64,000 nucleotides of DNA, taken from the NCBI RefSeq assembly GCF_000828635.1, contig NZ_AP012547.1, forward strand, positions 2,046,001 through 2,110,000. Reading direction: 5' to 3'. The notes below the pieces were generated by a model. It did not search any database. It was not told the DNA's origin and saw only the letters and a list, made by a program, of their open reading frames with translations. Positions within the stretch are counted from its first letter, which is position 1. The number at the start of each line of letters is the position of its first letter. Shown here piece after piece: positions 1 through 64,000 of this stretch. The position numbers and the translations under genes are program-made. The stretch is from Sulfuritalea hydrogenivorans sk43H. Its GTDB lineage: Bacteria > Pseudomonadota > Gammaproteobacteria > Burkholderiales > Rhodocyclaceae.

Positions 1-110
1 TCGGTGTTGCCACCGTCAGCACCTATCGCGCCCGCCTGCTCGAAAAAATGGGCCTCAAAAGCACGGCAGAGCTGATCCGTTACGGGCTCGAACACGGGTT
101 GGTGGAGTAA
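1..110 (+). CDS. Response regulator, LuxR/NarL-type C-terminal end (partial)
   Basis: Only the last 35 codons are in the window (reading frame starts at base 3, stop TAA at 108-110). The translation carries the recognition-helix segment VSTYRARLLEKMGLKSTAEL and ends EHGLVE, typical of NarL/UvrY-type response regulators with a LuxR-like helix-turn-helix. It should bind DNA as the output domain of a two-component system. The receiver domain lies outside the window, so the partner kinase and targets cannot be named. It sits 6 bp before the following diguanylate cyclase gene on the same strand, so the two may be cotranscribed. Confidence 0.85.
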   Translation, partial: GVATVSTYRARLLEKMGLKSTAELIRYGLEHGLVE

Positions 111-116
111 CGAGAC

Positions 117-1916
117 ATGTCCAAACCCAGCCAGCCATTCGAGATCGCCCGCGAAACACTGCGCCGCCTGGCGACGACCAAGACGCCGCCGACACCCGAC
201 AATTATCGGGCGATTTATCACGAAATCACCGGTTCGAAAATCGCGGAACCCTTTCCGGAGCGCTCGCTGAAGGCCCTGCACGCTGCGTTGCCGCGCGACA
301 CCGCGGAACAGATCCGTTTTGCCAGGCAGCTCGAAACCGCCATTGCCGGCGCCAACTGGGATGGAGTCGGCATGGCACTGACCGACCTGCTGGCCAAGCC
401 CGGTGCCGAGCCGCTTGCCTGGTCCTCGCTGATTCACGAACTGGTGCAGCAACTCGACACCCATCACGCGGGATTGACGACGACCAAGAAGAAAGAGACC
501 GTGGAGCATGTGCTGTCGGTTTCCAATTCCCCCGAACTGCTGTATTCCCGTTTGCAGTCGGCGGTCCGGTCCTGGGCGCATACGCCAATCGGCGACAGCA
601 CCGAACTGGTGTCCGCCGTGGCGCCCGAATCATCCCTGTCGTCTCCCGCCCCAGCGACGGGGTCCGGTGGCAGGCCGCTGGCGGCGGGTTCCGGACGGGA
701 TCAGCCGGCATCTCGTGGCGGCATTGGCGAACTCCAGGAGCTGATTGCCCAACTGCTCAACAACACCTTGTCCATCGTGCTGGCCGAGAATCCGGAACTG
801 GCGCGCGAGTCGAGCGAAATCGCGGCGGCGGTGCGGGCGGCGCGCAATGAAGAGGAGCTCGGTCGGCTCGCCGAGCGCCTGAAGAAGCTCGGCTATCGCG
901 CCCAGTACGTTGCGGAAGACCAGGCTGAACTCAAATCCGCCCTGCTGCAACTGGTGCATCTCATTATCGAAAACATCAGCGAGCTGGTGGTTGATGACCA
1001 ATGGCTGACGGGCCAGATCAGCGTCGTGCGCGAACTCATCAACGAGCCGCTGACCCTGCGCCGGCTGGACGATGTCGAGCGCCGGATGAAAGATGTCATC
1101 ATCAAGCAGAGCTCTCTCAAGAAGAGCCTGAACGACGCCAAGGACAGGCTCAAGCTGATGCTGGCCACGTTCGTCGACCGCCTGTCGGATTTTTCCGAAA
1201 CCACCAGCGGCTATCACGACAAGATCGAAAACTGCGCGCAACGCATCAGCAAGGCCAACGACATCTCCGAGCTGTCCGACGTACTCGATGAAGTCATGCG
1301 CGAGACACGGGTCGTTCAACTCAATGCCGCGCGCTCGCGCGACGAACTGAGCGTCATGCGCACCCGTGTCAGCGAGGCCGAGCGCGAAGTGACCCGACTC
1401 CAGAATGAACTGGCGCATGCCAGCGACCTGGTTCGTCACGATGCCTTGACCGGCGCGCTCAATCGCAAGGGCATGGACGAAGCCCTGGAAAGCGAAGTCG
1501 CCCGCCTGCGCCGCCAGGGAGGATCGCTGAGCCTGGCGATGCTCGACATCGACAACTTCAAGAAGCTCAACGACAGCCTCGGCCATGCCGTGGGCGACGC
1601 CGCGCTGGTGCATCTTTCGCAGGTCGCGCGCGAGACCATCCGGCCCCAGGACACGCTGGCCCGCTACGGTGGCGAGGAATTCGTCATTCTGCTGCCCAAC
1701 ACGCCAATCGGCGACGCCGTGAGCGCCATGGTCCGCGTCCAGCGCGAGCTCACGCGCCGCTTCTTCCTGAGCAATAACGATAAAGTACTCATCACCTTCA
1801 GTTGTGGCGTCGCGGAGCTGCAAGACGAAGAGACGCCCTACGATGCCCTGAAGCGCGCCGATGAAGCCATGTACCTGGCCAAACGGGCAGGCAAGAACCG
1901 CGTAGTACCGGCCTGA
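117..1916 (+). CDS. GGDEF-domain diguanylate cyclase
   Basis: 599 residues, predicted cytoplasmic, no membrane segment. The last third is a GGDEF domain with DALTGALNRKG near residue 441 and the active-site loop RYGGEEFVILLP near 516-527 (GGEEF, an active variant). The inhibitory I-site RxxD is present as RPQD exactly five residues before GGEEF, so product inhibition by c-di-GMP is likely. The N-terminal 400 residues have no domain I recognise; they are helical, with coiled-coil-like stretches before the GGDEF domain, and are probably sensory. The start ATG at 117 has a GGAG-like site in the end of the preceding gene. Role: converts two GTP to c-di-GMP. The input signal is unknown. Confidence 0.9.
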   Translation: MSKPSQPFEIARETLRRLATTKTPPTPDNYRAIYHEITGSKIAEPFPERSLKALHAALPRDTAEQIRFARQLETAIAGANWDGVGMALTDLLAKPGAEPLAWSSLIHELVQQLDTHHAGLTTTKKKETVEHVLSVSNSPELLYSRLQSAVRSWAHTPIGDSTELVSAVAPESSLSSPAPATGSGGRPLAAGSGRDQPASRGGIGELQELIAQLLNNTLSIVLAENPELARESSEIAAAVRAARNEEELGRLAERLKKLGYRAQYVAEDQAELKSALLQLVHLIIENISELVVDDQWLTGQISVVRELINEPLTLRRLDDVERRMKDVIIKQSSLKKSLNDAKDRLKLMLATFVDRLSDFSETTSGYHDKIENCAQRISKANDISELSDVLDEVMRETRVVQLNAARSRDELSVMRTRVSEAEREVTRLQNELAHASDLVRHDALTGALNRKGMDEALESEVARLRRQGGSLSLAMLDIDNFKKLNDSLGHAVGDAALVHLSQVARETIRPQDTLARYGGEEFVILLPNTPIGDAVSAMVRVQRELTRRFFLSNNDKVLITFSCGVAELQDEETPYDALKRADEAMYLAKRAGKNRVVPA

Positions 1917-1951
1917 AACGGCGGGCCTGACAATCCACAGGAGGAGTCACC

Positions 1952-2383
1952 ATGAAGACCTTGAAACAGCTGCTTGACCAGCGTCCGCGCACCCCGATTG
2001 CCGTGTCGCCGGATGACTCCGTGTTTTCTGCCCTGGAACTGATGGCCAAGCATGACATCGGCGCCGTGCTGGCCATTGAGGGCGAACGCCTTGCCGGCAT
2101 CTTCAGCGAACGCGACTACGCCCGCAAGGTCATCCTTCTCGGAAAATCGTCCAGGGAGATCCTGGTGCGCGAGATCATGACCGAGAAAGTGCTCTATGCG
2201 CGTCCCGAACAGACTACCGACCAGGCCATGGCGCTGATGACCGACAAGCGCATCCGTCATCTGCCGGTGCTCGATGGCAATCAGAAACTGATGGGCATGG
2301 TGTCCATCGGCGATCTGGTCAAGGAAACCATCTCGGAACAGGCATTCCTGATCCAGCAACTGGAGCAATACATCGCCGGCTGA
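1952..2383 (+). CDS. CBS-domain protein
   Basis: 143 residues made of a tandem pair of CBS motifs (about residues 8-65 and 75-132) and little else, e.g. AVSPDDSVFSALELMAKHDI and ARPEQTTDQAMALMTDKRI. Stand-alone CBS pairs bind adenine nucleotides and act as energy sensors or small regulatory subunits; the partner here is unknown. A strong ribosome binding site AGGAGG lies 8 bp before the ATG. Ends 12 bp from the oppositely oriented kinase gene, so the two are convergent. Confidence 0.88.
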   Translation: MKTLKQLLDQRPRTPIAVSPDDSVFSALELMAKHDIGAVLAIEGERLAGIFSERDYARKVILLGKSSREILVREIMTEKVLYARPEQTTDQAMALMTDKRIRHLPVLDGNQKLMGMVSIGDLVKETISEQAFLIQQLEQYIAG

Positions 2384-2395
2384 TCCAGACGGATG

Positions 2396-4813
2396 CTACA
2401 TGGATTGCTTGATGGCCAGAAGCGCCTGGTTGCGCAGGGTCTTCATCAGCGACAATTCCTTTTCGGGGATGACGATGCCGCCAGCCCTGTCGCGATCGCA
2501 GTAGATCAGCCCGACTGCCTTGCCCTTGATCAGCAGCGGCAGCAGAACGAAGGTTTTGGCGATCACGGTCTTGCGATACCAGTCGGGAATCTTGCCGGCA
2601 ATCTTGGGATCATCGATATCGGTGATGATGATGTCCACTCCCTTGCTGATCGCCAGTTGAAACACGTTTGGCGCGTCCTCCAGCGGAAAGCGGAATTTTC
2701 GCGCCACCTCGCTGGTGTCGGCGCCAAAGCCGAAACGCCCCACCATGCTGGCGGTCTTGGGTTCCCTGAGGCACAGCAGCACGCGCTCGAATCCCATCGC
2801 CCGATACATGGTCTCCAGCGTAATGCGCAGCACGTCATTCAATGAAAAATCGTCCACCAGCGAGTTGCTGATGTCCTGGATTCCGGCCGCGAGAATATCC
2901 TGTGCCGCATCGGGAACGCCCTCGGCATTCACCTCGCCGGTTTCGCTCTGATCGCGCAACTCCGGGTCGCCGAGCACGGTCAGTTCCAGCGCCGATGCGG
3001 TCGCCGCTTCTTCTGCCGCGGGTGGCGTTTCCTGGCGTGCTCCGGTCCACTCCTTGACATGGCGAACAAAAGGGCTTTGCGTCAGATTCACATGGAGAAC
3101 GGCTGCCAGTTCCTTGAGTTCCGCAAACGACTTTTCCAGCACGTTCTGCAACTGGCTGTCGGAAAAGGACATGGCGGCATTGAAACGCTGACGCGCCGCA
3201 TTCGTCGCCTGGGTTCTCTGCTCCTTCGGTACCGATGCGATCGAGGCACAGATTTCGTTGGCGAAACCGGCCACAACCCGCAGCGTCTCGTCATGTGTCG
3301 TGGGCTTTTTGACCAATCCCTCCGGCAAGGGCCGCAGGCTGTTGATGATCCCCTGCGGAAAGCCCCAGTGACGTGCAATGCCAAGTCCCAGTTCCGAGAA
3401 TGACAGGCCGAAAATCTGGGTCGAGGCGATTTCGTCGGTGCAGTTCTTTTGCAGCATGACTTTTCGAACTTCGGCCACTTCTTCCGGAAAATAAAACTGC
3501 GCCAGAAGCTGGCCAACGCTATGAAACAAGGCGCAGACATAGGCTTCTTCCGCATCCCGCGCCATGAATTCCCTGGCGGCATCCCGCGCCAGGCAGCCCG
3601 CCAGATTGGCGCGCAAGAAGGCTTCCTTCAGTTCGCGCGCGCTGCCCTTGTCCTGCATGTGCTCGAACAGCAGCACCGTAATGGCGATGTTGCGCAAGGC
3701 ATCGAAACCCAGCACGATCACGGCGCGCGAAATGGTGCTGATGGTGCCGCCGCCCGAGCGCCGGTAATGCACCGAGTTCACCAGGCGCAGAATCTTGTTG
3801 GTCAGGCCGTAGTCCTTGAGAATGGTATTGGAAAGCCTGTTGATGCTCTCCTTGTCGGAGCGCGTCAGCCGGTTGATCGCCGACACCGAATCCGAGAGCG
3901 CCGGAAAGTCCGTTTTGTGTTTCATGCGGCGGATCAGGAAGTTCAGCGTGTCGCGCTTTCGGGCCTCGGCCGAAGCCTCTGTCTCGGTCGTGTCGATGGG
4001 CGTGGCGGCGGCGCCAAGGTAATCGTCAAGCTGCGACTTCATCTGCGCCGCGCTGTCCGTGCGCAAGGCCGGATCGCGCGCGCAGGCCTTCAGAACGATG
4101 CCGGCCAGTTGATTGTCGATGCTGACATCGGCGGGCAGCGTCACCGGCTGGCTCAGTATTTGATGAATCATGCTGACCGACGTGCCGCCCTTTACCCACG
4201 GTGTACCGGACAGCATCTCGATCATGACCAGTCCGGCGGCGTAGACGTCTGATTTTTCGCTGACCTGGCGGCCATCGACATACTCGGGCGCGAGATAGCC
4301 GAGGGTACCGGTAATGCCCACATGTTCTTTTTCGACATCGATCGCATCGAGGCGCCTGGCGATGCCGAAATCCATTACACGCGGGCGTCCCTGGGCATCG
4401 ATCAGGATGTTGGAGGGCTTCAGGTCGCGGTGGATGATCCCCGCCGCATGGGCCAGTGCCAGCGCATCGAGCACCTGGCGCATCAGATCGGCGGTACGCG
4501 CGGGAGCGATGCGGCCTTCCCTGGCGATCAGCTCGGCGAGGTTCGGGCCATCGACAAACTCGAACACGAGATAGGGATCGCCATCCTCCTCGCCGGCGTC
4601 GAAAATCGGCACCAGATTGGGGTGTCGCAAGCGGCTGACAGAGCGCGCCTCGGCCAGCAGGGCTTCATTGCGTTTGGCATCGGCGCGCGCGAAATGCAGC
4701 GTCTTGATCGCCACTTCGCGTTCCAGTTGCGGATCCCATCCAAGATAGACGATGCTTTGAGCGCCGCGTCCGAGTTCTCGACGGATTTCAAAGCGGCCGA
4801 TACATTTTTCCAT
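2396..4813 (-). CDS. Ser/Thr protein kinase with HDOD and GAF domains
   Basis: 805 residues. Residues about 1-270 are a Hanks-type kinase: glycine loop GRGAQSIVYLG, lysine in VAIKTL, catalytic loop HRDLKPSN, and DFG in MDFGIARR. The middle (about 285-500) is an HDOD domain (regulatory HD-like fold found in bacterial signalling proteins), and the C-terminal 170 residues form a GAF domain. This kinase-HDOD-GAF order is known in betaproteobacterial signalling proteins. Likely a cytoplasmic kinase whose activity responds to a GAF-bound ligand; substrate unknown. Divergent from the small gene at 4872. Confidence 0.88.
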   Translation of the reverse strand: MEKCIGRFEIRRELGRGAQSIVYLGWDPQLEREVAIKTLHFARADAKRNEALLAEARSVSRLRHPNLVPIFDAGEEDGDPYLVFEFVDGPNLAELIAREGRIAPARTADLMRQVLDALALAHAAGIIHRDLKPSNILIDAQGRPRVMDFGIARRLDAIDVEKEHVGITGTLGYLAPEYVDGRQVSEKSDVYAAGLVMIEMLSGTPWVKGGTSVSMIHQILSQPVTLPADVSIDNQLAGIVLKACARDPALRTDSAAQMKSQLDDYLGAAATPIDTTETEASAEARKRDTLNFLIRRMKHKTDFPALSDSVSAINRLTRSDKESINRLSNTILKDYGLTNKILRLVNSVHYRRSGGGTISTISRAVIVLGFDALRNIAITVLLFEHMQDKGSARELKEAFLRANLAGCLARDAAREFMARDAEEAYVCALFHSVGQLLAQFYFPEEVAEVRKVMLQKNCTDEIASTQIFGLSFSELGLGIARHWGFPQGIINSLRPLPEGLVKKPTTHDETLRVVAGFANEICASIASVPKEQRTQATNAARQRFNAAMSFSDSQLQNVLEKSFAELKELAAVLHVNLTQSPFVRHVKEWTGARQETPPAAEEAATASALELTVLGDPELRDQSETGEVNAEGVPDAAQDILAAGIQDISNSLVDDFSLNDVLRITLETMYRAMGFERVLLCLREPKTASMVGRFGFGADTSEVARKFRFPLEDAPNVFQLAISKGVDIIITDIDDPKIAGKIPDWYRKTVIAKTFVLLPLLIKGKAVGLIYCDRDRAGGIVIPEKELSLMKTLRNQALLAIKQSM

Positions 4814-4871
4814 GGATGAATTCTAGCGTGTTCGGGTTGCCAAGAGGCCTCGGCACTCATACCATAGCGAT

Positions 4872-5096
4872 ATGGAACCCAACGATCCGACAGACCCGCC
4901 CGAGGTATTGCAGGCCCGCCTGGTTGAATTGCGCACGGAGCATCGCGACCTCGACGAGGCAATCCGCCGCATGACGATGACGCCGCCGGACGACGAGTTG
5001 TTGCTGAGACGCCTGAAGAAGAGAAAACTGCTGATCAAGGATCGACTCTCGGCACTGGAACGCCTGCTCGATCCGGACCCCGACGAATACGCCTGA
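4872..5096 (+). CDS. DUF465/YdcH-family small protein
   Basis: 74 residues, strongly charged and helical, with the family pattern LRTEHRDLDEAIRRM ... LLLRRLKKRKLLIKDRLSALE. DUF465 proteins are short helical-hairpin proteins of unknown function, common in proteobacteria. Starts 58 bp from the divergent kinase and ends 12 bp before metY on the same strand, so it could be the first gene of that transcript. Confidence 0.8.
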   Translation: MEPNDPTDPPEVLQARLVELRTEHRDLDEAIRRMTMTPPDDELLLRRLKKRKLLIKDRLSALERLLDPDPDEYA

Positions 5097-5108
5097 ACAA
5101 TCCAAAAC

Positions 5109-6392
5109 ATGACCTACAACTTTGACACGCTGGCCCTGCACGCGGGCCAGGTGCCCGATGAACGCTACGGCGCGCGGGCAACCCCGATCTACCTCACCAC
5201 GTCCTTCGTTTTCAAGGATTCGGACCAGGCCGCCGCGCTGTTCAACATGGAGCGCGCCGGACATGTCTACTCGCGCATATCCAACCCGACCAACGCCGTG
5301 CTTGAAGAACGCATCGCCGCGCTCGAAGGCGGCGTCGGCGCGATAGCGGTGGCATCGGGCCAGGCCGCGCTGCATCTCGCGATTGCCACCCTGATGGGCG
5401 CAGGCAGCCACATCGTTGCCAGCCGCTCGCTGTATGGCGGATCGCACAACCTGCTCGACTACACCCTGCCGCGCTTCGGCATCACCACCACCTTCGTCGA
5501 TCCGCGCGATCTCGACGCGTGGCGTGCCGCGATCCGCCCCGAAACGCGCCTGCTGTTCGGCGAGACGCTGGGCAACCCGGGGCTCGATGTACTGAACATT
5601 CCCGAAGTGGCGGCGCTGGCCCATGAGCACGGCCTGCCGCTGATGGTGGACAGCACCTTCACCACGCCCTGGCTGATGCGCCCCTTCGATCACGGCGCCG
5701 ACCTGATTTTTCATTCGGCGACCAAGTTTCTCGGCGGCCATGGCGTCGCCATCGGCGGCCTGCTGGTCGATGGCGGCACGTTCGACTGGGACAAGTCCGG
5801 GAAATTCCCGACGCTGACCGAGCCCTATGAAGGCTTCCACGGCATGGATTTCAGCGAGGAATCCACCGTCGCCGCGTTTCTGCTGCGGGCGCGCCGCGAG
5901 GGCCTGCGCGACTTCGGCGCCTGCATGAGCCCGATGACCGCCTTCCAGCTGCTGCAAGGCGTCGAGACCCTGCCCCTGCGCATGGAACGGCACATCGCCA
6001 ACACGCGCCAGGCAGTCGCGCATCTGGTGAAGCACGAAGCCGTGGCAGGCGTCGGCTATCCGGAACTGGAGAACCACCCCGACCATGCACTTGCGCAAAA
6101 ACTGCTGCCGCGCGGCGCCGGTTCCGTCTTCAGCTTCACGCTCAAGGGCGGTCGCGCTGCAGGCCGCAAGTTCATCGAAGCCCTGCGCGTGTTCTCGCAC
6201 CTCGCCAATGTCGGCGACGCCAAATCGCTGGTGATCCATCCGGCATCGACTACCCATTTCCGCATGTCCGATGCGGCGCTGGTCGCCGCGGGCATCCACC
6301 CCGGCACCATCCGCCTGTCGATCGGCCTCGAAGATGCCGGCGATCTGATCGAAGACCTCAACCGCGGCCTCGCTGCCGCAGCGAAGGCCTGA
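5109..6392 (+). CDS. metY: O-acetylhomoserine sulfhydrylase (PLP enzyme)
   Basis: 427 residues, the size of the MetY branch of the Cys/Met-metabolism PLP family. The N-terminus DTLALHAGQVPDERYGARAT matches that branch; the PLP-binding lysine is in HSATKFLGGHG (about K206); YSRISNPTNAVLEERIAALEGG and the C-terminal HPASTTHFRMSD motif are intact. It condenses O-acetylhomoserine with sulfide to homocysteine (direct sulfhydrylation route to methionine), in the cytoplasm. O-succinylhomoserine as substrate (MetZ) cannot be excluded from sequence, but the length and N-terminus favour MetY. The next gene starts 3 bp after its stop. Confidence 0.88.
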   Translation: MTYNFDTLALHAGQVPDERYGARATPIYLTTSFVFKDSDQAAALFNMERAGHVYSRISNPTNAVLEERIAALEGGVGAIAVASGQAALHLAIATLMGAGSHIVASRSLYGGSHNLLDYTLPRFGITTTFVDPRDLDAWRAAIRPETRLLFGETLGNPGLDVLNIPEVAALAHEHGLPLMVDSTFTTPWLMRPFDHGADLIFHSATKFLGGHGVAIGGLLVDGGTFDWDKSGKFPTLTEPYEGFHGMDFSEESTVAAFLLRARREGLRDFGACMSPMTAFQLLQGVETLPLRMERHIANTRQAVAHLVKHEAVAGVGYPELENHPDHALAQKLLPRGAGSVFSFTLKGGRAAGRKFIEALRVFSHLANVGDAKSLVIHPASTTHFRMSDAALVAAGIHPGTIRLSIGLEDAGDLIEDLNRGLAAAAKA

Positions 6393-6395
6393 CCG

Positions 6396-7199
6396 ATGCA
6401 GATCGAAATCAACGGTCAATCGGCCTACGCCTACACCGGCGGCAAACCTTTCGATGCCGGCCTGCCCTGCGTCGTGTTCATCCATGGTGCGCAGAACGAC
6501 CATAGCGTCTGGGGCCTGCAAAGCCGCTGGTTTGCCCATCACGGCTATTCCGTACTGGCCGTCGACCTGCCCGGCCATGGCCGCAGCGCGGGCACCCCGC
6601 TGCCGTCGATCGAAGCTCTGGCCGACTGGATTGAATTGCTGCTGGAGAAAGTCGGCGCTGGTGATACGGCGAAAACCGTCTCGCTGGTCGGCCACAGCAT
6701 GGGTTCGCTGATGGCGCTGGAATGCGCCTCGCGTCATCCGGCTCGCATCGCCCGCATCGCGCTGATCGGCACCGCCGTACCGATGCCGGTCTCCGACGTC
6801 CTGCTGGGCCCGGCGAAGGACAATGAACCCAAGGCGATCAGCATGATCAACACCTGGTCGCATTCGCCACGCGGCACCATCGGCGGCAACACCGTGCCGG
6901 GCATGTGGCTGCTGGGCGCGGCGCGCCGCCTCATGGAACGGCAGCAGCCCGGCGTGCTGCACAACGACCTGGCCGCCTGCAACGCCTACAGCCACGGCAT
7001 GGACGCCGCCGCGGCACTGGCTTGCCCGGCGTTGATCGTCAGCGGCAGCCGGGACATGATGACGCACCCGAAGGCGGCCGCAAAGCTGGCCGCCGCGATC
7101 AAGGACGTCAGAAGCATCAATCTCGATGGTGCCGGCCATGCGCTGATGGCCGAGCAGCCCGATGCCGTGCTGGACGCCTTGCGCGGCTTCATCGCCTGA
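6396..7199 (+). CDS. Alpha/beta-hydrolase
   Basis: 267 residues with a complete alpha/beta-hydrolase pattern: oxyanion segment VVFIHGAQNDHSVWG, nucleophile elbow GHSMGS (Ser about 101), acidic residue near SGSRDMMTH and histidine in GAGHALM. No signal peptide, so cytoplasmic. Substrate cannot be told; MhpC/esterase-like members of this type cleave esters or C-C bonds. It follows metY by 3 bp. An in-gene copy of the 24-bp dispersed repeat (6648-6671) encodes EKVGAGDTA in the segment just before the nucleophile strand. Confidence 0.82.
   Translation: MQIEINGQSAYAYTGGKPFDAGLPCVVFIHGAQNDHSVWGLQSRWFAHHGYSVLAVDLPGHGRSAGTPLPSIEALADWIELLLEKVGAGDTAKTVSLVGHSMGSLMALECASRHPARIARIALIGTAVPMPVSDVLLGPAKDNEPKAISMINTWSHSPRGTIGGNTVPGMWLLGAARRLMERQQPGVLHNDLAACNAYSHGMDAAAALACPALIVSGSRDMMTHPKAAAKLAAAIKDVRSINLDGAGHALMAEQPDAVLDALRGFIA
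6648..6671 (+). repeat. Dispersed 24-bp repeat, copy 1 (inside hydrolase gene)
   Basis: Matches the consensus core AGTCGGCGCTGGCGAGACGG with T/T variants (GGTGATACGG). Read in frame as KVGAGDTA. One of about ten copies in this window; see the finding on the dispersed repeat. Confidence 0.7.
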
Positions 7200-7203
7200 C
7201 CCC

Positions 7204-7980
7204 TTGGAGGCATCCGAGGAAAAGCAGCACCCCTTCCCGACAGTCCGCAGCGGCCTGCCGCTGACTGCCCCGTTCGACTGGCTGCGCAGCGGTGCCGATG
7301 ATCTCAAGGCCTGCGGCTTTGCCAGCCTGTTTTACGGAATGTGTTTTGCCGCCGCCGGCGCGCTGCTGCTGCTTGCGTTTCGCCATGCCGTGCAACTGGT
7401 CACGGCTGTCACTACCGGCTTCATGCTGGTCGGGCCGTTCTTTGCCATCGGCCTGTATGAACTCTCGCGCCGCCGCGAGGCCGGCGAGCCGCTGCATCTG
7501 ATCGCCACGCTGATGGTCTGGCGCCGAAACCTCGGTGCCATCGGCATCTATTCGCTGATCCTGATCGTGCTCTACCTGGTCTGGGCGCGCGCCTCGCTGG
7601 TGATGTTCGCCCTGTTCTACCAGGGCGGGATGCCAACCCTGGAAAGCTTCATCGCGCAAATCACCCGATTCGACAATATCGAATTCCTGCTGGCCTACCT
7701 TGCCGTCGGCGGCCTCTTTGCAGGCCTCGTGTTCGCTTTTTCCGTGGTGTCGATCCCGATGATGCTGGATCGCCAGCAGGATGCGGTCACCGCCATGCTG
7801 GCAAGTTTTCTGGCGCTGGTACGCAACCTGCCGATGATGCTGGTCTGGGGCGCGCTGATCGTCCTGTTGACAGCGATCGGCTTCGCCACTGCCTTCATTG
7901 GCCTCATCGTCCTCATGCCGCTGGTAGGGCATGCCACCTGGCACGCCTACCGCGCCCTGATCGAAGCTCGCACACCATGA
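7204..7980 (+). CDS. DUF2189 family integral membrane protein
   Basis: About 258 residues with six hydrophobic segments; WLRSGADDLKACGFASLFYG and the following membrane segment match DUF2189 proteins, whose function is unknown. The start is uncertain: the open frame extends upstream into the hydrolase gene, but TTG at 7204, just after the hydrolase stop, gives a sensible N-terminus (EASEEKQHPFPTVRSG) without overlap. Overlaps the next gene by 4 bp (ATGA), so probably translationally coupled in the metY-hydrolase-DUF2189-MFS-YhhN gene string. Confidence 0.75.
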   Translation: MEASEEKQHPFPTVRSGLPLTAPFDWLRSGADDLKACGFASLFYGMCFAAAGALLLLAFRHAVQLVTAVTTGFMLVGPFFAIGLYELSRRREAGEPLHLIATLMVWRRNLGAIGIYSLILIVLYLVWARASLVMFALFYQGGMPTLESFIAQITRFDNIEFLLAYLAVGGLFAGLVFAFSVVSIPMMLDRQQDAVTAMLASFLALVRNLPMMLVWGALIVLLTAIGFATAFIGLIVLMPLVGHATWHAYRALIEARTP

Positions 7981-9164
7981 TGACCCACAAAAAGAACATC
8001 GCATTGCTGGCCGCGGCGCAGGCCCTGCTGCTGACCAACGGCATCACGCTGGTCGCCATCAACGGCCTGCTCGGACTGCAACTCGCCGCCGACAAGCGGC
8101 TGGCTACTCTGCCGATCACCACCTATGTGATCGGCGGCGCATTGGCCACCCTGCCCGCCGCGTTTTTCATGAAGCGCCATGGCCGCCGGGCCGGCTTCAT
8201 GCTCGGCGCCGGCATCGGCATGCTCGGCGCGCTGATCTCGGCCTTTGCCGTCAGCATCGGCAGCTTCTGGCTGCTTTGCCTCGGCACCGTATTTGCCGGC
8301 ATCTACAACGCTTTCGGCCAGCAATATCGTTTTGCCGCCGCCGATGCGGCGCCGCTCGACTGGAAAGGCAAGGCGATTTCGCTGACGCTGGCGGGCGGCA
8401 TCCTCGGCGGCGTGATCGGTCCGGAAGTCGGCAAACTGACGCGCACGCTGCTGGAACCCACCTACCTCGCCAGTTACGGCGCGCTGATCGGCTTCGCCGC
8501 ATTGTCCATGCTGATCGCCAGCCGGCTCGACATTCCGCCGCTGTCGGTCAGCGAGCAGAAAGCCGTTGGCCGTCCCCTGGGCACGATTGCCCGCCAGCCC
8601 GCCTTTGTTGTCGCCGTGCTGGCGGCATCCTGCGGCTATGGCGTGATGAACCTGCTGATGACGGCGACGCCGCTGGCCATGGACATCTGCGGCCTGCCGT
8701 TTTCCGACACGGCCTTCATCCTGCAATGGCACGTCATCGCCATGTTTGCACCGTCCTTTTTCACCGGCAATTTGATCAAGCGCTTTGGCGTACTGAACAT
8801 CCTTATCGTTGGTGCTGCGCTGATGTTCCTGTGCATCGGCATTGCCGTGTCTGGTGCCACGCTGATGCATTTCTGGTGGGCGCTGGTGCTGCTGGGACTG
8901 GGCTGGAACTTCCTGTTCATCGGCGGCACCACCCTGCTCACGGAAACCTATCGTCCGGAAGAAAAGGCCAAGGTGCAGGGCACCAACGATTTCATCGTGC
9001 TCGGCGTGCAGGGCCTGACGTCCTTGTCTTCCGGCGTCCTGATCGGCAGCGAAGGCTGGACCAGCCTCAACACCTATGCCCTGCCCATCGTGGCCATGAC
9101 GGCACTGGCAAGCACGCTGTTGTGGCTGCGCCGGCGATCCTCGCGCGAGGCGGCGGGCACATGA
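7977..9164 (+). CDS. MFS transporter
   Basis: 395 residues with about twelve hydrophobic helices and the MFS loop signature FMKRHGRRAGFMLGAGIG between helices 2 and 3. Inner-membrane secondary transporter. Substrate cannot be deduced. Its start overlaps the preceding gene by ATGA and its stop overlaps the next gene in the same way. Confidence 0.85.
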   Translation: MMTHKKNIALLAAAQALLLTNGITLVAINGLLGLQLAADKRLATLPITTYVIGGALATLPAAFFMKRHGRRAGFMLGAGIGMLGALISAFAVSIGSFWLLCLGTVFAGIYNAFGQQYRFAAADAAPLDWKGKAISLTLAGGILGGVIGPEVGKLTRTLLEPTYLASYGALIGFAALSMLIASRLDIPPLSVSEQKAVGRPLGTIARQPAFVVAVLAASCGYGVMNLLMTATPLAMDICGLPFSDTAFILQWHVIAMFAPSFFTGNLIKRFGVLNILIVGAALMFLCIGIAVSGATLMHFWWALVLLGLGWNFLFIGGTTLLTETYRPEEKAKVQGTNDFIVLGVQGLTSLSSGVLIGSEGWTSLNTYALPIVAMTALASTLLWLRRRSSREAAGT

Positions 9165-9820
9165 ATCCGGTCCTGCCCGTCGTCACCGCCGTCCTCGCGG
9201 CCTGCCTCTACCTGGTCGGGCTCGCGCTCGACATGTTCTGGCTCAAGCTGCTGACCAAGCCCTGGCTGGTGGTGGCGCTTGCTGTCGCGGTATGGAAGCA
9301 CGCCGGCGACGGCGCCGGGCGCCGCATCGCCTGGGGCCTGCTGGCCGGCGCCGTCGGCGATGTCTGCCTGGCGCTGCCCAATGCCTTCCTGCCCGGCATG
9401 ATTGCCTTCGCCGTCGGCCACGGACTGTATGTCCTTGCCTTCCTGCACTGGAGCCGCGCCCCGGCGCCGGCCTTGCTGGCGCCCGTCGCCGTCTTTGCCG
9501 GAACCGGGCTGTGGCTGATGTTGCCCGGTGCCGGTGCACTGACGCTGCCCCTGACGGTCTATGTGTTCATCATCGGCGCAATGATCTGGCGCGCCGCCGC
9601 CTGCGCACTGGAAACGCGAAACGACGCCTTCGCACGCTGGGGCCTGCTGGCCGGCGCCGTACTGTTCGGCTTTTCGGATTTCCTGATCGGCATCCATCGC
9701 TTCCACCAACCGCTGCCGGGCGTCGCCTTTCCCATCATCCTGAGCTACTGGGCTGGACAGGCGCTGCTCGCCGCAAGCGCGATCCGGCGTCGGGCATGGG
9801 CTGGCGGAACCCCCCAATAG
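9161..9820 (+). CDS. YhhN-family membrane protein (lysoplasmalogenase-like)
   Basis: 219 residues, about seven to eight membrane helices. GDVCLALPNAFLPG ... FAVGHGLYVLAF and FGFSDFLIGIHRF match the YhhN/TMEM86 family, which includes lysoplasmalogenase (cleaves the vinyl-ether bond of lysoplasmalogens). Bacterial members are poorly characterised, so the reaction is a family inference. The ATG at 9161 overlaps the MFS stop by 4 bp and fixes the start; a much longer open frame upstream is only the shadow of the MFS gene. Confidence 0.78.
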   Translation: MNPVLPVVTAVLAACLYLVGLALDMFWLKLLTKPWLVVALAVAVWKHAGDGAGRRIAWGLLAGAVGDVCLALPNAFLPGMIAFAVGHGLYVLAFLHWSRAPAPALLAPVAVFAGTGLWLMLPGAGALTLPLTVYVFIIGAMIWRAAACALETRNDAFARWGLLAGAVLFGFSDFLIGIHRFHQPLPGVAFPIILSYWAGQALLAASAIRRRAWAGGTPQ

Positions 9821-9870
9821 GCATAGAATCACGCCCAGACACCGGACAGGAAAATACGGCCCGGCACGGA

Positions 9871-11244
9871 ATGCACACCGCCTTTGAAAAACCCGAGCGA
9901 GCCTCCCTGTGGCTCCACTCATTGCTCTTCGCGCGCATCGCGGGCGTGGTGGTGTTCGTCGTCCTGGCCATTGCGGTGGAAGTGCTGCTGGGATTCCACA
10001 ATGCCGAAACGGATGCCACCCGCAAGATGGAATCGCTTTCCTTTGCCGGCAACCTGCGGGCCCTGGCTGAAAGCGAACTGAATGCCGTGCTGTTCCTTTC
10101 AAACGGACTCGCGGGCTACCTGACGGTAAGTCAGGACAGAATCCGCCCGGACGAAATCCAGGCCATTCAGGCCGAGCTTCATCGCAACAGCCGCAATGTG
10201 CGCAACTTTGCCATTGCGCAAGGCTATGTCATCCGCTGGGTCTATCCACAGGCGGGCAACGAAAAAGCCGTCGGCTTCGACTATTCCCGCAGCGAAAGCC
10301 AGTGGCCCGGCGTCAAGCGTACGATCGACGACAAACGCGGAACCCTGGTGGGGCCGGTGCGCCTGGTACAAGGCGGTATGGGACTGATCTATCGCTATCC
10401 GGTATTCGTCAAGGACAAATACTGGGGCATGCTGTCCACAGTGGTCGATGTCGATGGTTTCCTGCGCAGTGCTTTCAAGGAGGCAGCCAACCAGCGCTAC
10501 GAGTTTGCCGTGGCCGTGCTAGCGGAGAAGGGGCCGCCGCATGTGTTCTGGGGCAATCCGGCCTTGTTCCAGTCTCCCGATGCCGTCCTGCTCGATGCCA
10601 ATGTGCCGAATGGCAAATGGCTCTATGCGGTGCGTCAGAAGGCGGCACCAGGGCAGTTGCGGGACTGGTCGTTGCGCATGCTGGGCTGGCTGATGGCGTC
10701 CCTGCTGGGCCTGGCCATGTACCTGCTGCTGAAAAGCCGTGTCGAGCTTGCGCAACTGGCGCTGTTCGACACGCTCACCGGGCTGCCCAACCGCCGCCTG
10801 CTGGAAGATCGCCTGCATCAGGCCCTGAGTCGCCACGGACGCCGCCCGGCAAGCCGTTGCGGACTGATCTTCATCGATCTCGACAAGTTCAAGGCGATCA
10901 ACGACACCCATGGACACAAGGCCGGCGACGTCGTGCTGCAAACCGTGGCACAGCGCATCCGCGAGGAAATTCGCGCCGGCGACACGGTGGCGCGCTGGGG
11001 CGGCGACGAACTGGTGGTGGTGGTCGAGGAGACCGATACCGCCAAAATCGAGCAACTCGTCGCCCGGCTGCGGGAACTGGTCACCACGCCGATCGAAGTC
11101 GATGGGCTTGCGCTGAAGGTCGGCGTCTCGGTCGGCGTCGCCATATTCCCCGACGACGCGACCTCCTCCACCAAGCTGTTGAAGATCGCCGACCAGCGCA
11201 TGTACGAAGACAAGCAGCGCGAGCGGACTGAACAAACGTCCTGA
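9871..11244 (+). CDS. CHASE-domain diguanylate cyclase
   Basis: 457 residues. Membrane helix about residues 20-42, a periplasmic region to about 270 with CHASE-domain features (AIAQGYVIRWVYPQAGNEKA, RGTLVGPVRLVQGG), second helix about 275-292, then a GGDEF domain. Active loop is RWGGDELVVVVEE (GGDEL, functional variant), with I-site RAGD five residues before it. CHASE domains bind small extracellular ligands. Likely an inner-membrane c-di-GMP synthase responding to an external small molecule. ATG at 9871 gives a complete first helix; the ribosome site is weak. A copy of the dispersed repeat starts 2 bp after its stop. Confidence 0.88.
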   Translation: MHTAFEKPERASLWLHSLLFARIAGVVVFVVLAIAVEVLLGFHNAETDATRKMESLSFAGNLRALAESELNAVLFLSNGLAGYLTVSQDRIRPDEIQAIQAELHRNSRNVRNFAIAQGYVIRWVYPQAGNEKAVGFDYSRSESQWPGVKRTIDDKRGTLVGPVRLVQGGMGLIYRYPVFVKDKYWGMLSTVVDVDGFLRSAFKEAANQRYEFAVAVLAEKGPPHVFWGNPALFQSPDAVLLDANVPNGKWLYAVRQKAAPGQLRDWSLRMLGWLMASLLGLAMYLLLKSRVELAQLALFDTLTGLPNRRLLEDRLHQALSRHGRRPASRCGLIFIDLDKFKAINDTHGHKAGDVVLQTVAQRIREEIRAGDTVARWGGDELVVVVEETDTAKIEQLVARLRELVTTPIEVDGLALKVGVSVGVAIFPDDATSSTKLLKIADQRMYEDKQRERTEQTS

Positions 11245-11246
11245 GC

Positions 11247-11270
11247 CGCCGTATCGCTGGCGCCGACTCT
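11247..11270 (-). repeat. Dispersed 24-bp repeat, copy 2 (intergenic)
   Basis: Minus-strand copy (AGTCGGCGCCAGCGATACGG core) starting 2 bp after the stop of the CHASE-GGDEF gene, in the 100-bp gap before the FAD oxidoreductase. Confidence 0.75.
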
Positions 11271-11344
11271 TGCCGGCGAGAACCGGAAATACAGGCTGAA
11301 GATAGAATGACGGCCTTTTTGCCAGCGGCGATGGCGTACCACCC

Positions 11345-12961
11345 ATGCGACTGACCGAACTCAAGCTCCCGCTCGATCACACCGAGGCCGAACTGCGCGG
11401 CGCAATCCTCAAACGTCTGGGGATTGCCGCGGATGAACTCGTCGGCCATTCGATATTCCGCCGCAGTTACGACGCGCGCAAACCCTCGGCGATCGTCTTC
11501 ATCTATACGCTGGACATCGAAGTACGGAATGAAGCCGCCCTGCTCGCGCGCCTGCGCGGCGATCGTCATGTCGGACCGACGCCAGACACCTCCTATCACT
11601 TCGTCACCAACGCGCCACGGACGGCGGAGTCGCCGCGCCCGGTGGTGATCGGCACCGGCCCCTGCGGGCTGTTCGCCGGGCTGATCCTGGCGCAGATGGG
11701 CTTCCGGCCCTTGATCCTCGAACGCGGCAAGGCCGTGCGCGAGCGTACCCAGGACACCTGGGGCCTGTGGCGCAAGGGGCAGTTGAATCCCGAGTCCAAC
11801 GTGCAGTTCGGCGAAGGCGGCGCCGGCACCTTTTCCGACGGCAAGCTCTACAGCCAGATCAAGGACCCCCAGTATCGCGGGCGCAAGGTGCTGACCGAAT
11901 TCGTCAAGGCCGGCGCCCCGGCGGAAATCCTCTACGTCGCCAAACCGCATATCGGCACCTTCAAGCTGGTCGGCATGGTCGAGAACATGCGCGCCGAAAT
12001 CGAGGCGCTGGGCGGCGAAATCCGCTTCGGCAGCCGCGTCGAGGACATCGAGATCGAGCAGGGCCGGGTGCGCGGGCTACGGCTGGCCGATGGCGAGTTC
12101 ATTGCCGCCAGCCACGTCGTGCTGGCGGTCGGCCACAGCGCGCGCGACACCTTCGAGATGCTCCATGCGCGCGGCGTGCATATCGAAGCCAAGCCGTTTT
12201 CGATCGGCGTGCGCATCGAACATCCGCAGTCGCTGATCGACCGCGCCCGCCTCGGCAGGAACGCCGGCAACCCGCTGCTCGGCGCGGCGGATTACAAGCT
12301 GGTGCACCACTGCGCCAATGGCCGCTCGGCCTACAGCTTCTGCATGTGTCCCGGCGGCACCTTGGTCGCCGCCACCTCGGAACCGGGCCGCGTCGTGACC
12401 AACGGCATGAGCCAGTATTCGCGCAACGAGCGCAATGCCAACAGCGCGCTGGTGGTCGGCGTCACGCCGGCCGATTACCCCGGCAGCGAAACTGATCCGC
12501 TGGCCGGCATTGCCTTCCAGCGCCACTGGGAAAGCCTCGCCTTCGAGGCCGGCGGCGGCAACTACAACGCGCCGGCGCAACGGGTCGGCGACTTCCTCGC
12601 CGGCAGGCCGTCGACAACACTCGGCTCGGTCGTGCCGTCCTATACGCCCGGCGTGCAGCCGACCGATCTGGCGCGCTGCCTGCCGGATTACGTGGTCGCC
12701 GCGCTGCGCGAATCGCTGCCCGCCTTCGGCAGGGAGATCGCCGGTTTCGCGATGGAGGATGCATTGCTGACCGGGGTCGAAACGCGCACCTCATCGCCGA
12801 TTCGCATCACGCGCGACGACGAGTTCCAGAGCCTGAATACTCGCGGCCTGTTTCCCGCCGGCGAAGGCGCCGGCTATGCGGGAGGCATTCTCTCGGCGGC
12901 GGTCGACGGCATCAAGGTCGCCGAAGCCGTGGCCTTGAGCATGACCGCGCGACAGGATTAA
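11345..12961 (+). CDS. FAD-dependent oxidoreductase (COG2509-like)
   Basis: 538 residues. Dinucleotide-binding motif VIGTGPCGLFAGLILAQMGF near residue 100, preceded by an N-terminal domain (LTELKLPLDHTEAELRGAIL) typical of COG2509 dehydrogenases, and a C-terminal FAD motif RGLFPAGEGAGYAGGILSAA. Family members are annotated as uncharacterised FAD-dependent dehydrogenases; the substrate is not known. Soluble. Convergent with hoxV, with a hairpin element between them. Confidence 0.85.
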   Translation: MRLTELKLPLDHTEAELRGAILKRLGIAADELVGHSIFRRSYDARKPSAIVFIYTLDIEVRNEAALLARLRGDRHVGPTPDTSYHFVTNAPRTAESPRPVVIGTGPCGLFAGLILAQMGFRPLILERGKAVRERTQDTWGLWRKGQLNPESNVQFGEGGAGTFSDGKLYSQIKDPQYRGRKVLTEFVKAGAPAEILYVAKPHIGTFKLVGMVENMRAEIEALGGEIRFGSRVEDIEIEQGRVRGLRLADGEFIAASHVVLAVGHSARDTFEMLHARGVHIEAKPFSIGVRIEHPQSLIDRARLGRNAGNPLLGAADYKLVHHCANGRSAYSFCMCPGGTLVAATSEPGRVVTNGMSQYSRNERNANSALVVGVTPADYPGSETDPLAGIAFQRHWESLAFEAGGGNYNAPAQRVGDFLAGRPSTTLGSVVPSYTPGVQPTDLARCLPDYVVAALRESLPAFGREIAGFAMEDALLTGVETRTSSPIRITRDDEFQSLNTRGLFPAGEGAGYAGGILSAAVDGIKVAEAVALSMTARQD

Positions 12962-12969
12962 CCCAATTC

Positions 12970-13077
12970 ATCCGCAGATGACGCAGATTTTCACGGATTA
13001 AACCGTGGCCACCGGGTTGAACGCAATCGCCGGAAAACCCGATGATCTCATCTGCGTAATCTGCGAAATCTGCGGAT
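12970..13077. repeat. Long imperfect inverted repeat (ATCCGCAGAT type)
   Basis: Left arm 12970-12999 begins ATCCGCAGATGACGCAGAT; right arm 13045-13077 ends with ATCTGCGAAATCTGCGGAT, the reverse complement with small differences. About 45 bp lie between the arms. It fills the gap between two convergent genes (FAD oxidoreductase and hoxV), so transcripts from either side could fold it; it may serve as a bidirectional terminator. This arm sequence resembles a non-coding hairpin repeat scattered in many unrelated bacterial genomes. Confidence 0.8.
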
Positions 13078-13092
13078 CCCGCTTTTCACCGT

Positions 13093-14061
13093 TCATAACC
13101 ACTCCAGTTCCCAGCGCACGCAGGGATCGAGCGCCGCCACGGCACGGGCGGCAAAGGCTTGCACGGCACCCCGGTCGGTCGCATCCCGCCCCATGAGCCA
13201 GCCGGCCAGCGGCCCTTGCGGATGGAAATTCCATTCGGTGGGCGCGACGATGACGTAGTCGGCGATGCGGTCGCCATCGAGCGTGATCTCGTGCATCAAC
13301 AGTCCGCGCGCGGTTTCCACCAGCGCGCGCCCCCGCCCGGCACCCGACGGCACCGCGCTCGCCGTACCGCCAGCGCCGACTTTCTCCGTGCCGGCAGCCC
13401 AGTCGCGCACCTCCCCGAGACGCGCCAGCCAGCGCGCGGCAAAGGCTCCCGCCGCAAGCTCCGCCCCGCCCTGCTGTCTGGCCATCGCCCCGGTTTCGGC
13501 GGCGGCCCCTTGCCAATGGGGCAGTTGCGCAAAACCGGCGTCAAGCCGGGGCCACCACTCCAGCGAGCCTTGCGCACTCAAGGGCGGCAGCCAGCGTGGC
13601 ACCGAATCGCTGGCATCTTCAAGCTTTGTCAGCGCCCGACCCTGGGCTTCGATGGAAGCCGCGCCGAGCAATTCGCCAAGTTCCTTGCGCTGCCCGCCGG
13701 CGATCAACGACAGGGCCGCAACAAACTCCCGCTGCATGGCAGTGGCGCCAAGCAATGCCGGCAGGTCGAGCAGCCAGCGCCAGAGATGCTCGCGCAACGC
13801 CTCCTGCTGGATCGCCGGATCGAGGTATGGCGTGCGCTGGTTGCCGCGCGCAGCCGCCAATGCAAGCATTGCGGCATTTCCCTGGGCTTTGCCGCACAGG
13901 GAAAACAGCAAGGGCACCATGTGCACGCCATCGTCCGCCGCCCGGCCGCGCAGGTAGTGCGCAATGGCGGGCCGCTCGCTGCCGACACTGACGGCACTCA
14001 GCTTTCCTTCCGCGCTTCCCAGCCGCAGGCGGACGCAGCCCGGATCGATGCCCGCCGTCAT
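13093..14061 (-). CDS. hoxV: Hydrogenase assembly protein HoxV/HupK
   Basis: 322 residues, last gene of the H2-sensor operon. It resembles a shortened hydrogenase large subunit: the C-terminal region has VIVAPTEWNFHPQGPLAGWL and ends DPCVRWELEWL where active large subunits have DPCxxCxxH. The N-terminal CxxC pair of large subunits is absent. HoxV/HupK proteins are known as scaffolds for Fe(CN)2CO transfer to the uptake-hydrogenase large subunit. Overlaps hoxJ by 4 bp. A copy of the dispersed repeat (13360-13383) encodes KVGAGGTA in its middle. Confidence 0.82.
   Translation of the reverse strand: MTAGIDPGCVRLRLGSAEGKLSAVSVGSERPAIAHYLRGRAADDGVHMVPLLFSLCGKAQGNAAMLALAAARGNQRTPYLDPAIQQEALREHLWRWLLDLPALLGATAMQREFVAALSLIAGGQRKELGELLGAASIEAQGRALTKLEDASDSVPRWLPPLSAQGSLEWWPRLDAGFAQLPHWQGAAAETGAMARQQGGAELAAGAFAARWLARLGEVRDWAAGTEKVGAGGTASAVPSGAGRGRALVETARGLLMHEITLDGDRIADYVIVAPTEWNFHPQGPLAGWLMGRDATDRGAVQAFAARAVAALDPCVRWELEWL
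13360..13383 (-). repeat. Dispersed 24-bp repeat, copy 3 (inside hoxV)
   Basis: Minus-strand copy differing from the consensus only in the GGCGGTACGG half. In frame it reads KVGAGGTA, as in copy 1. Confidence 0.72.
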
Positions 14062-15452
14062 TCCTGAATCATCGGCAGATGCAGCGAAAACAGGGCACCG
14101 CCCTTGGGATGATTGCTCACCGTGAGCTTGCCGCCGTGGCGTTCGACGATGCCGTAACTGATCGCGAGACCCAGGCCGGTGCCGCGTCCCACGGGTTTGG
14201 TGGTGAAAAACGGGTCGAACAGCTTGCCGAGGTTTTCGGCCGGAATGCCGGGGCCGCTATCGCGAAACTCGATGACCGCTTCATTGCTGCCGTCCCGCCC
14301 CGAGATGTCGAGTCGCCGCTCGCGCGCATTCTCGGTGGCGTCCGCCGCGTTCTGCACCAGGTTCATGACCACCTGCTGCACCTGGCCGGGCGAACCCGAC
14401 ACCTGGAGCGATGCCGGAAGGTTCAGGCTCACCTCGAACTGATTGGCGGTGGCCTTGCATACCCACTGCACCGCGCGCTCGACCACTTCGACCAGATCGA
14501 AGACGCGCCGCTCGTCACGATCCGTCGCCGAGAAACGCTTGAGCGCATCGACGATGTCGCGGGTACGCTCGGCGCCTTCCACCGTGCCGTCGATCAGCGA
14601 GGGCAGATCGTCGAGCAGGCGATCGATGCGCAGCTCGTGGCGCAAGGCCTCGCGTTCATCGCGCGGCATGTCGTTGTGGACCGCGGCCAGATAGCGCCCG
14701 AGCCGCTCGGCATAGCGTTTCATGGCCACCGTATTGCCGTAGACAAAGCTGATCGGATTGTTCAGCTCGTGCGCCACGCCGGCGACCAGGCGCCCCAGCG
14801 ACGCCATCTTTTCGGAATGGATCAGTTGTTGCTGGGTCGTCTTGAGATCGTCATGGGCGCGGCGCAGCGCCTGGTAGGCGCGCCGCAGCTCGCCCACCGG
14901 ACGACCGGTGATGACCAGGCCGAGCATCTTGCCGACGCCGTTGTAGCGCGGCGTGCAGTTGAGCGAAACGGGGATCGCGCTGCCGTTGGCCGCCTTGAGC
15001 TGCATCTCGAAGTCTTCCACGGCATGGCTGCTTTGGTCGGCGAACAGGCGCCCGGCATTCTGGCGCGACTCTTCGTCGGCGAACAGGTCGAATACCGAGC
15101 GCCCCGGCAAGCCGGCCGCATCAACGCCAAGCAGGGAGGCCAGCGCCTCGTTGACGGTCTCGATCACACCGGCGCGGCTGCAGACGATCAGCAGATCCGA
15201 CATCGAGGTCAGCACCGAGGAAATGAACTGCTGCGTATCTTCCAGCGTGGCGTTCTTCTCTTCCAGCGCGACTTCATACTGGAGCAGATCGTTATAGACC
15301 TCGTCCATCTTGCGGATCACGTCGAGCCAGATGCCGTCCTCGGCCGAAGCGCCGGCAGCGGCCGCCAGCATTTCGACCGTCAGCGCGGATCGCGGTTCGT
15401 CCGGCTGGCTGACTGGAGCCGCGGCGGAACCGGCGCCGGAGGGTTCACTCAT
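14058..15452 (-). CDS. hoxJ: H2-signalling histidine kinase HoxJ
   Basis: 464 residues. A PAS domain (about 80-200) precedes the transmitter: H-box [17 protein letters not shown]-box near [16 protein letters not shown]1 [12 protein letters not shown]-box [10 protein letters not shown] and G2 [13 protein letters not shown]. No membrane segment, as known for HoxJ, which docks to the regulatory hydrogenase HoxBC and phosphorylates HoxA in the absence of H2. The glycine-rich G2 box is intact, unlike the inactivated HoxJ of Cupriavidus necator H16. ATG at 15452 is chosen; an in-frame TTG at 15473 is the alternative. Confidence 0.88.
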
Positions 15453-15475
15453 GCGCGGAATCCACTCCGGCAAAC

Positions 15476-15913
15476 TCAGGCTTTGTCGATGGCACGATAG
15501 ACGGCCTGAAAGCGGGCGTTCTCCGCGACGCCGAAGTCGCCGGGAGCGTATTGCAGCACCCAGTCCCGCGCCAGGCCATGCAAGACATCGCCGCCGGAGG
15601 ATCGCGCCAGCGTGAATGCTTCATGCATCTGCCGCGCCAGCACCGGCACCTGTCGGGCCCGGTAGCGCCCGTCCTCGCCGGCTTGCAGCGGCTCGACCGG
15701 CAGGTATTTGGCATCGAAACGATTGCGGGAAACGCTCCAGCGGTCGCCGGTCGACCCGGTGATCAGCGCATCGCCGGCCTCGAAGCGATTGCGCCCGACG
15801 CGGCTGAGCAGATCACCCGCCGCCCTGGCAAAGACCACGTCGACAATTTCGTCCTTCACAAACAGTCCTGCCGCAGTGTCCTGGGTCAGGTCGATATTCT
15901 TGAGTTCGAGCAT
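15476..15913 (-). CDS. PGDYG-motif protein in the H2-sensor operon
   Basis: 145 residues, between hoxC and hoxJ on the same strand. The C-terminal half contains VLQYAPGDFGVAENARFQAVY, matching the PGDYG-motif domain (here PGDFG), a small family of unknown function. The first half has RNRFEAGDALITGSTGDRWSVSRNRFDAKY, giving two GD-turn segments that look like repeats of one fold. No signal peptide or membrane helix. ATG at 15913 is preferred, since upstream in-frame codons overlap the hoxC end. Its position suggests a role in sensor maturation or signalling, but that is inference. Confidence 0.7.
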   Translation of the reverse strand: MLELKNIDLTQDTAAGLFVKDEIVDVVFARAAGDLLSRVGRNRFEAGDALITGSTGDRWSVSRNRFDAKYLPVEPLQAGEDGRYRARQVPVLARQMHEAFTLARSSGGDVLHGLARDWVLQYAPGDFGVAENARFQAVYRAIDKA

Positions 15914-15945
15914 GTCGATGTACCGTTGAAGTATCGCGTGCGCGA

Positions 15946-17391
15946 TCAATGTACCGTACACACCATGCATGGATCGAAGCTGCGCACGACATGGTGGATT
16001 GCCGCCGGCAGTGTTTCGGTGTCGCTGGCCGGCAAGCCCGCCAGTGCCTGTTCCAGCGCTCCGGGTTGTCCTTGCGCATCGCGGGGCGAGAAGTTCCATG
16101 TGGTTGGCGCAATGATCTGGTAATTGTGGATGCGTCCGCGCCGCACGGTGATCCAGTGGCCGAGCGATCCGCGCGCCGCCTCGACGAGGCCGACACCGGA
16201 GGTTTCGTCGGCGGGCTGCGCACTGATGCACCAGGGTTCGCCGGGGGCCAGTTGGTTCAGCCAGCGCTCCATCGCCGGCAGCACCAGCGACAGCTCCAGC
16301 AGGCGCGCCACGACGCGCGCGGCGACGCTGCCGCCGCAGCCCCCGATCATGTCGCGCGCCAGCGGGTGCCCCGCCACGACCTGACGCGCCAGCGCGCCGG
16401 TTTCCACCACTTGCCCGGCCAGGCGCGGCGCCTTGCACCACGAGTAGGCGCCGTCCTTTTCTTCCACCGGCAGCGTGCTGCCTGCCGCGGGATGCTGCGG
16501 CAGGCCGGCGGCGGCGTACCACGCATGACTGATGTCTTCCTGAATCGCCGCGACGTCGAATGCCTCCGCGGCGCCGTGCCACAGCCCGGCCGGGAACAGC
16601 CGCCGGTCCTCTTCCTGATAGCAACCGTAACTCATGAAGCGGTCCGTGCCGCGGCCGAGATGCCACAGGTCGATGTCGTCGGCGATGGCGAGAAATGTCC
16701 GCAGGTCGCCGCCGCCGGCGCCTGTGCGGTAGGCCTCGAGTTGCGCGCGGCTGGTGATCGCGGCGACATCTTCCAGCCTGGCGCCGAAAGTTACGGTTTC
16801 GAGGAACTGGCGAAATTCACGCAGCGTCCGGTGCAGGCGGAAGATTTCCGAACTTTGCAGCGGTCGCGTCGAGCCACCCGGCTGCACCGCCAGCGTGTGC
16901 GGCCATTTTCCCGCCAGCAGGCCCATCATTTGCATGAAGCGCGCCCGCGCCGGCAGGATCTGGTTCGGCGCGCTACCGGTCGTGGCGCGAAAGCGTTCGG
17001 CAATCGTTGCATGCCACGGGCGTGTCGCATAGTCGGCATGAGCGAAGTCGGGCATGAAGAACAGGTAGAAATGCGTCAGATGATCAGCCATGTTTTCCGC
17101 GGCCAGCGTCAGGTTGGCCGCCAGCCGACCGTTGGGCGGCGGCGCTATCCCGGCCGCATCGGCCAGGGCCAGCGCGGATGCCGCCGACTGCGCCACCGAA
17201 CAGATGCCGCAAATGCGCGGAACCAGAACCAGCGCATCGGCCGGCACCTTGCCTTGCAGTATCTGCTCGAAGCCGCGATACAGCGGCGAATTGACGTAGG
17301 CCGCTGCAATCCTGCCGCGCTCTATCTCGAGCGTGATTTCAAGGTCGCCTTCGACGCGATTGAAGGGGCCGACAACGCGCCGGGTACTCAT
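15946..17391 (-). CDS. hoxC: Regulatory [NiFe]-hydrogenase large subunit HoxC/HupV
   Basis: 481 residues. Nickel-binding cysteine pairs are at RICGICSVAQS near residue 60 and DPCMVCTVH at the extreme C-terminus. The protein ends exactly at that histidine, so there is no C-terminal peptide to cleave; this is the hallmark of H2-sensing (group 2b) large subunits. Forms the cytoplasmic H2 sensor with HoxB. Overlaps hoxB by 4 bp. Confidence 0.93.
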   Translation of the reverse strand: MSTRRVVGPFNRVEGDLEITLEIERGRIAAAYVNSPLYRGFEQILQGKVPADALVLVPRICGICSVAQSAASALALADAAGIAPPPNGRLAANLTLAAENMADHLTHFYLFFMPDFAHADYATRPWHATIAERFRATTGSAPNQILPARARFMQMMGLLAGKWPHTLAVQPGGSTRPLQSSEIFRLHRTLREFRQFLETVTFGARLEDVAAITSRAQLEAYRTGAGGGDLRTFLAIADDIDLWHLGRGTDRFMSYGCYQEEDRRLFPAGLWHGAAEAFDVAAIQEDISHAWYAAAGLPQHPAAGSTLPVEEKDGAYSWCKAPRLAGQVVETGALARQVVAGHPLARDMIGGCGGSVAARVVARLLELSLVLPAMERWLNQLAPGEPWCISAQPADETSGVGLVEAARGSLGHWITVRRGRIHNYQIIAPTTWNFSPRDAQGQPGALEQALAGLPASDTETLPAAIHHVVRSFDPCMVCTVH

Positions 17392-18376
17392 CGCTTGGTC
17401 CGCTTGACCGAAGGCGCGCGCAGCAGGTGGTCGGAGTGCGCGTTCTCACGCACCCGCGTCGGCGTCGCCGACTTCGACAACGCCGCCAGCGCGATGAACC
17501 AGGCCTTCGGCATGTCGGAGGGCAAGCCGATGGGAATGCCGGCGACCTTCGGCGTGCTCTCGAAGGGATGCCCGGGTTCCTCGAAACCGGGTTCGGTGCA
17601 GCGGATGCAGGCGTAACCGCCCCGCAGGCAGGAGCCTTCGCCGTTCCACAGGCGCTGGTTGCAATCGGCATGGGCCTGGGTGCCGCCGCAGCCGAGATGC
17701 TCCATCAGGCAGCCCTGGTCCGACGATTTCTCGGCGCTGGCCTTGAATTCGTAATACTCGTTGCGCGGGCAGCCGTGATGCACCAGCTGGTCGGCGAAAA
17801 ATCGCGGCCGCCCGAAATCGTCGAGATGCTCGGCCCGCAGCCGGCCATGCGCCAGCATGGCGAGGGTTTCGGTAATCCAGTCGGGATGGGGCGGACAGCC
17901 GGCCACGTTGATCACGGGCAAGCCGCCATGATCGCGGAAGTCGGGGCCGAGCAGGCCACCCGCCGCCTCGCCGTCATATTGCAGGCCGCAGGCATCTGTC
18001 GGGTTGATGCCCGCCGCCGTGATGCCGCCCCAGGAGGAACAGCTGCCTATGGCGACCACGTGCCGCGCGCGCGAGGCGATCTGCCGCACCCACTCGATCA
18101 TCGGCTGCGCCCCGCCGCCGAAACGGTGAAATCCGCCCGTGCCGCGCGGCCCGCGCAGCAACGAGCCTTCGATGCACAGCACGTCGACCGCAACGCGGCC
18201 GTCGGCGCATTGCTCGATGAGCGCCCGGGCCTCATCAACGCCCGCCTCGGAAACGCTCGGATGCCAGAGCAATTCGATGCCTTCATCCTTCAACTCGTGA
18301 AACAGGGAGCCATGCCCGCTGCCCAGCCACGACAGGGTGCAACCGCCGCAACCGCCTGACTGGAGCCAGAGCAGGT

Positions 18377-18380
<4 letters not shown>
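17388..18380 (-). CDS. hoxB: Regulatory [NiFe]-hydrogenase small subunit HoxB/HupU
   Basis: 330 residues starting MNLLWLQSGGCGGCTLSWLG, so the first Fe-S cysteines are at the very N-terminus and there is no Tat signal, as expected for a cytoplasmic sensor. Further cluster ligands: GSCSSWGG, NVAGCPPHPDW, HHGCPRNEYYEF, CLMEHLGCGG, and GGYACIRCTEPGFEE. It carries electrons in the HoxBC sensor and contacts HoxJ. Overlaps hoxA by 4 bp, so translation is coupled to the regulator gene. Confidence 0.93.
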
Positions 18381-19819
<1,439 letters not shown>

Positions 19820-19875
19820 GCCGGACACGCTTCCGCCGGGCCGCCCCAAGGGAGCGTGCAACCAACAGCATGGAA

Positions 19876-19982
19876 GCCGCGAAGCGGCTGAACCGTAATC
19901 ACCCCTTTCCATGGGGCGTAGGCGGGGTTTCGCGGAGCACTGCTCCGCGCCGCCGCAGCCGGTCGGCTGTGCAAAGCCGACC
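19876..19982. repeat. Cluster of perfect hairpins between hypX and hoxA
   Basis: Within the 190-bp gap three perfect inverted repeats follow one another: AGCCGC-gaa-GCGGCT (19876-19890), CGCGGAGCA-c-TGCTCCGCG (19931-19949) and GGTCGGCT-N6-AGCCGACC (19961-19982). A weaker CCCC-N7-GGGG stem lies between the first two. None is followed by a run of T on the minus strand, so they are not classical terminators; they resemble REP-like structures and may slow or process the hypX-hoxA readthrough transcript. Confidence 0.75.
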
Positions 19983-20009
19983 GTGGGGCAGGGGTTGGGG
20001 GATAGGCGC

Positions 20010-21755
20010 TCATGTTTTCCAGCCGAGGTCGCGATGACGCGCCAGATGGCGCGGCGTCCAGGAAGCCAGCGACTTGACGACGAAATGAAAACGCGCGACA
20101 TGGTAACTGGGGTCGAAGCCGTAGAAGTTGCGTCGCATCTGCGCCAGTTCCCCGGCGCGGTACTCGGCCAGCGGCCTGGCTGCCTCGTCGCGTTCGCGCG
20201 CCGCCCGCTTGTCCTCAAGCCGTACTGCAAAGTCCGGCGCGGCGGCGATTTCGGCGGCGCGCCGGGCGACATCGACGCGCCAGGTGTCGCGGCTGCCGGC
20301 CAGCGCGGCGTCGGCAAAACCGGTCTCGACCGCACGCTGCGCCGTCAGCGGCAGGCGGTCACGCATGATGCGGCGCGCGCCCTCCTCGCCGACCCGGCGC
20401 GGCAGCAGGTAGGTCCAGTATTCCGAGCCGTAGAGGTTGCCCATGTTCTTGTAGTGCGGGTTGAGTATCGCTCCGTCGCGCACCCACATCAGGTCGGCCG
20501 CGCGCGCCAGGAAACAGCCGCCGGCGCCGGTGTTGCCGCCCACCGCCGCGACCGTGATCTGGTCGCGATTCTCGATCAGGTCCAGCGCCAGGTCGTCGAT
20601 GGCATTGATGTTACGCCAGGATTCGTCGGCGGGCGATTCCGCCTTCTCGATGACGTTGAGGTGGATGCCGTTGGACCAGAAATCCTCGCCGCCCATCAGC
20701 ACCAGCACTTTCGTCGGGCGTGTCCGGGCCCAGGTCAGCGCCTCGCGCAGCCGCTCGCACTGGCGCGAGGACATGGCGCCGTTGTAGAACTCGAAGTGGA
20801 GAAAACCCACGCCGTCGAATTCCTCGTAGGCGATGTCCTGCCAAGTCGGCGCCGGCAGCTTCCACCAGCCCGACAGCGGCGAGTCGGGCAGCGTCGCGCT
20901 TTCGGCGGCAAAGGCCAGCGTTACCGGCAATTTGACAAAGTCGGCGCTGGCGAGACGGCGTTCGACGTCGATGTTGTGCACCGAGATCGGCGCTTCGCCC
21001 TGACGAATCCGGCGCACATGGCCGATCCATACCGCGCCGTCGGTCGTCGCACGCAGCAACGCGTTCTCGCGGCGGGCGAGCAACGCGCCGGGCGTGCCGG
21101 TCAGCGTGGCTTCCGGCCAGGCATCAAATAATCGGCAAGGCTGGCCGAACAGTTCGTCCTCGACGCCGGGGAAGCCGTCGGCGGCGCGCAGCTTGTCCAG
21201 CACCGTGGCGGTGTCGTCGCGCTGCCAGTCGATGCGCCGGTCGGCCCCCTTCATCAGCGGCCGCCATGCGCCCTGCGCCGGGCGTTGCGGCACGAAATCG
21301 CCCGCCGCATAGCGGGCTACCGCCTGCAACACGGCTTGCGCCGCGCCATCGGTGACTTCGTTGCGATACAGGCTGGCCTTGGTCGCGGGTCGCATGGCGA
21401 ATTCCGCGTGTGCCCACACCGGTCCGGCATCCATTTCCGCCTCGGCCTGCAAGACCGTGACGCCCCACGTCGGCGTTCGCGTGTGAATCGCCCAGTCCAG
21501 CGCCGACGGCCCGCGGTCGCCGACGATGCCGGGATGGACGACGAGGCAGACGTGATTGCGCCAAACGGATTCCGGAATCGCGCGGCGCAGGTAGGGACAG
21601 ACGATGAGGTCGGGGCGGAACAGCGCGACGGCTTCCTCGGCCACGCTGTCGGCGATGTCGAACTCGATCGACAACTCGTGTCCCTGCCGCGTCAGGTCGG
21701 CCCACAAGCGCTGCGTCAGGCTGTTGAAGGCGTGGGTCAGGAGCAGGATGCGCAT
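20010..21755 (-). CDS. hypX: HypX, CO-ligand synthesis for [NiFe] hydrogenase
   Basis: 581 residues in two domains. The N-terminal half (about 1-250) is a formyltransferase/hydrolase fold with VVHPGIVGDRGPSALDWAI; the C-terminal half (about 290-560) is a crotonase fold with MGGEDFWSNGIHLN and AAVGGNTGAGGCFLA. HypX (HoxX) is known to take the formyl group of formyl-tetrahydrofolate to formyl-CoA and decarbonylate it to CO for the active site, which supports hydrogenase assembly under oxic conditions. ATG at 21755 begins the conserved MRILLLTHAFN. Last gene of the hyp cluster, 10 bp after hypE. Contains repeat copy 4. Confidence 0.9.
   Translation of the reverse strand: MRILLLTHAFNSLTQRLWADLTRQGHELSIEFDIADSVAEEAVALFRPDLIVCPYLRRAIPESVWRNHVCLVVHPGIVGDRGPSALDWAIHTRTPTWGVTVLQAEAEMDAGPVWAHAEFAMRPATKASLYRNEVTDGAAQAVLQAVARYAAGDFVPQRPAQGAWRPLMKGADRRIDWQRDDTATVLDKLRAADGFPGVEDELFGQPCRLFDAWPEATLTGTPGALLARRENALLRATTDGAVWIGHVRRIRQGEAPISVHNIDVERRLASADFVKLPVTLAFAAESATLPDSPLSGWWKLPAPTWQDIAYEEFDGVGFLHFEFYNGAMSSRQCERLREALTWARTRPTKVLVLMGGEDFWSNGIHLNVIEKAESPADESWRNINAIDDLALDLIENRDQITVAAVGGNTGAGGCFLARAADLMWVRDGAILNPHYKNMGNLYGSEYWTYLLPRRVGEEGARRIMRDRLPLTAQRAVETGFADAALAGSRDTWRVDVARRAAEIAAAPDFAVRLEDKRAARERDEAARPLAEYRAGELAQMRRNFYGFDPSYHVARFHFVVKSLASWTPRHLARHRDLGWKT
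20937..20960 (+). repeat. Dispersed 24-bp repeat, copy 4 (inside hypX)
   Basis: Identical over all 24 bp to copy 6 in chrB. Read on the hypX strand it encodes RRLASADF in the linker between the two HypX domains, a different frame from copies 1, 3 and 5. Confidence 0.78.
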
Positions 21756-21765
21756 CGACTCGCCA

Positions 21766-22830
21766 TCAACATATTCTTGGAAGCTGGTCGCCGGCCAGCC
21801 AATCGACGATGCGCTTGCCGCCGAAAGCCGTGGTGAGCTGGACGAAGTGATGATCGTCGACGATGACCTCGCCGATCCGCGACGCCTCGCGTCCCAGCGG
21901 ATGGGCGCGCATCGCGGCCAGCAGCCGATCGGCATCGGCCGGTGCACATATCGCGATCAGCTTGCCTTCGTTGGCAACGTAGAGCGGATCGAGGCCGAGG
22001 AATTCGCAGGCGGCGGAAACCACCGGCTTTACCGGAATCGCCTTTTCGTGAAGCATGACGCCGACGCCGGACTGGCCGGCGATTTCGTTCAGCGTCGCGG
22101 CGAGACCACCGCGCGTCGGGTCGCGCAGGCAGCGCAAGTCGGCGCCGGTGGCCAGCATGGCGGCAATCAGGCCGTTCAGGGCCACGGTATCGGACTCGAT
22201 CGGCGCGTCGAAGGACAGGTTCTCGCGCTTGCTCATGATGGCCACGCCGTGGTCGCCCATCGAGCCGGAAATGATCACCGCATCGCCCGGCCGCGCCCTC
22301 GCTCCGCCGAGTTCGAGGCCGTCGGGCAGGATGCCGACACCCGTGGTGGTGATGAAGACGCCGTCGCCCTTGCCGCGCTCGACCACCTTGGTGTCGCCCG
22401 TCACCACCGGCACGCCGGCCTCTGCCGCCGCATGCGCCATGGATTCAACGATGCGCGCCAGGTCGGCCAGCGGAAAGCCTTCCTCAAGCACGAAGCCGGC
22501 GGCGAGATAGAGCGGCGTTGCCCCCATCACGGCGACGTCATTGACCGTGCCATGCACCGACAGGCAGCCGATGTCGCCGCCGGGAAAGAACAGCGGCGAG
22601 ACGACATGGCAGTCGGTGGACATCACCAGGCGCCCGGCACGCCCCTCAAGAGTCGGCGCTGGCAACACGGCGCCATCGTTGCCCTGCCCCAGGTATTCGT
22701 TGCCCAGATGCTTCGCGAACAGTTCGGAAATCAACTGCACCATGGAACGTCCGCCGGAACCGTGCGTCAGGTCGACGCGCCCGTGCTTCAGGTCCAGCGG
22801 GCGCACATAGCCCCTTTTTGCTTCACTCAT
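21766..22830 (-). CDS. hypE: Hydrogenase maturation protein HypE
   Basis: 354 residues. AIR-synthase/PurM fold with LTHGSGGRSM near the N-terminus, FFPGGDIGCLSVHGTVND, and PVVTGDTKVVERGKGDG. The C-terminus is PRIC, whose cysteine is carbamoylated by HypF and dehydrated with ATP to the thiocyanate that supplies the CN ligands. Begins directly before the hypD stop (no gap). Confidence 0.94.
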   Translation of the reverse strand: MSEAKRGYVRPLDLKHGRVDLTHGSGGRSMVQLISELFAKHLGNEYLGQGNDGAVLPAPTLEGRAGRLVMSTDCHVVSPLFFPGGDIGCLSVHGTVNDVAVMGATPLYLAAGFVLEEGFPLADLARIVESMAHAAAEAGVPVVTGDTKVVERGKGDGVFITTTGVGILPDGLELGGARARPGDAVIISGSMGDHGVAIMSKRENLSFDAPIESDTVALNGLIAAMLATGADLRCLRDPTRGGLAATLNEIAGQSGVGVMLHEKAIPVKPVVSAACEFLGLDPLYVANEGKLIAICAPADADRLLAAMRAHPLGREASRIGEVIVDDHHFVQLTTAFGGKRIVDWLAGDQLPRIC

Positions 22831-23958
22831 TCAATGCATATCCTTGTAACGTCCATAGCTGTAGTGCGCGGCGCAGGCGCCTTCCGAACTCACCATGCAG
22901 GAACCGATCGGATTCTCCGGCGTGCATACCGTGCCGAACAGCTTGCAGTCCTGCGGCTTCTTCACGCCGCGCAGGATCGCGCCGCATTCGCAGGCCTTGT
23001 TGTCGGGCACCGAACGGTAGTCCAGCTTGAACTTGCGTTCGGCATCGAACGCCGCGTACTGCCTGCGGATTTTCAGCGCCGAATAGGGCACCACCGACAG
23101 CCCGCGCCACTCGAATTCGCGACGCAGTTCGAACACTTCGGCGACGCGGTCCTGCGCCTTCAGGTTGCCATCGCGACTCACCGCTCTTGAAAACTCGTTC
23201 TCGACCTCGGCGCGGCCTTCATTAACCTGGCGCACCAGCATCAGGATGGCCTGCATCACGTCGAGCGGCTCGAAGCCGGCGATGACGACAGGCTTGCGGT
23301 ACTCCTCGGCAAAAAATTCGTAGGGCCGGCTGCCGATCACCGTGGACACGTGCGCCGGGCCAATGAAGCCGTCGAGCGGGACCGTGCCCCACTGCCGCAC
23401 TTCCGGCGATTCGAGGATGTTGCTGATCGCCGACGGCGTCAGCACATGGCAGCAGATCACGCTGAAATTCGAAAGATTCTCCTTGTCCGCCTGCTGGATG
23501 GCAACGGCGGTCGGCGGCGTGGTGGTCTCGAAGCCGATGGCAAAGAACACCACTTCGCGCTGAGGATTGTCGCGCGCGATCTGCAACGCATCGAGGGTCG
23601 AATACACCATGCGGATGTCGCCGCCCCGCGCTTTCGCCTTCATCAGCGACAAGCCGTCGGAGGCCGGAATGCGCAGCGTGTCGCCGTAGGTGCACAGGAT
23701 CACGCCATGGTTCAGCGCCAGATCGATCGCCATATCGACGCGGCCGATCGGCAGCACGCAGACCGGACAGCCGGGACCATGCACCATGCGCACGGCAGGC
23801 GGCAGCAGGTCGGACAGGCCGTAGCGCGAAATGGCGTGCGTATGACCGCCGCAGAATTCCATGAAGCTGTAACTGCGGCCGGGCTGTACTTCGGCACCTA
23901 TGCTCAACGCGAGATTTTTCGCCAGTTCGCCATCGCGGAATTCGTCGATGTATTTCAC
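22831..23958 (-). CDS. hypD: Hydrogenase maturation protein HypD
   Basis: 375 residues. Conserved FMEFCGGHTHAISRYG, GPGCPVCVLP and FAIGFETTTPPTA motifs, plus the C-terminal cysteines (ACECGAILRGV, GTVCTPENPIGSCMV) for the [4Fe-4S] cluster. With HypC it is the scaffold on which Fe(CN)2CO is built. The start is GTG at 23958, overlapping the hypC stop as GTGA; a longer open frame upstream has no homology to HypD. Confidence 0.94.
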   Translation of the reverse strand: MKYIDEFRDGELAKNLALSIGAEVQPGRSYSFMEFCGGHTHAISRYGLSDLLPPAVRMVHGPGCPVCVLPIGRVDMAIDLALNHGVILCTYGDTLRIPASDGLSLMKAKARGGDIRMVYSTLDALQIARDNPQREVVFFAIGFETTTPPTAVAIQQADKENLSNFSVICCHVLTPSAISNILESPEVRQWGTVPLDGFIGPAHVSTVIGSRPYEFFAEEYRKPVVIAGFEPLDVMQAILMLVRQVNEGRAEVENEFSRAVSRDGNLKAQDRVAEVFELRREFEWRGLSVVPYSALKIRRQYAAFDAERKFKLDYRSVPDNKACECGAILRGVKKPQDCKLFGTVCTPENPIGSCMVSSEGACAAHYSYGRYKDMH

Positions 23959-24200
23959 GAGGCCGCGGTTCCCTCGACGGTTCCCGCCTCGTTCAGTTCG
24001 GCAAACAGGGCGAGCGTCCTTTCGGCCTCTTCGGGATCGAGCTTGGTCAGCGCGTAGCCGACGTGCAGGATCACGTAATCGCCGACATTCACATCGGACA
24101 GCAGGGCCAGCGATATTTCTTTCTTGACGCCGCCCAGATCGACAATCGCCGTGTCGCCAGCGCCGACTTCCACTACCTTCACCGGTATTGCGAGGCACAT
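23955..24200 (-). CDS. hypC: Hydrogenase assembly chaperone HypC
   Basis: 81 residues, beginning MCLAIPVKVVEV with the essential Cys2 and then VDLGGVKKEISLALL, DYVILHVGYALTKLDPEEAE. HypC binds HypD and carries the Fe(CN)2CO unit to the large subunit. It lies with hypD and hypE, and a second, diverged copy (hupF) lies at 27517 next to the uptake structural genes, giving a general and a dedicated chaperone. Contains repeat copy 5. Confidence 0.94.
   Translation of the reverse strand: MCLAIPVKVVEVGAGDTAIVDLGGVKKEISLALLSDVNVGDYVILHVGYALTKLDPEEAERTLALFAELNEAGTVEGTAAS
24147..24170 (-). repeat. Dispersed 24-bp repeat, copy 5 (inside hypC)
   Basis: Minus-strand copy with GGCGACACGG in the second half. 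In frame it encodes EVGAGDTA in HypC, at a place where other HypC proteins have sequence of equal length, so it may be substitution rather than insertion. Confidence 0.6.
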
Positions 24201-24203
24201 GAT

Positions 24204-25355
24204 TCAGCTTTCCAGAAGATGCATCGCGACCCAAGCCTGACCCAGCGAGATCGCCGTGTCGCCGGGCAGCAACCGCCTGGGCAGCAGCAATTCGAGACCT
24301 GTCGCGGGGATTTTCTCGACCAGCGCAGAACGCAGCAATTTGTTGAAGAAGCAGCCGCCCCCACAAGCCAGACGACCAATGCCGTGCTCCTCGGCCGCTC
24401 GCATGACCCAGTGCATCAGCGCCGCCACCAGCGTGGAATGGAACAGCGCCGCGCCGTAGCCGGTGTCCGGCTCGGAGGACAAGGCATCGAGGAGCGGCAG
24501 CAGATCGAGCTGGCCGTGCTCGTCGATATGCCAACCGCCCTCGAACGGCGCAGGCCAGCCATGGGTTTCGATATGGGTCGTCGCGTTCTGCTCCAGCGCG
24601 ATGGCGGCCTGCGCTTCGAATTCCATGCGCGGGCAAATTCCGAGCAGACCGGCCGCGGCGTCGAACACCCGCCCCATGCTGGACGTGCGCGGACTGTTCA
24701 AGCCCTTGGTCAGCATCGCCGCGACGATGTCGGCGCCCGACTGATCGGCAAAACGCGAGGCAATCTCGTCGCCGCGTCCCAGGTCAAACAGGACGGCTGC
24801 CGCCATGCGCCAGGGATCGCGCGCGGCACGGTCGCCGCCGGGCAAGGCCAGCGGACGCAAATGGCCAACGCGCTCGAAATGCGCGCCATCGACCTTCAGT
24901 AGTTCTCCGCCCCACGCCTTGCCATCCGTGCCGAGGCCGACGCCATCCAGCGCCAGGCCCAGCATGGGTCCGTCAAGGCCATGCTCGGCGGCAATCGCGG
25001 CGATGTGGGCATGATGGTGCTGCACGCCGATGGCCTCGACGCCGAGCTCCGCCGCCAGTTGCACGGCGAAGCGGGTCGAGTGCAAATCCGGATGCAGGTC
25101 GTGGGCAATCGCCACCGGCTTTTTGCCCATCGCGGCCAGTGCCTGCAGCAGTTCGCGCGCCGTCGCCTCATGGGCCAGACAGGCTTCCGCCTGGAACAGG
25201 TCGCCGACCGTATGCGACACCCAGGCCTGACGGCCCTGCGCCAGGCATACCGTGTTCTTGAACCATGCCCCCATGGACAGCACCGGCGGCGCGGAACGGC
25301 TTAGTTCAAGCTGATGCTCGACGCAAGCCGGAGCGGTGTTGGTTGAAACGCTCAT
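24204..25355 (-). CDS. hypF: Short HypF, carbamoyltransferase domain only
   Basis: 383 residues, about half the usual 750. It holds the Kae1-like C-terminal domain: [19 protein letters not shown] metal site, [19 protein letters not shown], and [13 protein letters not shown]. The N-terminal acylphosphatase domain, the CxxC zinc fingers and the YrdC domain are all missing. HypF normally makes carbamoyl-adenylate and passes the carbamoyl group to HypE; this form lacks the YrdC step. A comparably short HypF1 is known in Cupriavidus necator beside a full-length HypF2, so another copy or partner elsewhere in the genome is likely. Overlaps hypB by ATGA, so the start at 25355 is well fixed. Confidence 0.9.
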
Positions 25356-26230
25356 TGTGCCGAGCGCGCTCCTGCCGCACCGCGTGCTATCCACGCCAGC
25401 CAGTCTTCCATGCCCTGCCCCGAGGTGGCCGAGACTTCGATGACTTCGATGCCCGGATTCACCCGGCGCGCGAACTCGATGGCCTTCGGCACGCTGAACG
25501 TCAGGTGCGGCAGCAGATCGCACTTGTTCATCAGCATCAGCTTCGCGGCGCGGAACATGTCGGGATACTTGATCGGCTTGTCCTCGCCTTCGGTGACGGA
25601 GAGGATCACCACCTTGTGCGCCTCGCCCAGGTCGAAGGCCGCCGGGCAGACCAGGTTGCCGACGTTCTCGATCATCAGCAGCGAATCCTCGGGCAGCTCG
25701 AGCTTGCCCATGGCATGACCGACCATGTGCGCGTCGAGATGGCAGCCCTTGCCGGTGTTGATCTGAATTGCCGGCGCGCCGGTGGCGCGGATGCGTTCGG
25801 CATCCTGGCTGGTCTGCTGGTCGCCCTCGATCACCGCCACGCGCTGGCGGCCCTTGAGCATCTCGATGGTCTTGCATAGCAGCGTGGTCTTGCCCGAACC
25901 GGGGCTGGACACCAGGTTCAGCGTGAAAATGCCGCGCTCCGCCAGGCGCTGCCGGTTTTCGGCGGCATAGGCGTTGTTCTTGGCCAGGATGTCCTGCTCG
26001 ATCTGCACCATGCGCTTGGTGCCGAGTCCCGGCGCATGGGAATGCGCGGGGGCATAGCGGTGGCTGTGCTGGTGGGCATGGTCGTGGGTGTGCTCGTGGG
26101 TTTCGCCCGCGGCATGGTCATGGTCGTGGCTGTGCGTGGTGCCGTCGGCATGCACATGATCGTGCTCATGATGGGCATGTTCTCCGTCTATCTTCACTTC
26201 GCCGGTGCCGCAACCGCACGTGGTGCACAT
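25352..26230 (-). CDS. hypB: Hydrogenase nickel-incorporation GTPase HypB
   Basis: 292 residues. N-terminal [11 protein letters not shown] gives the CxxCGC high-affinity nickel site, followed by a histidine-rich stretch (about residues 18-70, more than 20 His) that can store nickel. GTPase motifs: [11 protein letters not shown] Walker [14 protein letters not shown], and NKCDLL. With HypA it inserts Ni into the large subunit. Confidence 0.95.
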
Positions 26231-26243
26231 TGATTCACTCCTT

Positions 26244-26585
26244 CTAGGATACTTCCAGTTCCTTGACCCGCATTTCTGTACCGCCGGTCACCTGCATCTG
26301 ATGACTGCCGCACTCCGGGCATTCGCCAAAAACCTCGACCATCGGCACCGTCTTCGAGCACTGCATGCACCAGCCGGTGCCGGGCAGCGCAATGATTTCA
26401 AGGCGCGCGCCGTCGGCGATGCTGTCGCGCGTCACGGCATCGAAACAGAATTTCATGGCCTCGACCTCGACACCGGAAAGCTGGCCGATTTCCAGCCAGA
26501 CCGTGGTGACTTTGGCGAAATCCTGCTGGCGCGCCGCGTCCTCGATAAGTTGCAGCACACCTTCGGCGAGCGACATTTCGTGCAT
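26244..26585 (-). CDS. hypA: Hydrogenase nickel metallochaperone HypA
   Basis: 113 residues beginning MHEMSLAEG, with the Ni-binding His2, and the zinc site [23 protein letters not shown]. Starts 6 bp after the hemerythrin gene stop and runs into hypB after 13 bp. Confidence 0.95.
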
Positions 26586-26591
26586 GCGGAC

Positions 26592-26987
26592 TCACAAACC
26601 GTTGCGCACATAGTCGGCAAAACGCCTGTCGCGCGTATCGATGTGATTGGTGACAAAGTTCAGCGCTTCCGCCGCCTTGCCCGACACCAACGCCGAATTG
26701 CCCGCTGCATGGTCGGTGGCGATGTCGTGCAGGACGTCCAGCATGTGAATATGGTCATCGACGTGATCTTCGTAGTCGTCGTAGCTCTTCAGTCGCATCA
26801 GCAGCTCTTCGGACATGAAATGCGCCTCGCTGTAGGCGATCAACTGCCCCAGGATTTCACCCACGGCAGCTGCGTCGCGGTGTTCTGCAGCGGCGCTGCA
26901 CAGAGCCTGCAACAGACCAAGTTGAACCTCATGCTCGCGATCCGTGTCCGCATTCGACGTACGGTTGAAGTCCGCGATAGTCGACAT
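26592..26987 (-). CDS. Bacteriohemerythrin-like protein in the hyp operon
   Basis: 131 residues with the di-iron ligand pattern of hemerythrins: DREHEVQLGLL at the start, AAAEHRD, HFMSEELLMRL (HxxxE) and HVDDHIHML (HxxxH). Such four-helix proteins bind O2 reversibly. It sits between hoxT and hypA in the same direction, with a clear AAAAGGAGCT ribosome site 5-8 bp before ATG. It could sense or scavenge O2 near hydrogenase assembly; this is inference from position. The start at 26987 is supported by that ribosome site; the open frame extends upstream through unrelated sequence. Confidence 0.85.
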   Translation of the reverse strand: MSTIADFNRTSNADTDREHEVQLGLLQALCSAAAEHRDAAAVGEILGQLIAYSEAHFMSEELLMRLKSYDDYEDHVDDHIHMLDVLHDIATDHAAGNSALVSGKAAEALNFVTNHIDTRDRRFADYVRNGL

Positions 26988-27028
26988 GTCAGCTCCTTTT
27001 TTCTGCGAGAACGTCAGAGAGCCAAAGC

Positions 27029-27520
27029 TTATCGCAAAGCGAGAAAGCGGCGGCGTGAAAGTGAGGGCGAATCCGTTGATTTTTCCTTCGTGGACGGGGC
27101 CGCCTGGGCTTGCGGGTCCGTCAGCAGGGCAATCATCGAGGCTCGCGCCGTCATCGTAGCCTCCGACTGGGTTGAGAATTTTCCCATTGGTGAAAACAAT
27201 GGACAACTCTGGTACTCGCCGAGTTCCGCTTCCTCGCTGCCGAGGAAGGCGAAATCCCCGGCCGGAAACCTGATGAAGCGCCGCTTGTTTTCGCCGACGG
27301 AAACCCAGTTTTCGCTGCTGCCGGGCACCAGCAGCATGCTCATGCACCAGGGCGTGACCACGATCCCCAGCCAATGCCCCTGCCAGCGCTGGAAATCGAC
27401 CGCTTCCACGGAAAGTGCGGGATTGAGAATCGGCACATCGGCCATCTGCTCCCGCTGGATGCGGAAGAACGCCTGCTCGACCGCGTCGGCAGGGCTGCCG
27501 TCGTGGATGCGGAAATTCAT
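27029..27520 (-). CDS. hoxT: Hydrogenase chaperone HoxT/HybE family
   Basis: 163 residues. DVPILNPALSVEAVDFQRW and HWLGIVVTPWCMSMLLVPGS match the HybE family, in which HybE, HoxT and HupJ belong; no rubredoxin domain is attached. HybE-type proteins bind the hydrogenase precursor and help small-subunit maturation and Tat export checking, here probably HybO. ATG at 27520 overlaps the hupF stop by ATGA. The last 50 residues are low-complexity and basic (ends SLSRRRFLALR) and are not conserved. Confidence 0.82.
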   Translation of the reverse strand: MNFRIHDGSPADAVEQAFFRIQREQMADVPILNPALSVEAVDFQRWQGHWLGIVVTPWCMSMLLVPGSSENWVSVGENKRRFIRFPAGDFAFLGSEEAELGEYQSCPLFSPMGKFSTQSEATMTARASMIALLTDPQAQAAPSTKEKSTDSPSLSRRRFLALR

Positions 27521-27780
27521 GCCGCCTCGGAGCCGTCGCCCCAACTGCGGGCATCACCCCCCTGCGACATCAACTCTTCCATCAATGCCAGCGCCTCTTC
27601 GGCGCGGTCGGCTTCGACCCGTTCGAATGCGAAGCCGCCGGCCTGGATCAGCAGGTAATCGCCGACCGCAATGTCTTCGGTCAACAGCAGCAGGCTGACC
27701 TCGCGCGTTTGTCCGAAGCATTCCGTCACCGCAGTGCCATCACGCACTTCGACGACGCGGGAGGGGGCGGCGAGGCACAT
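27517..27780 (-). CDS. hupF: HypC-family chaperone dedicated to the uptake enzyme (HupF/HoxL)
   Basis: 87 residues starting MCLAAPSRVVEV, the HypC fold with Cys2 retained, plus DIAVGDYLLIQAGGFAFERV. It differs from HypC proper (24200) by having a longer C-terminal tail. HupF/HoxL is known as the second HypC-like chaperone that serves the membrane-bound hydrogenase large subunit. Follows hupD by 1 bp and overlaps hoxT by 4 bp. Confidence 0.88.
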   Translation of the reverse strand: MCLAAPSRVVEVRDGTAVTECFGQTREVSLLLLTEDIAVGDYLLIQAGGFAFERVEADRAEEALALMEELMSQGGDARSWGDGSEAA

Positions 27781-27781
27781 G

Positions 27782-28273
27782 TCAGACGGCCTGCGCCGTC
27801 AAGGGTTCGAGTACATAGCCGCGCGCAGCAAGTTCAGCCGCCGCCATGGCGGCCAGCACCGGCACCTTCTCGGCGACCGTCGGCGTCATTTCCATGCCCA
27901 GCTCCAGCGAAATCAGTTCGACGCCGAGCACGATGATTTCCTTGGGCATGGTGTCGAGCAGTTCGAGGCTGGCCAGCACATCGGGCAGTGCGATCTGGTG
28001 CGGCGAGAGTTTGCTGCGAAAGAACACCGGAATCTCGTCGCCGGCGATCTTCACCACCGTGCCCGGTGCGGCGCCGGTCTTGACCACGTCGAGGACGATG
28101 AGGAAATCCAGGTTGGAGAGATCCTCGATCATTTCCATGCCGGAAGTGCCGCCGTCGATGGCAAGTACATTTTCCGGCAGCTTCCAGCGCTGCTCCAGCG
28201 CCTCGACCGCGCGCACGCCGGCGGCCTCGTCGGTGAGGATGGTGTTGCCGATGCCGAGAACGACTGCACGCAT
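27782..28273 (-). CDS. hupD: Uptake hydrogenase maturation endopeptidase HupD/HoxM
   Basis: 163 residues beginning MRAVVLGIGNTILTDEAAGV (the D ligand of the metal-reading site) with DFLIVLDVVKTGAAPG and LSPHQIALPDVL (His ligand). This endopeptidase cuts the C-terminal peptide of HybC after nickel insertion. ATG at 28273 is chosen; an upstream ATG adds eleven non-conserved residues. Confidence 0.92.
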   Translation of the reverse strand: MRAVVLGIGNTILTDEAAGVRAVEALEQRWKLPENVLAIDGGTSGMEMIEDLSNLDFLIVLDVVKTGAAPGTVVKIAGDEIPVFFRSKLSPHQIALPDVLASLELLDTMPKEIIVLGVELISLELGMEMTPTVAEKVPVLAAMAAAELAARGYVLEPLTAQAV

Positions 28274-28294
28274 GAATGGGTACCAGTAAAAGAC

Positions 28295-28318
28295 GAGGGC
28301 CGGCACCCGCCGGCCCTC
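28295..28318 (-). terminator. Strong hairpin between hybC and hupD
   Basis: Perfect 10-bp stem GAGGGCCGGC / GCCGGCCCTC with a 4-nt loop, 16 bp after the hybC stop and 21 bp before the hupD start. On the minus strand it is followed by GTCTTTTACT, a short T-run too weak for a full terminator. More likely an internal attenuator or an mRNA-stabilising structure that separates structural gene levels from those of maturation genes. Confidence 0.7.
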
Positions 28319-28333
28319 TTATGTTACGCGCGG

Positions 28334-30040
28334 TCAGACCGCCTTGACAGTAATCGCGGTGTCGCTGTCCTTGTCCGTCAGATGAATGGCGCAAGCGATG
28401 CACGGGTCGAAGGAGTGGATGGTGCGCAGCACTTCCAGCGGCTTCTCGGCGTCGGCGATCGGGGTATCGACCAGCGACGACTCGTAGGGCCCCGGTTCGT
28501 CCTTGTCGTTGCGCGGGCAAGCGTTCCAGGTCGAGGGCACCACGCACTGGTAGTTCTTGATTTTGCCGTTGTCGATCACCACCCAGTGCGACAGCGCGCC
28601 ACGCGGCGCCTCGTGGAAGCCCATTCCCATCACTTCGTCCTTGGGGAATACCGGCTTGTTGAAGGTCGTCAGGTCGCCCTTGGCCATGTTGCCGAGCAAC
28701 GAACTCCATTGTCCGGCCAGCATGTCCATATTGACGCAGCAGGAGATGGCGCGCGCGGCATGGCGGCCGATGGTCGAATGCATCGCATCCAGCCCGACCT
28801 TGGTCTTGGCCAGCGCTGATACGGTATCCAGCGCAGCGGTGGCGTACTTGGTGGTCGGTGCGTGGCCGGCGGCGAGGCCGTTGATGACGCGGGCCAGCGG
28901 GCCGACCTGCGCCACCTTGCCGTAGAAGGTCGGCGACTTGAGCCAAGAGTATTTGGCATCGTCCTTGAAGTCGGTGTAGTTCGGCACCGTCTGGCCCTTG
29001 TAGGGATGCAGCGGGCCGGCCTTGTCGTAGTTGTACCAGGAATGCTTGACCGACTCTTCGACGCCCTTGATCCAGTACTCGTCATTGAAGGTCTTGATCT
29101 GCTTCTGGCCGCCGAGATTGCCGGCCTCCACAAAGCCTCCGGGAAAGCCGAACTGCGTGCCCTTGGTGTCGAGCGGAATGTCCGGCACCGACAGGTAATT
29201 GGTGATGCCGCGGCCCACCTTGGTCCAGTCGGCGTAGAAGGCGCCGACCGCAGCCACGTCGATCAGGTAGACATTCTTGACGAAGTCATCCAGTTCGTCG
29301 ATGAAACCCTTGATCGCCATCAGGCGCTCGACGGTCAGCACCGCCTGCGAGTCGGTCGCCAGCGGGTTGGCGACGCCGCCGACGGCGACGTTCTGGATGT
29401 GCGGGGTCTTGGCCCCCAGAATCGAAACGATCTTGTTGGCCTTGCGCTGCACTTCCAGTGCCTGCAGGTAGTGCGCCACGGCCAGCAGGTTCACTTCTGG
29501 CGAAAGTTTCATCGCCGGATGACCCCAGTAGCCGTTGGTGAAGATGCCCAACTGTCCGCCATTGACGAAATGCTTCAGACGCGCATGCACGCGACGCATT
29601 TCGTGCTTGCTGTTGAGGTGCCACGAAGACAGGCTCTCGCCCAGGATCGCGGTCTTGTCCGGATCGGCCTTCAGCGCGGAGGTGACATCGACCCAGTCGA
29701 GCGCCGACAGGTGGTAGAAATGCACGATGAAGTCATGCACCGAGTGCGCCAGGATGATCAGGTTGCGGATGTACTGGGCGTTGAGCGGAATCTCCATCTT
29801 CAGCGCGTTTTCCACGGCCCGCACCGAGGTGATGGCATGCACGGTGGTGCACACGCCGCAGATGCGCTGGGTGATGGCCCAGGCGTCGCGCGGATCGCGG
29901 CCGAGCAGGATCAGTTCAACACCGCGCCACATCTGGCCTGAGGACCAGGCCTTCTTGACGCGGCCGCCATCCACATCGACGTCGATACGCAGGTGGCCTT
30001 CGATACGGGTGATTGGGTCAATTGTTATGCGCTTGGACAT
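28334..30040 (-). CDS. hybC: Uptake [NiFe]-hydrogenase large subunit (HybC type)
   Basis: 568 residues. N-terminal Ni-ligand pair in QRICGVCTTVHAITS; C-terminal DPCIACAIH followed by the 15-residue peptide LTDKDSDTAITVKAV that HupD removes after the histidine. Catalyses H2 oxidation in the periplasmic membrane-associated enzyme. It lacks a signal and is exported with HybO. Gene order HybO-HybA-HybB-HybC and overall look put it with the Hyb (group 1c) enzymes rather than HoxG. Confidence 0.93.
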   Translation of the reverse strand: MSKRITIDPITRIEGHLRIDVDVDGGRVKKAWSSGQMWRGVELILLGRDPRDAWAITQRICGVCTTVHAITSVRAVENALKMEIPLNAQYIRNLIILAHSVHDFIVHFYHLSALDWVDVTSALKADPDKTAILGESLSSWHLNSKHEMRRVHARLKHFVNGGQLGIFTNGYWGHPAMKLSPEVNLLAVAHYLQALEVQRKANKIVSILGAKTPHIQNVAVGGVANPLATDSQAVLTVERLMAIKGFIDELDDFVKNVYLIDVAAVGAFYADWTKVGRGITNYLSVPDIPLDTKGTQFGFPGGFVEAGNLGGQKQIKTFNDEYWIKGVEESVKHSWYNYDKAGPLHPYKGQTVPNYTDFKDDAKYSWLKSPTFYGKVAQVGPLARVINGLAAGHAPTTKYATAALDTVSALAKTKVGLDAMHSTIGRHAARAISCCVNMDMLAGQWSSLLGNMAKGDLTTFNKPVFPKDEVMGMGFHEAPRGALSHWVVIDNGKIKNYQCVVPSTWNACPRNDKDEPGPYESSLVDTPIADAEKPLEVLRTIHSFDPCIACAIHLTDKDSDTAITVKAV

Positions 30041-30060
30041 TTTCTGTCTCCATCCTTGTC

Positions 30061-31221
30061 TTAGTGAGCGGCCTGCACATCTTCCCGGGGCAATACCGGG
30101 AAGCGACGGGTGATGATGATGTAACCGAGAATTTCGACTGCGAACATGCCCGCCGTCACGAGGACCTCGGCCAGGGTCGGAAAATACGTGAAGCCGTCAC
30201 CGGTTTCATAACCGATCAGGAACCCGTTCAACCGCAGCAGCGCACCTCCGAGCATGAGCAGGACTCCGGCAAGGAACAGCCTGGCCGGATTGCGGCGGTT
30301 GCTCTCGGCACCGATCAGGATCAGCGGAGCGATGAAACAGGCCATTTCCAGCCAGAACATCAGCGCTTCGACCGAGGGCACGAAAGCCTTGGGCAATACG
30401 CCGCGAACCAGCAAATCGCCAAGCCGAAGCACGAGGTACACCGCAAGGAAGCCCAGCATGATCTTCGCCATCGGCGTCAGCATGTGCATTTCGATCTTGC
30501 GGCGATAGGCCGAGGATGCCACGCAGGTTTCGAACAGAACCACCGCATAGCCCATCGTGATCGCCGTCAGCAGATACAGGGCCGGCAGCAGCGGGGTCTG
30601 CCACAGCGGGTGAATCTGCACGCCCATCACCACCAGCAAGGTGCCCAGCGAGGACTGGTGCATCATCGGCAGCACGGTGCCCAGGGCGATGATGAAGAAC
30701 ATCGCCTTGTTGAGCTTCTTCTTGGCGTCATGCTTGCCCATCTGTTCCAGGAAAGTCGGCGAGAACTCGATCCACATCACGACGATGTAGAGCGTGATGC
30801 ACACCGCCACCTCGAACATCACCGAGTTCGGGTTGATCGATCCTGGCCAGAACATGTTCCACACGTTCCACCAGCGACCGAGGTCGAAGATCACCCCGGC
30901 ACCGGCCAGCGTGTAGCCGAACAGGCTCGCCAGCAAGGCCGGCCGCACCAATGGGTGATATTCGCCCTTGTTGAAGATGTAGACCAGCATCGCCACCGAG
31001 AAACCGCCGCAGGCAAAGGCCGAGCCGATGACGACATCGACCACCACCCAGATGCCCCACGGATAGCCATCGTTGAGGCCGGTCACGGCACCGAGTCCGA
31101 ACAGGAAGCGCACCACGAGGATGGCCACCATCAGCGCGATGAGCACGCCGCAACTCAGCGTCACGGCATTGATCAGGCTGCCGCCGACCGGCGCGGGCGC
31201 CGCATGTTGATTGTTGGCCAT
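30061..31221 (-). CDS. hybB: Hydrogenase integral membrane subunit HybB
   Basis: 386 residues, about ten hydrophobic helices, NrfD/HybB family (GYPWGIWVVVDVVIGSAFACGG, MHQSSLGTLLVVMG, LRLNGFLIGYETG). HybB passes electrons to the quinone pool in the inner membrane. It replaces the cytochrome b HoxZ/HupC, which is absent from this operon. Starts 2 bp after the hybA stop. Confidence 0.92.
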   Translation of the reverse strand: MANNQHAAPAPVGGSLINAVTLSCGVLIALMVAILVVRFLFGLGAVTGLNDGYPWGIWVVVDVVIGSAFACGGFSVAMLVYIFNKGEYHPLVRPALLASLFGYTLAGAGVIFDLGRWWNVWNMFWPGSINPNSVMFEVAVCITLYIVVMWIEFSPTFLEQMGKHDAKKKLNKAMFFIIALGTVLPMMHQSSLGTLLVVMGVQIHPLWQTPLLPALYLLTAITMGYAVVLFETCVASSAYRRKIEMHMLTPMAKIMLGFLAVYLVLRLGDLLVRGVLPKAFVPSVEALMFWLEMACFIAPLILIGAESNRRNPARLFLAGVLLMLGGALLRLNGFLIGYETGDGFTYFPTLAEVLVTAGMFAVEILGYIIITRRFPVLPREDVQAAH

Positions 31222-31223
31222 GA

Positions 31224-32288
31224 TCAGATCCCCTCCTTGTCGGACTTGTCTGACGTCTGGTCGTCAGGCTTGACGTTACGCTTGGCGACGTAAGTCATTG
31301 CGCCCAGCACGGCGAACGGCATGATCAGGTTGCCGTAGAGCGTGTGCTGGATGGTTTCGGACATGGCCGCCGCCGCATCCGGCGGCAGGTCAGGCATGCC
31401 GACCTTCTGGAAATTGACGCCGGAGAGCTTGAGTACCTGCGTGCCGCCGTACTCCTTCTCGCCATACACATGCTGAAGGTACTTGCCGGCGGGCGTCTCG
31501 TAGCTCTGGTCGGGTTCATTGCGCCAGCCGGCACGCTTCATTTCACCCTTGCCGTCCGGCTTGCCCTGCAGCATCTTCTCCTGCGCGTGGCGCAAACGAC
31601 CGCGCGGGAAGCGATTGAGTTCGCCCGGCTTCATCGCCAGGCGGCGCTTGGCCTCGGCCAGCAGATCCTCGGTGCGGCCGAACAGCGTCGCGCCCGTCGG
31701 ACAGACTTCGGCACAGGCCGAATAATGGCCATCCTTGTGGCGATGGCGACACAGTTCGCACTTGCCGATGCGGCCGGTGGGCGAGTCGTACTGGTACTTC
31801 GGAATGCCGAAGGGACAGGCCGCGACGCAGTAGCGGCAGCCGATGCACTTGTCGGCGTTGTAGCCGACGACACCGGTGACCGGGTCCTTGGTCATCGCCG
31901 ACACCGGACAGGCCGAGACGCAGGACGGATCGCCGCAGTGCATGCAGGAGGTCTTCATGAACGCATAGCCGTTCGTCTCCTGATCCTTCGCATCCATGGT
32001 GCCGTTGCGATACATCTTGATCAGGTTGAAGGTATAGCCGGAGGTATCCAGCGGCGTATCCCACAGATGATCGACCGTGGAAAACTCCGGTGGATTGTTG
32101 TTGGCCTCCTTGCAGGCGGCGACGCAGGCCTTGCAGCCGACGCAGAGCGTCGCGTCGTAAAGCAGGCCGAGCGCCTCAGGCGGCCGTGGTCTGGTTTCCC
32201 TGGCCAGCGCCGGTGCGGCCGCGACGCATGCCGTGACCGCCGCCCCGCTCGCGAGGACACCCTTGAGAAAGTCTCGCCGGGTGTTCAT
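31224..32288 (-). CDS. hybA: Hydrogenase 4Fe-4S electron-transfer subunit HybA
   Basis: 354 residues. Tat signal at the start (NTRRDFLKGVLASGAAV). Four ferredoxin-type clusters: CVGCKACVAACKEANNNP, CMHCGDPSCVSACPVSAM, CIGCRYCVAACPFGIPKY and CELCRHRHKDGHYSACAEVC. C-terminal membrane anchor about residues 318-338. It carries electrons between HybO and HybB in the periplasm. Lies 2 bp after hybO. Confidence 0.93.
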   Translation of the reverse strand: MNTRRDFLKGVLASGAAVTACVAAAPALARETRPRPPEALGLLYDATLCVGCKACVAACKEANNNPPEFSTVDHLWDTPLDTSGYTFNLIKMYRNGTMDAKDQETNGYAFMKTSCMHCGDPSCVSACPVSAMTKDPVTGVVGYNADKCIGCRYCVAACPFGIPKYQYDSPTGRIGKCELCRHRHKDGHYSACAEVCPTGATLFGRTEDLLAEAKRRLAMKPGELNRFPRGRLRHAQEKMLQGKPDGKGEMKRAGWRNEPDQSYETPAGKYLQHVYGEKEYGGTQVLKLSGVNFQKVGMPDLPPDAAAAMSETIQHTLYGNLIMPFAVLGAMTYVAKRNVKPDDQTSDKSDKEGI

Positions 32289-32290
32289 GA

Positions 32291-33496
32291 TTACACCCCG
32301 GCCTTGTCAGCTGACGGTTTGCCGGCGTCCTTGGCGCGCTCGGCTTCCTCGGCCGCATGGGAAAGGCCGAGGTTGCGCGTCAGCATGATCGCCGCGCCCG
32401 CCGCCGCGCCCGCCACTGCCGCCACAGCCGCCGCGGAGGCGAAGGAAGCCGCCTTGCCCTGCTCCTCGACGATGCGCGGATATTGCAGCGGCGGCGTCAC
32501 GTTGAGCATCTTGGCGACCTGGTGGATCGGCTTCTGGAAGCCCACGCCCTTTTCAGTGCAGCCGATGCAGGGATGGCCGCAACCGACCGGCCAGTTATTT
32601 TCACCAGCGTCGCCGAAGCCCAGGGTCGAGCAATTGGCATAGGTCTCGGGGCCCTTGCAGCCGAGCTTGTACAGACAGTAGCCCTGGCGATGGCCGGCAT
32701 CGCCGAATTCCATCGCGAAACGCCCGGCATCGAAGTGGGCGCGGCGCTCGCAGTTCTCGTGGATCAGGCGCGAATAGGCAAACTTGGGACGGCCCAGCTT
32801 GTCGACTTCGGGCAGCTTGCCGAAGGTCAGGAAATGCACCACGGTGGCAAGGAAGTTGTAGGGGTTGGGCGGGCAGCCGGGGATTGTCGGCACCACCCTG
32901 CCCAGAATCTCGGAAACGCCGACGGAACCGGTCGGGCTGGAGTCGGCGCCGGAGATCGAGGGAATCGTCGAGGGCATGCCGCCCCAGGAGGCACAGGAGC
33001 CGATGGCGATCACCGCCGCCGCATCCGCCGCGCATTCCTTGACCAGGTCGATCGCGGTATGGCCGCCGATCTTGCAGTAGATGCCGTTGTTCTTGGTCGG
33101 TATCGCGCCTTCGACGACCAGCACGTACTTGCCCTTGTTCGCCTTCATGGCGTCCTTGCGGGCGGCTTCGGCCTGGTGTCCGGCGGCGGCCATCAGCGTC
33201 TCGTGGTAATCGAGGGAGATGACATCAAGAATCAGCTTTTCCAATGTCGGATGTTCGGCACGCAGCAGCGACTCGGAACAGCCCGTGCATTCCTGGAAAT
33301 GCAGCCAGATCACCGAAGGCCGCTTGGCCGACTCGATCGCCTTGGCCACCGCCGCCTCGGCGCCGCTGGGCAGACCCATGGTCACGGCCAGCGTGGCGCA
33401 GAACTGCAAAAATTCACGCCGCGGCATTTCGAGGCGTTGTTCGACGTCTTGCAGCGTCTTGCGATCGGTATCGAAAATATCGTTCATGTTGCCCAT
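32291..33496 (-). CDS. hybO: Uptake [NiFe]-hydrogenase small subunit (HybO type)
   Basis: 401 residues. Tat signal with MPRREFLQFCATLAV at about residue 23, then the proximal cluster motif HFQECTGCSES, GSCASWGG, IPGCPPNPY, and the HxxCxR-type medial/distal ligands (IHENCERRAHFD, GCGHPCIGCTEKG). C-terminal alanine-rich membrane helix near 355-377. CTGC and CASWGG have glycine where O2-tolerant (HoxK/Hya) subunits have the two extra cysteines. ATG at 33496 is chosen because GGAGGGGG lies about 9 bp upstream; the frame is open 25 codons further. Confidence 0.93.
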   Translation of the reverse strand: MGNMNDIFDTDRKTLQDVEQRLEMPRREFLQFCATLAVTMGLPSGAEAAVAKAIESAKRPSVIWLHFQECTGCSESLLRAEHPTLEKLILDVISLDYHETLMAAAGHQAEAARKDAMKANKGKYVLVVEGAIPTKNNGIYCKIGGHTAIDLVKECAADAAAVIAIGSCASWGGMPSTIPSISGADSSPTGSVGVSEILGRVVPTIPGCPPNPYNFLATVVHFLTFGKLPEVDKLGRPKFAYSRLIHENCERRAHFDAGRFAMEFGDAGHRQGYCLYKLGCKGPETYANCSTLGFGDAGENNWPVGCGHPCIGCTEKGVGFQKPIHQVAKMLNVTPPLQYPRIVEEQGKAASFASAAAVAAVAGAAAGAAIMLTRNLGLSHAAEEAERAKDAGKPSADKAGV

Positions 33497-33555
33497 GTCT
33501 GCTATCCCCCTCCAAGAGCCAGGCCGCGTCCGGACCTGATACTGGTAGGGGTACT

Positions 33556-33570
33556 GCAAGACCTGAGCCA
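33556..33570 (-). promoter_or_regulatory. Sigma-54 (-24/-12) promoter of the hybO operon
   Basis: On the minus strand the sequence is TGGCTCAGGTCTTGC: TGGC, 7 bp, TTGC, so the GG and GC pairs have the exact sigma-54 spacing; only one base of the TGGCAC-N5-TTGC consensus differs. Its downstream end is 60 bp from the hybO start codon, leaving room for a short leader. HoxA, a sigma-54 activator, is encoded in the same cluster. HoxA sites upstream are not identifiable by eye. Confidence 0.8.
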
Positions 33571-33648
33571 CCTTTAGATGTTTCCGTCCTCCACTATTAA
33601 TTCAGCCACTTGTGAAGGTTTGATTTCCACCTAAAGCATTTGATTCGA

Positions 33649-34875
33649 TTACCTGGTTTCCACATCACTAACCACCCGATCTTCGGGCTGCAGTCTGAAG
33701 GCACGCCACAAGGCAAGGTCATAGGCGATCTTGAGGCAGCCGCAGGCTACCAGCGGAGCGGCCAGCCAACCCGCAGCCAACAGCGCCCCGCCCAATGTCG
33801 GACTGAGCGCCGCAGCCAGACTGCGCGGCACGGCTGTAAAGCTCGCCGCTGCTGCCCGCTCGGACGGCGTCACCACCGCCATGACATAGGCCGAGCGTGT
33901 CGGCACGTCCATTTGCGACAGCGCCGAACGCAGCAACAACAGTCCCACGGCAATAGGCAAACCGGGAGCAAGGGCCGCGAGAATCAGGAACAGGCTGGAC
34001 GGAATGTGAGTGAACACCATGGTATTGAGCAAGCCGATGCGCTTGGCCATCCACGGCGCAGCCAGTTGCGACACGGCACCCAACAGGCTGGTCCCGAAAA
34101 ACAGCAAGCCGACCGACGCCGGCGAAAGCCCGAAGCGCTCGAACAGCCACAAGGCGAGCAGCGAATTCACCACCAGCCCGCCGGCAAATGCATCGACCGA
34201 AAACAAGGCGGCGAGTTTGACCACGGTGCCACGCGAAGGCCCCAGCGGTGTCGGCACCACGGCTTGTTCCCTCACCGGCTCTTGCGGCAGGCGTGCGTAC
34301 AGCAGCCAGAGAAGCGCGCCAACGCCGGCGTAGCCAAGGAACATGCCGCGCAGCGCTGTCAGGCGATCGATGCCCTGCTCCGCCAAGGCGTCCGGGACGG
34401 CGGCAGCCAGTGCGCCCAAGGCCGCACAGAGCGCGCCAGTGAGGCTATAACGGGCAAACAGCCGGGTGCGGGCATCGCCTTCCGCCGCGTGGGACAGGCG
34501 GGAATGCTCCAGCGGCAGAAACACGCTGACATCGCCGGAGCTGGGATTCAGGGTGCCGACAAAGGCCACCAGCAGCAGCGGCCAGAACGCCGACAAACCG
34601 GCAAAGCCCAGCCCGGTGGCCGCCATCAGCAGCGCCGCGGCCAGCAGCAGGAAACGCGGCGCCGCGTGATGCCCCCAGGCGCCGACCGCCAGCGTGGCCA
34701 GCGCCGAACCGAGCAAGGTGGCAGTGCTCAAGAGACCGACTTGCCACGTGGCATGGCCCAATGCAAGCAGGTAGGCCGGCAGCAGCACCGCGACATAGCC
34801 ATCGACAAAGGCGCGCAGGCCGCGCCCGATCAACAGGGCACGAACTTCTCGGGCTACGCCAGCGGGGAGCGTCAT
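33649..34875 (-). CDS. MFS transporter next to the chromate genes
   Basis: 408 residues, about twelve membrane helices. The C-terminal segment with SALSQMDVPTRSAYVMAV and SERAAAASFTAVPRSLA is characteristic of a group of MFS proteins often found beside chrB/chrA. Inner-membrane transporter; its substrate is not known, and chromate export is only suggested by the neighbourhood. Overlaps the preceding broken gene by 4 bp. The 152 bp between its stop and hybO hold the hybO promoter. Confidence 0.83.
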   Translation of the reverse strand: MTLPAGVAREVRALLIGRGLRAFVDGYVAVLLPAYLLALGHATWQVGLLSTATLLGSALATLAVGAWGHHAAPRFLLLAAALLMAATGLGFAGLSAFWPLLLVAFVGTLNPSSGDVSVFLPLEHSRLSHAAEGDARTRLFARYSLTGALCAALGALAAAVPDALAEQGIDRLTALRGMFLGYAGVGALLWLLYARLPQEPVREQAVVPTPLGPSRGTVVKLAALFSVDAFAGGLVVNSLLALWLFERFGLSPASVGLLFFGTSLLGAVSQLAAPWMAKRIGLLNTMVFTHIPSSLFLILAALAPGLPIAVGLLLLRSALSQMDVPTRSAYVMAVVTPSERAAAASFTAVPRSLAAALSPTLGGALLAAGWLAAPLVACGCLKIAYDLALWRAFRLQPEDRVVSDVETR

Positions 34876-35130
34876 TTCAGACCCAGCCAGCGCCCGGCCT
34901 TTTTCAGCGGTCTATCGGCGCACGACGCATAGAGTGCGCCGTAGATGACCATGCCCTGCCTGAGCATCTCGTGGTCATCGCTGAAGTTGAGCGACAGCCC
35001 CGTCGATACGGCAAGCAATCCGGCGGCCTCGGGTGCGAGTTCGGACCGGCCGGTGTCTGCCGCACGCACGATCAGCCAGGGGGCAGGCAATGCGGTCGAT
35101 CTTCGGACGCTCGCGCGTGATCCATTTCAT
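34872..35130 (-). pseudogene. Broken chrB-like C-terminal gene
   Basis: Starts at ATG 35130 as MKWITRERPKIDRIACP, the normal opening of a stand-alone ChrB C-terminal-domain protein (expected to continue PWLI). A run of five C instead of four shifts the frame at this point. In the other frame the expected WLI joins directly to VRAADTGRSELAPEAAGLL and continues through NFSDDHEMLRQGMVIYGALYA to 34872. The 70-90 residues that normally separate these parts are missing. So there is one internal deletion plus one frameshift; no functional product is expected. Lies between chrA and the MFS gene in operon orientation. Confidence 0.8.
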
Positions 35131-35140
35131 CGGGGCTTTC

Positions 35141-36484
35141 TTAGCGGATGAAGGACAATACCAGCCCAAGGGCGGCGCAGGCGCCGATCATCTTCATGAT
35201 GTCGACCTTGTATTTCCACAGCGCGATGAAGGCGGCGATGGCGATGACCATCTGCAGCGACTCGAAGGGGCCGCCAAAGGGCATGGCCTTGCTGCCCTTC
35301 GGCCAGAAGGTGTGCCAGGCGAAGAACACGGCGAGGTTCAGGATCACGCCCACCACCGCCGCGGTGATGGCGGTCAGCGGCGCGGTGAACTTTAGCTCGC
35401 CGCGTGTCGCCTCGACCAGGGGGCCGCCGGCGATGATGAACCAGAAACTCGGCAGGAAGGTGAAGAAAGTTGCCACCGCCGCACCGGCCAGTCCTGCGGT
35501 GATGGGGTCGCCCAGCACGGACTTGGTCACGCCACCCATGTAGCCAACCCAGGTGACGATCATGATCAGCGGCCCCGGCGTGGTTTCACCGAGCGCCAGG
35601 CCATCCATCATCTGCGGGCCGGTGAGCCAGCCGAAATGCTCCACCGCACCCTGGTAGACATAGGGCAGCACGGCGTAGGCGCCCCCGATGGTGAGGAAGG
35701 CCGCACCGATGAAGAACTCGCCCATCTTGAAGAGGTCAGTTGATCCGCGCAGGACCAGCAGCGAGGCGACGCCGATCACGAGGAACACCAGGGTCGTGGC
35801 GGCGAGCTTGCCCGAAGAGAATTTCGCGTGCGCCGGTGGCGGCGTGTCGTCGTCGATGATCGCCGGGCCGTAGGTCGCGTTGCTGGCGCCATGGCCGCCG
35901 CCGCCCTTGAACTTCGCCGGCATCAACTTGCCGCCGAGGGCGCCCAGAATGGCGGCCGCCAGCACGATCCACGGAAAATCGATGTCGAAGAAGAAGATGC
36001 CGATGAAAGCCAGTGCGGCGATGCCGAACAATATCCCGTTCTTGATCGACCTGGAGCCAATGCGCCAGGCGGCGAACAGCACCACCGCGACCACCGCCGG
36101 CTTCATGGCGTAAAAAACGCCCTGCATCGCCGGCACGTCGCCGTAGGAAAGATAGATGCCGGCGAGCACAGACAGCAGCACGAAAGCCGGCAGGAAGAAC
36201 AGCACGCCGGCCATGATCGCGCCCTTGACGCCATGCATCAGCCAGCTGATGTAGATGGCGAGCTGGATCGCCTCCGGGCCCGGCAGCAGCATGCAGTAGT
36301 TGAGCGCATGCAGGTAGCGGTGTTCGGAGATCCAGCGGCGGCGTTCGACCAGTTCCTGATGCATCATCGCAATCTGCCCGGCCGGACCGCCGAAACTGAT
36401 GAAGCCGAGTTTCAGCCAGTACTTGAAGGCCTCGCCGGGAGTCGGCGTTGGCGGTACGGCGATCGGCATGGCGGTATCACTCAT
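35141..36484 (-). CDS. chrA: Chromate transporter ChrA
   Basis: 447 residues. Two tandem chromate-transport (CHR) halves, the first with WLKLGFISFGGPAGQIAMMHQELVERRRW and YCMLLPGPEAIQLAIYISWL, the second with FLTIGGAYAVLPYVY and LALGETTPGPLIMIVTWVG. About ten to twelve membrane helices. Exports chromate across the inner membrane. Overlaps chrB by 8 bp. Confidence 0.93.
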   Translation of the reverse strand: MSDTAMPIAVPPTPTPGEAFKYWLKLGFISFGGPAGQIAMMHQELVERRRWISEHRYLHALNYCMLLPGPEAIQLAIYISWLMHGVKGAIMAGVLFFLPAFVLLSVLAGIYLSYGDVPAMQGVFYAMKPAVVAVVLFAAWRIGSRSIKNGILFGIAALAFIGIFFFDIDFPWIVLAAAILGALGGKLMPAKFKGGGGHGASNATYGPAIIDDDTPPPAHAKFSSGKLAATTLVFLVIGVASLLVLRGSTDLFKMGEFFIGAAFLTIGGAYAVLPYVYQGAVEHFGWLTGPQMMDGLALGETTPGPLIMIVTWVGYMGGVTKSVLGDPITAGLAGAAVATFFTFLPSFWFIIAGGPLVEATRGELKFTAPLTAITAAVVGVILNLAVFFAWHTFWPKGSKAMPFGGPFESLQMVIAIAAFIALWKYKVDIMKMIGACAALGLVLSFIR

Positions 36485-37388
36485 CGGGGCGTTCCTGCTG
36501 GAAATTTTTGTAGAGATTGTCGAAGAGGCGGTTCGCCTCGGTCAGCAACTTGTCGTCATCCGGCGCGGCGGCCCGTGCACCCGCCAGCACCGCTTCGACG
36601 CCCGCCGCCTCGGCCACCGCGACGCCGCCGACGTCGAGGCAATGAACGATGGCGGCGATGCGGGTAAGCGCCGGATCGCCGTCAAGCCCGAAACTTGCCG
36701 CCAGCACTTCGAAAGTGACGCGACCGTCCATGTGGGTGAAGGCCGCGCCGTCGAAGTCGAAGCCGAGCGCCGACTTCGGGCACTTCTTCGGACTGTCGAG
36801 CCAGAGGAATTTTGCCTTGCGATCGATGAAGCGGCGAATCAGCCAGGCCGATCCCATGCGATCGACCCAGAGATTTTTTCGCGTCGCCCAGGTTCGTCCC
36901 TGAAAGTCGGCGCTGGCGAGACGGCGAATGCGGCCGGATGCCGCCGATGGCTCGCCGTCGGCCGCCGCTTCAAGCTCGGCCAGCGCGGCCTCGGCCTGCC
37001 GCCGGGCCTCGCCGGGAAAATAATCGATGGCAACGAGGGCGGTCAGTTCCCGGCGCAGCCCGCGCAAGGCCTTGGCATCCCCCGCGTCGGCAGCCGCGAT
37101 TGCCGCCAGCAGCCGCGCATAGTCGGGAGCACGATCGAACAGCGCGACGATTTCCGCCTGCTGCCGCTCGTCGCGCCCGCCGAGGCGGTACAAATCGACC
37201 GTGCCCTCCGTCGCGCGAACGTCGTCGGCGATTTGCGCCAGCGCCGCGGCATGTTCCGGCGACTCGGGCAGCAAATACACCCCATCGCGCAAGGTCGCGC
37301 AGCCCAGGGCGCGCAGCGCGCGCCAGACGCGCATGCGACCGGCGGATTGCCGCGTCGGCAGGCTGACAAACAGGGCAAGGAAGTCCAT
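36477..37388 (-). CDS. chrB: Chromate resistance regulator ChrB
   Basis: 303 residues. N-terminal domain (LFVSLPTRQSAGRMRVWRAL) and C-terminal ChrB domain (RKNLWVDRMGSAWLIRRFID, TFEVLAASFGLD, IAAIVHCLDVGG). ChrB is known as a chromate-responsive regulator of chr operons; its C-terminal domain is also found alone, as in the broken gene at 34872. The repeat copy at 36903-36926 encodes RRLASADF between the two domains. A sigma-70 promoter with a dyad lies just upstream. Confidence 0.9.
   Translation of the reverse strand: MDFLALFVSLPTRQSAGRMRVWRALRALGCATLRDGVYLLPESPEHAAALAQIADDVRATEGTVDLYRLGGRDERQQAEIVALFDRAPDYARLLAAIAAADAGDAKALRGLRRELTALVAIDYFPGEARRQAEAALAELEAAADGEPSAASGRIRRLASADFQGRTWATRKNLWVDRMGSAWLIRRFIDRKAKFLWLDSPKKCPKSALGFDFDGAAFTHMDGRVTFEVLAASFGLDGDPALTRIAAIVHCLDVGGVAVAEAAGVEAVLAGARAAAPDDDKLLTEANRLFDNLYKNFQQERPDE
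36903..36926 (+). repeat. Dispersed 24-bp repeat, copy 6 (inside chrB)
   Basis: All 24 bp are identical to copy 4 in hypX; the encoded RRLASADF is also the same, although the two proteins are unrelated. Both sit in an inter-domain linker. Confidence 0.78.
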
Positions 37389-37402
37389 GGCTGTGTTGCA
37401 TC

Positions 37403-37449
37403 GCTACAATGATGTAGCAACTATAACACTCACATTAACCTTATAACAA
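37403..37449 (-). promoter_or_regulatory. chrB promoter and dyad operator
   Basis: On the minus strand -35 TTGTTA (37444-37449) and -10 TATAGT (37420-37425) are 18 bp apart. Just after the -10 is the perfect dyad GCTAC-N6-GTAGC (37403-37418), covering the expected transcription start. A regulator bound there would block initiation, consistent with ChrB repressing its own operon until chromate is present. Only 14 bp then remain to the chrB ATG. Confidence 0.6.
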
Positions 37450-37457
37450 CACCCTGG

Positions 37458-37655
37458 CTACTTGTACTTCTTGGACACCGCCTTCGCGTCCCGGTGCGCG
37501 CGCTCCAGGGTGCAGATCGACGGATCGTCATCGTGGCCGCTGAAGAAATCGTCGGCCTGGGCGCGCATCACCATCTGGATCGCGGCCTCATCGCTGCTGC
37601 CGTACTTTTCGGTGATGAGGGTGGTGACTTCGTCAAGGTGCTCTTCGTAGGTCAT
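37458..37655 (-). CDS. Small hypothetical protein
   Basis: 65 residues, acidic and soluble (TYEEHLDEVTTLITEKYGSS, ending AVSKKYK). I do not recognise a family. It follows the VF530-family gene by 6 bp on the same strand and is probably cotranscribed with it. The start at 37655 is the only in-frame ATG near the N-terminus. Confidence 0.6.
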   Translation of the reverse strand: MTYEEHLDEVTTLITEKYGSSDEAAIQMVMRAQADDFFSGHDDDPSICTLERAHRDAKAVSKKYK

Positions 37656-37661
37656 GTCGAA

Positions 37662-37895
37662 TCAAACCGTTTCCCGTGGTTGCCGCATCGCGGAAACATA
37701 CAGCGCCTCGACCCGCTCCCGCGCCCAGGGCGTGCGGCGCAGGAACTTGAGGCTGGAGGCGATGCTCGGCTCATGCGTAAAGCAGCGGATGTCGATCTCC
37801 CGCGCCAGGCCTTCCCAGCCATGGCGGGCCACCAGCTCCTTGAGGATCGCGTCGAGGGAGATGCCGTGCAGTGGATTATTGGGCTGGGTCTTCAT
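37662..37895 (-). CDS. VF530 (DUF2132) family DNA-binding protein
   Basis: 77 residues with NPLHGISLDAILKELVARHG, GWEGLAREIDIRCF and PSIASSLKFLRRTPWARERV, the full pattern of VF530/DUF2132. The family has a small helical fold reported to bind DNA; the biological role is unknown. Confidence 0.85.
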   Translation of the reverse strand: MKTQPNNPLHGISLDAILKELVARHGWEGLAREIDIRCFTHEPSIASSLKFLRRTPWARERVEALYVSAMRQPRETV

Positions 37896-37920
37896 GCCGG
37901 ATGCGGCGGCAAGCGCTTCA

Positions 37921-38196
37921 TCAATGCCCGTGCTTCGGCTTGGCTTTGGCCGCCGCAGCGACCGGGGCAGCGGCCTCGGGATAGCGGATCACCTCGATCT
38001 GCTCTTCGGCTTCAAGCCAGAATTCGCCGTGGGGTCCTTTGGTGTTGCCTGTAATCAGCAGGATCAGACCGTCCTCCTGCCGCACTTCGGTGACGGTTTC
38101 CCAGGCGAAGGTGGGATGGGCGTTGCTGCCGGTACCGTTGTAGATGTGGTCGTTCACCCGCACCTCGGACGCCGCTACGTAAATCCTGTTGGTCAT
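37921..38196 (-). CDS. Small hypothetical protein with Ala/Lys-rich tail
   Basis: 91 residues. NRIYVAASEVRVNDHIYNG and FAWETVTEVRQEDGLILLI suggest a small beta-rich domain; the tail AAAPVAAAAKAKPKHGH is low-complexity. No family recognised. A short dyad CTGTA-N5-TACAG lies about 20 bp before its start. Confidence 0.6.
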   Translation of the reverse strand: MTNRIYVAASEVRVNDHIYNGTGSNAHPTFAWETVTEVRQEDGLILLITGNTKGPHGEFWLEAEEQIEVIRYPEAAAPVAAAAKAKPKHGH

Positions 38197-38242
38197 GACC
38201 GCCTCCCCCTGTCGCTGTACGTTTTACAGGCAGCGTAACACT

Positions 38243-41200
38243 TCAGGCCAGTGGTTCGAACAGCACGTCGAGATCGCCGGCGGTGAGTAGATGGCCGCCG
38301 CCCTCGCCAGCGGAACCACCCTGCTTCATCAACTGGTCTGCCAGCCCGCGCTTGCGGTTTTGCAGGGCGAGGATTTTTTCTTCGACCGTGCCCTGCGTCA
38401 TCAGCTTGTAGACGAACACCGGCTTGTCCTGGCCGATGCGGTGGGCGCGCGCCGTGGCCTGCTCTTCCACCGCCGGATTCCACCACGGATCGTAATGGAT
38501 CACCGTATCGGCCGCGGTCAGGTTGAGGCCGGTACCGCCGGCCTTGAGGCTGATCAGGAACAGCGGCACGCGGCCTTCCTGGAAATCCTTGATCGGCGTT
38601 TCGCGGTCGCGGGTCTGGCCGGTGAGTTTCGAATAGGCGATGCCGCGCTTTTCGAGTTCGGCTTCGATCAGCCCCAGCATCGAAGTGAATTGCGAGAACA
38701 GCAGCACCTTGCGGCCTTCGTCGAGCAATTCATCGAGCATTTCCAGCAGGGTCGCCAGCTTCGCCGAATGGGCGTGGCCCTTTTTCACCAGCGCCTCGGC
38801 GGCCGGCAGCTTGACCAGCCGCGGGTCGCAGCAGATCTGCCGCAATTTCAGCAGCGCGTCGAAAATCATGATCTGGCTGCGGCCGACGCCCTGTTCGGTC
38901 AGCGCAATGCGCAGCTTGCGGTCGAAGGCCACGCGCAGCGATTCGTAGAGGTCGCGCTGGCCGCCTTCGATCTCCACCCAGCGCACCATCTCGGTACGCG
39001 GCGGCAGGTCTTTCAGAACCTGCTCCTTGGTCCGGCGCAACAGGAAGGGGCGCACGCGTTCGGCGAGGCGGACGCGCATCTCGTCGTCGCCGAGCTTTTC
39101 GATCGGGGTGCGGAACACCTGGGTAAAGCGCTTGGCGTTGCCGAGCAGCCCGGGCATCAGGAAATCAAACTGCGCCCAGAGTTCACCGAGATGGTTTTCC
39201 AGCGGCGTGCCGGTCAGCGACAGGCGATGACGGGCGTTGAGCTTGCGCGCCACCTGGTGCGATTGCGCCTTGGGGTTCTTGATGAATTGCGCCTCGTCCA
39301 TCACCAGCAGGTGCCAGTCCTGCGCCAGCAGGGTGTCGCGGTCGCGCACCAGCAGCGGGTAGGTGGTCAGCACCAGGTCGGCCTGTGCGATCTGGTCGAA
39401 CTGCTGGGCGCGATCCTTGCCATGCAGGATCAGCACCTTGAGGCCGGGCGCGAACTGCGCCGCCTCGTCGCGCCAGTTGGCCATCAGGCTGGTGGTGGCC
39501 ACCACCAGGCTGGGCCGGTCGGCGCGGCCGGAGGTCTTTTCCAGATGCAGGTGGGCCAGGGTCTGAACCGTCTTGCCCAGGCCCATGTCGTCGGCAAGTA
39601 TCCCGGCCAGGCCGTATTCGCGCAGGAATTGGAGCCAGTCGAGGCCGATCTGCTGATAGGGCCGCAGCATCGCGGTGAACCCCGGCGCCGGCACGCAATG
39701 GGCCATGCCCGAGAAGTCGCGCAGGCGCCGGCCCAGCGCCCGCAATTCCTCGCCGCCGATCCAGTGCGTCGGCAGGTCGTCGAGTCCGGCCAGGGCGGCG
39801 GCATGGTGGCGCGACAGGCGCGGCCGGTCTTCGTCGAGGAATTCGAGCAGCGGCAGCAGCCAGGCCTTGAGGCGGCCCGCCGGCACCGGCAGGATGCGGC
39901 GCGCATCGAGCGCCACGGGGAATGTCTGGTGGTCTTCGAGGCCGCGCACCACGCCGAGCAGATCCGGCTGCTCGCGCAACAGGCGCAGCAACGGCGGCAC
40001 CAGGCTCAGGCGTTCGCCGTCGACCGTCACGCCCAGATCGAGATCGAACCAGTCGCTGCCGACGGCTTCCTCGACTGCGACGAACCAGTCTTCCGCCTGC
40101 GCGACGCAATAGGGGAAATCCTCGGCGAACACGACCGGGATCTCGCGCCGTTCCAGTTCGGGCACCGCTTCATTGAGGAAGGATAGCCAGCCCACGGCGT
40201 CGTTCTGCACCGGCATCAGGCCATCCTCGGTACCCTCGATCCGCTGATAGTTGCCCAGGCTGCGCTGCCAGTGTTCCAGCCCGCAGGAGCGCAGCAGTTG
40301 CCAGACCTCGCGTTCCGCATCCAGATCGCGTTGCAGCGTCCGCCACTGCCCGCCGACCCGCTGCCGCATGAAAGCGGAAGGCTGCTCGACGCCGACCACG
40401 GTCGGCCCCTGCGGATAGTCGAAATACAGCACCGCCAGCGCAAGGTCGTCATGCAGGCGATTCATGCCCTGATGGCGGAAGCGCCCCCGGGTCAGCAGCA
40501 GGCGCGCCGCGGGCTTGCCGGCGGCAACGGCCTCCGGCGCATCGGGCAAGGGCAGTGCAAGTTGCTGAACCCGGGCCAGCTCGGTCAAGCGCTGGCGCAC
40601 CAGGGGCGCATCGGCTTCATTCAGCGGCGGCGCCGTCATCAATTGCTGCAGCAGGTGCGCGGACAAGCCGGACTCCAGTTCGCCGACTGTCCGGGCCGCC
40701 GTATCCAGATAGAACGGCGGCCAGGTCGGGATCATCTGCAAGGCTGCCGGCAGGTCGAAAGTCAACTGCTGCAAGCCGGCCGGTGTGTGCGTCCACAGCA
40801 GATTCAACGGCCGCGGCAAACCCGGCTCCAGCGGCAACTCCACGAGTTCATCGAGATACAGCCTTCCCGTGCGCAACGCCAGGCGCAGCAGCAGGGCCCC
40901 GGTCTCGCCACCCAGTTCGACGGACTCATTGTAGAAATACCCGCCACCGGTCTGCAGCGCCAGAAACAGGCGCAGGGGCGCAATATCCTCGTCGAGGATG
41001 AAATCGCGATGGCTGCGTGCGCTGCCCAGATCGTAGGGTTGCGGGCGATAGACGGCCGGCTTGCCGAAGCCGCCCTTCTTCAAGGGACGGCTTTTGCCCA
41101 GGCTGAGGCTGGGCGGGCTGCCGGGCTGCAGCAGATAGACCACGCGCGCCTGGGAAGTTTTTCCCGGGACTTTCCGCGCCGTCGGCGGATCGAGAGTGCC

Positions 41201-41602
41201 CAGCCACTCGATTGTCGCCACGCTGGGTTCGGGGAATTCACCGTCCTGCCGCGATGCATGGCCTGTTCCGACAAAGTCGCCGATGTCCGACGTCTGTCCC
41301 AGGCTCAGCAGCACCGCCACCACGTGCTTGCAGTTCTCCCGCAGGGGGCACATGCACGAGTTGTCGACATCGACGATAGTCCCCTCGGGGCTCAATTCGA
41401 GCCAGAGATCGACTTCATAGGGATTCGCGAGCGTCCCCTGCACTTCGGCTTCGACATGGATTTCGCCCGGCGCCCGTTTCACGCGCTTCATCCGGACGCG
41501 GCGCTCTCCGGCATACGCCTTGCCGCGCTGCAGCGTCGCGCCGCCAAACCGCCCGGCAAAATCGCCCAGGGCGGCGCTGTTGAACAAAGGATTTGCGGCC
41601 AT
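38243..41602 (-). CDS. SWIM-domain SNF2-family DEAD/DEAH-like helicase
   Basis: 1119 residues. A SWIM zinc finger near residue 85 (CMCPLRENCKHVVAVLL), then a long middle region, and a SNF2 ATPase in the C-terminal 500 residues: DDMGLGKTVQTL (Walker A), VMDEAQFIKN (DEAQ box), SLTGTPLENHLGELWAQFDF, and motif VI ATARAHRIGQDKPVFVYK. These bacterial proteins move along double-stranded DNA; the biological task is not known. ATG at 41602 is chosen because MAANPLFN begins the conserved N-terminus; the upstream extension is encoded by tandem repeats and is not conserved. Confidence 0.88.
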   Translation of the reverse strand: MAANPLFNSAALGDFAGRFGGATLQRGKAYAGERRVRMKRVKRAPGEIHVEAEVQGTLANPYEVDLWLELSPEGTIVDVDNSCMCPLRENCKHVVAVLLSLGQTSDIGDFVGTGHASRQDGEFPEPSVATIEWLGTLDPPTARKVPGKTSQARVVYLLQPGSPPSLSLGKSRPLKKGGFGKPAVYRPQPYDLGSARSHRDFILDEDIAPLRLFLALQTGGGYFYNESVELGGETGALLLRLALRTGRLYLDELVELPLEPGLPRPLNLLWTHTPAGLQQLTFDLPAALQMIPTWPPFYLDTAARTVGELESGLSAHLLQQLMTAPPLNEADAPLVRQRLTELARVQQLALPLPDAPEAVAAGKPAARLLLTRGRFRHQGMNRLHDDLALAVLYFDYPQGPTVVGVEQPSAFMRQRVGGQWRTLQRDLDAEREVWQLLRSCGLEHWQRSLGNYQRIEGTEDGLMPVQNDAVGWLSFLNEAVPELERREIPVVFAEDFPYCVAQAEDWFVAVEEAVGSDWFDLDLGVTVDGERLSLVPPLLRLLREQPDLLGVVRGLEDHQTFPVALDARRILPVPAGRLKAWLLPLLEFLDEDRPRLSRHHAAALAGLDDLPTHWIGGEELRALGRRLRDFSGMAHCVPAPGFTAMLRPYQQIGLDWLQFLREYGLAGILADDMGLGKTVQTLAHLHLEKTSGRADRPSLVVATTSLMANWRDEAAQFAPGLKVLILHGKDRAQQFDQIAQADLVLTTYPLLVRDRDTLLAQDWHLLVMDEAQFIKNPKAQSHQVARKLNARHRLSLTGTPLENHLGELWAQFDFLMPGLLGNAKRFTQVFRTPIEKLGDDEMRVRLAERVRPFLLRRTKEQVLKDLPPRTEMVRWVEIEGGQRDLYESLRVAFDRKLRIALTEQGVGRSQIMIFDALLKLRQICCDPRLVKLPAAEALVKKGHAHSAKLATLLEMLDELLDEGRKVLLFSQFTSMLGLIEAELEKRGIAYSKLTGQTRDRETPIKDFQEGRVPLFLISLKAGGTGLNLTAADTVIHYDPWWNPAVEEQATARAHRIGQDKPVFVYKLMTQGTVEEKILALQNRKRGLADQLMKQGGSAGEGGGHLLTAGDLDVLFEPLA

Positions 41603-41723
41603 GCAGAATGGGCTGAAGCAGTCAGGGGGGGCAACGACCTTAGCACATACTGCCCGGCCTGTCCGTTCCGGCAGTACTCCTGAATTGCCGACATGGCCTT
41701 TGCACGCAATTCGCCGTGGCGCC

Positions 41724-41787
41724 ATCCGCAGCGGCGAGGATCCGCAGCGGCGAGGATCCGCAGCGGCGAGGATCCGCAGCGGCGAGG
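41724..41787. repeat. Four tandem 16-bp units
   Basis: Unit ATCCGCAGCGGCGAGG repeated four times without a mismatch. Period 16 is not a multiple of three, so it is not a protein repeat. Unit number is likely to vary between strains by slippage. Confidence 0.92.
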
Positions 41788-41868
41788 AGAGCGTACTTTG
41801 CTCGACCGCCTGGCTGCGCAGGGGATTCATCAGAGCGTACTTTGCTCGACCGCCTGGCTGCGCAGGGG
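41788..41868. repeat. 37-bp perfect direct repeat
   Basis: Copies at 41788-41824 and 41832-41868, identical over 37 bp (start AGAGCGTACTTTGCTCGACC), with only 7 bp between them. It directly follows the 16-bp tandem array. Each copy contains GAGC-N7-GCTC, a small hairpin. Confidence 0.92.
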
Positions 41869-42015
41869 CAGCATCAGCGCCGACCTTGCGGCCAATTCAG
41901 TCCGGATACCCATTTCGACGATCGAATAGAAACTAATCAGCCGAATCATCGCCAAAGCTCATAACTGCATGATTAATCGTAAGTTATGTTGTATCAAAAG
42001 CCGGGCATGGATTTT

Positions 42016-42042
42016 GTATGAGATTCTGCCTAGACTTCATAC
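42016..42042. promoter_or_regulatory. Candidate NikR operator before the nickel permease
   Basis: Perfect inverted half-sites GTATGA (42016-42021) and TCATAC (42037-42042), the same half-sites as the E. coli NikR operator, with 15 bp between them instead of 16. It ends 28 bp before the permease ATG. A NikR gene is present 4 kb away, so nickel-dependent repression of uptake is likely. Confidence 0.65.
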
Positions 42043-42070
42043 CGCGTTCTGCTGATACAGGCCACCCTCC

Positions 42071-42892
42071 ATGGATCTGCCCACCGACTGGATCGCCCTC
42101 CTCGCCCTGGTTTTCATTCTGGGCGCCAAGCACGGCCTCGACGCCGACCATCTCGCCACCATCGACGGGCTGACCCGCCATAACCTGCGCTTTGCGCCCG
42201 GCCGTGCGCGCTGGTGCGGCTCCCTGTTCTCGCTCGGCCACGGCGCCATCGTCTTGCTGATTGCGCTCGGCGTCGGGCTGGCGTCGGCGAAGTGGCAGGT
42301 GCCGGAATGGATGGAAGACCTCGGCACCTGGATTTCGATCAGCTTCCTCACCCTGCTCGGCATCCTCAACCTGCGTGCCGTGCTGACGGCGCCGGCCGGC
42401 GACATGGTGGCCACGATCGGCATCAAGGCCGGCCTGCTGCGCCGCCTGCAGGCCACCTCGCATCCATTGGCGATTGCCGCGGTCGGATCACTCTTCGCGC
42501 TTTCCTTCGACACCATGAGCCAGGCCGCCCTGTTCGCCGTGACCGCCACACAACACGGCGGCGTTGCCCACACCCTCGCGCTCGGACTCGCCTTCACGGT
42601 CGGCATGCTGCTGGCCGACGGCGCCAACGGGCTCTGGATCGCCCGCCTGCTACGCCGCGCCGATCATCGCGCGCGCATCGCCTCGCGCGTCATGGGCCTG
42701 ATGGTCGCCGCCATCAGCCTGTCGGTCGCCGCCTTCGGTCTCGCCCGCTGGCTGCACGCCGACGTGTCGCAGTGGTACGAAGGCAAGGAGCTGATGGTCG
42801 GTGTCGGCGTCATTGTCCTGCTGACCGCCAGCTTCCTGATCGGCAACTGGCTGGCGCGCGGCTCGGAACTGATCGGCGCGACCCCCGACTGA
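42071..42892 (+). CDS. NiCoT-family nickel permease (HoxN-like)
   Basis: 273 residues, seven to eight membrane helices. Signature GAKHGLDADHLATIDGLTR in helix II, matching the HAxDADHI motif, plus SLFSLGHGAIV and ALSFDTMSQA. Helix II residues coordinate Ni or Co. Given NikR and three hydrogenases nearby, nickel is the probable substrate; cobalt cannot be excluded. High-affinity inner-membrane uptake. Confidence 0.87.
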   Translation: MDLPTDWIALLALVFILGAKHGLDADHLATIDGLTRHNLRFAPGRARWCGSLFSLGHGAIVLLIALGVGLASAKWQVPEWMEDLGTWISISFLTLLGILNLRAVLTAPAGDMVATIGIKAGLLRRLQATSHPLAIAAVGSLFALSFDTMSQAALFAVTATQHGGVAHTLALGLAFTVGMLLADGANGLWIARLLRRADHRARIASRVMGLMVAAISLSVAAFGLARWLHADVSQWYEGKELMVGVGVIVLLTASFLIGNWLARGSELIGATPD

Positions 42893-42922
42893 GGCCGGGC
42901 AACACCACCTGAACCGGACAGC

Positions 42923-42946
42923 CGCCGTACCGCCGGCGCCGACTCC
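42923..42946 (-). repeat. Dispersed 24-bp repeat, copy 7 (intergenic)
   Basis: Minus-strand copy about 30 bp after the permease stop. It is flanked by GCCGCC and GGCGGC, which could make a stem around it. Confidence 0.72.
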
Positions 42947-43037
42947 CGGGCAGGCGGCAACCCTGCGTCCGGCGATCCATGTCGATTAGCGGAGCGTGCT
43001 ATCGTAGGTGTCCTGAGTCCGTGTGCATGAGGATTGC

Positions 43038-45596
43038 ATGCCGCAACCGCCGGTCGCCGATGCCATAGTTGTCGACAATCGCAGCCTGACCCATGCCCTG
43101 CGCTGGGTGGGCGGCCTGGCCCTGCTTTACGGCTTGCTGTGGCTCTTTCCTCCCAGTGCCGACCTCGGCCTGAGCCGCTATCTGCCGCTGCACACCACGC
43201 TGGAAACCGCGGCCATCGTCGCCGCCATGCTCTCCTTCGGCATCGCCTGGAACGCCTGGGCCGAATCGCGCCCCGGCAACGTCCTGCTGATCGGCGCCGC
43301 GCTGTTCGGCGCCGGCCTGCTGGATTTCGCGCATACCCTTTCGTATCACGGCATGCCTGATTTCGTAACGCCATCCAGCCCTCAAAAGGGCATTGCCTTC
43401 TGGCTGGCCGCGCGCTATCTGGTCGCCGCGGGCCTGCTGGCCATTGCCCTGCGCCCGTGGCGGGCCGCGCTGCATTCGAACTTCCGCTATCTGCTGATGG
43501 TCGCCGTCGTCGTATATGTGACGTCGACGTATCGGCTGGTGCTGTTCCATCCCGACTGGCTGCCCGACTTTTTCATTGCCGGCAGCGGGCTGACGCCGCT
43601 CAAGCTTTTGCTGGAGTACATCCTGGTTGCCATGTATGCGACAGCGGCCATCCTGTTCTATCGCGAGGCCCGCAAGGGCGCCGGCTTCAACGCCGCCGAA
43701 CTGTTCGCGGCGGCGGCGATCGCCGCCCTCTCGGAACTCTGCTTCACGCTTTATGCCTCGGTATCCGATGTGTTCAACATCGTCGGCCATCTGTACAAGA
43801 TCCTGTCCTACGGCTTCATATTCCGCGCCGTCTTTGTCGATAGCGTCCAGCAGCCGTTTCAGGCACTGAATGTGGCGCTCGAAAAGGAGATGGAACTGTC
43901 GGCCGAGCAGCATTCCTTCGTCCGCACGCTGAACATGCTCGACGAGGCCGTGCTCGAAATCACGGCCGATGGACGCATCGTCAGGGCCAATCAGGGCTGG
44001 TGGCAGCTGATCGGACGTATCCCGATGGCAAACTTTCAGCTGCTGGACAGCATGCGGGACGAGGACCGTGACAGTTTCCGGCTCTATCTGCTGGAGTTGA
44101 CCGACGGACGCCGCGACGAATTCCACGGTCGTTTCCGTTTCAGCGGAGCCCAGACCGAAAAATTGATGGACTGCCGTTTCGTCGCCGAAAGAGCGGCCGA
44201 TGGCCACGTGGCAGGCCTCCGCGGCGTGCTGCGCGACATCACCCAGAGCCATCAGCAGGAACGCCACATCGCCCACATGGCGCTGCATGACGCATTGACC
44301 AACCTGCCCAACCGCGCCCTGCTGGAAGACCGCATCCACAAGGCAATCCAGCTTGCCGAGCGCAGCGACCAGCATGTTGCCGTCTGCCTCATCGACCTCG
44401 ACCACTTCAAGAACATCAACGATGCCCACGGCCACAAGACCGGCGATGCCCTGCTGGTCAAGCTGGCGCAGGTGATCAAGGGCAATCTGGGCGAAGGCGA
44501 CACCCTGGCGCGCTGGAGCGGGGACGAATTCGTGATCCTGCTGCCGAAACTGCCGGGAGCCGAGCTGGCGCGCCAAACCGCGCAGCGACTGGTCGCCGCC
44601 ATGCACCAGACTTTCGAACTCGGCGGGCTGTCGGTCAACATCACCTTCAGCATGGGCGTCGCGCTCTATCCGGACGATGGCAAGGACGGCGAGGCGCTGC
44701 TGGCGCAGGCGGACCGCGCGATGTTCCACGCCAAGTCGCAGGGTCGCAACAATTTCCAGATGTTCGGCGAGATGGCGGAAAAAGGCCTGGGCAAGACCGA
44801 ATTCGACACCCGGTCGCGCCTGGCGCAGGCGATCCGCGACAGGCAGATCAGCGTCTGGTATCAGCCGCTGGTCGCTGCCCGTCCGCACCGGAACGGAGGC
44901 GCGCGCCTGGCGGGCGTCGAGGCATTGGCGCGCTGGCACGATGAAAAGGCCGGCTGGATCTCGCCGGCGGTGTTCATCCCGATGGCGGAGAACCTCGGCC
45001 TGATCGGCGAGCTTGGCGACCTGGTCCGACGCCAGGCGCTTGAGCAGTTCCGGCACTGGCGCACGACACACCCCCAGCTTCACATCGCGCTCAACATTTC
45101 GAAACGCCAGCTGTTCGCGGCGAATTTCATCGACGTGCTGAAGGCCGACATGGAATCCTGGGGCATCCCGCACACCGCGGTAACGCTCGAAATAACCGAA
45201 TCGGTGGCCATGATGGACGTCGAATTCGCCGACGAACGCCTGCGACAGCTTTCCGCCGCCGGTTTCACGCTTTCCATCGACGACTTCGGTACCGGCTATG
45301 CCTCGCTTTCGCAACTGCACGAACTGCCGGTCGGCGAACTGAAAATCGACATCTCCTTCGTTCGCCGCATCCACTCCCCGGAGGGCTTGCGCATGGTGCA
45401 GGCCATCGTCAGCATGGCCCAGGCCCTGGAATTGCGCACGGTCGCCGAAGGCATCGAGGACGAAGCCACCGCGGCGACCCTGCGCAAGCTCGGCGTCGAC
45501 ATTTTGCAGGGTTACCATTTCGGCCGCCCCTGCACGGCGGAAGAGTTCATCGCCCTGCCGCTGTTCAACCCCGCGCCGGCGCTGCACAGCGCCTGA
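43038..45596 (+). CDS. MASE3-sensor GGDEF-EAL protein
   Basis: 852 residues. N-terminal seven-helix sensor of MASE3 type (DFAHTLSYHGM, FWLAARYLVAAGLL), then a PAS-like region (about 290-400), GGDEF (DALTNLPNRALLEDR; loop RWSGDEFVILLP) and EAL (GVEALARWHDEKAG, LEITESVAMMD, IDDFGTGYASLSQLHELPV, VAEGIEDE). The EAL catalytic motifs look complete, while the first G of GGDEF is S and the I-site arginine is absent, so it may act chiefly as a phosphodiesterase. The second ATG (43038) is chosen: GAGGA sits 5 bp before it, closer than for the ATG at 43023. Confidence 0.88.
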   Translation: MPQPPVADAIVVDNRSLTHALRWVGGLALLYGLLWLFPPSADLGLSRYLPLHTTLETAAIVAAMLSFGIAWNAWAESRPGNVLLIGAALFGAGLLDFAHTLSYHGMPDFVTPSSPQKGIAFWLAARYLVAAGLLAIALRPWRAALHSNFRYLLMVAVVVYVTSTYRLVLFHPDWLPDFFIAGSGLTPLKLLLEYILVAMYATAAILFYREARKGAGFNAAELFAAAAIAALSELCFTLYASVSDVFNIVGHLYKILSYGFIFRAVFVDSVQQPFQALNVALEKEMELSAEQHSFVRTLNMLDEAVLEITADGRIVRANQGWWQLIGRIPMANFQLLDSMRDEDRDSFRLYLLELTDGRRDEFHGRFRFSGAQTEKLMDCRFVAERAADGHVAGLRGVLRDITQSHQQERHIAHMALHDALTNLPNRALLEDRIHKAIQLAERSDQHVAVCLIDLDHFKNINDAHGHKTGDALLVKLAQVIKGNLGEGDTLARWSGDEFVILLPKLPGAELARQTAQRLVAAMHQTFELGGLSVNITFSMGVALYPDDGKDGEALLAQADRAMFHAKSQGRNNFQMFGEMAEKGLGKTEFDTRSRLAQAIRDRQISVWYQPLVAARPHRNGGARLAGVEALARWHDEKAGWISPAVFIPMAENLGLIGELGDLVRRQALEQFRHWRTTHPQLHIALNISKRQLFAANFIDVLKADMESWGIPHTAVTLEITESVAMMDVEFADERLRQLSAAGFTLSIDDFGTGYASLSQLHELPVGELKIDISFVRRIHSPEGLRMVQAIVSMAQALELRTVAEGIEDEATAATLRKLGVDILQGYHFGRPCTAEEFIALPLFNPAPALHSA

Positions 45597-45598
45597 TT

Positions 45599-45622
45599 CG
45601 CCGTATCGCCGGCGCCGACTCG
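45599..45622 (-). repeat. Dispersed 24-bp repeat, copy 8 (intergenic)
   Basis: Minus-strand copy starting 2 bp after the stop of the GGDEF-EAL gene, the same placement as copy 2 after another GGDEF gene. CGCCG at its start and CGGCG just after it could pair. Confidence 0.75.
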
Positions 45623-45629
45623 CGGCGTT

Positions 45630-46268
45630 TCAGTCGAGCTCGACCAGACCCGTTGGCGTGCGAATATAGGCGACAAGCTCGGCGGCTTCATCGAGCGCAC
45701 AGGGATGTACGTCAAGCCGCGCGCCTACGCCGAGGCTGTCCAGCACGGCCTTGATGCGCGCCGGCTGCGGATGAAAGCCCTCCAGCTTCATCAGCCGGCA
45801 GCCGGCATCGGGCAGTCGCGCCGCCGGATGAAACGGCACATCCCATTGGATCAGGGTCGGCACCAGCCCGCTCCCCGGCAGGCGACCATCGGGCGGCACC
45901 GTGATGCGCCAGCGGAAATCGCCGCGTTCCATCGGCAGAATCTCGCCCGGCGCCTCGGCACTCGCGGCGGCATCGCGCCGGATGTCGTCGCTGCGCACGA
46001 CCCAGTGGATCAGGCGCGGACGATCTTCCGGCAGGGCCTCCGGCGAATCGAGCCCGAACCAGCGCGGCCGGCCGGGAGGCGGCGCCAGCGGATCGATCGC
46101 AATCAGTTCGAGGTAGAAATCGTCACCAAGGCCGAGCAGGCGATTGTGCGTGCCCATGCGAACGTGGCGCCCGCCCGGAGCCAGTGCCACGCCGAGCCGC
46201 TGCTCCAGCCACGCGGTGCCGCGATCGAGATCGCGCGCGGCGAGCACGAGGTGATCGGGTACCGCCAT
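45630..46268 (-). CDS. VOC-family (glyoxalase-like) protein
   Basis: 212 residues beginning MAVPDHLVLAARDLDRGTAW, with HVRMGTHNRLLGLGDDFYLEL and a C-terminal FHPQPARIKAVL segment; resembles the glyoxalase-like domain group. Members bind a metal and act on small molecules; the substrate is not predictable. Follows nikR by 5 bp on the same strand. Confidence 0.78.
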   Translation of the reverse strand: MAVPDHLVLAARDLDRGTAWLEQRLGVALAPGGRHVRMGTHNRLLGLGDDFYLELIAIDPLAPPPGRPRWFGLDSPEALPEDRPRLIHWVVRSDDIRRDAAASAEAPGEILPMERGDFRWRITVPPDGRLPGSGLVPTLIQWDVPFHPAARLPDAGCRLMKLEGFHPQPARIKAVLDSLGVGARLDVHPCALDEAAELVAYIRTPTGLVELD

Positions 46269-46273
46269 ACAGC

Positions 46274-46756
46274 TCAGGTTTTTGGCTTCAGATGCACATG
46301 ACCGCGACTGCGGCCGGCGGGCGTATAGCCGTGATGATGCTCGCGTCCCGCATCGACCTCGACGTCGATCAGGTTGAGCTGGCCGTGGCGCACGCCGCGC
46401 TCGGCGATCAGCGCATCGGAGAACTTGCGCACCGCGGCCGTCGGCCCGCGCAGGATGACGCTTTCAAGGCAGTTCTCGTGGTCGAGATGGGCATGCAGGG
46501 TGGCCACCGTGAGGTCGTGCTGGCCGTGCTGCAGGGCAGTAAGCCGCTCGGCCAGGTCGCGCTCATGGTGGTTATAAACATAGGAAAGATTGGCGACGCA
46601 ATGGGTCGCCTCGCCACGCTTCTGGCGCGCCTGTTCCAGATGTGCCCGCAGCAGGTCGCGCACCGCCTCGGAACGGTTCTGGTAGCCGCGCTCGGCGATC
46701 AGCCGGTCGAACTCGGCGGCCAGGTCGGCATCGAGAGAAATCGTTATGCGTTCCAC
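46274..46756 (-). CDS. nikR: Nickel-responsive regulator NikR
   Basis: 160 residues. N-terminal ribbon-helix-helix (MERITISLDADLAAEFDRLI, NRSEAVRDLLRAHL) and C-terminal ACT-like domain with the nickel ligands in LHAHLDHENCLESVI. Ni-bound NikR represses nickel uptake. The C-terminal tail is extended and His-rich (EHHHGYTPAGRSRGHVH) beyond the usual length. A matching operator-like dyad lies before the permease at 42071. Confidence 0.92.
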   Translation of the reverse strand: MERITISLDADLAAEFDRLIAERGYQNRSEAVRDLLRAHLEQARQKRGEATHCVANLSYVYNHHERDLAERLTALQHGQHDLTVATLHAHLDHENCLESVILRGPTAAVRKFSDALIAERGVRHGQLNLIDVEVDAGREHHHGYTPAGRSRGHVHLKPKT

Positions 46757-46757
46757 T

Positions 46758-47669
46758 TCAGTTTTCGCCTTTCATCGCCAGCACTTGTTCCACCACGCCG
46801 CCGCGCTTCAGGTAATCCAGCCGGCGTTGGCGTTCCATTTTTGTCACGCGTTCGAGGTACTCCAGATTGCGCTCTATCGACTCCGCGTAGAAATTTCGTT
46901 CGGCACCCTGCTGCCGGCCGAAATGCTGCATCAGATGGATTGAAACGCCGTCCAGGTCCTGGTCAAGCCGCGTCCTGGTTCCGCGATAAAAGTTCGAGGT
47001 CCTTTCCAGCAGGTCATGGACGTCGAGGAAATTGCCGATCCGCGCCTCTTGCAGTTCGAAGTAGAGCAGCAACAGGCGTTCCAGATATTCGCGATTCGCC
47101 ATCTGGCCGATCAGATCGGCCGTGGCCGTGGCATAGGCGGCGCGCTGCTGTTGCAGGTTGTCGAACCCGATCGAATCCGGATGCGTGCGATGATCGGTCA
47201 ACAGGATCACCCGGGTCGTGGCGTCGAGCACGCCCGGCGGCAGATCGGCCAGATGCGTGCGCGTGAACTCGACGCCGCGCAACACGTGGGTATCGGTGAA
47301 CTGGGCGCCGGTGCCGCCGGCTTCCTCATCCTTCATCAGGTAGCCGATGTCGTGCATCAGGGCGCCGATCAGCGCGGCGTCGATGTGGTCGGCATCGAGC
47401 CCCTGGCCGGCGAGATGCATGCCGTGCAGCATGCGCGCGGCGCACAGCACCACCTCGTTGGTATGGCCGCGGTTGTGATACAGCGTCTTCAGATTCTGGT
47501 AGCCGGACAAGCCGCCGGCAAAGGCTTTGTCCAGCAGGCGAAAGGCGCCGGCAATCCGTTTCAGGTCATGGGCCGGCGCGAACGCATGAACGATCGCGCC
47601 GACCTGGGCCTCCACCTCGCCAGTGTCGTGGGTGTTGCCCAGCGCGGCAAAGGGGCTGTCGTACGCCAT
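46758..47669 (-). CDS. HD-domain phosphohydrolase-like protein
   Basis: 303 residues. HNRGHTNEVVLCAARML, ALMHDIGYLMKDEE and LLTDHRTHPD are the HD-domain metal positions; no GYP motif. Reaction unknown; such proteins hydrolyse phosphoesters or nucleotides. The gene start overlaps the HD-GYP stop by 1 bp (TAATG), so translation is coupled. Confidence 0.8.
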   Translation of the reverse strand: MAYDSPFAALGNTHDTGEVEAQVGAIVHAFAPAHDLKRIAGAFRLLDKAFAGGLSGYQNLKTLYHNRGHTNEVVLCAARMLHGMHLAGQGLDADHIDAALIGALMHDIGYLMKDEEAGGTGAQFTDTHVLRGVEFTRTHLADLPPGVLDATTRVILLTDHRTHPDSIGFDNLQQQRAAYATATADLIGQMANREYLERLLLLYFELQEARIGNFLDVHDLLERTSNFYRGTRTRLDQDLDGVSIHLMQHFGRQQGAERNFYAESIERNLEYLERVTKMERQRRLDYLKRGGVVEQVLAMKGEN

Positions 47670-49228
47670 TATTTGCCGGAGCGATAGTTCTCGAGCGGAG
47701 GCGCTTTCGCCACCAGAGGCTCCGGCACGCCAAGGCAGCGCCGCAAGGCGGCAATCACGTGGGCGTCGAAACGCGTGCCGGCCCCGGCATCGAGTATCGA
47801 CAGCGCATCCTCGACGCTCATTTTCTTGCGGTAGTGGCGATCCGCCGTCAGCGCCTCGAAGACATCGGCGACCGTCAGTATCTTCGACATGAAGGGAATT
47901 TCGCGCTCCGTCAAACCGCGCGGATAGCCGCTGCCGTCAAGCCGCTCGTGGTGCGAGGCGGCGATCAGCGGCACATTGCGATACTTGCGGGTGAAATGGA
48001 TGCGCGTCAGGATGTCTTCGGTCAGAGCGGGATGCCGCTTCATTTCGTCGAATTCGGCGTCGTCGAAGGGACCTTCCTTCCTCAGCACGCTGTCGCTGAC
48101 GCCGATCTTGCCGTAATCGTGGAGCACCGCCGCGACCCGCAGCAGGTCGAGCTCCTCGATGTTGAAGCCGAGTTCGCGGCCGATGGCCACCGCATGCAGC
48201 GCCACGTTGGTCGAATGGCCCGCGGTCAGCCCGTCCTTGGCATCGATCGACGCCGCCAGGACATCGAGCATGCTGTGGAACTGGCGCTCCTGCTCGGCAA
48301 ACATCATGGCATTCTCGATGGCGATGGCGACAATGCCGGCCACCGCCTCCAGCGTCGCCAGATCGTCATCGGAAAACAGCCCGCCGCGCCTGTTGATGGC
48401 CTGCACCACGCCGAGCGATTCGCCCGAGGTGCTTTTCAGCGGCACGCACAGCATCGAATGGGTGCGGTAGCCGGTGCGCTGGTCCACGCTGCGGTCGAAG
48501 CGCGAATCTTCCCAGGCCTCGTCGATGCGGATGCTGCGTCCCGTCACGGCGGTCAGGCCGGCGATGCCGAGTTTCATGTTGAGCGAAATCGAGCGCCCGT
48601 CGCCGCCATCGGCGTGGATCGCCACCAGCCGGCCGCTGCCCTCCTCCAGCACGAACACCGTGCCGCGATCGCAGCCCACGGTATTGCGCAGGGCAATCAC
48701 CTCGGCTTCGACCCCGGCGGGATAGATATCGCCATTCTCGACCCACTTGGCCAGCCGTCCCGCCGTCTGCCTGATCATTACCTCGTCTTCGGCGGTAAAG
48801 CGGCCGGTGATCTTGTTGAGCAGTTCGAGCCCGCCCAGGATATGCCCGTCCGCCGCCAGCAACGGGGCCACCAGCAGGCTTTCGGTGCGATAGTCGAGTA
48901 TGGAATCGACCTCGGGATTGAAATACGGCGAGGCGTAGGCGTTGGATACGTTGGTGAGCTCGCGGCGCAGGATCGCGGTGCCGACAATCCCCATGCGCAG
49001 CGGCACCACCAGCGCGCGCCCTTCGACGCCCTCTGCAAAATTCGCGCGCAACTCCATGGTGTCCCGGTCGAACAGGAACAAGGTGCTGCGGTCGGCTCCC
49101 AGCAGGGCCGTCACCTCGCCCATCACGACCTGGGCCAGGCGGCCGAGGTCGTGCACGGAACTTACCCGCCGCTGGATTTCGAGGCAGTGGCGAAAGCGCT
49201 GGTCGTCGGACGCGCGGGCATCGGTCAT
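47669..49228 (-). CDS. GAF-GAF-HD-GYP c-di-GMP phosphodiesterase
   Basis: 519 residues with two N-terminal GAF domains (about 20-175 and 185-345) and an HD-GYP domain (HSTNVALHAVAIGRELGF, LHDYGKIGVSD, HHERLDGSGYPRGLTERE). HD-GYP enzymes cleave c-di-GMP to GMP using a di-metal site. Soluble. ATG at 49228 is chosen; the frame is open upstream but the sequence there (54 residues) is not domain-like. First of a two-gene unit with the HD protein. Confidence 0.87.
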   Translation of the reverse strand: MTDARASDDQRFRHCLEIQRRVSSVHDLGRLAQVVMGEVTALLGADRSTLFLFDRDTMELRANFAEGVEGRALVVPLRMGIVGTAILRRELTNVSNAYASPYFNPEVDSILDYRTESLLVAPLLAADGHILGGLELLNKITGRFTAEDEVMIRQTAGRLAKWVENGDIYPAGVEAEVIALRNTVGCDRGTVFVLEEGSGRLVAIHADGGDGRSISLNMKLGIAGLTAVTGRSIRIDEAWEDSRFDRSVDQRTGYRTHSMLCVPLKSTSGESLGVVQAINRRGGLFSDDDLATLEAVAGIVAIAIENAMMFAEQERQFHSMLDVLAASIDAKDGLTAGHSTNVALHAVAIGRELGFNIEELDLLRVAAVLHDYGKIGVSDSVLRKEGPFDDAEFDEMKRHPALTEDILTRIHFTRKYRNVPLIAASHHERLDGSGYPRGLTEREIPFMSKILTVADVFEALTADRHYRKKMSVEDALSILDAGAGTRFDAHVIAALRRCLGVPEPLVAKAPPLENYRSGK

Positions 49229-49515
49229 GAATCGGAAAATTCCATGTTTCCTTCCTGATACCCAAGGTCGATGCCCATCGAACCACCCTCGCGTCGAATC
49301 ATGGTTTGCAGTTCCCAATGCCCACTGCGCACAAGGCCAAATCGTAGCAGAGCGGCATGAAAATTTCTTCAGACATGATAAATGATGATTATCCATGATG
49401 TATCAGATATTGCGTAAGGCTGGCCGGGCAGGCGAAACGTTGACCCAGATTAAATCCCTGTAACACGGGCGCGCTATGCTGCAATGCACAGAGCATCTCT
49501 TTTTGGGGTTTCGCC
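49229..49515. other. Intergenic region upstream of hoxF
   Basis: 287 bp between divergent genes. Part of it, about 49365-49425, is AT-rich with repeated ATGAT units. I see no convincing sigma-54 pair; a TTGACC (49440-49445) with TAACAC 15 bp later is a weak sigma-70 candidate. The promoter and any NAD/redox or H2 control sites of the hox operon must lie here. Confidence 0.5.
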
Positions 49516-51327
49516 ATGTCCGATATCGATGTGATTGCTGCTGTCCTTGACCGCCACCATCATGACGGCACGCGCCTGATGCAGATTCTGCGCGAGATAC
49601 AGGAACAACTTGGCTGGCTGGCTCCCGAAACCTTGACCAGCGTGGCGGCGACGGTTGGCTGGCCGCGCGCCAGGGTCGAAGGCACCGCCGATTTCTACAG
49701 CTTCTTCCACACCCGGCCGATGGGCCGCTACCGCGTTTTGTGGAGCGACAACATCACCGACCGCATGCTGGGCAATACCGACCTGATGGACGCCATGTGC
49801 AAGAAGCTCTGGCTGGAACCGGGGCGGGTTTCCGAAGACGGACTGGTCAGCGTCGATACCACGTCCTGCACCGGCATGTGCGACCAGGGGCCGGCGCTGC
49901 TGGTCAACTACCGGGCGATCACGCGCATGACGCCCTCCCGCGTCGACGACATGATCGAGCTGATCCGCAAGGAAGCGCCCGTCGCCGAATGGCCGGCGGC
50001 ATGGTTCGCGGTCGAGGACAACATCCGGCGCAAGGGCATCCTGCTCGATCACGGCCTGGTTCCCGGCCAGGCCCTGGCGGCGGCGCTGGAACGCGGCCCG
50101 GAAAAGATGCTGGCCGAGATCAAGGATGCGAAGCTGCGCGGCCGCGGCGGCGCCGGCTTCGGCACCGGCCTCAAATGGGAGGCCTGCCGCAATGCCGCGG
50201 GACATGGAGCGGGTGCCGCGCATTACGTCGTCTGCAATGCCGACGAAGGCGAACCCGGCACCTTCAAGGATCGCGTGTTGCTGACTTCCCATGCCGATCT
50301 GGTATTCGAGGGCATGAGCATCGCCGGCCTGGTGGTGGGCGCGAAAAAGGGCCTGCTCTACCTGCGTGGCGAGTACCGCTACCTGCTCGAACCCCTGGAG
50401 TCGGCGCTGGCGGCACGGCGCGAAGCGAAACTGCTGGGCAGCAACATCCTCGGCACGCCTTTCGAGTTCGACATCGAAATCCACCTCGGTGCCGGCGCCT
50501 ACATCTGCGGCGAGGAATCGGCGCTGATCGAGTCGCTCGAAGGCAAGCCCGGCCGGCCACGCATCCGCCCGCCCTTCCCCGTCACCCACGGCTACCTCGA
50601 CCAGCCGACCACGGTGAACAACGTCGAGACGCTGGCGGCGGCCTGCCTGATCGCCACCCACGGCAGCGCCTGGTATCTGCGGCACGGCACCGAAAAATCC
50701 AGCGGCAGCAAGATCCTTTCCGTCAGCGGCGACTGCGAACGCCCCGGAATCTACGAATATCCCTACGGCGTCACGGTACGGCAGGTGCTTGACGACTGCG
50801 GCGCCTGGAATCCCCAGGCCGTGCAGGTCTCCGGCCCTTCCGGCATCTGCCTGGCGGAAGCCGAATTCGGCCGCCGGATCGCCTTCGAGGACATCCCCAC
50901 CGCGGGCGCCTTCATGGCCTTCGACGAAACCCGCGACATGTTCGAGGTGGCGCGCAACTTCGCCCACTTCTTCGCCCACGAGTCCTGCGGCTTCTGCACC
51001 CCATGCCGGGTCGGTACCACGCTGGTGCGCAACCTGATGGACAAGATCGCGCGCAACCACGGCTCGCCCTACGACATCAACGAACTGTTCAAGCTGCACC
51101 GGCTGATGCAGGGCGCCAGCCACTGCGGGCTGGGCAACAGCGCCTGCAACCCGATGTTCGACACGCTCAACAAGTTCCGTCCCGCCTACGAACGCCGGCT
51201 CATGTCGCTCAATTACGAACCGGCCTTCGATCTCGACGCGGCACTTTCGCAAGCGCGGCAGATGACCGGCCGCGACGACGACGCCGCGCATTTTTCAGCG
51301 CATTTGCAAAAAGAGGCCGAAGCATGA
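49516..51327 (+). CDS. hoxF: NAD-reducing hydrogenase diaphorase subunit HoxF (HoxE-HoxF type)
   Basis: 603 residues, the length of betaproteobacterial HoxF, which includes an N-terminal NuoE-like part. FMN/NAD domain: RGRGGAGFGTGLKWEA, NADEGEPGTFKDR and GAGAYICGEESALIESLEG. C-terminal [4Fe-4S] ligands: ESCGFCTPCRVG and later HCGLG. The N-terminal NuoE part keeps only a CTGMC pair; the other two usual cysteines are gone, as in related HoxF proteins. Passes electrons between H2 cluster modules and NAD+. Overlaps hoxU by ATGA. Confidence 0.93.
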   Translation: MSDIDVIAAVLDRHHHDGTRLMQILREIQEQLGWLAPETLTSVAATVGWPRARVEGTADFYSFFHTRPMGRYRVLWSDNITDRMLGNTDLMDAMCKKLWLEPGRVSEDGLVSVDTTSCTGMCDQGPALLVNYRAITRMTPSRVDDMIELIRKEAPVAEWPAAWFAVEDNIRRKGILLDHGLVPGQALAAALERGPEKMLAEIKDAKLRGRGGAGFGTGLKWEACRNAAGHGAGAAHYVVCNADEGEPGTFKDRVLLTSHADLVFEGMSIAGLVVGAKKGLLYLRGEYRYLLEPLESALAARREAKLLGSNILGTPFEFDIEIHLGAGAYICGEESALIESLEGKPGRPRIRPPFPVTHGYLDQPTTVNNVETLAAACLIATHGSAWYLRHGTEKSSGSKILSVSGDCERPGIYEYPYGVTVRQVLDDCGAWNPQAVQVSGPSGICLAEAEFGRRIAFEDIPTAGAFMAFDETRDMFEVARNFAHFFAHESCGFCTPCRVGTTLVRNLMDKIARNHGSPYDINELFKLHRLMQGASHCGLGNSACNPMFDTLNKFRPAYERRLMSLNYEPAFDLDAALSQARQMTGRDDDAAHFSAHLQKEAEA

Positions 51328-52037
51328 CCGCGACCAACACCTTCCATATCGACGGCAAGGAAGTTCCCTTCACGCCGGGACAGACCGTCATCCAGGCGGC
51401 GACCGCAAACGGCACCTGGATTCCGCACTTGTGCTGGCATCCGGATTTCCAGGTTAACGGCTCCTGCAAGCTGTGTACGGTCAAGGTCAATGGACGCTTC
51501 GGCTCAAGCTGCACCATGGAGGCGCAGGCCGGCATGGAGGTCGAAAACCGCACGGCCGAACTCGACGACAAGCGCCGAACGCTGTTGCAGATGCTGTTCG
51601 TCGAAGGCAACCACTTCTGCCCGTCCTGCGAGAAAAGCGGCGACTGTGCCCTGCAGGCCACCGCCTACGAACTGAAGATGATGTCGCCGCATTTCGACAT
51701 GTTCTACCCCGACCGCCCGGTGGATGCCTCGCACCCCGACATCCTGCTCGACTTCAACCGCTGCATCATGTGTTCGCTGTGCGTTTCCGCGTCACGCGAC
51801 GTCGACGGCAAGAGCATCTTCTACATGGGCGGGCGCGGCATTCTCGGCCGCCGCGTGCATGTCAGCAGCGAGAGCGGGAAACTAGGCGACACCGATTTCG
51901 CCGTCACCGACCGTGCCGCCAGCGTCTGCCCGGTTGGCGTGATCCTGAAGAAGCGCCGCGGCTTTGCCGTGCCGATCGGCGAGCGCACCTACGACAAGGC
52001 GCCGATCAGCGGACAGGTCAAGGAAACCACATCATGA
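51324..52037 (+). CDS. hoxU: NAD-reducing hydrogenase subunit HoxU
   Basis: 237 residues, NuoG-N-terminal-like. [2Fe-2S] ligands HLCWHPDFQVNGSCKLCTV and GSSC, a His/Cys cluster HFCPSCEKSGDC, and a ferredoxin set CIMCSLCVSASRD and CPVG. Relays electrons between HoxF and HoxY. The ATG at 51324 overlaps hoxF by 4 bp, and the end overlaps hoxY the same way, so the subunits are translationally coupled. Confidence 0.94.
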   Translation: MTATNTFHIDGKEVPFTPGQTVIQAATANGTWIPHLCWHPDFQVNGSCKLCTVKVNGRFGSSCTMEAQAGMEVENRTAELDDKRRTLLQMLFVEGNHFCPSCEKSGDCALQATAYELKMMSPHFDMFYPDRPVDASHPDILLDFNRCIMCSLCVSASRDVDGKSIFYMGGRGILGRRVHVSSESGKLGDTDFAVTDRAASVCPVGVILKKRRGFAVPIGERTYDKAPISGQVKETTS

Positions 52038-52603
52038 ACGCCCCCACCAGCCAGGCCGCACCCGTCGCCAGGAAGCTGCGCGTCGCCACCACCAGCCTTG
52101 CCGGCTGCTTCGGCTGCCACATGTCCATCCTCGACATCGACGAGCGCATCCTGAAGCTGGTCGAGCTGGTCGAGTTCGACCGTTCGCCGCTGACCGACAT
52201 CAAGACCTGCGGCCCCTGCGACCTGGGCATCATCGAAGGCGGCCTGTGCAACGCCGAGAACGTGCATGTGCTGCGCGAGTTCCGCAAGAACTGCAAGGTG
52301 CTGCTGGCCCTGGGCGCCTGCGCCATCAACGGCGGCCTGCCCGCGCAGCGCAACCACCTCGACCTGCGCGACATCCTCGAAGAGGTGTATCAGACGGGAG
52401 CGGACATGTCCCATGGCGGAATACCCAACGATCCGGAACTGCCGCTGCCGCTGAACAAGGTGCATCCGATCCACGAAGTGGTGAAAGTGGATTATTTCCT
52501 GCCCGGCTGCCCGCCACCCGCCGACGCCATCTGGAAGCTGCTGACCGACCTGCTCGCCGGCCGCACGCCGAACATTGGCCACGGCCTGCTGCATTACGAC
52601 TGA
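52034..52603 (+). CDS. hoxY: NAD-reducing hydrogenase small subunit HoxY
   Basis: 189 residues. Proximal cluster ligands AGCFGCHMS, TCGPCDLGIIEGG, LGACAINGG and FLPGCPPPAD. It lacks the longer C-terminal domain of group 1 small subunits, as usual for HoxY. Cytoplasmic partner of HoxH. hoxH begins 9 bp later. Confidence 0.94.
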   Translation: MNAPTSQAAPVARKLRVATTSLAGCFGCHMSILDIDERILKLVELVEFDRSPLTDIKTCGPCDLGIIEGGLCNAENVHVLREFRKNCKVLLALGACAINGGLPAQRNHLDLRDILEEVYQTGADMSHGGIPNDPELPLPLNKVHPIHEVVKVDYFLPGCPPPADAIWKLLTDLLAGRTPNIGHGLLHYD

Positions 52604-52612
52604 GAAATCATC

Positions 52613-54100
52613 ATGAGCTTCGAACTCGAAACCGCCCTCTCCCCCGAAAAACTGCGCCGCGTCGCCATCGATCCCGTGTCGCGGGTCGAAGGCCACGGCA
52701 AGGTCACCATCCTGCTCGACGACGACAACAAGGTGCACCAGGTGCGCCTGCACATCGTCGAATTCCGCGGCTTCGAAAAATTCATCCAGGGCCGCCCGTA
52801 TTGGGAAGTTCCGGTCATGGTGCAGCGCCTGTGCGGCATCTGCCCGGTCTCGCACCATCTCGCCGCCTCGAAGGCGCTGGACATGATGCTCGGCATCAAG
52901 CAACTGACGCCGACCGCCGAAAAGAATCGCCGCCTGATGCACTACGGCCAGATTCTGCAATCGCATGCTTTGCATTTCTTCCATCTTTCTTCACCCGACC
53001 TGCTGTTCGGCTTCGGTTCGGACGTCGCCGCGCGCAATGTCGTCGGCGTCATCGCCGCGCATCCCGAGATCGCCAGGAAGGGCGTACTGCTCAGGAAGTA
53101 CGGCCAGGAAGTGATCCGCATGACGGCCGGCAAGCGCGTGCATGGCACCGGCTCGATTCCCGGTGGCGTGAACAAATCGCTGTCGGCCGAAGAACGCGCC
53201 GAGCTGCTGAAAGACATCTACCAGATGGTGGCCTGGTCCCGCGAGGCGGTCGGCATGATCCGCGGCCTGTTCGAGCAGAACCTCGTCGAATACAACGACT
53301 TCGGCCGCTTCCGCTCCGCCGGCATGTGCCTGGTGTCGCCCTCCGGCGCGATGGACCTCTACCACGGCGGCCTGCGCGCGCGCGACATCGACGGCAAGAC
53401 CCTGTTCGACCATTTCGATTACGGCCGCTACTGGGATGTCATCGCCGAGGACGTCAAGCCCTGGTCCTACATGAAGTTCCCCTTCTTCAAGTCGCTGGGG
53501 CCGGACGACGGCTCCTACCGCGTCGGCCCGCTGTCCCGCGTCACCCTCTGCGACAGCATCGCGACACCGCTGGCCGACAAGGCGCGCGAGGAATTCATGG
53601 CCTTCGACGGCGGCAGCGCAGCCGGCGCCACGCTCGGCTACCACTGGGCACGCATGATCGAAATGCTGCACGCCGCCGAGAGCATCAAGGACCTGCTGCA
53701 CGACGACGACATCAGCGGCCACGACCTGATGGCCACCGGAACCCGCCAGGAACGCGGCGTCGGCGTCATCGAAGCGCCGCGCGGCACGCTGATCCACCAC
53801 TACCGCGTCAATGAAGACGACCAGGTGATCCGCGCCAACCTGATCGTGTCGACCACGCACAACAACCAGGCGATGAACACGGCGGTGCGCGAAGTGGCGA
53901 AGAAGTACCTCAACGGACGCGAGATCACCGAAGGCCTGCTCAACCACATCGAAGTCGCGATCCGCGCCTTCGACCCCTGCCTGTCCTGCGCCACGCATGC
54001 ACTGGGCCAGATGCCGCTCGAAGCCGCAATAGTCGGCGCTGACGGTACGGTGATCGACGAAGCCACGCGAGACCATCGCGGGCTCACCCGGAAAGTTTGA
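52613..54100 (+). CDS. hoxH: NAD-reducing hydrogenase large subunit HoxH
   Basis: 495 residues. Ni-site cysteines QRLCGICPVSHHLAAS near residue 65 and DPCLSCATH near the C-terminus. After this His follow 33 residues (ALGQMPLEAAIVGADGTVI and on) that HoxW should remove. Catalyses reversible H2 conversion in the cytoplasm. Repeat copy 10, the weakest, lies within the removable tail. The hairpin element at 54118 follows its stop. Confidence 0.94.
   Translation: MSFELETALSPEKLRRVAIDPVSRVEGHGKVTILLDDDNKVHQVRLHIVEFRGFEKFIQGRPYWEVPVMVQRLCGICPVSHHLAASKALDMMLGIKQLTPTAEKNRRLMHYGQILQSHALHFFHLSSPDLLFGFGSDVAARNVVGVIAAHPEIARKGVLLRKYGQEVIRMTAGKRVHGTGSIPGGVNKSLSAEERAELLKDIYQMVAWSREAVGMIRGLFEQNLVEYNDFGRFRSAGMCLVSPSGAMDLYHGGLRARDIDGKTLFDHFDYGRYWDVIAEDVKPWSYMKFPFFKSLGPDDGSYRVGPLSRVTLCDSIATPLADKAREEFMAFDGGSAAGATLGYHWARMIEMLHAAESIKDLLHDDDISGHDLMATGTRQERGVGVIEAPRGTLIHHYRVNEDDQVIRANLIVSTTHNNQAMNTAVREVAKKYLNGREITEGLLNHIEVAIRAFDPCLSCATHALGQMPLEAAIVGADGTVIDEATRDHRGLTRKV
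54028..54051 (+). repeat. Dispersed 24-bp repeat, weak copy 10 (inside hoxH tail)
   Basis: Matches AGTCGGCGCTGACGGTACGG, with changes in both halves. The encoded VGADGTV is plausible native HoxH tail sequence, so this copy may be coincidental. Confidence 0.4.
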
Positions 54101-54117
54101 GCGTGAGGAAATCGACT

Positions 54118-54212
54118 CACCGCAGAGGCGCGGAGATGCAGAGCAAACGCAGAGGAAAACCTGGAGCTTTTTCTCTGCGTTGCCTTTCTCTGCGCCTCTG
54201 TGCCTCTGCGGC
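54118..54212. repeat. Long hairpin element between hoxH and hoxW
   Basis: Arms of about 40 bp: left starts CCGCAGAGGCGCGGAGA and ends in AACGCAGAGGAAAA (54119-54159); right is TTTTCTCTGCGTTGCC through CTGTGCCTCTGCGG (54169-54211). Loop about 9 bp. The CGCAGAGG-type arms resemble a non-coding hairpin repeat common in many bacterial genomes. It splits the hox structural genes from hoxW and would form a very stable mRNA stem. Confidence 0.85.
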
Positions 54213-54233
54213 TAGACTTTTTGGTTCTACCGC

Positions 54234-54695
54234 TTGACCGCGCCGACGCTGGTTTTCGGCTGGGGCAACCCCAGTCGCGGCGACGATGCGCTGGGGCCGC
54301 TGTTCGTCGAGCACTTCACCGCACTGGCGGCACGCCATCCGGAATGGGGCGCAGTCGAATGCCTGACCGATTTCCAGTTGCAGGTGGAACATGCGCTCGA
54401 CCTGCAGGGCCGCCGCCGCGTGCTGTTTGTCGACGCCAGCCTCGATGCCGTCGCACCCTGCTCTCTGGTCCGCATCGAAGCAGCGCGCGACGCCAGCTTC
54501 ACAACCCACGCCATGAGCCCGCAGGCCGTGCTCAAGGTCTTTGTCGACATCGACGACGGCGAGCCGCCGCCCTGCTGGTTGCTGGCGATACGCGGCGAAC
54601 GCTTCGAGCTCGGTGAACCCTTGTCGGAATCCGCTGCCGGAAACCTGAAAGTCGCCCTGCTCGCAGCTGTCGACTGGATCGCCGGCGGCCGTTGA
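54234..54695 (+). CDS. hoxW: HoxH maturation endopeptidase HoxW
   Basis: 153 residues. Opens TLVFGWGNPSRGDDALGPLF, the maturation-protease pattern with the metal-reading acidic residue, and has VLFVDASLDAVAPCS and TTHAMSPQAVL (His ligand). HoxW removes the C-terminal peptide of HoxH. The start is TTG at 54234, the only in-frame start before the conserved N-terminus, with no visible ribosome binding site. It lies 134 bp after hoxH, behind the hairpin element. Convergent with the GH15 gene 10 bp on. Confidence 0.88.
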   Translation: MTAPTLVFGWGNPSRGDDALGPLFVEHFTALAARHPEWGAVECLTDFQLQVEHALDLQGRRRVLFVDASLDAVAPCSLVRIEAARDASFTTHAMSPQAVLKVFVDIDDGEPPPCWLLAIRGERFELGEPLSESAAGNLKVALLAAVDWIAGGR

Positions 54696-54705
54696 GCATC
54701 GCGCC

Positions 54706-56484
54706 TCAAAAGGCCTGGTCCCAGCGCATCGACAGGCGGATGGCGGCGTTGATCAAGCCCACCATGCTGTAGGTCTGTACGAAATTTCCCCATTGCTCAC
54801 CGGTCTTCGGGTCGATGTGTTCGGCCAGCAGGCCATGCTGATTGCGACAGGCCAGCAGGCGCTCGAACAGCGCGCGCGCCTCGTCGCGCCGGTCCAGCGC
54901 CGCCAGGGCATTGACGTACCAGAAGGTGCACACCAGGAAGGCATTTTCCGGCTTGCCGAAATCGTCCTTTTCGACATAGCGGAAGATGAAGTCGCCGTGG
55001 CGCAGATCCTTCTCGACGGCGGCAACGGTGGCCGCAAAGCGCGGATCGGCAACGTCGAGAAAGCCGACTTCGGCCAGCAACAGCAGGCTCGCGTCCATCG
55101 CCTTGCCGTCGAAGGTCGAGACGAAGGCGTTGCGCCGCTTGTTCCATGCGCGCCGGCTGATCGTCTCGTGCATCTGCTTTGAATATTCGGACCAGTACGC
55201 CGCACGTTCGGCCAGTCCGAGGCGTGCGGCGATGCGTCCGAGGCGATCGCAGGCCGCCCAGCACATCACGGCCGAGAAGGTGTGCACTCGGGCACTGCCG
55301 CGCAACTCCCACAGGCCCGCATCGGGCTGGTCGTAGCAACGCCGCGCCTGTTCGCCCAAAGCTTCGAGGCGATGAAACAGCGCCTCATCGCCGCGCCGGG
55401 TCAGGCGCTGGTCGAAGAAGATGTGCGTCGCCGCCAGGATGGCCGAGCCATACACGTCATGCTGGACCTGGCGATAGGCCTGGTTGCCGATGCGCACCGG
55501 CCCCATGCCGCGATAGCCTGGCAGCGCATCGACTTCCCGTTCGGCGAGGTCGGCGCGGCCATCGATGCCGTACACCGGTTGCAGCGCTCCGCCGGCCGCA
55601 TTTGCCGCGACGTTGACGATGTAGGCGATGTAGCGCTCCATGCTGCGCGTGGCGCCGAGCCGGTTCAGCGCATTGACCACGAAATAGCCGTCGCGCAGCC
55701 AGCAGTAGCGGTAGTCCCAGTTGCGGCTGCTGCCGGCCGCCTCGGGTATCGAGGTGGTCATCGCGGCGACGATGGCGCCGGTGTCGTCGAAGGCATTCAG
55801 CTTGAGCGTGACAGCAGCGCGAATTACCGCCTCCTGCCACTCGTAGGGAATGCCAAGGAAGCGCACCCACTCGCGCCAGTACTGGGCCGTCTCCTCGAAA
55901 AAACGCCGGCCGACCTCGCCCGCCGCCTCATGCACGCTCTCATCGGCGCCAAGCAACAGGGTCACGGTATCTTCGAGGAAGAACGGGGTTTCCTGCAGGA
56001 TGGCGGTTAGCGAGGCATCCGTCGTCAGGCGCAGCGTGAGCCCCGGCGCCACGTAGCGGATGTGGTTGCTGCCCCAGGTCACCTCCGGGCGCGCGGCGCC
56101 GTCATCGCAGGCGGGCCGCAGGCGCAGGGTCAGGCGCGGGCTGCCGCCGAGGCGGCGGATGCGGCGCACCAGCATCATCGGCCGGAACATGCGCCCGTAC
56201 TGGCCGAAGCGCGGCGCGAAATCGGTGATTTCCACCCCGCCACCATGGCAGTCGTGGAGCCGCGTCAGCAGGATCGCGGTGTTCTCCAGATAGTGCTGCT
56301 CGGTACGCTCGCAGTCCGCCAGTTCGACTGCGGCATAACCGTAGTCGTCGGCATTTCTCAGCAGCGAGCAAAACACCGGATCGCCGTCGAAGCGCGGAAA
56401 GCAGCCCCAGACGATCTTCGCCCGCGCATCGATCAGCGCGCCCACCGTGCAGTTGCCGATCATTGCCAGGTCAAGGTTGTTCAT
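54706..56484 (-). CDS. Glycoside hydrolase family 15 (glucoamylase/trehalase-like)
   Basis: 592 residues. N-terminal domain begins NNLDLAMIGNCTVGALIDAR; the catalytic (alpha/alpha)6 region has SRNWDYRYCWLRDGYFVVNAL and PVYGIDGRADLAEREVDALPGY with acidic catalytic candidates. GH15 proteins beside otsBA are usually treated as trehalase- or glucoamylase-like; the exact substrate is unknown. Start at 56484 overlaps the otsB stop by 4 bp, so it is the third gene of the otsA-otsB-GH15 operon. Confidence 0.88.
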   Translation of the reverse strand: MNNLDLAMIGNCTVGALIDARAKIVWGCFPRFDGDPVFCSLLRNADDYGYAAVELADCERTEQHYLENTAILLTRLHDCHGGGVEITDFAPRFGQYGRMFRPMMLVRRIRRLGGSPRLTLRLRPACDDGAARPEVTWGSNHIRYVAPGLTLRLTTDASLTAILQETPFFLEDTVTLLLGADESVHEAAGEVGRRFFEETAQYWREWVRFLGIPYEWQEAVIRAAVTLKLNAFDDTGAIVAAMTTSIPEAAGSSRNWDYRYCWLRDGYFVVNALNRLGATRSMERYIAYIVNVAANAAGGALQPVYGIDGRADLAEREVDALPGYRGMGPVRIGNQAYRQVQHDVYGSAILAATHIFFDQRLTRRGDEALFHRLEALGEQARRCYDQPDAGLWELRGSARVHTFSAVMCWAACDRLGRIAARLGLAERAAYWSEYSKQMHETISRRAWNKRRNAFVSTFDGKAMDASLLLLAEVGFLDVADPRFAATVAAVEKDLRHGDFIFRYVEKDDFGKPENAFLVCTFWYVNALAALDRRDEARALFERLLACRNQHGLLAEHIDPKTGEQWGNFVQTYSMVGLINAAIRLSMRWDQAF

Positions 56485-57233
56485 TGCCGTCCTTTCAATG
56501 CGCCGCCCAGCCAGCGCCGTACCGCAGCGACGCCGGACAGACGATACGCCGCACCACTCCGGCCGCTGCCGACCTTGATCGAAATGCCGCCCATCCGGTT
56601 TACCTCGGCAAAGCCGTGTTCGTCGTTGAGATCGTCGCCGATGAACACCGGAAGGCGCCCGCGAAACGGCGACTCCGTCAGGTATTCGGCCACAGCCGTG
56701 CCCTTGTCGATGCCAGCCGGCTTGAGTTCGATCACGCACTTGCCCTTCTGCAGTTCCAGCCCGCCTCCGGCTTCCTTCATCAGTTGCGCCATCAGCCGAT
56801 GGGCATAGGCGGCCAGGTGCGGCGCCCGCCGGTAGTGCAGGGCCAGCGTGAGCCCCTTGTCCTCCAGCAGCAGGCCGGAGTGACGGGCCAGCACCGGCAG
56901 CAGCGCCTCCCTGATCGCGCATTTGGCCTCGGGTGGCGCGGCATGAATCCACAGACGCCCGGCGGCGTCGCGTCGTTCCAGGCCATGCTGACCGGCCAGC
57001 GGCAGGCGCAGCGCGCCGAGCAGTTCTTCCAGATTGGAAATGGAGCGTCCGCTGATCAGGGCGACCGCGCCGCCGGTCAGTTGATGCAGTTGCGCAACCA
57101 GTTCCAGCAGCTCCGTATCCACATGTACAAACGACGGCTGGTCGGCAATCTCCAGCAGCGTGCCATCGACATCGAGGAAAAATGCCCAGTCGATCTCCGT
57201 GTCCGGCGGCCGCCTGATATGCCCGCTTGTCAT
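56481..57233 (-). CDS. otsB: Trehalose-6-phosphate phosphatase OtsB
   Basis: 250 residues, HAD family: FFLDVDGTLLEIA (nucleophile Asp), ALISGRSISNLEELLG, GIDKGTAVAEYL and FIGDDLNDEHGF. Removes phosphate from trehalose-6-phosphate made by OtsA. ATG at 57233 overlaps the otsA stop by 4 bp. Confidence 0.93.
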   Translation of the reverse strand: MTSGHIRRPPDTEIDWAFFLDVDGTLLEIADQPSFVHVDTELLELVAQLHQLTGGAVALISGRSISNLEELLGALRLPLAGQHGLERRDAAGRLWIHAAPPEAKCAIREALLPVLARHSGLLLEDKGLTLALHYRRAPHLAAYAHRLMAQLMKEAGGGLELQKGKCVIELKPAGIDKGTAVAEYLTESPFRGRLPVFIGDDLNDEHGFAEVNRMGGISIKVGSGRSGAAYRLSGVAAVRRWLGGALKGRQ

Positions 57234-59497
57234 GCGGCGCCGCCCCCAGTTTCCACCAGATGGCTGCGCTGACGCATCGACGCCGCGTCGAGCAGCATGC
57301 GGCCGGCCCAGCGGTAAACATTGAATTCGGCGACCAGGCCGCGCATCAGGCGCATGCGATTTCGTTGCTCGTCGACCGGCATGGTCAACGCAAGATGCAG
57401 GGCCGCCGCGCACTGGTCGGTATCGTAGGGATTGACGATCAGCGCCTCCGGCAGTTCGCGCGCGGCGCCGGTGAATTGCGACAGGATCAGCACGCCGCGC
57501 TCGTCGTCGCGCGCCGCGACGAATTCCTTCGCCACCAGGTTCATGCCATCGTGCAGGCTGCTGACGAAACAGCAATCCGCCGCGCGATAGTATTCGTAGA
57601 CCTGGCCGGCGTCGTGATGCTCGACCTTGAGCACGATCGGCAGGGGCAGGTCGCGGCCGCCGCGGCCGAAGCGCTCGTTGATGCGTATCGCCAGTGCCCG
57701 CACCTGGGCCTCGTGGCTCTGATATTCGTCGATGCTGGAGCGCGTCGGCGCCGCCACCTGAATCAGGCTGAACTTGCCTATCCATTCCGGATTGAGTTCC
57801 AGCAGTCGTTCGACGGCACGGAAGCGCTCCAGTATTCCCTTGGTATAGTCGAGTCGATCGACGCCGATGCAGAACCTGTGTCCTGCGGGAAAGTTGTTCA
57901 ATGCGCGCATGTCGGCCGCGCACTGTTCGACCGGCTTTGCCAGCAAGGCGGGATCGGGCGGCCAGTCGACCGAGATGGGGTAACGCCGCACCGCGGTGGA
58001 TTTTCCGCCAAACGATACGGTGAAGTTCTCCCGATCCACCCGCGCTTCCATGAAACGATCCACGGTATCGACGAAGTTGTTGCAGTGAAACTGGGTGTGA
58101 AAGCCGAGGATGCTGCTGCCGAGCATACCGGCGAGTATCTCCTGGCGCCAGGGACAAATGGCGAAGGACTCCGGATTCGGCCACGGAATATGCCAGAAGG
58201 TGATCACCGTAGCCTCCGGCATTTCCTTGCGAATCATGCGCGGCAGCAGGGCCAGGTGGTAATCCTGCACCAGCACGATCGGATTCTTCGTGCGCGCCTC
58301 GGCGACCACCGACCTGGCGAACTTGCGGTTGACCGCGACGTAATGCGCCCAGTCCGACGAACGGAAGATCGGGCGCACATGGGCGATGTGGCACAGCGGC
58401 CACAGCCCTTCGTTGGCGAAGCCGTAGTAGTAGCCGGCCTCCTCCTCCGCGCTGAGCCAGACCCGGCGTATCTTGTAGGCCGGATTTTCGGGAGGGACGC
58501 CGACGCAGTCATGGCGATCGACCACCTCGCGATCGGCCGAGCCGCTGCCATGGGCGATCCAGGTGCCGGAGCAGGCGCGCATGATCGGTTCCAGCGCCGT
58601 CACCAGCCCGCTGGCAGGCTGCTGCACCTCGATGCGCTCGCCGCGGCGCTGGTGGATGTAAGGCTCGCGGTTGGATACCACGATGACGTCGTCGCCGCGC
58701 AATTCGCCATGCAGGATCGCGCGCAGGGTTTCCGGCGTCCAGGCCATTTGCGATTCGTCGCGCGCGCGGTGCTCCGCTTCGAGGTCGCGCACCAGGCGCT
58801 GCAGATCGCGGGCAATCGGCCGAAATTCGGGAAGGCCCATTTTCGCCGCCGCGGCCGGGTCGCGCAGCAGGCCTTCGCCGCGCAGCAGGGAGCGCATCCC
58901 TGCCAGCCAGCCGCGCCAGGAAAGCTGGGCGATCACCACCGTCAACAGCGAGACGATGACGGCGAGGCCGATGAAGGCATGGAAAATGTAGCGCGTGGTT
59001 TCCTCGCTGCGCCGCGTGGCGAAGCTGAGGTCGTGTACCAGCACCAGCTTGCCGGCCGGATAGGCCTCGTTCGCCATCGGCTGGACCGACACATGCAGCG
59101 GGCCGCGCTTGCTCGGCAATGCGTTCTCTCCACCCGGAGGCCAGCGCTCCAGATCGTTGCAGCGCACTTCGGCCGGCATGGATTTGGAGGCAACGGCACT
59201 ACCTTCGCCGCCGGGACAGAAGCCGATCGCATACAGGCGCTCGTCCTGGGTGATGCGGACGAAGAACTCGCCGATTTTCGCCTTGCGTCCGGCAGCGAGC
59301 TGCTCGAACAGGGGCTCGCTGATGGTGTTGGCGATCAGTACCGCGCGAATGTCCAGATCGCGCGTGAACCAGCGCAGAATCATCCGATCGACCAGCGGCG
59401 ACACCGCGTAGGCAAAGCCGGTCAGCACCAGGATCAAGGGCAAGACAAAACGCAGGGAAAGTCGCATCAGGGTCTGCTTCCGCACAAATGGCTGCAC
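57230..59497 (-). CDS. otsA: Membrane-anchored trehalose-6-phosphate synthase (OtsA fusion)
   Basis: 755 residues, about 280 longer than usual OtsA. Residues 1-275 are not OtsA: a membrane helix about 14-32, a periplasmic stretch (about 33-170), a second helix about 168-188 and a HAMP/linker-like region. The C-terminal 480 residues are a GT20 synthase with [38 protein letters not shown] and [13 protein letters not shown]. It transfers glucose from UDP-glucose to glucose-6-phosphate. The N-terminal arrangement is that of a sensor, so synthesis may be tied to an envelope signal. ATG at 59497 or 59467 are both possible starts. Confidence 0.9.
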
Positions 59498-59500
59498 CGA

Positions 59501-59524
59501 CGCCGTCCCGCCGGCGTCGACTCT
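59501..59524 (-). repeat. Dispersed 24-bp repeat, copy 9 (upstream of otsA)
   Basis: Minus-strand copy with two changes (GTCGACGCCGGCGGGACGG), beginning 3 bp upstream of the otsA start, in the leader region between the usp and otsA genes. Confidence 0.62.
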
Positions 59525-59630
59525 TCAGCCGTCAGCCGCGCACGGGGCCGGAAAAAACGGGCGGAAACAGCTTTCACCGAATCCGCCCGAACCTCTCCTC
59601 ACGAGAAACTGTCAAAAATGCGTCATGTCC

Positions 59631-60155
59631 TCACGACACGGCGACGCCGGCATTCGTAACCGCCACCAGTCGTGCGGAGCGTTGCCGGGCCATCAGCACC
59701 GGCACGACCCGGCGCGAGAGCAAACTGAAAACCCCTCTGCCGGGCTCCGGCACGACGATTTCGTCGCAGGCCAGTTCCTCGGCTGCATCGAGGATCGTGA
59801 ACACGATCGGCCCCGATCTGACATAGGCGGCAAATTCGATGTCGAGACCTTCCAGCATGCGCATGGCCGGCGCGAATATATGGTCGGCCCGCCGCCGCTT
59901 CACGGCCCGTGCCTCGGCATTGGCCGACAACGCCTGCCACTGCGTTGGCGATTCTTCGACATGCAACAGGCACACCGCCATGCCCAAGCCCTCGGCGCGT
60001 CGGCGGATCGCGTAGGCAACTGCGTGCCCCGCATCCTTCGCGCTCTTCACGGGAATCAACAGCCGCCGCACCTTCGCATGGCGAACGGCGGTTGGCGGCG
60101 GGACGGCCTCCGAAGGCATGGCGATCGCAGTACTCACGCGAAGCATGGTAGGCAT
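59631..60155 (-). CDS. Universal stress protein (UspA) family
   Basis: About 174 residues. VRRLLIPVKSAKDAGHAVAYA at the start of the domain, and a C-terminal EIVVPEPGRGVFSLLSRRVVPVLM that corresponds to the nucleotide-loop end of Usp folds, although the usual GxxGx9GS motif is degenerate. Roles in Usp proteins vary (stress survival). Start is uncertain: ATG 60155, ATG 60146 and TTG 60158 are close together. Convergent arrangement is absent: it runs toward otsA with a 133-bp gap. Confidence 0.75.
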   Translation of the reverse strand: MPTMLRVSTAIAMPSEAVPPPTAVRHAKVRRLLIPVKSAKDAGHAVAYAIRRRAEGLGMAVCLLHVEESPTQWQALSANAEARAVKRRRADHIFAPAMRMLEGLDIEFAAYVRSGPIVFTILDAAEELACDEIVVPEPGRGVFSLLSRRVVPVLMARQRSARLVAVTNAGVAVS

Positions 60156-60264
60156 CAATCGCCCTGCTGAAAATTCGGGCCATCACGTACGGGAAGCCGA
60201 CGCCGTCGGCGGCCCCGAAGGTCTGTCGGCACAGGCATCAGCGGCTGTGATAAGGGAAACCCGT

Positions 60265-60284
60265 AGGGCATCGCGCGATGCCCT
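60265..60284. repeat. 20-bp perfect palindrome
   Basis: AGGGCATCGCGCGATGCCCT, fully self-complementary, in the 178-bp space between the usp and MASE1 kinase genes. No T-run follows. Could be an operator for a dimeric regulator or part of a REP-like element. Confidence 0.8.
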
Positions 60285-60333
60285 TGCTCCCCGAATCGGC
60301 GACAATGCCGGCGAAACCCGAAAGGAATCACGC

Positions 60334-61926
60334 TTGGCATTCCGCCTGTTCGACAATCTGAGCACTGCCGCACGGTTTGCGATCTTCGTCGCGCTGTACG
60401 TATTGCTCGACTGGGCCAGCTTCATCCTGCCACTCAAGCATCTCAACGTCACGCCGTGGAACCCCGCGCCGGCGCTCGGCCTGCTGTTCGTCGTCCGCCA
60501 CGGTCGCAGCGGCGTGCTTGCCCTGTTCATCGCCATCGTCGCCAGCGACATTTTCGTGCGCAATGTCCCCGGCAGTCTCCCGATCACCCTGTGGCTGGGC
60601 GCCACCCTCACGGCCGGATACGCCGCGATGGCGTGGGCCCTGAAGCGATACTTTCCCGATGGCGGCGTGTTCGGCGACCGTGCCGGCCTGCTGCCCTGGT
60701 CGGCCATCGTCATCTTCGGTTCGCTGCTCAACAGCCTGTTGTTCATCACGGCGCTGTTGGTCACCGACTTGCTGCCCCTGAGCTACTGGAGCGACGCCGT
60801 GATGCGCTTCTGGGTCGGCGACGGCGTCGGCATCTTCGTCACCATGCCCCTGCTGTGGTGGCTGCAGGATGCGCCGCGCCGGGTGCTGTTTCGAACCATC
60901 CTGCTGCGCTGGGAGACGCTGGCCTACTCCGCGCTGACGCTATTGGCGCTGTGGGTCGCCTTCGTGCCCGGCGCCGAGGCGAATTTCCGCTACTTCTATG
61001 TGCTGTTCCTGCCGGTGGTCTGGGCGGCGTCGCGCCAGGGCGTGGCCGGCGCGGTGTTCTGCGTATCGACGCTGCAAATTGGATTGCTGGTCGCCGGCCT
61101 GCTGCAGCATTCCGAGGAAATCTCGCTGTTCGAACTGCAAATGCGCGCGTTCCTGCTGGCTCTCGTGGGCTTCCTGATCGGCATCGCGGTCGACGAGCAG
61201 CGCCGCGCGGCAGCCGAACTGCGCCTTTCACTGCGGCTGGCCGCCGCGGGCGAAATGGCCGGCGCCCTGGCGCATGAACTGAATCAGCCGCTGGCCGCGC
61301 TGGCGGCTTACGGCTCGGCCGGCAAACACCTGCTGGCGCGCGGCGCCGATGCGGATCAGCTGCGCGACGTCATCCAGCGCATGATCAACGAAGCCGGACG
61401 GGCCGCCGAAGTCGTGCGGCGCCTGCGGGATTTCTTCCGCACCGGCGCGACCCGACTCGAGCGCATCCCCTTGCCCGAACTGGTCGAAGGCGCGGCGGCG
61501 CCATTCCGCGCCAAGGCCGCCGAGGCCGGGATCGAGTTCACCGTGCGCGACATGCCGGCAGTCGCCATCAACGCCGACCGCCTGCAGATCGAAGTGGTAT
61601 TGCGCAACCTGCTGGCGAATGCCTTCGAAGCCGTCGCGGAGGCGCCCAATACGCAGGCCAGCGTGATCCTCAGCGCCGATGCCGGCCAAGGTGGGGATAT
61701 TGTCATCGAAGTGGCCGACAACGGACCGGGCATATCGACCGCGCTGGCCGAGCAGATCTTCGAGCCTTTCGCCTCAACCAAGTCGAGCGGGCTCGGCCTC
61801 GGCCTCGCCATCAGCCGCGCCATCGCCGAAGCGCACGGCGGCAGCCTGACCGCCGATATCGGCGGGCGCGGCTGCTTCCGGCTGACCCTCCCACTGGACA
61901 AGCGGAGCATGCGAACCCATGGATAA
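60334..61926 (+). CDS. MASE1-domain sensor histidine kinase
   Basis: 530 residues from TTG 60334; AAAGGA sits 7 bp before it. About eight membrane helices in a MASE1-type N-terminal sensor (WNPAPALGLLFVVRHGRSG, ITLWLGATLTAGYAAMAWAL, MRFWVGDGVGIFVTMPLLW), then HisKA with LAHELNQPLAALAAYGS, and an ATPase domain (NLLANAFEAVAEA, VADNGPGIS, SSGLGLGLAISRAI). Signal unknown. The next gene is its likely partner regulator, overlapping by 8 bp. Alternative start ATG 60118 would add 72 residues overlapping the usp gene in opposite sense. Confidence 0.86.
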   Translation: MAFRLFDNLSTAARFAIFVALYVLLDWASFILPLKHLNVTPWNPAPALGLLFVVRHGRSGVLALFIAIVASDIFVRNVPGSLPITLWLGATLTAGYAAMAWALKRYFPDGGVFGDRAGLLPWSAIVIFGSLLNSLLFITALLVTDLLPLSYWSDAVMRFWVGDGVGIFVTMPLLWWLQDAPRRVLFRTILLRWETLAYSALTLLALWVAFVPGAEANFRYFYVLFLPVVWAASRQGVAGAVFCVSTLQIGLLVAGLLQHSEEISLFELQMRAFLLALVGFLIGIAVDEQRRAAAELRLSLRLAAAGEMAGALAHELNQPLAALAAYGSAGKHLLARGADADQLRDVIQRMINEAGRAAEVVRRLRDFFRTGATRLERIPLPELVEGAAAPFRAKAAEAGIEFTVRDMPAVAINADRLQIEVVLRNLLANAFEAVAEAPNTQASVILSADAGQGGDIVIEVADNGPGISTALAEQIFEPFASTKSSGLGLGLAISRAIAEAHGGSLTADIGGRGCFRLTLPLDKRSMRTHG

Positions 61927-62527
61927 CACCGTATTCATCATCGACGACGACGCCTCGGTGCGCGACGCCCTCGGCCTGCTGCTCGGCTTGCGCGGCTACC
62001 GCACCTCGGTCTTCGCCGACGCGGCGAGCTTCCTCGGCACACTGCGCCCCGACTGGCACGGCTGCCTGATCATCGACATCCGCATGGCCGGCATGGATGG
62101 CCTGACGCTGCAGCGGGAACTGCAGGCACGAGGCTGCGCCATACCCGTGGTCATCATCACCGGCCATGGCGACGTCAGCTCCGCGCGGGAGGCCTTTCGC
62201 GCGGCCGCGGTCGACTTTCTCGAGAAGCCGCTCGACGAGGATCGCCTGGTTCAGGCCATCGACGAAGCCTATGCCCGGCAAACCGCCGACCTCACGAGCC
62301 AGCGTCGGCGGGAAGGCTTCCTGCGCCGCATCGAGGAACTGACGCCGCGCGAACGGGAAGTCATGCACCTTGTCATCGCCGGCCACCACAACCGGGAGAT
62401 CGCCGAGGAGCTCGGCATCAGCGTGCGTACGGTCGAAGTGCACAAGGCGCGCATGATGGCGAAGCTGGAGGCGGAAAGCATTCCGCAGCTGGTTCGGGTC
62501 AGCCTCGGAGTGGGCGGCGACACGTGA
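61919..62527 (+). CDS. FixJ-type response regulator
   Basis: 202 residues. Receiver with FIIDDDASVRDALGLL and phosphoacceptor in LIIDIRMAGMDGL, then a LuxR-type helix-turn-helix LTPREREVMHLVIAG and REIAEELGISVRTVEVHKAR. Overlaps the kinase gene by 8 bp, so the pair is a two-component system. Targets are not visible. Confidence 0.92.
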   Translation: MDNTVFIIDDDASVRDALGLLLGLRGYRTSVFADAASFLGTLRPDWHGCLIIDIRMAGMDGLTLQRELQARGCAIPVVIITGHGDVSSAREAFRAAAVDFLEKPLDEDRLVQAIDEAYARQTADLTSQRRREGFLRRIEELTPREREVMHLVIAGHHNREIAEELGISVRTVEVHKARMMAKLEAESIPQLVRVSLGVGGDT

Positions 62528-62542
62528 CCCGACCCACAGGGG

Positions 62543-63172
62543 TCATCCGGGCTTGCGCGCCACCATGCCGATCAGCGCCGAGCGCCCCTTGTGGCCCTTG
62601 CCCTCGGCAATCTCTTCCTCATAGTCGACCAGTTCCTCGATCTCCCAGTCGGCAAACGCTTCGAGCAGGATTTCCCGGGTGTAGAGGTTTTCGAGATCGC
62701 CCGGCCCGCCGGTGCGGTAATCGAGCTGCTTCGGCGTATAGCCCTGCAGCAGGATTCGTCCGCCCGGCCGCGCCAGCTGCTTCATGGCCGCGAACTGCCG
62801 CGCGCGATCGGCGGCGCCGACGAACTGGATGAAGACGCCGATCACCCAGTCGTAGGCATTCTGCATGTCGTGCGGCGGCCAGTCCGGCGCCAGCATGTCG
62901 GCCAGCAGAAAGCGGATCTCCAGCTGGCGTCCGGCCGCCAGCCGGCGCGCCTTTTCCACGGCCACCGGCGAAATTTCGACGGCCGTCACCTCCAGCCCCT
63001 GCTCGGCCAGCCAGACCGAGTTGCGCCCCTCGCCATCGGCCACCGACACCGCCGTGCGGCCGTCACGCAAAAGCCCGGCGCGATGCGCGAGGAAGCGGTT
63101 GGGCTCGGTGCCGAACAGATAGTCCTCGCCGGCATCCCGGTAGCGCGTGTTCCAGCGGGTTTCCTGATCCAT
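62543..63172 (-). CDS. Class I SAM-dependent methyltransferase
   Basis: 209 residues. MDQETRWNTRYRDAGEDYLFG opening and the SAM-binding motif VSVADGEGRNSVWLAEQG (the D and G residues), then VTAVEISPVAVEKAR. This length and N-terminus resemble tellurite/TehB-like and thiopurine-like methyltransferases; substrate unknown. ATG at 63172 has AAGGAAG 8 bp upstream, which decides the start over an upstream ATG. Confidence 0.85.
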   Translation of the reverse strand: MDQETRWNTRYRDAGEDYLFGTEPNRFLAHRAGLLRDGRTAVSVADGEGRNSVWLAEQGLEVTAVEISPVAVEKARRLAAGRQLEIRFLLADMLAPDWPPHDMQNAYDWVIGVFIQFVGAADRARQFAAMKQLARPGGRILLQGYTPKQLDYRTGGPGDLENLYTREILLEAFADWEIEELVDYEEEIAEGKGHKGRSALIGMVARKPG

Positions 63173-63273
63173 CGGCGAACTTCCTTTTCCTGTGGATGAG
63201 ACATTGCCGATCATGCTGGATTGCATGCGGCGGTCGGAGTATATTAGATAAAACTAATGCACTGGAGATCGCC

Positions 63274-63753
63274 ATGGACAAGGACGCGCCTACGCTCGGC
63301 GAGCAGGCCTACGACAAAGCCCTCAAGTACGAACTCGATTACGGCTGCTGCCCGCAATGCGTGCTCGCCACCGTGCAGGAAACCGTCGGCATCGTCGACG
63401 ACCAGACCATCAAGGCCAGCCACGGCCTCTCCGGCGGTGGCGGCCTGATCGGCGAAGGCATCTGCGGTGCGCTCAGCGGCGGCCTCATGGCCTTGAGCGC
63501 AAAGTACGGGCGCGACCGCGACAAGCTCGACCGCGGCCGCTACATCAACAACTTCAAGAAGGCCAGGGAACTCACCGAACGCTTCCGCGCCGAGTTCGGC
63601 GGCGTCACCTGCCAGGAACTGCAAAAGCAATTCACCGGCCGCACCTATGACATGTGGGATGCCGGGGAATACAAGGCCTTCGACGACGCCCGCGGCAGGA
63701 AATGCGCCCACGCCACCGGGACGGTGACGCAATGGGTGGTCGAGCTGCTGTGA
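63274..63753 (+). CDS. C_GCAxxG_C_C family redox-type protein
   Basis: 159 residues. The motif-bearing segments ELDYGCCPQCVLATV, GEGICGALSGGLMALS, VTCQELQKQF and RKCAHATG match the C_GCAxxG_C_C family. These proteins have conserved cysteines and are often near redox or selenium-related genes; their activity is not known. ATG at 63274 has GGAG 8 bp before it. Confidence 0.85.
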   Translation: MDKDAPTLGEQAYDKALKYELDYGCCPQCVLATVQETVGIVDDQTIKASHGLSGGGGLIGEGICGALSGGLMALSAKYGRDRDKLDRGRYINNFKKARELTERFRAEFGGVTCQELQKQFTGRTYDMWDAGEYKAFDDARGRKCAHATGTVTQWVVELL

Positions 63754-63872
63754 GCAGCGCCGCGAGGCCGGCCGCCGCCGGCACCGGATTTATCCTGCAT
63801 CCCAGGGCCGGCACCGGTATCCTTCGCCATATCGTCTTCCGCTGAGCCGCCCGGGCGGCGCAGAGGCCCCCC

Positions 63873-64000
63873 ATGTTCGAGCACGCCACCACACTGCCCC
63901 TCGCCTTCTGGCTGCTGGCGATTCTCGCCACGTTGCTGGTCGGCATGTCCAAGGCCGGCTTCGGCGGCGCGGCGGGCAGCCTCGGCGTACCGCTGATGGC
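63873..64000 (+). CDS. TauE/SafE-family permease (partial, 5' end)
   Basis: The first 42 codons run off the window end: FEHATTLPLAFWLLAILATL, then VGMSKAGFGGAAGSLGVPLM. The KAGFGG...GVPLM signature is the TauE/SafE repeat of sulfite/anion exporters. Inner-membrane protein; substrate unknown. The 119 bp before it contain no other gene. Confidence 0.85.
   Translation, partial: MFEHATTLPLAFWLLAILATLLVGMSKAGFGGAAGSLGVPLM

What the first reader, a model, noticed from the sequence alone, without database searches (positions are those of the whole stretch)
6648..59524. Dispersed 24-bp repeat present in about ten copies, in both intergenic and coding positions
Copies at 6648, 11247, 13360, 20937, 24147, 36903, 42923, 45599, 54028 (weak) and 59501 share the core AGTCGGCGCTGGCGAGACGG with few changes; copies 4 and 6 are identical over 24 bp in unrelated genes (hypX, chrB). 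Coding copies are read in two different frames, as VGAGDTA (three genes) and RRLASADF (two genes), so protein homology cannot explain them. Two intergenic copies begin 2 bp after stop codons of GGDEF genes. It could be a mini-mobile element, a binding site, or a repeat tolerated in linkers. Its nature is inferred.
Basis: partly seen in the sequence, partly recalled or inferred. Interest (0 to 1): 0.72.

Follow-up and report, generated by a model that had tools for sequence, protein, structure and literature searches.

The report
Genome-wide 24-base DNA recognition mark
A 24-base DNA word is written about 660 times across the genome of a freshwater bacterium (Sulfuritalea type) and kept nearly unchanged at the DNA level; it looks like the self-marks that a few other bacteria use when taking up DNA, but that use is not shown here.

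Summary
The repeat is real and much larger than reported: 14 copies in the window (0 expected), 662 in the 3.8-Mb genome (reversed-pattern control 1). It is lineage-specific: hundreds of copies in Sulfuritalea and in six further genera of its family, background in the other sampled genomes of the order. One genus has a clear 'dialect'; one species inside the genus (by a ComEC tree) has nearly lost it. It is not a peptide (four frames, both strands) and, in the genes tested, not inserted DNA: in ChrB, HslU and LysA it takes the place of existing sequence. Its fixed positions change nearly three times more slowly than the flanks, also at third codon positions, so the DNA word itself is maintained. 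It favours gene ends and linkers, shows no strand bias, and holds about 36 bits where 13.5 would address its sites. The only copy-free stretch of 20 sampled is a conjugative element. This anatomy resembles the uptake sequences known only from Neisseriaceae and Pasteurellaceae. Against that: no ComEA was detected in the Sulfuritalea genomes searched, inverted pairs seem few, no receptor was found. Best reading: an uptake-sequence-like watermark (0.45). Main rival: sites of an unknown chromosomal protein (0.27). A mini-mobile element is disfavoured.

The parts
6648..6671 (+). copy 1, in alpha/beta hydrolase gene 6396-7199 (reads VGAGDTA)
   Evidence: 2 mismatches; Abhydrolase
11247..11270 (-). 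copy 2, intergenic, 2 bp after the stop of a CHASE-GGDEF gene
   Evidence: (3 mismatches)
13360..13383 (-). copy 3, in a NiFe-hydrogenase-like gene 13093-14061 (VGAGGTA)
   Evidence: (2 mismatches)
   Evidence: (2 mismatches)
20937..20960 (+). copy 4, antisense in hypX-like gene 20010-21755 (RRLASADF)
   Evidence: (0 mismatches)
   Evidence: (2 mismatches)
24147..24170 (-). copy 5, in a hypC-like gene (VGAGDTA)
   Evidence: (1 mismatch)
   Evidence: (3 mismatches)
36903..36926 (+). copy 6, antisense in chrB (36477-37388; RRLASADF), just before the ChrB_C domain
   Evidence: (0 mismatches)
42923..42946 (-). copy 7, intergenic, after a NicO-family gene
   Evidence: (3 mismatches)
45599..45622 (-). 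copy 8, intergenic between convergent genes, 2 bp after the stop of a MASE3-PAS-GGDEF-EAL gene
   Evidence: (2 mismatches)
   Evidence: (2 mismatches)
54029..54052 (+). copy 9 (called weak), near the end of a NiFe hydrogenase gene 52613-54100 (VGADGTV)
   Evidence: (3 mismatches)
59501..59524 (-). copy 10, intergenic by my gene model, just upstream of a glycosyltransferase family 20 gene on the minus strand
   Evidence: (3 mismatches)

Best explanation
The repeat (S; consensus rArAGTCGGCGCTGGCGRNACGGCGayt, about 24 bp, not palindromic) is a genome-wide DNA recognition mark of the uptake-sequence kind. Something reads the double-stranded word, and DNA that carries it is passed on preferentially during DNA exchange. 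Recombination would then spread and repair the word wherever the genome tolerates it: linkers, gene ends, both strands. Shown here: copy number, lineage restriction with a dialect and a loss, replacement in place in the genes tested, DNA-level maintenance, excess information, and absence from one sampled conjugative element.
For: Copies: 662 in the genome against 1 in the control. The 24 congeners searched have 51-715 copies each, 16 genomes of other families 0-7. Order: 4 of 399 genomes reach 100 copies (own, two of g18, one of g22); the maximum elsewhere is 12. Family: 18 of 160 genomes, in 7 genera, reach 100. Dialect: with position 6 left open, 99 of the 100 listed places (119 in all) of G462 read AGTCGACG, not AGTCGGCG (counted by eye). 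Loss: G016, nested in the genus in a ComEC tree (98/98), keeps 51 copies, 47 of them at 2-3 mismatches. Scores are bimodal. R_sequence 36.7 bits (84 sites chosen by similarity, so somewhat inflated) against R_frequency 13.5. 30 of 84 sites are intergenic where 7.4% of random 22-bp places are; 17 of those 30 lie within 40 bp of a stop codon against 19% expected. Strands 333/329; no bias by half of the sampled chromosome. DNA-level constraint: substitution 0.07 at fixed positions, 0.22 at degenerate ones, 0.19 in flanks; fixed below flank in 13 of 14 orthologue groups (Wilcoxon p 0.0002); third codon positions 0.067 against 0.198, lower in 10 of 13 (p 0.009). In-place origin; in about 88%-identical genomes G007 and G018, 7 of 10 sites are shared within 3 mismatches, two partners have 4-5 mismatches and one has 7, none gapped. 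The one S-free stretch of 20, L060, is a conjugative element. G000 has comEC and a pilin operon with a ComP_DUS-family pilin, PilW and PilY1. Passages of PMC3630211 and PMC2397512 and the abstract of PMC7371117 give similar traits for DUS.
Against: ComEA (TIGR00426) is over its cut-off in only 2 of 21 S-rich genomes searched (both g215), in none of the 10 S-rich Sulfuritalea including G000, but in 3 of 11 S-poor ones: no link to S. ComEC is in 42 of 42 genomes and ComP_DUS pilins in 38 of 41, so neither discriminates; the G000 pilin is only about 35-65% identical to congeners' full-length matches. Inverted pairs, common for DUS, were found once in each of 5 of 20 genomes and in none of the other 15 (17 of the 20 are S-rich); that search needed exact 12-base arms and missed a second pair seen in the G000 sample (L068), so it undercounts. 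The word is about twice as long, and at 1 per 5.7 kb sparser, than known uptake sequences. S also occurs on IMG/VR contigs. S sites lie among indels more often than control windows. No paper on competence in Sulfuritalea was found. No function was measured.
Confidence: 0.45

Rival explanations
1. S is the binding site of an unknown chromosomal protein (chromosome organisation, repair or recombination, or self-recognition by a defence nuclease) and each site is kept by selection for that role.
For: DNA-level constraint at fixed positions; positional conservation between about 88%-identical genomes, 7 of 10 sites; no detectable ComEA in the Sulfuritalea searched; lineage restriction.
Against: 36.7 bits of motif where 13.5 would do; about 660 sites in tolerated places with no spacing, strand or chromosome-half pattern seen; a concerted one-base switch in nearly all listed G462 copies is hard to reach by site-by-site selection; not palindromic.
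Confidence: 0.27
2. S is a very small mobile element (like cyanobacterial small dispersed repeats or REP-type sequences) that inserts as a unit.
For: High copy number; longer forms with a hairpin inside S at the same site in sister genomes; one site where two relatives lack 10-16 bp (G003/G009 against G004/G007); gaps overlap S sites in 123 of 589 pairs against 6.5% of control windows; a linker copy in comEC faces shorter linkers in other genera (ambiguous alignment).
Against: No unit-length insertion in ChrB, HslU, LysA or, by Pfam span, HypC (60 residues on 59 profile positions); partner gaps of 10 bp or more in only 4 of 589 pairs (0.7%, control 0.3%), all at that one site; fixed positions conserved over degenerate ones.
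Confidence: 0.1
3. S is the scar or remnant of a longer modular hairpin element (5' AAAAGT + hairpin + 3' CGGCGCTGGCGRNACGGCGA).
For: In the 464-kb sample five R-type hairpins (TATG..GGTATCCCC or GGCATCCC..GGA) lie between AGT and CGG of S and a sixth between GGT and CGG; a second hairpin form sits at the same point in 4 fetched congener loci.
Against: Whole S outnumbers the hairpin forms by more than ten to one in the sample and is constrained; R also occurs without S (L051, L065); no flanking direct repeats were seen.
Confidence: 0.06
4. A conserved peptide explains the repeats.
For: The chrB copy is kept in nearly all of the genus' aligned chrB loci, and distant ChrB shares part of the peptide.
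Against: Four reading frames, both strands, intergenic copies; third codon positions constrained; the octapeptide is absent from Stutzerimonas ChrB and from three distant HypX proteins.
Confidence: 0.01

Closest known systems
DNA uptake sequences (DUS) of Neisseriaceae, read by the minor pilin ComP
   Same: High copy number, within genes and in intergenic, permissive places, highly conserved, dialects, absent from recently acquired genes, new copies facing unlike homologous sequence (passages of PMC3630211 and PMC2397512), atypical distribution in conjugative elements (abstract of PMC7371117).
   Different: S is about 24 bp, not 10-12; sequence unrelated; inverted pairs seem few; sparser; no ComEA detected in most S-rich genomes searched; receptor and competence unknown; different family (Rhodocyclales).
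Uptake signal sequences (USS) of Pasteurellaceae
   Same: High-copy, lineage-wide mark with sequence types (passages of PMC12616744).
   Different: 9-bp core of different sequence; gammaproteobacteria; function established there, not here.
Cyanobacterial small dispersed repeats (recalled) and REP/REPIN elements (PMC3116915 seen as a search listing only)
   Same: Short, dispersed, high copy; nesting with hairpins.
   Different: In the genes tested S replaces sequence in place and is constrained base by base; REPs are palindromic and mostly extragenic (recalled).
Chi and KOPS motifs (recalled)
   Same: Many copies, not palindromic, read as DNA.
   Different: 8-bp words with strand or replichore skew (recalled); S is long and unskewed.

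Membership tests
DUS/USS uptake sequences | Strong genomic over-representation of one non-palindromic word on both strands | tested here: met
   333+329 against control 1+0
DUS/USS uptake sequences | Lineage-specific with dialects | tested here: met
   18 of 160 family genomes in 7 genera; G462 99 of 100 listed with AGTCGACG
DUS/USS uptake sequences | Permissive placement, intergenic enrichment, base-level conservation | tested here: met
DUS/USS uptake sequences | Depletion in mobile elements | tested here: inconclusive
   the one empty stretch of 20 is a conjugative element, n = 1; IMG/VR contigs carry copies
DUS/USS uptake sequences | Frequent inverted pairs at terminators (DUS) | tested here: inconclusive
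   one pair in each of 5 of 20 genomes with exact arms, an undercount; 2 pairs among 84 sampled sites; leans to not met
DUS/USS uptake sequences | Complete competence machinery | tested here: inconclusive
   comEC in 42 of 42; pilin operon; ComEA over cut-off in 2 of 21 S-rich genomes
DUS/USS uptake sequences | Sequence-dependent DNA uptake or a specific receptor | not testable with these tools
   needs an uptake or binding assay
Small mobile repeats (SDR, REP, MITE) | Presence or absence as a clean insertion | tested here: not met
   one indel-rich site excepted
Chi/KOPS-type polar motifs | Strand skew by replichore | tested here: not met
   17/21 and 15/17 (+/-) in the two halves of the sampled chromosome; 333/329 in all; origin not located

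The most novel reading that the evidence does not exclude
A third, independent origin of a genome-wide DNA self-mark used in DNA exchange, in Rhodocyclales: the longest such word known, with genus dialects, and read by a machinery that does without a recognisable ComEA.
Probability: 0.38. Interest if true: 0.88.

Novelty: new variant of a known kind. Interest (0 to 1): 0.74.

Why it matters
Uptake marks are known from two families only (statement in PMC12616744, passage seen). A third lineage, in environmental bacteria, would show convergent evolution of sexual isolation by DNA words. With a relative that has nearly lost the word (G016) and one with a switched dialect (G462) in hand, it would also make the open question of molecular drive versus selection directly testable. 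If it is not an uptake mark, it is an unknown protein's target written about 660 times, which is at least as surprising.

Tried and rejected
Terminator or inverted-pair role: two perfect pairs among the 84 sampled sites and no general pairing of the other intergenic copies; exact-arm pairs in 5 of 20 genomes. Polar chromosome motif: no skew. Even spacing: counts per 20 kb are Poisson-like, mean 3.5, variance 3.7. Receptor by family: ComP_DUS matches 38 of 41 genomes and does not discriminate. Replacement dialect in G016: none found; its top dispersed word is unrelated. Other long words in S-poor genera: in 120-140 kb samples of G242, G412, G481, G439, G331 and G459 none reaches the scores of S in G000 or G551 once words confined to one place are set aside, but dispersed 12-mers with 8 copies in G331 and 7 in G242, and 6 in 200 kb of G442, were seen and not followed up. 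Viral contigs: 80 held loci have 117 copies (0.16 per kb, each locus chosen for having one; 0.05 per kb beyond that one) against 0.18 in the host sample; one inspected contig carries phage tail genes, another integrase and ParB genes; not used as evidence either way.

Rows dropped: one search left out G016 and pairs with gaps within 3 bp of S; 7 of its 14 groups rest on one or two pairs. The tree used 26 of 30 fetched comEC loci (4 lost because the wrong frame was picked); 12 of the 42 genomes gave no locus. The alignment included such wrong frames and its output was cut; I use it only for the ambiguous comEC linker.
Full report
Observation. The core AGTCGGCGCTGGCGAGACGG occurs 14 times in the window at up to 3 mismatches, none expected, and 662 times in the 3,802,648-bp genome, with 1 hit for the pattern read backwards. 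The genus is Sulfuritalea (Rhodocyclales): an exact 27-base form found 22 stretches in the collection of 84,980 species, titled Sulfuritalea sp., Rhodocyclales, Rhodocyclaceae, uncultured beta proteobacterium or Burkholderiaceae bacterium, and one Sulfuritalea contig there (311,482 bases) has the length of contig C20 of congener G012. That G000 is S. hydrogenivorans sk43H, whose complete genome is mentioned in PMC6397845 (passages), is my guess and was not tested.

Anatomy. In 464 kb of G000 (window plus 20 spaced 20-kb stretches, 12% of the genome) the consensus is rArAGTCGGCG-C-T/c-GGCG-R-N-ACGGCG-a-y-t, with sharp edges. PWM scores are bimodal, with 84 strong sites of 94 above 12 bits. The word is not palindromic. 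Thirty of 84 sites are intergenic, whereas 7.4% of random 22-bp places are; 17 of the 30 lie within 40 bp of a stop codon (19% expected), and 11 lie between convergent genes (19% expected). Coding sites are 29 sense and 24 antisense and use four of six frames; one site is partly coding. Gene calls in the sample come from my own hexamer model, so these numbers are approximate.

Distribution. Of the 24 same-genus genomes searched, 22 have 336-715 copies, G021 160 and G016 51; 16 genomes of other families have 0-7. Among 399 genomes of the order, four reach 100 (own, two of g18, one of g22; the maximum elsewhere is 12). Among 160 of the family, 18 reach 100, in genera g1, g18, g22, g166, g192, g199 and g215; G442 has 49 and the rest 20 or fewer. 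In g199 (G462), 99 of 100 listed copies carry A at position 6, though the pattern left that position open. In four g18 copies near comEC (two genomes) the end reads ACGGCA. A tree of one protein, ComEC (26 sequences), puts G016 inside the genus with 98/98 support; in 380 kb of G016 there are 11 places within 4 mismatches against 1 in the control, while G000 has 93 in 464 kb against 2. So G016 has most likely lost the word.

Not inserted, but maintained. ChrB of Stutzerimonas aligns without gap across the copy (IPRLNRADYQ against IRRLASADFQ), so the word was fitted onto a partly similar peptide. HypX lies in a linker of variable length and is not decisive. HslU is three residues shorter there than chains 1g3i and 1do0 (H. 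influenzae and E. coli by recall). LysA is three longer than 3n2b and two shorter than 4xg1. Among 589 site pairs from 52 sites within the genus, in 372 the partner keeps the word within 3 mismatches, in 67 it has 4-6, in 27 it has 7 or more at equal length, and 123 are gapped; only 4 (0.7%, control 0.3%) show 10 or more bases missing in the partner, all at one site. Gaps are commoner at S sites (21%) than in control windows (6.5%), as expected of linkers and of the hairpin forms below; this is a point against a purely substitutional origin. Across 14 orthologue groups, substitution at fixed positions is 0.07, at degenerate positions of the same word 0.22, and in flanks 0.19; fixed is below flank in 13 of 14 (p 0.0002). 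At third codon positions it is 0.067 against 0.198, lower in 10 of 13 (p 0.009). Seven groups rest on one or two pairs, and chrB supplies many pairs, hence the averaging by group. In about 88%-identical G007 and G018, 7 of 10 sites are shared within 3 mismatches; two partners have 4-5 mismatches and one 7, none with a gap.

Mechanism. Three facts point to spread by preferential transmission rather than to hundreds of separately selected sites: 36.7 bits of motif for a task needing 13.5 (somewhat inflated because sites were chosen by similarity), concerted dialect change, and settlement in tolerated places. The known process of this kind is biased DNA uptake. The papers give similar traits for DUS: intragenic and intergenic placement in permissive regions and dialects that follow phylogeny (PMC3630211 passages); high conservation, absence from recently acquired genes, and new copies facing unlike homologous sequence (PMC2397512 passages); atypical distribution in conjugative elements (PMC7371117 abstract). 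The one S-free stretch here, L060, carries TraN, TraU, HipA and McrBC.

What speaks against uptake. ComEA (TIGR00426) passes its cut-off in 2 of 21 S-rich genomes and in none of the 10 S-rich Sulfuritalea, yet in 3 of 11 S-poor ones; the matches below the cut-off sit, with one exception, in open frames of about 780-1,240 residues (Tex-like, my recall). ComEC (42 of 42) and ComP_DUS pilins (38 of 41) are general. G000 has the ComP_DUS-type pilin beside PilW and PilY1, but this pilin is variable between congeners. Inverted pairs, frequent for DUS, were found once in each of 5 of 20 genomes with exact arms; since the 12% sample of G000 alone holds a second pair with a changed base in the arms (L068), the true number is higher. 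The few pairs are near-perfect hairpins whose degenerate positions mostly match. I therefore put the uptake reading at 0.45 and an unknown chromosomal protein at 0.27; that S is a maintained DNA word I hold at about 0.9.

Novelty. Searches for 'DNA uptake sequence' with Rhodocyclales, 'uptake signal sequence' with overrepresented and betaproteobacteria, Rhodocyclaceae with 'dispersed repeat', and Sulfuritalea with competence and natural transformation found no paper. A broader search listed 15 of 23 papers, none of whose titles concerns Rhodocyclales. PMC12616744 states that Neisseriaceae and Pasteurellaceae are the only families known with such marks (passage). The library holds open-licence papers only.

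Noticed in passing
L051:10622, L053:17209, L053:14837 (reverse-strand offset), L059:12030, L063:17097 (reverse-strand offset), L065:17194: A REP-like hairpin (TATG..GGTATCCCC or GGCATCCC..GGA) sits between AGT (GGT in L059) and CGG of S; it also occurs without S (L051:1431, L065:12492). S may be a preferred target, recalling the Neisseria ICE whose attP exploits DUS (abstract of PMC7371117).
   Followed up: partly
L397, L401, L403, L408: A second hairpin form (AGTTCCC..GGGACGCAG..) occupies the same point within S in four congeners at sites where others have plain S.
   Followed up: partly
L060 (G000:C1:1900001-1920000): A conjugative element with F-type TraN/TraU, HipA and McrBC genes and no S copy.
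   Followed up: partly
L147:629-2280: A 28-kb IMG/VR contig with a phage tail J gene has a 316-bp tandem array of what look like integron cassettes (GCCTAAC..GTTAGGC, recalled attC form), with one S in each unit.
   Followed up: partly
window 37455-37500: A second repeat of about 43 bp with matches in G004, G011 and G023.
   Followed up: no
window 41724-41875: Tandem repeats of 16 and 44 bp near the start of the SNF2-helicase gene.
   Followed up: no
window 19930-19990: A palindromic repeat (GCGGAGCACTGCTCCGC..GGTCGGCTGTGCAAAGCCGACC); relatives of it lie in the chrA N-terminus of G017 and G011.
   Followed up: no
L416-L434 (G016): G016, which has nearly lost S, has a different dispersed word, ACCGCAGAGGCGCAGAGGCGC.
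   Followed up: no
L383-L388 (G331), L356-L362 (G242): Dispersed 12-mers GGGTTGACCGTG (8 copies in 120 kb) and GCGGGAATGACG (7 in 140 kb) in S-poor relatives.
   Followed up: no
G471 contigs C66, C104, C449, C557: Near-perfect S copies clustered on a few contigs of a draft genome, perhaps contamination by an S-rich relative.
   Followed up: no
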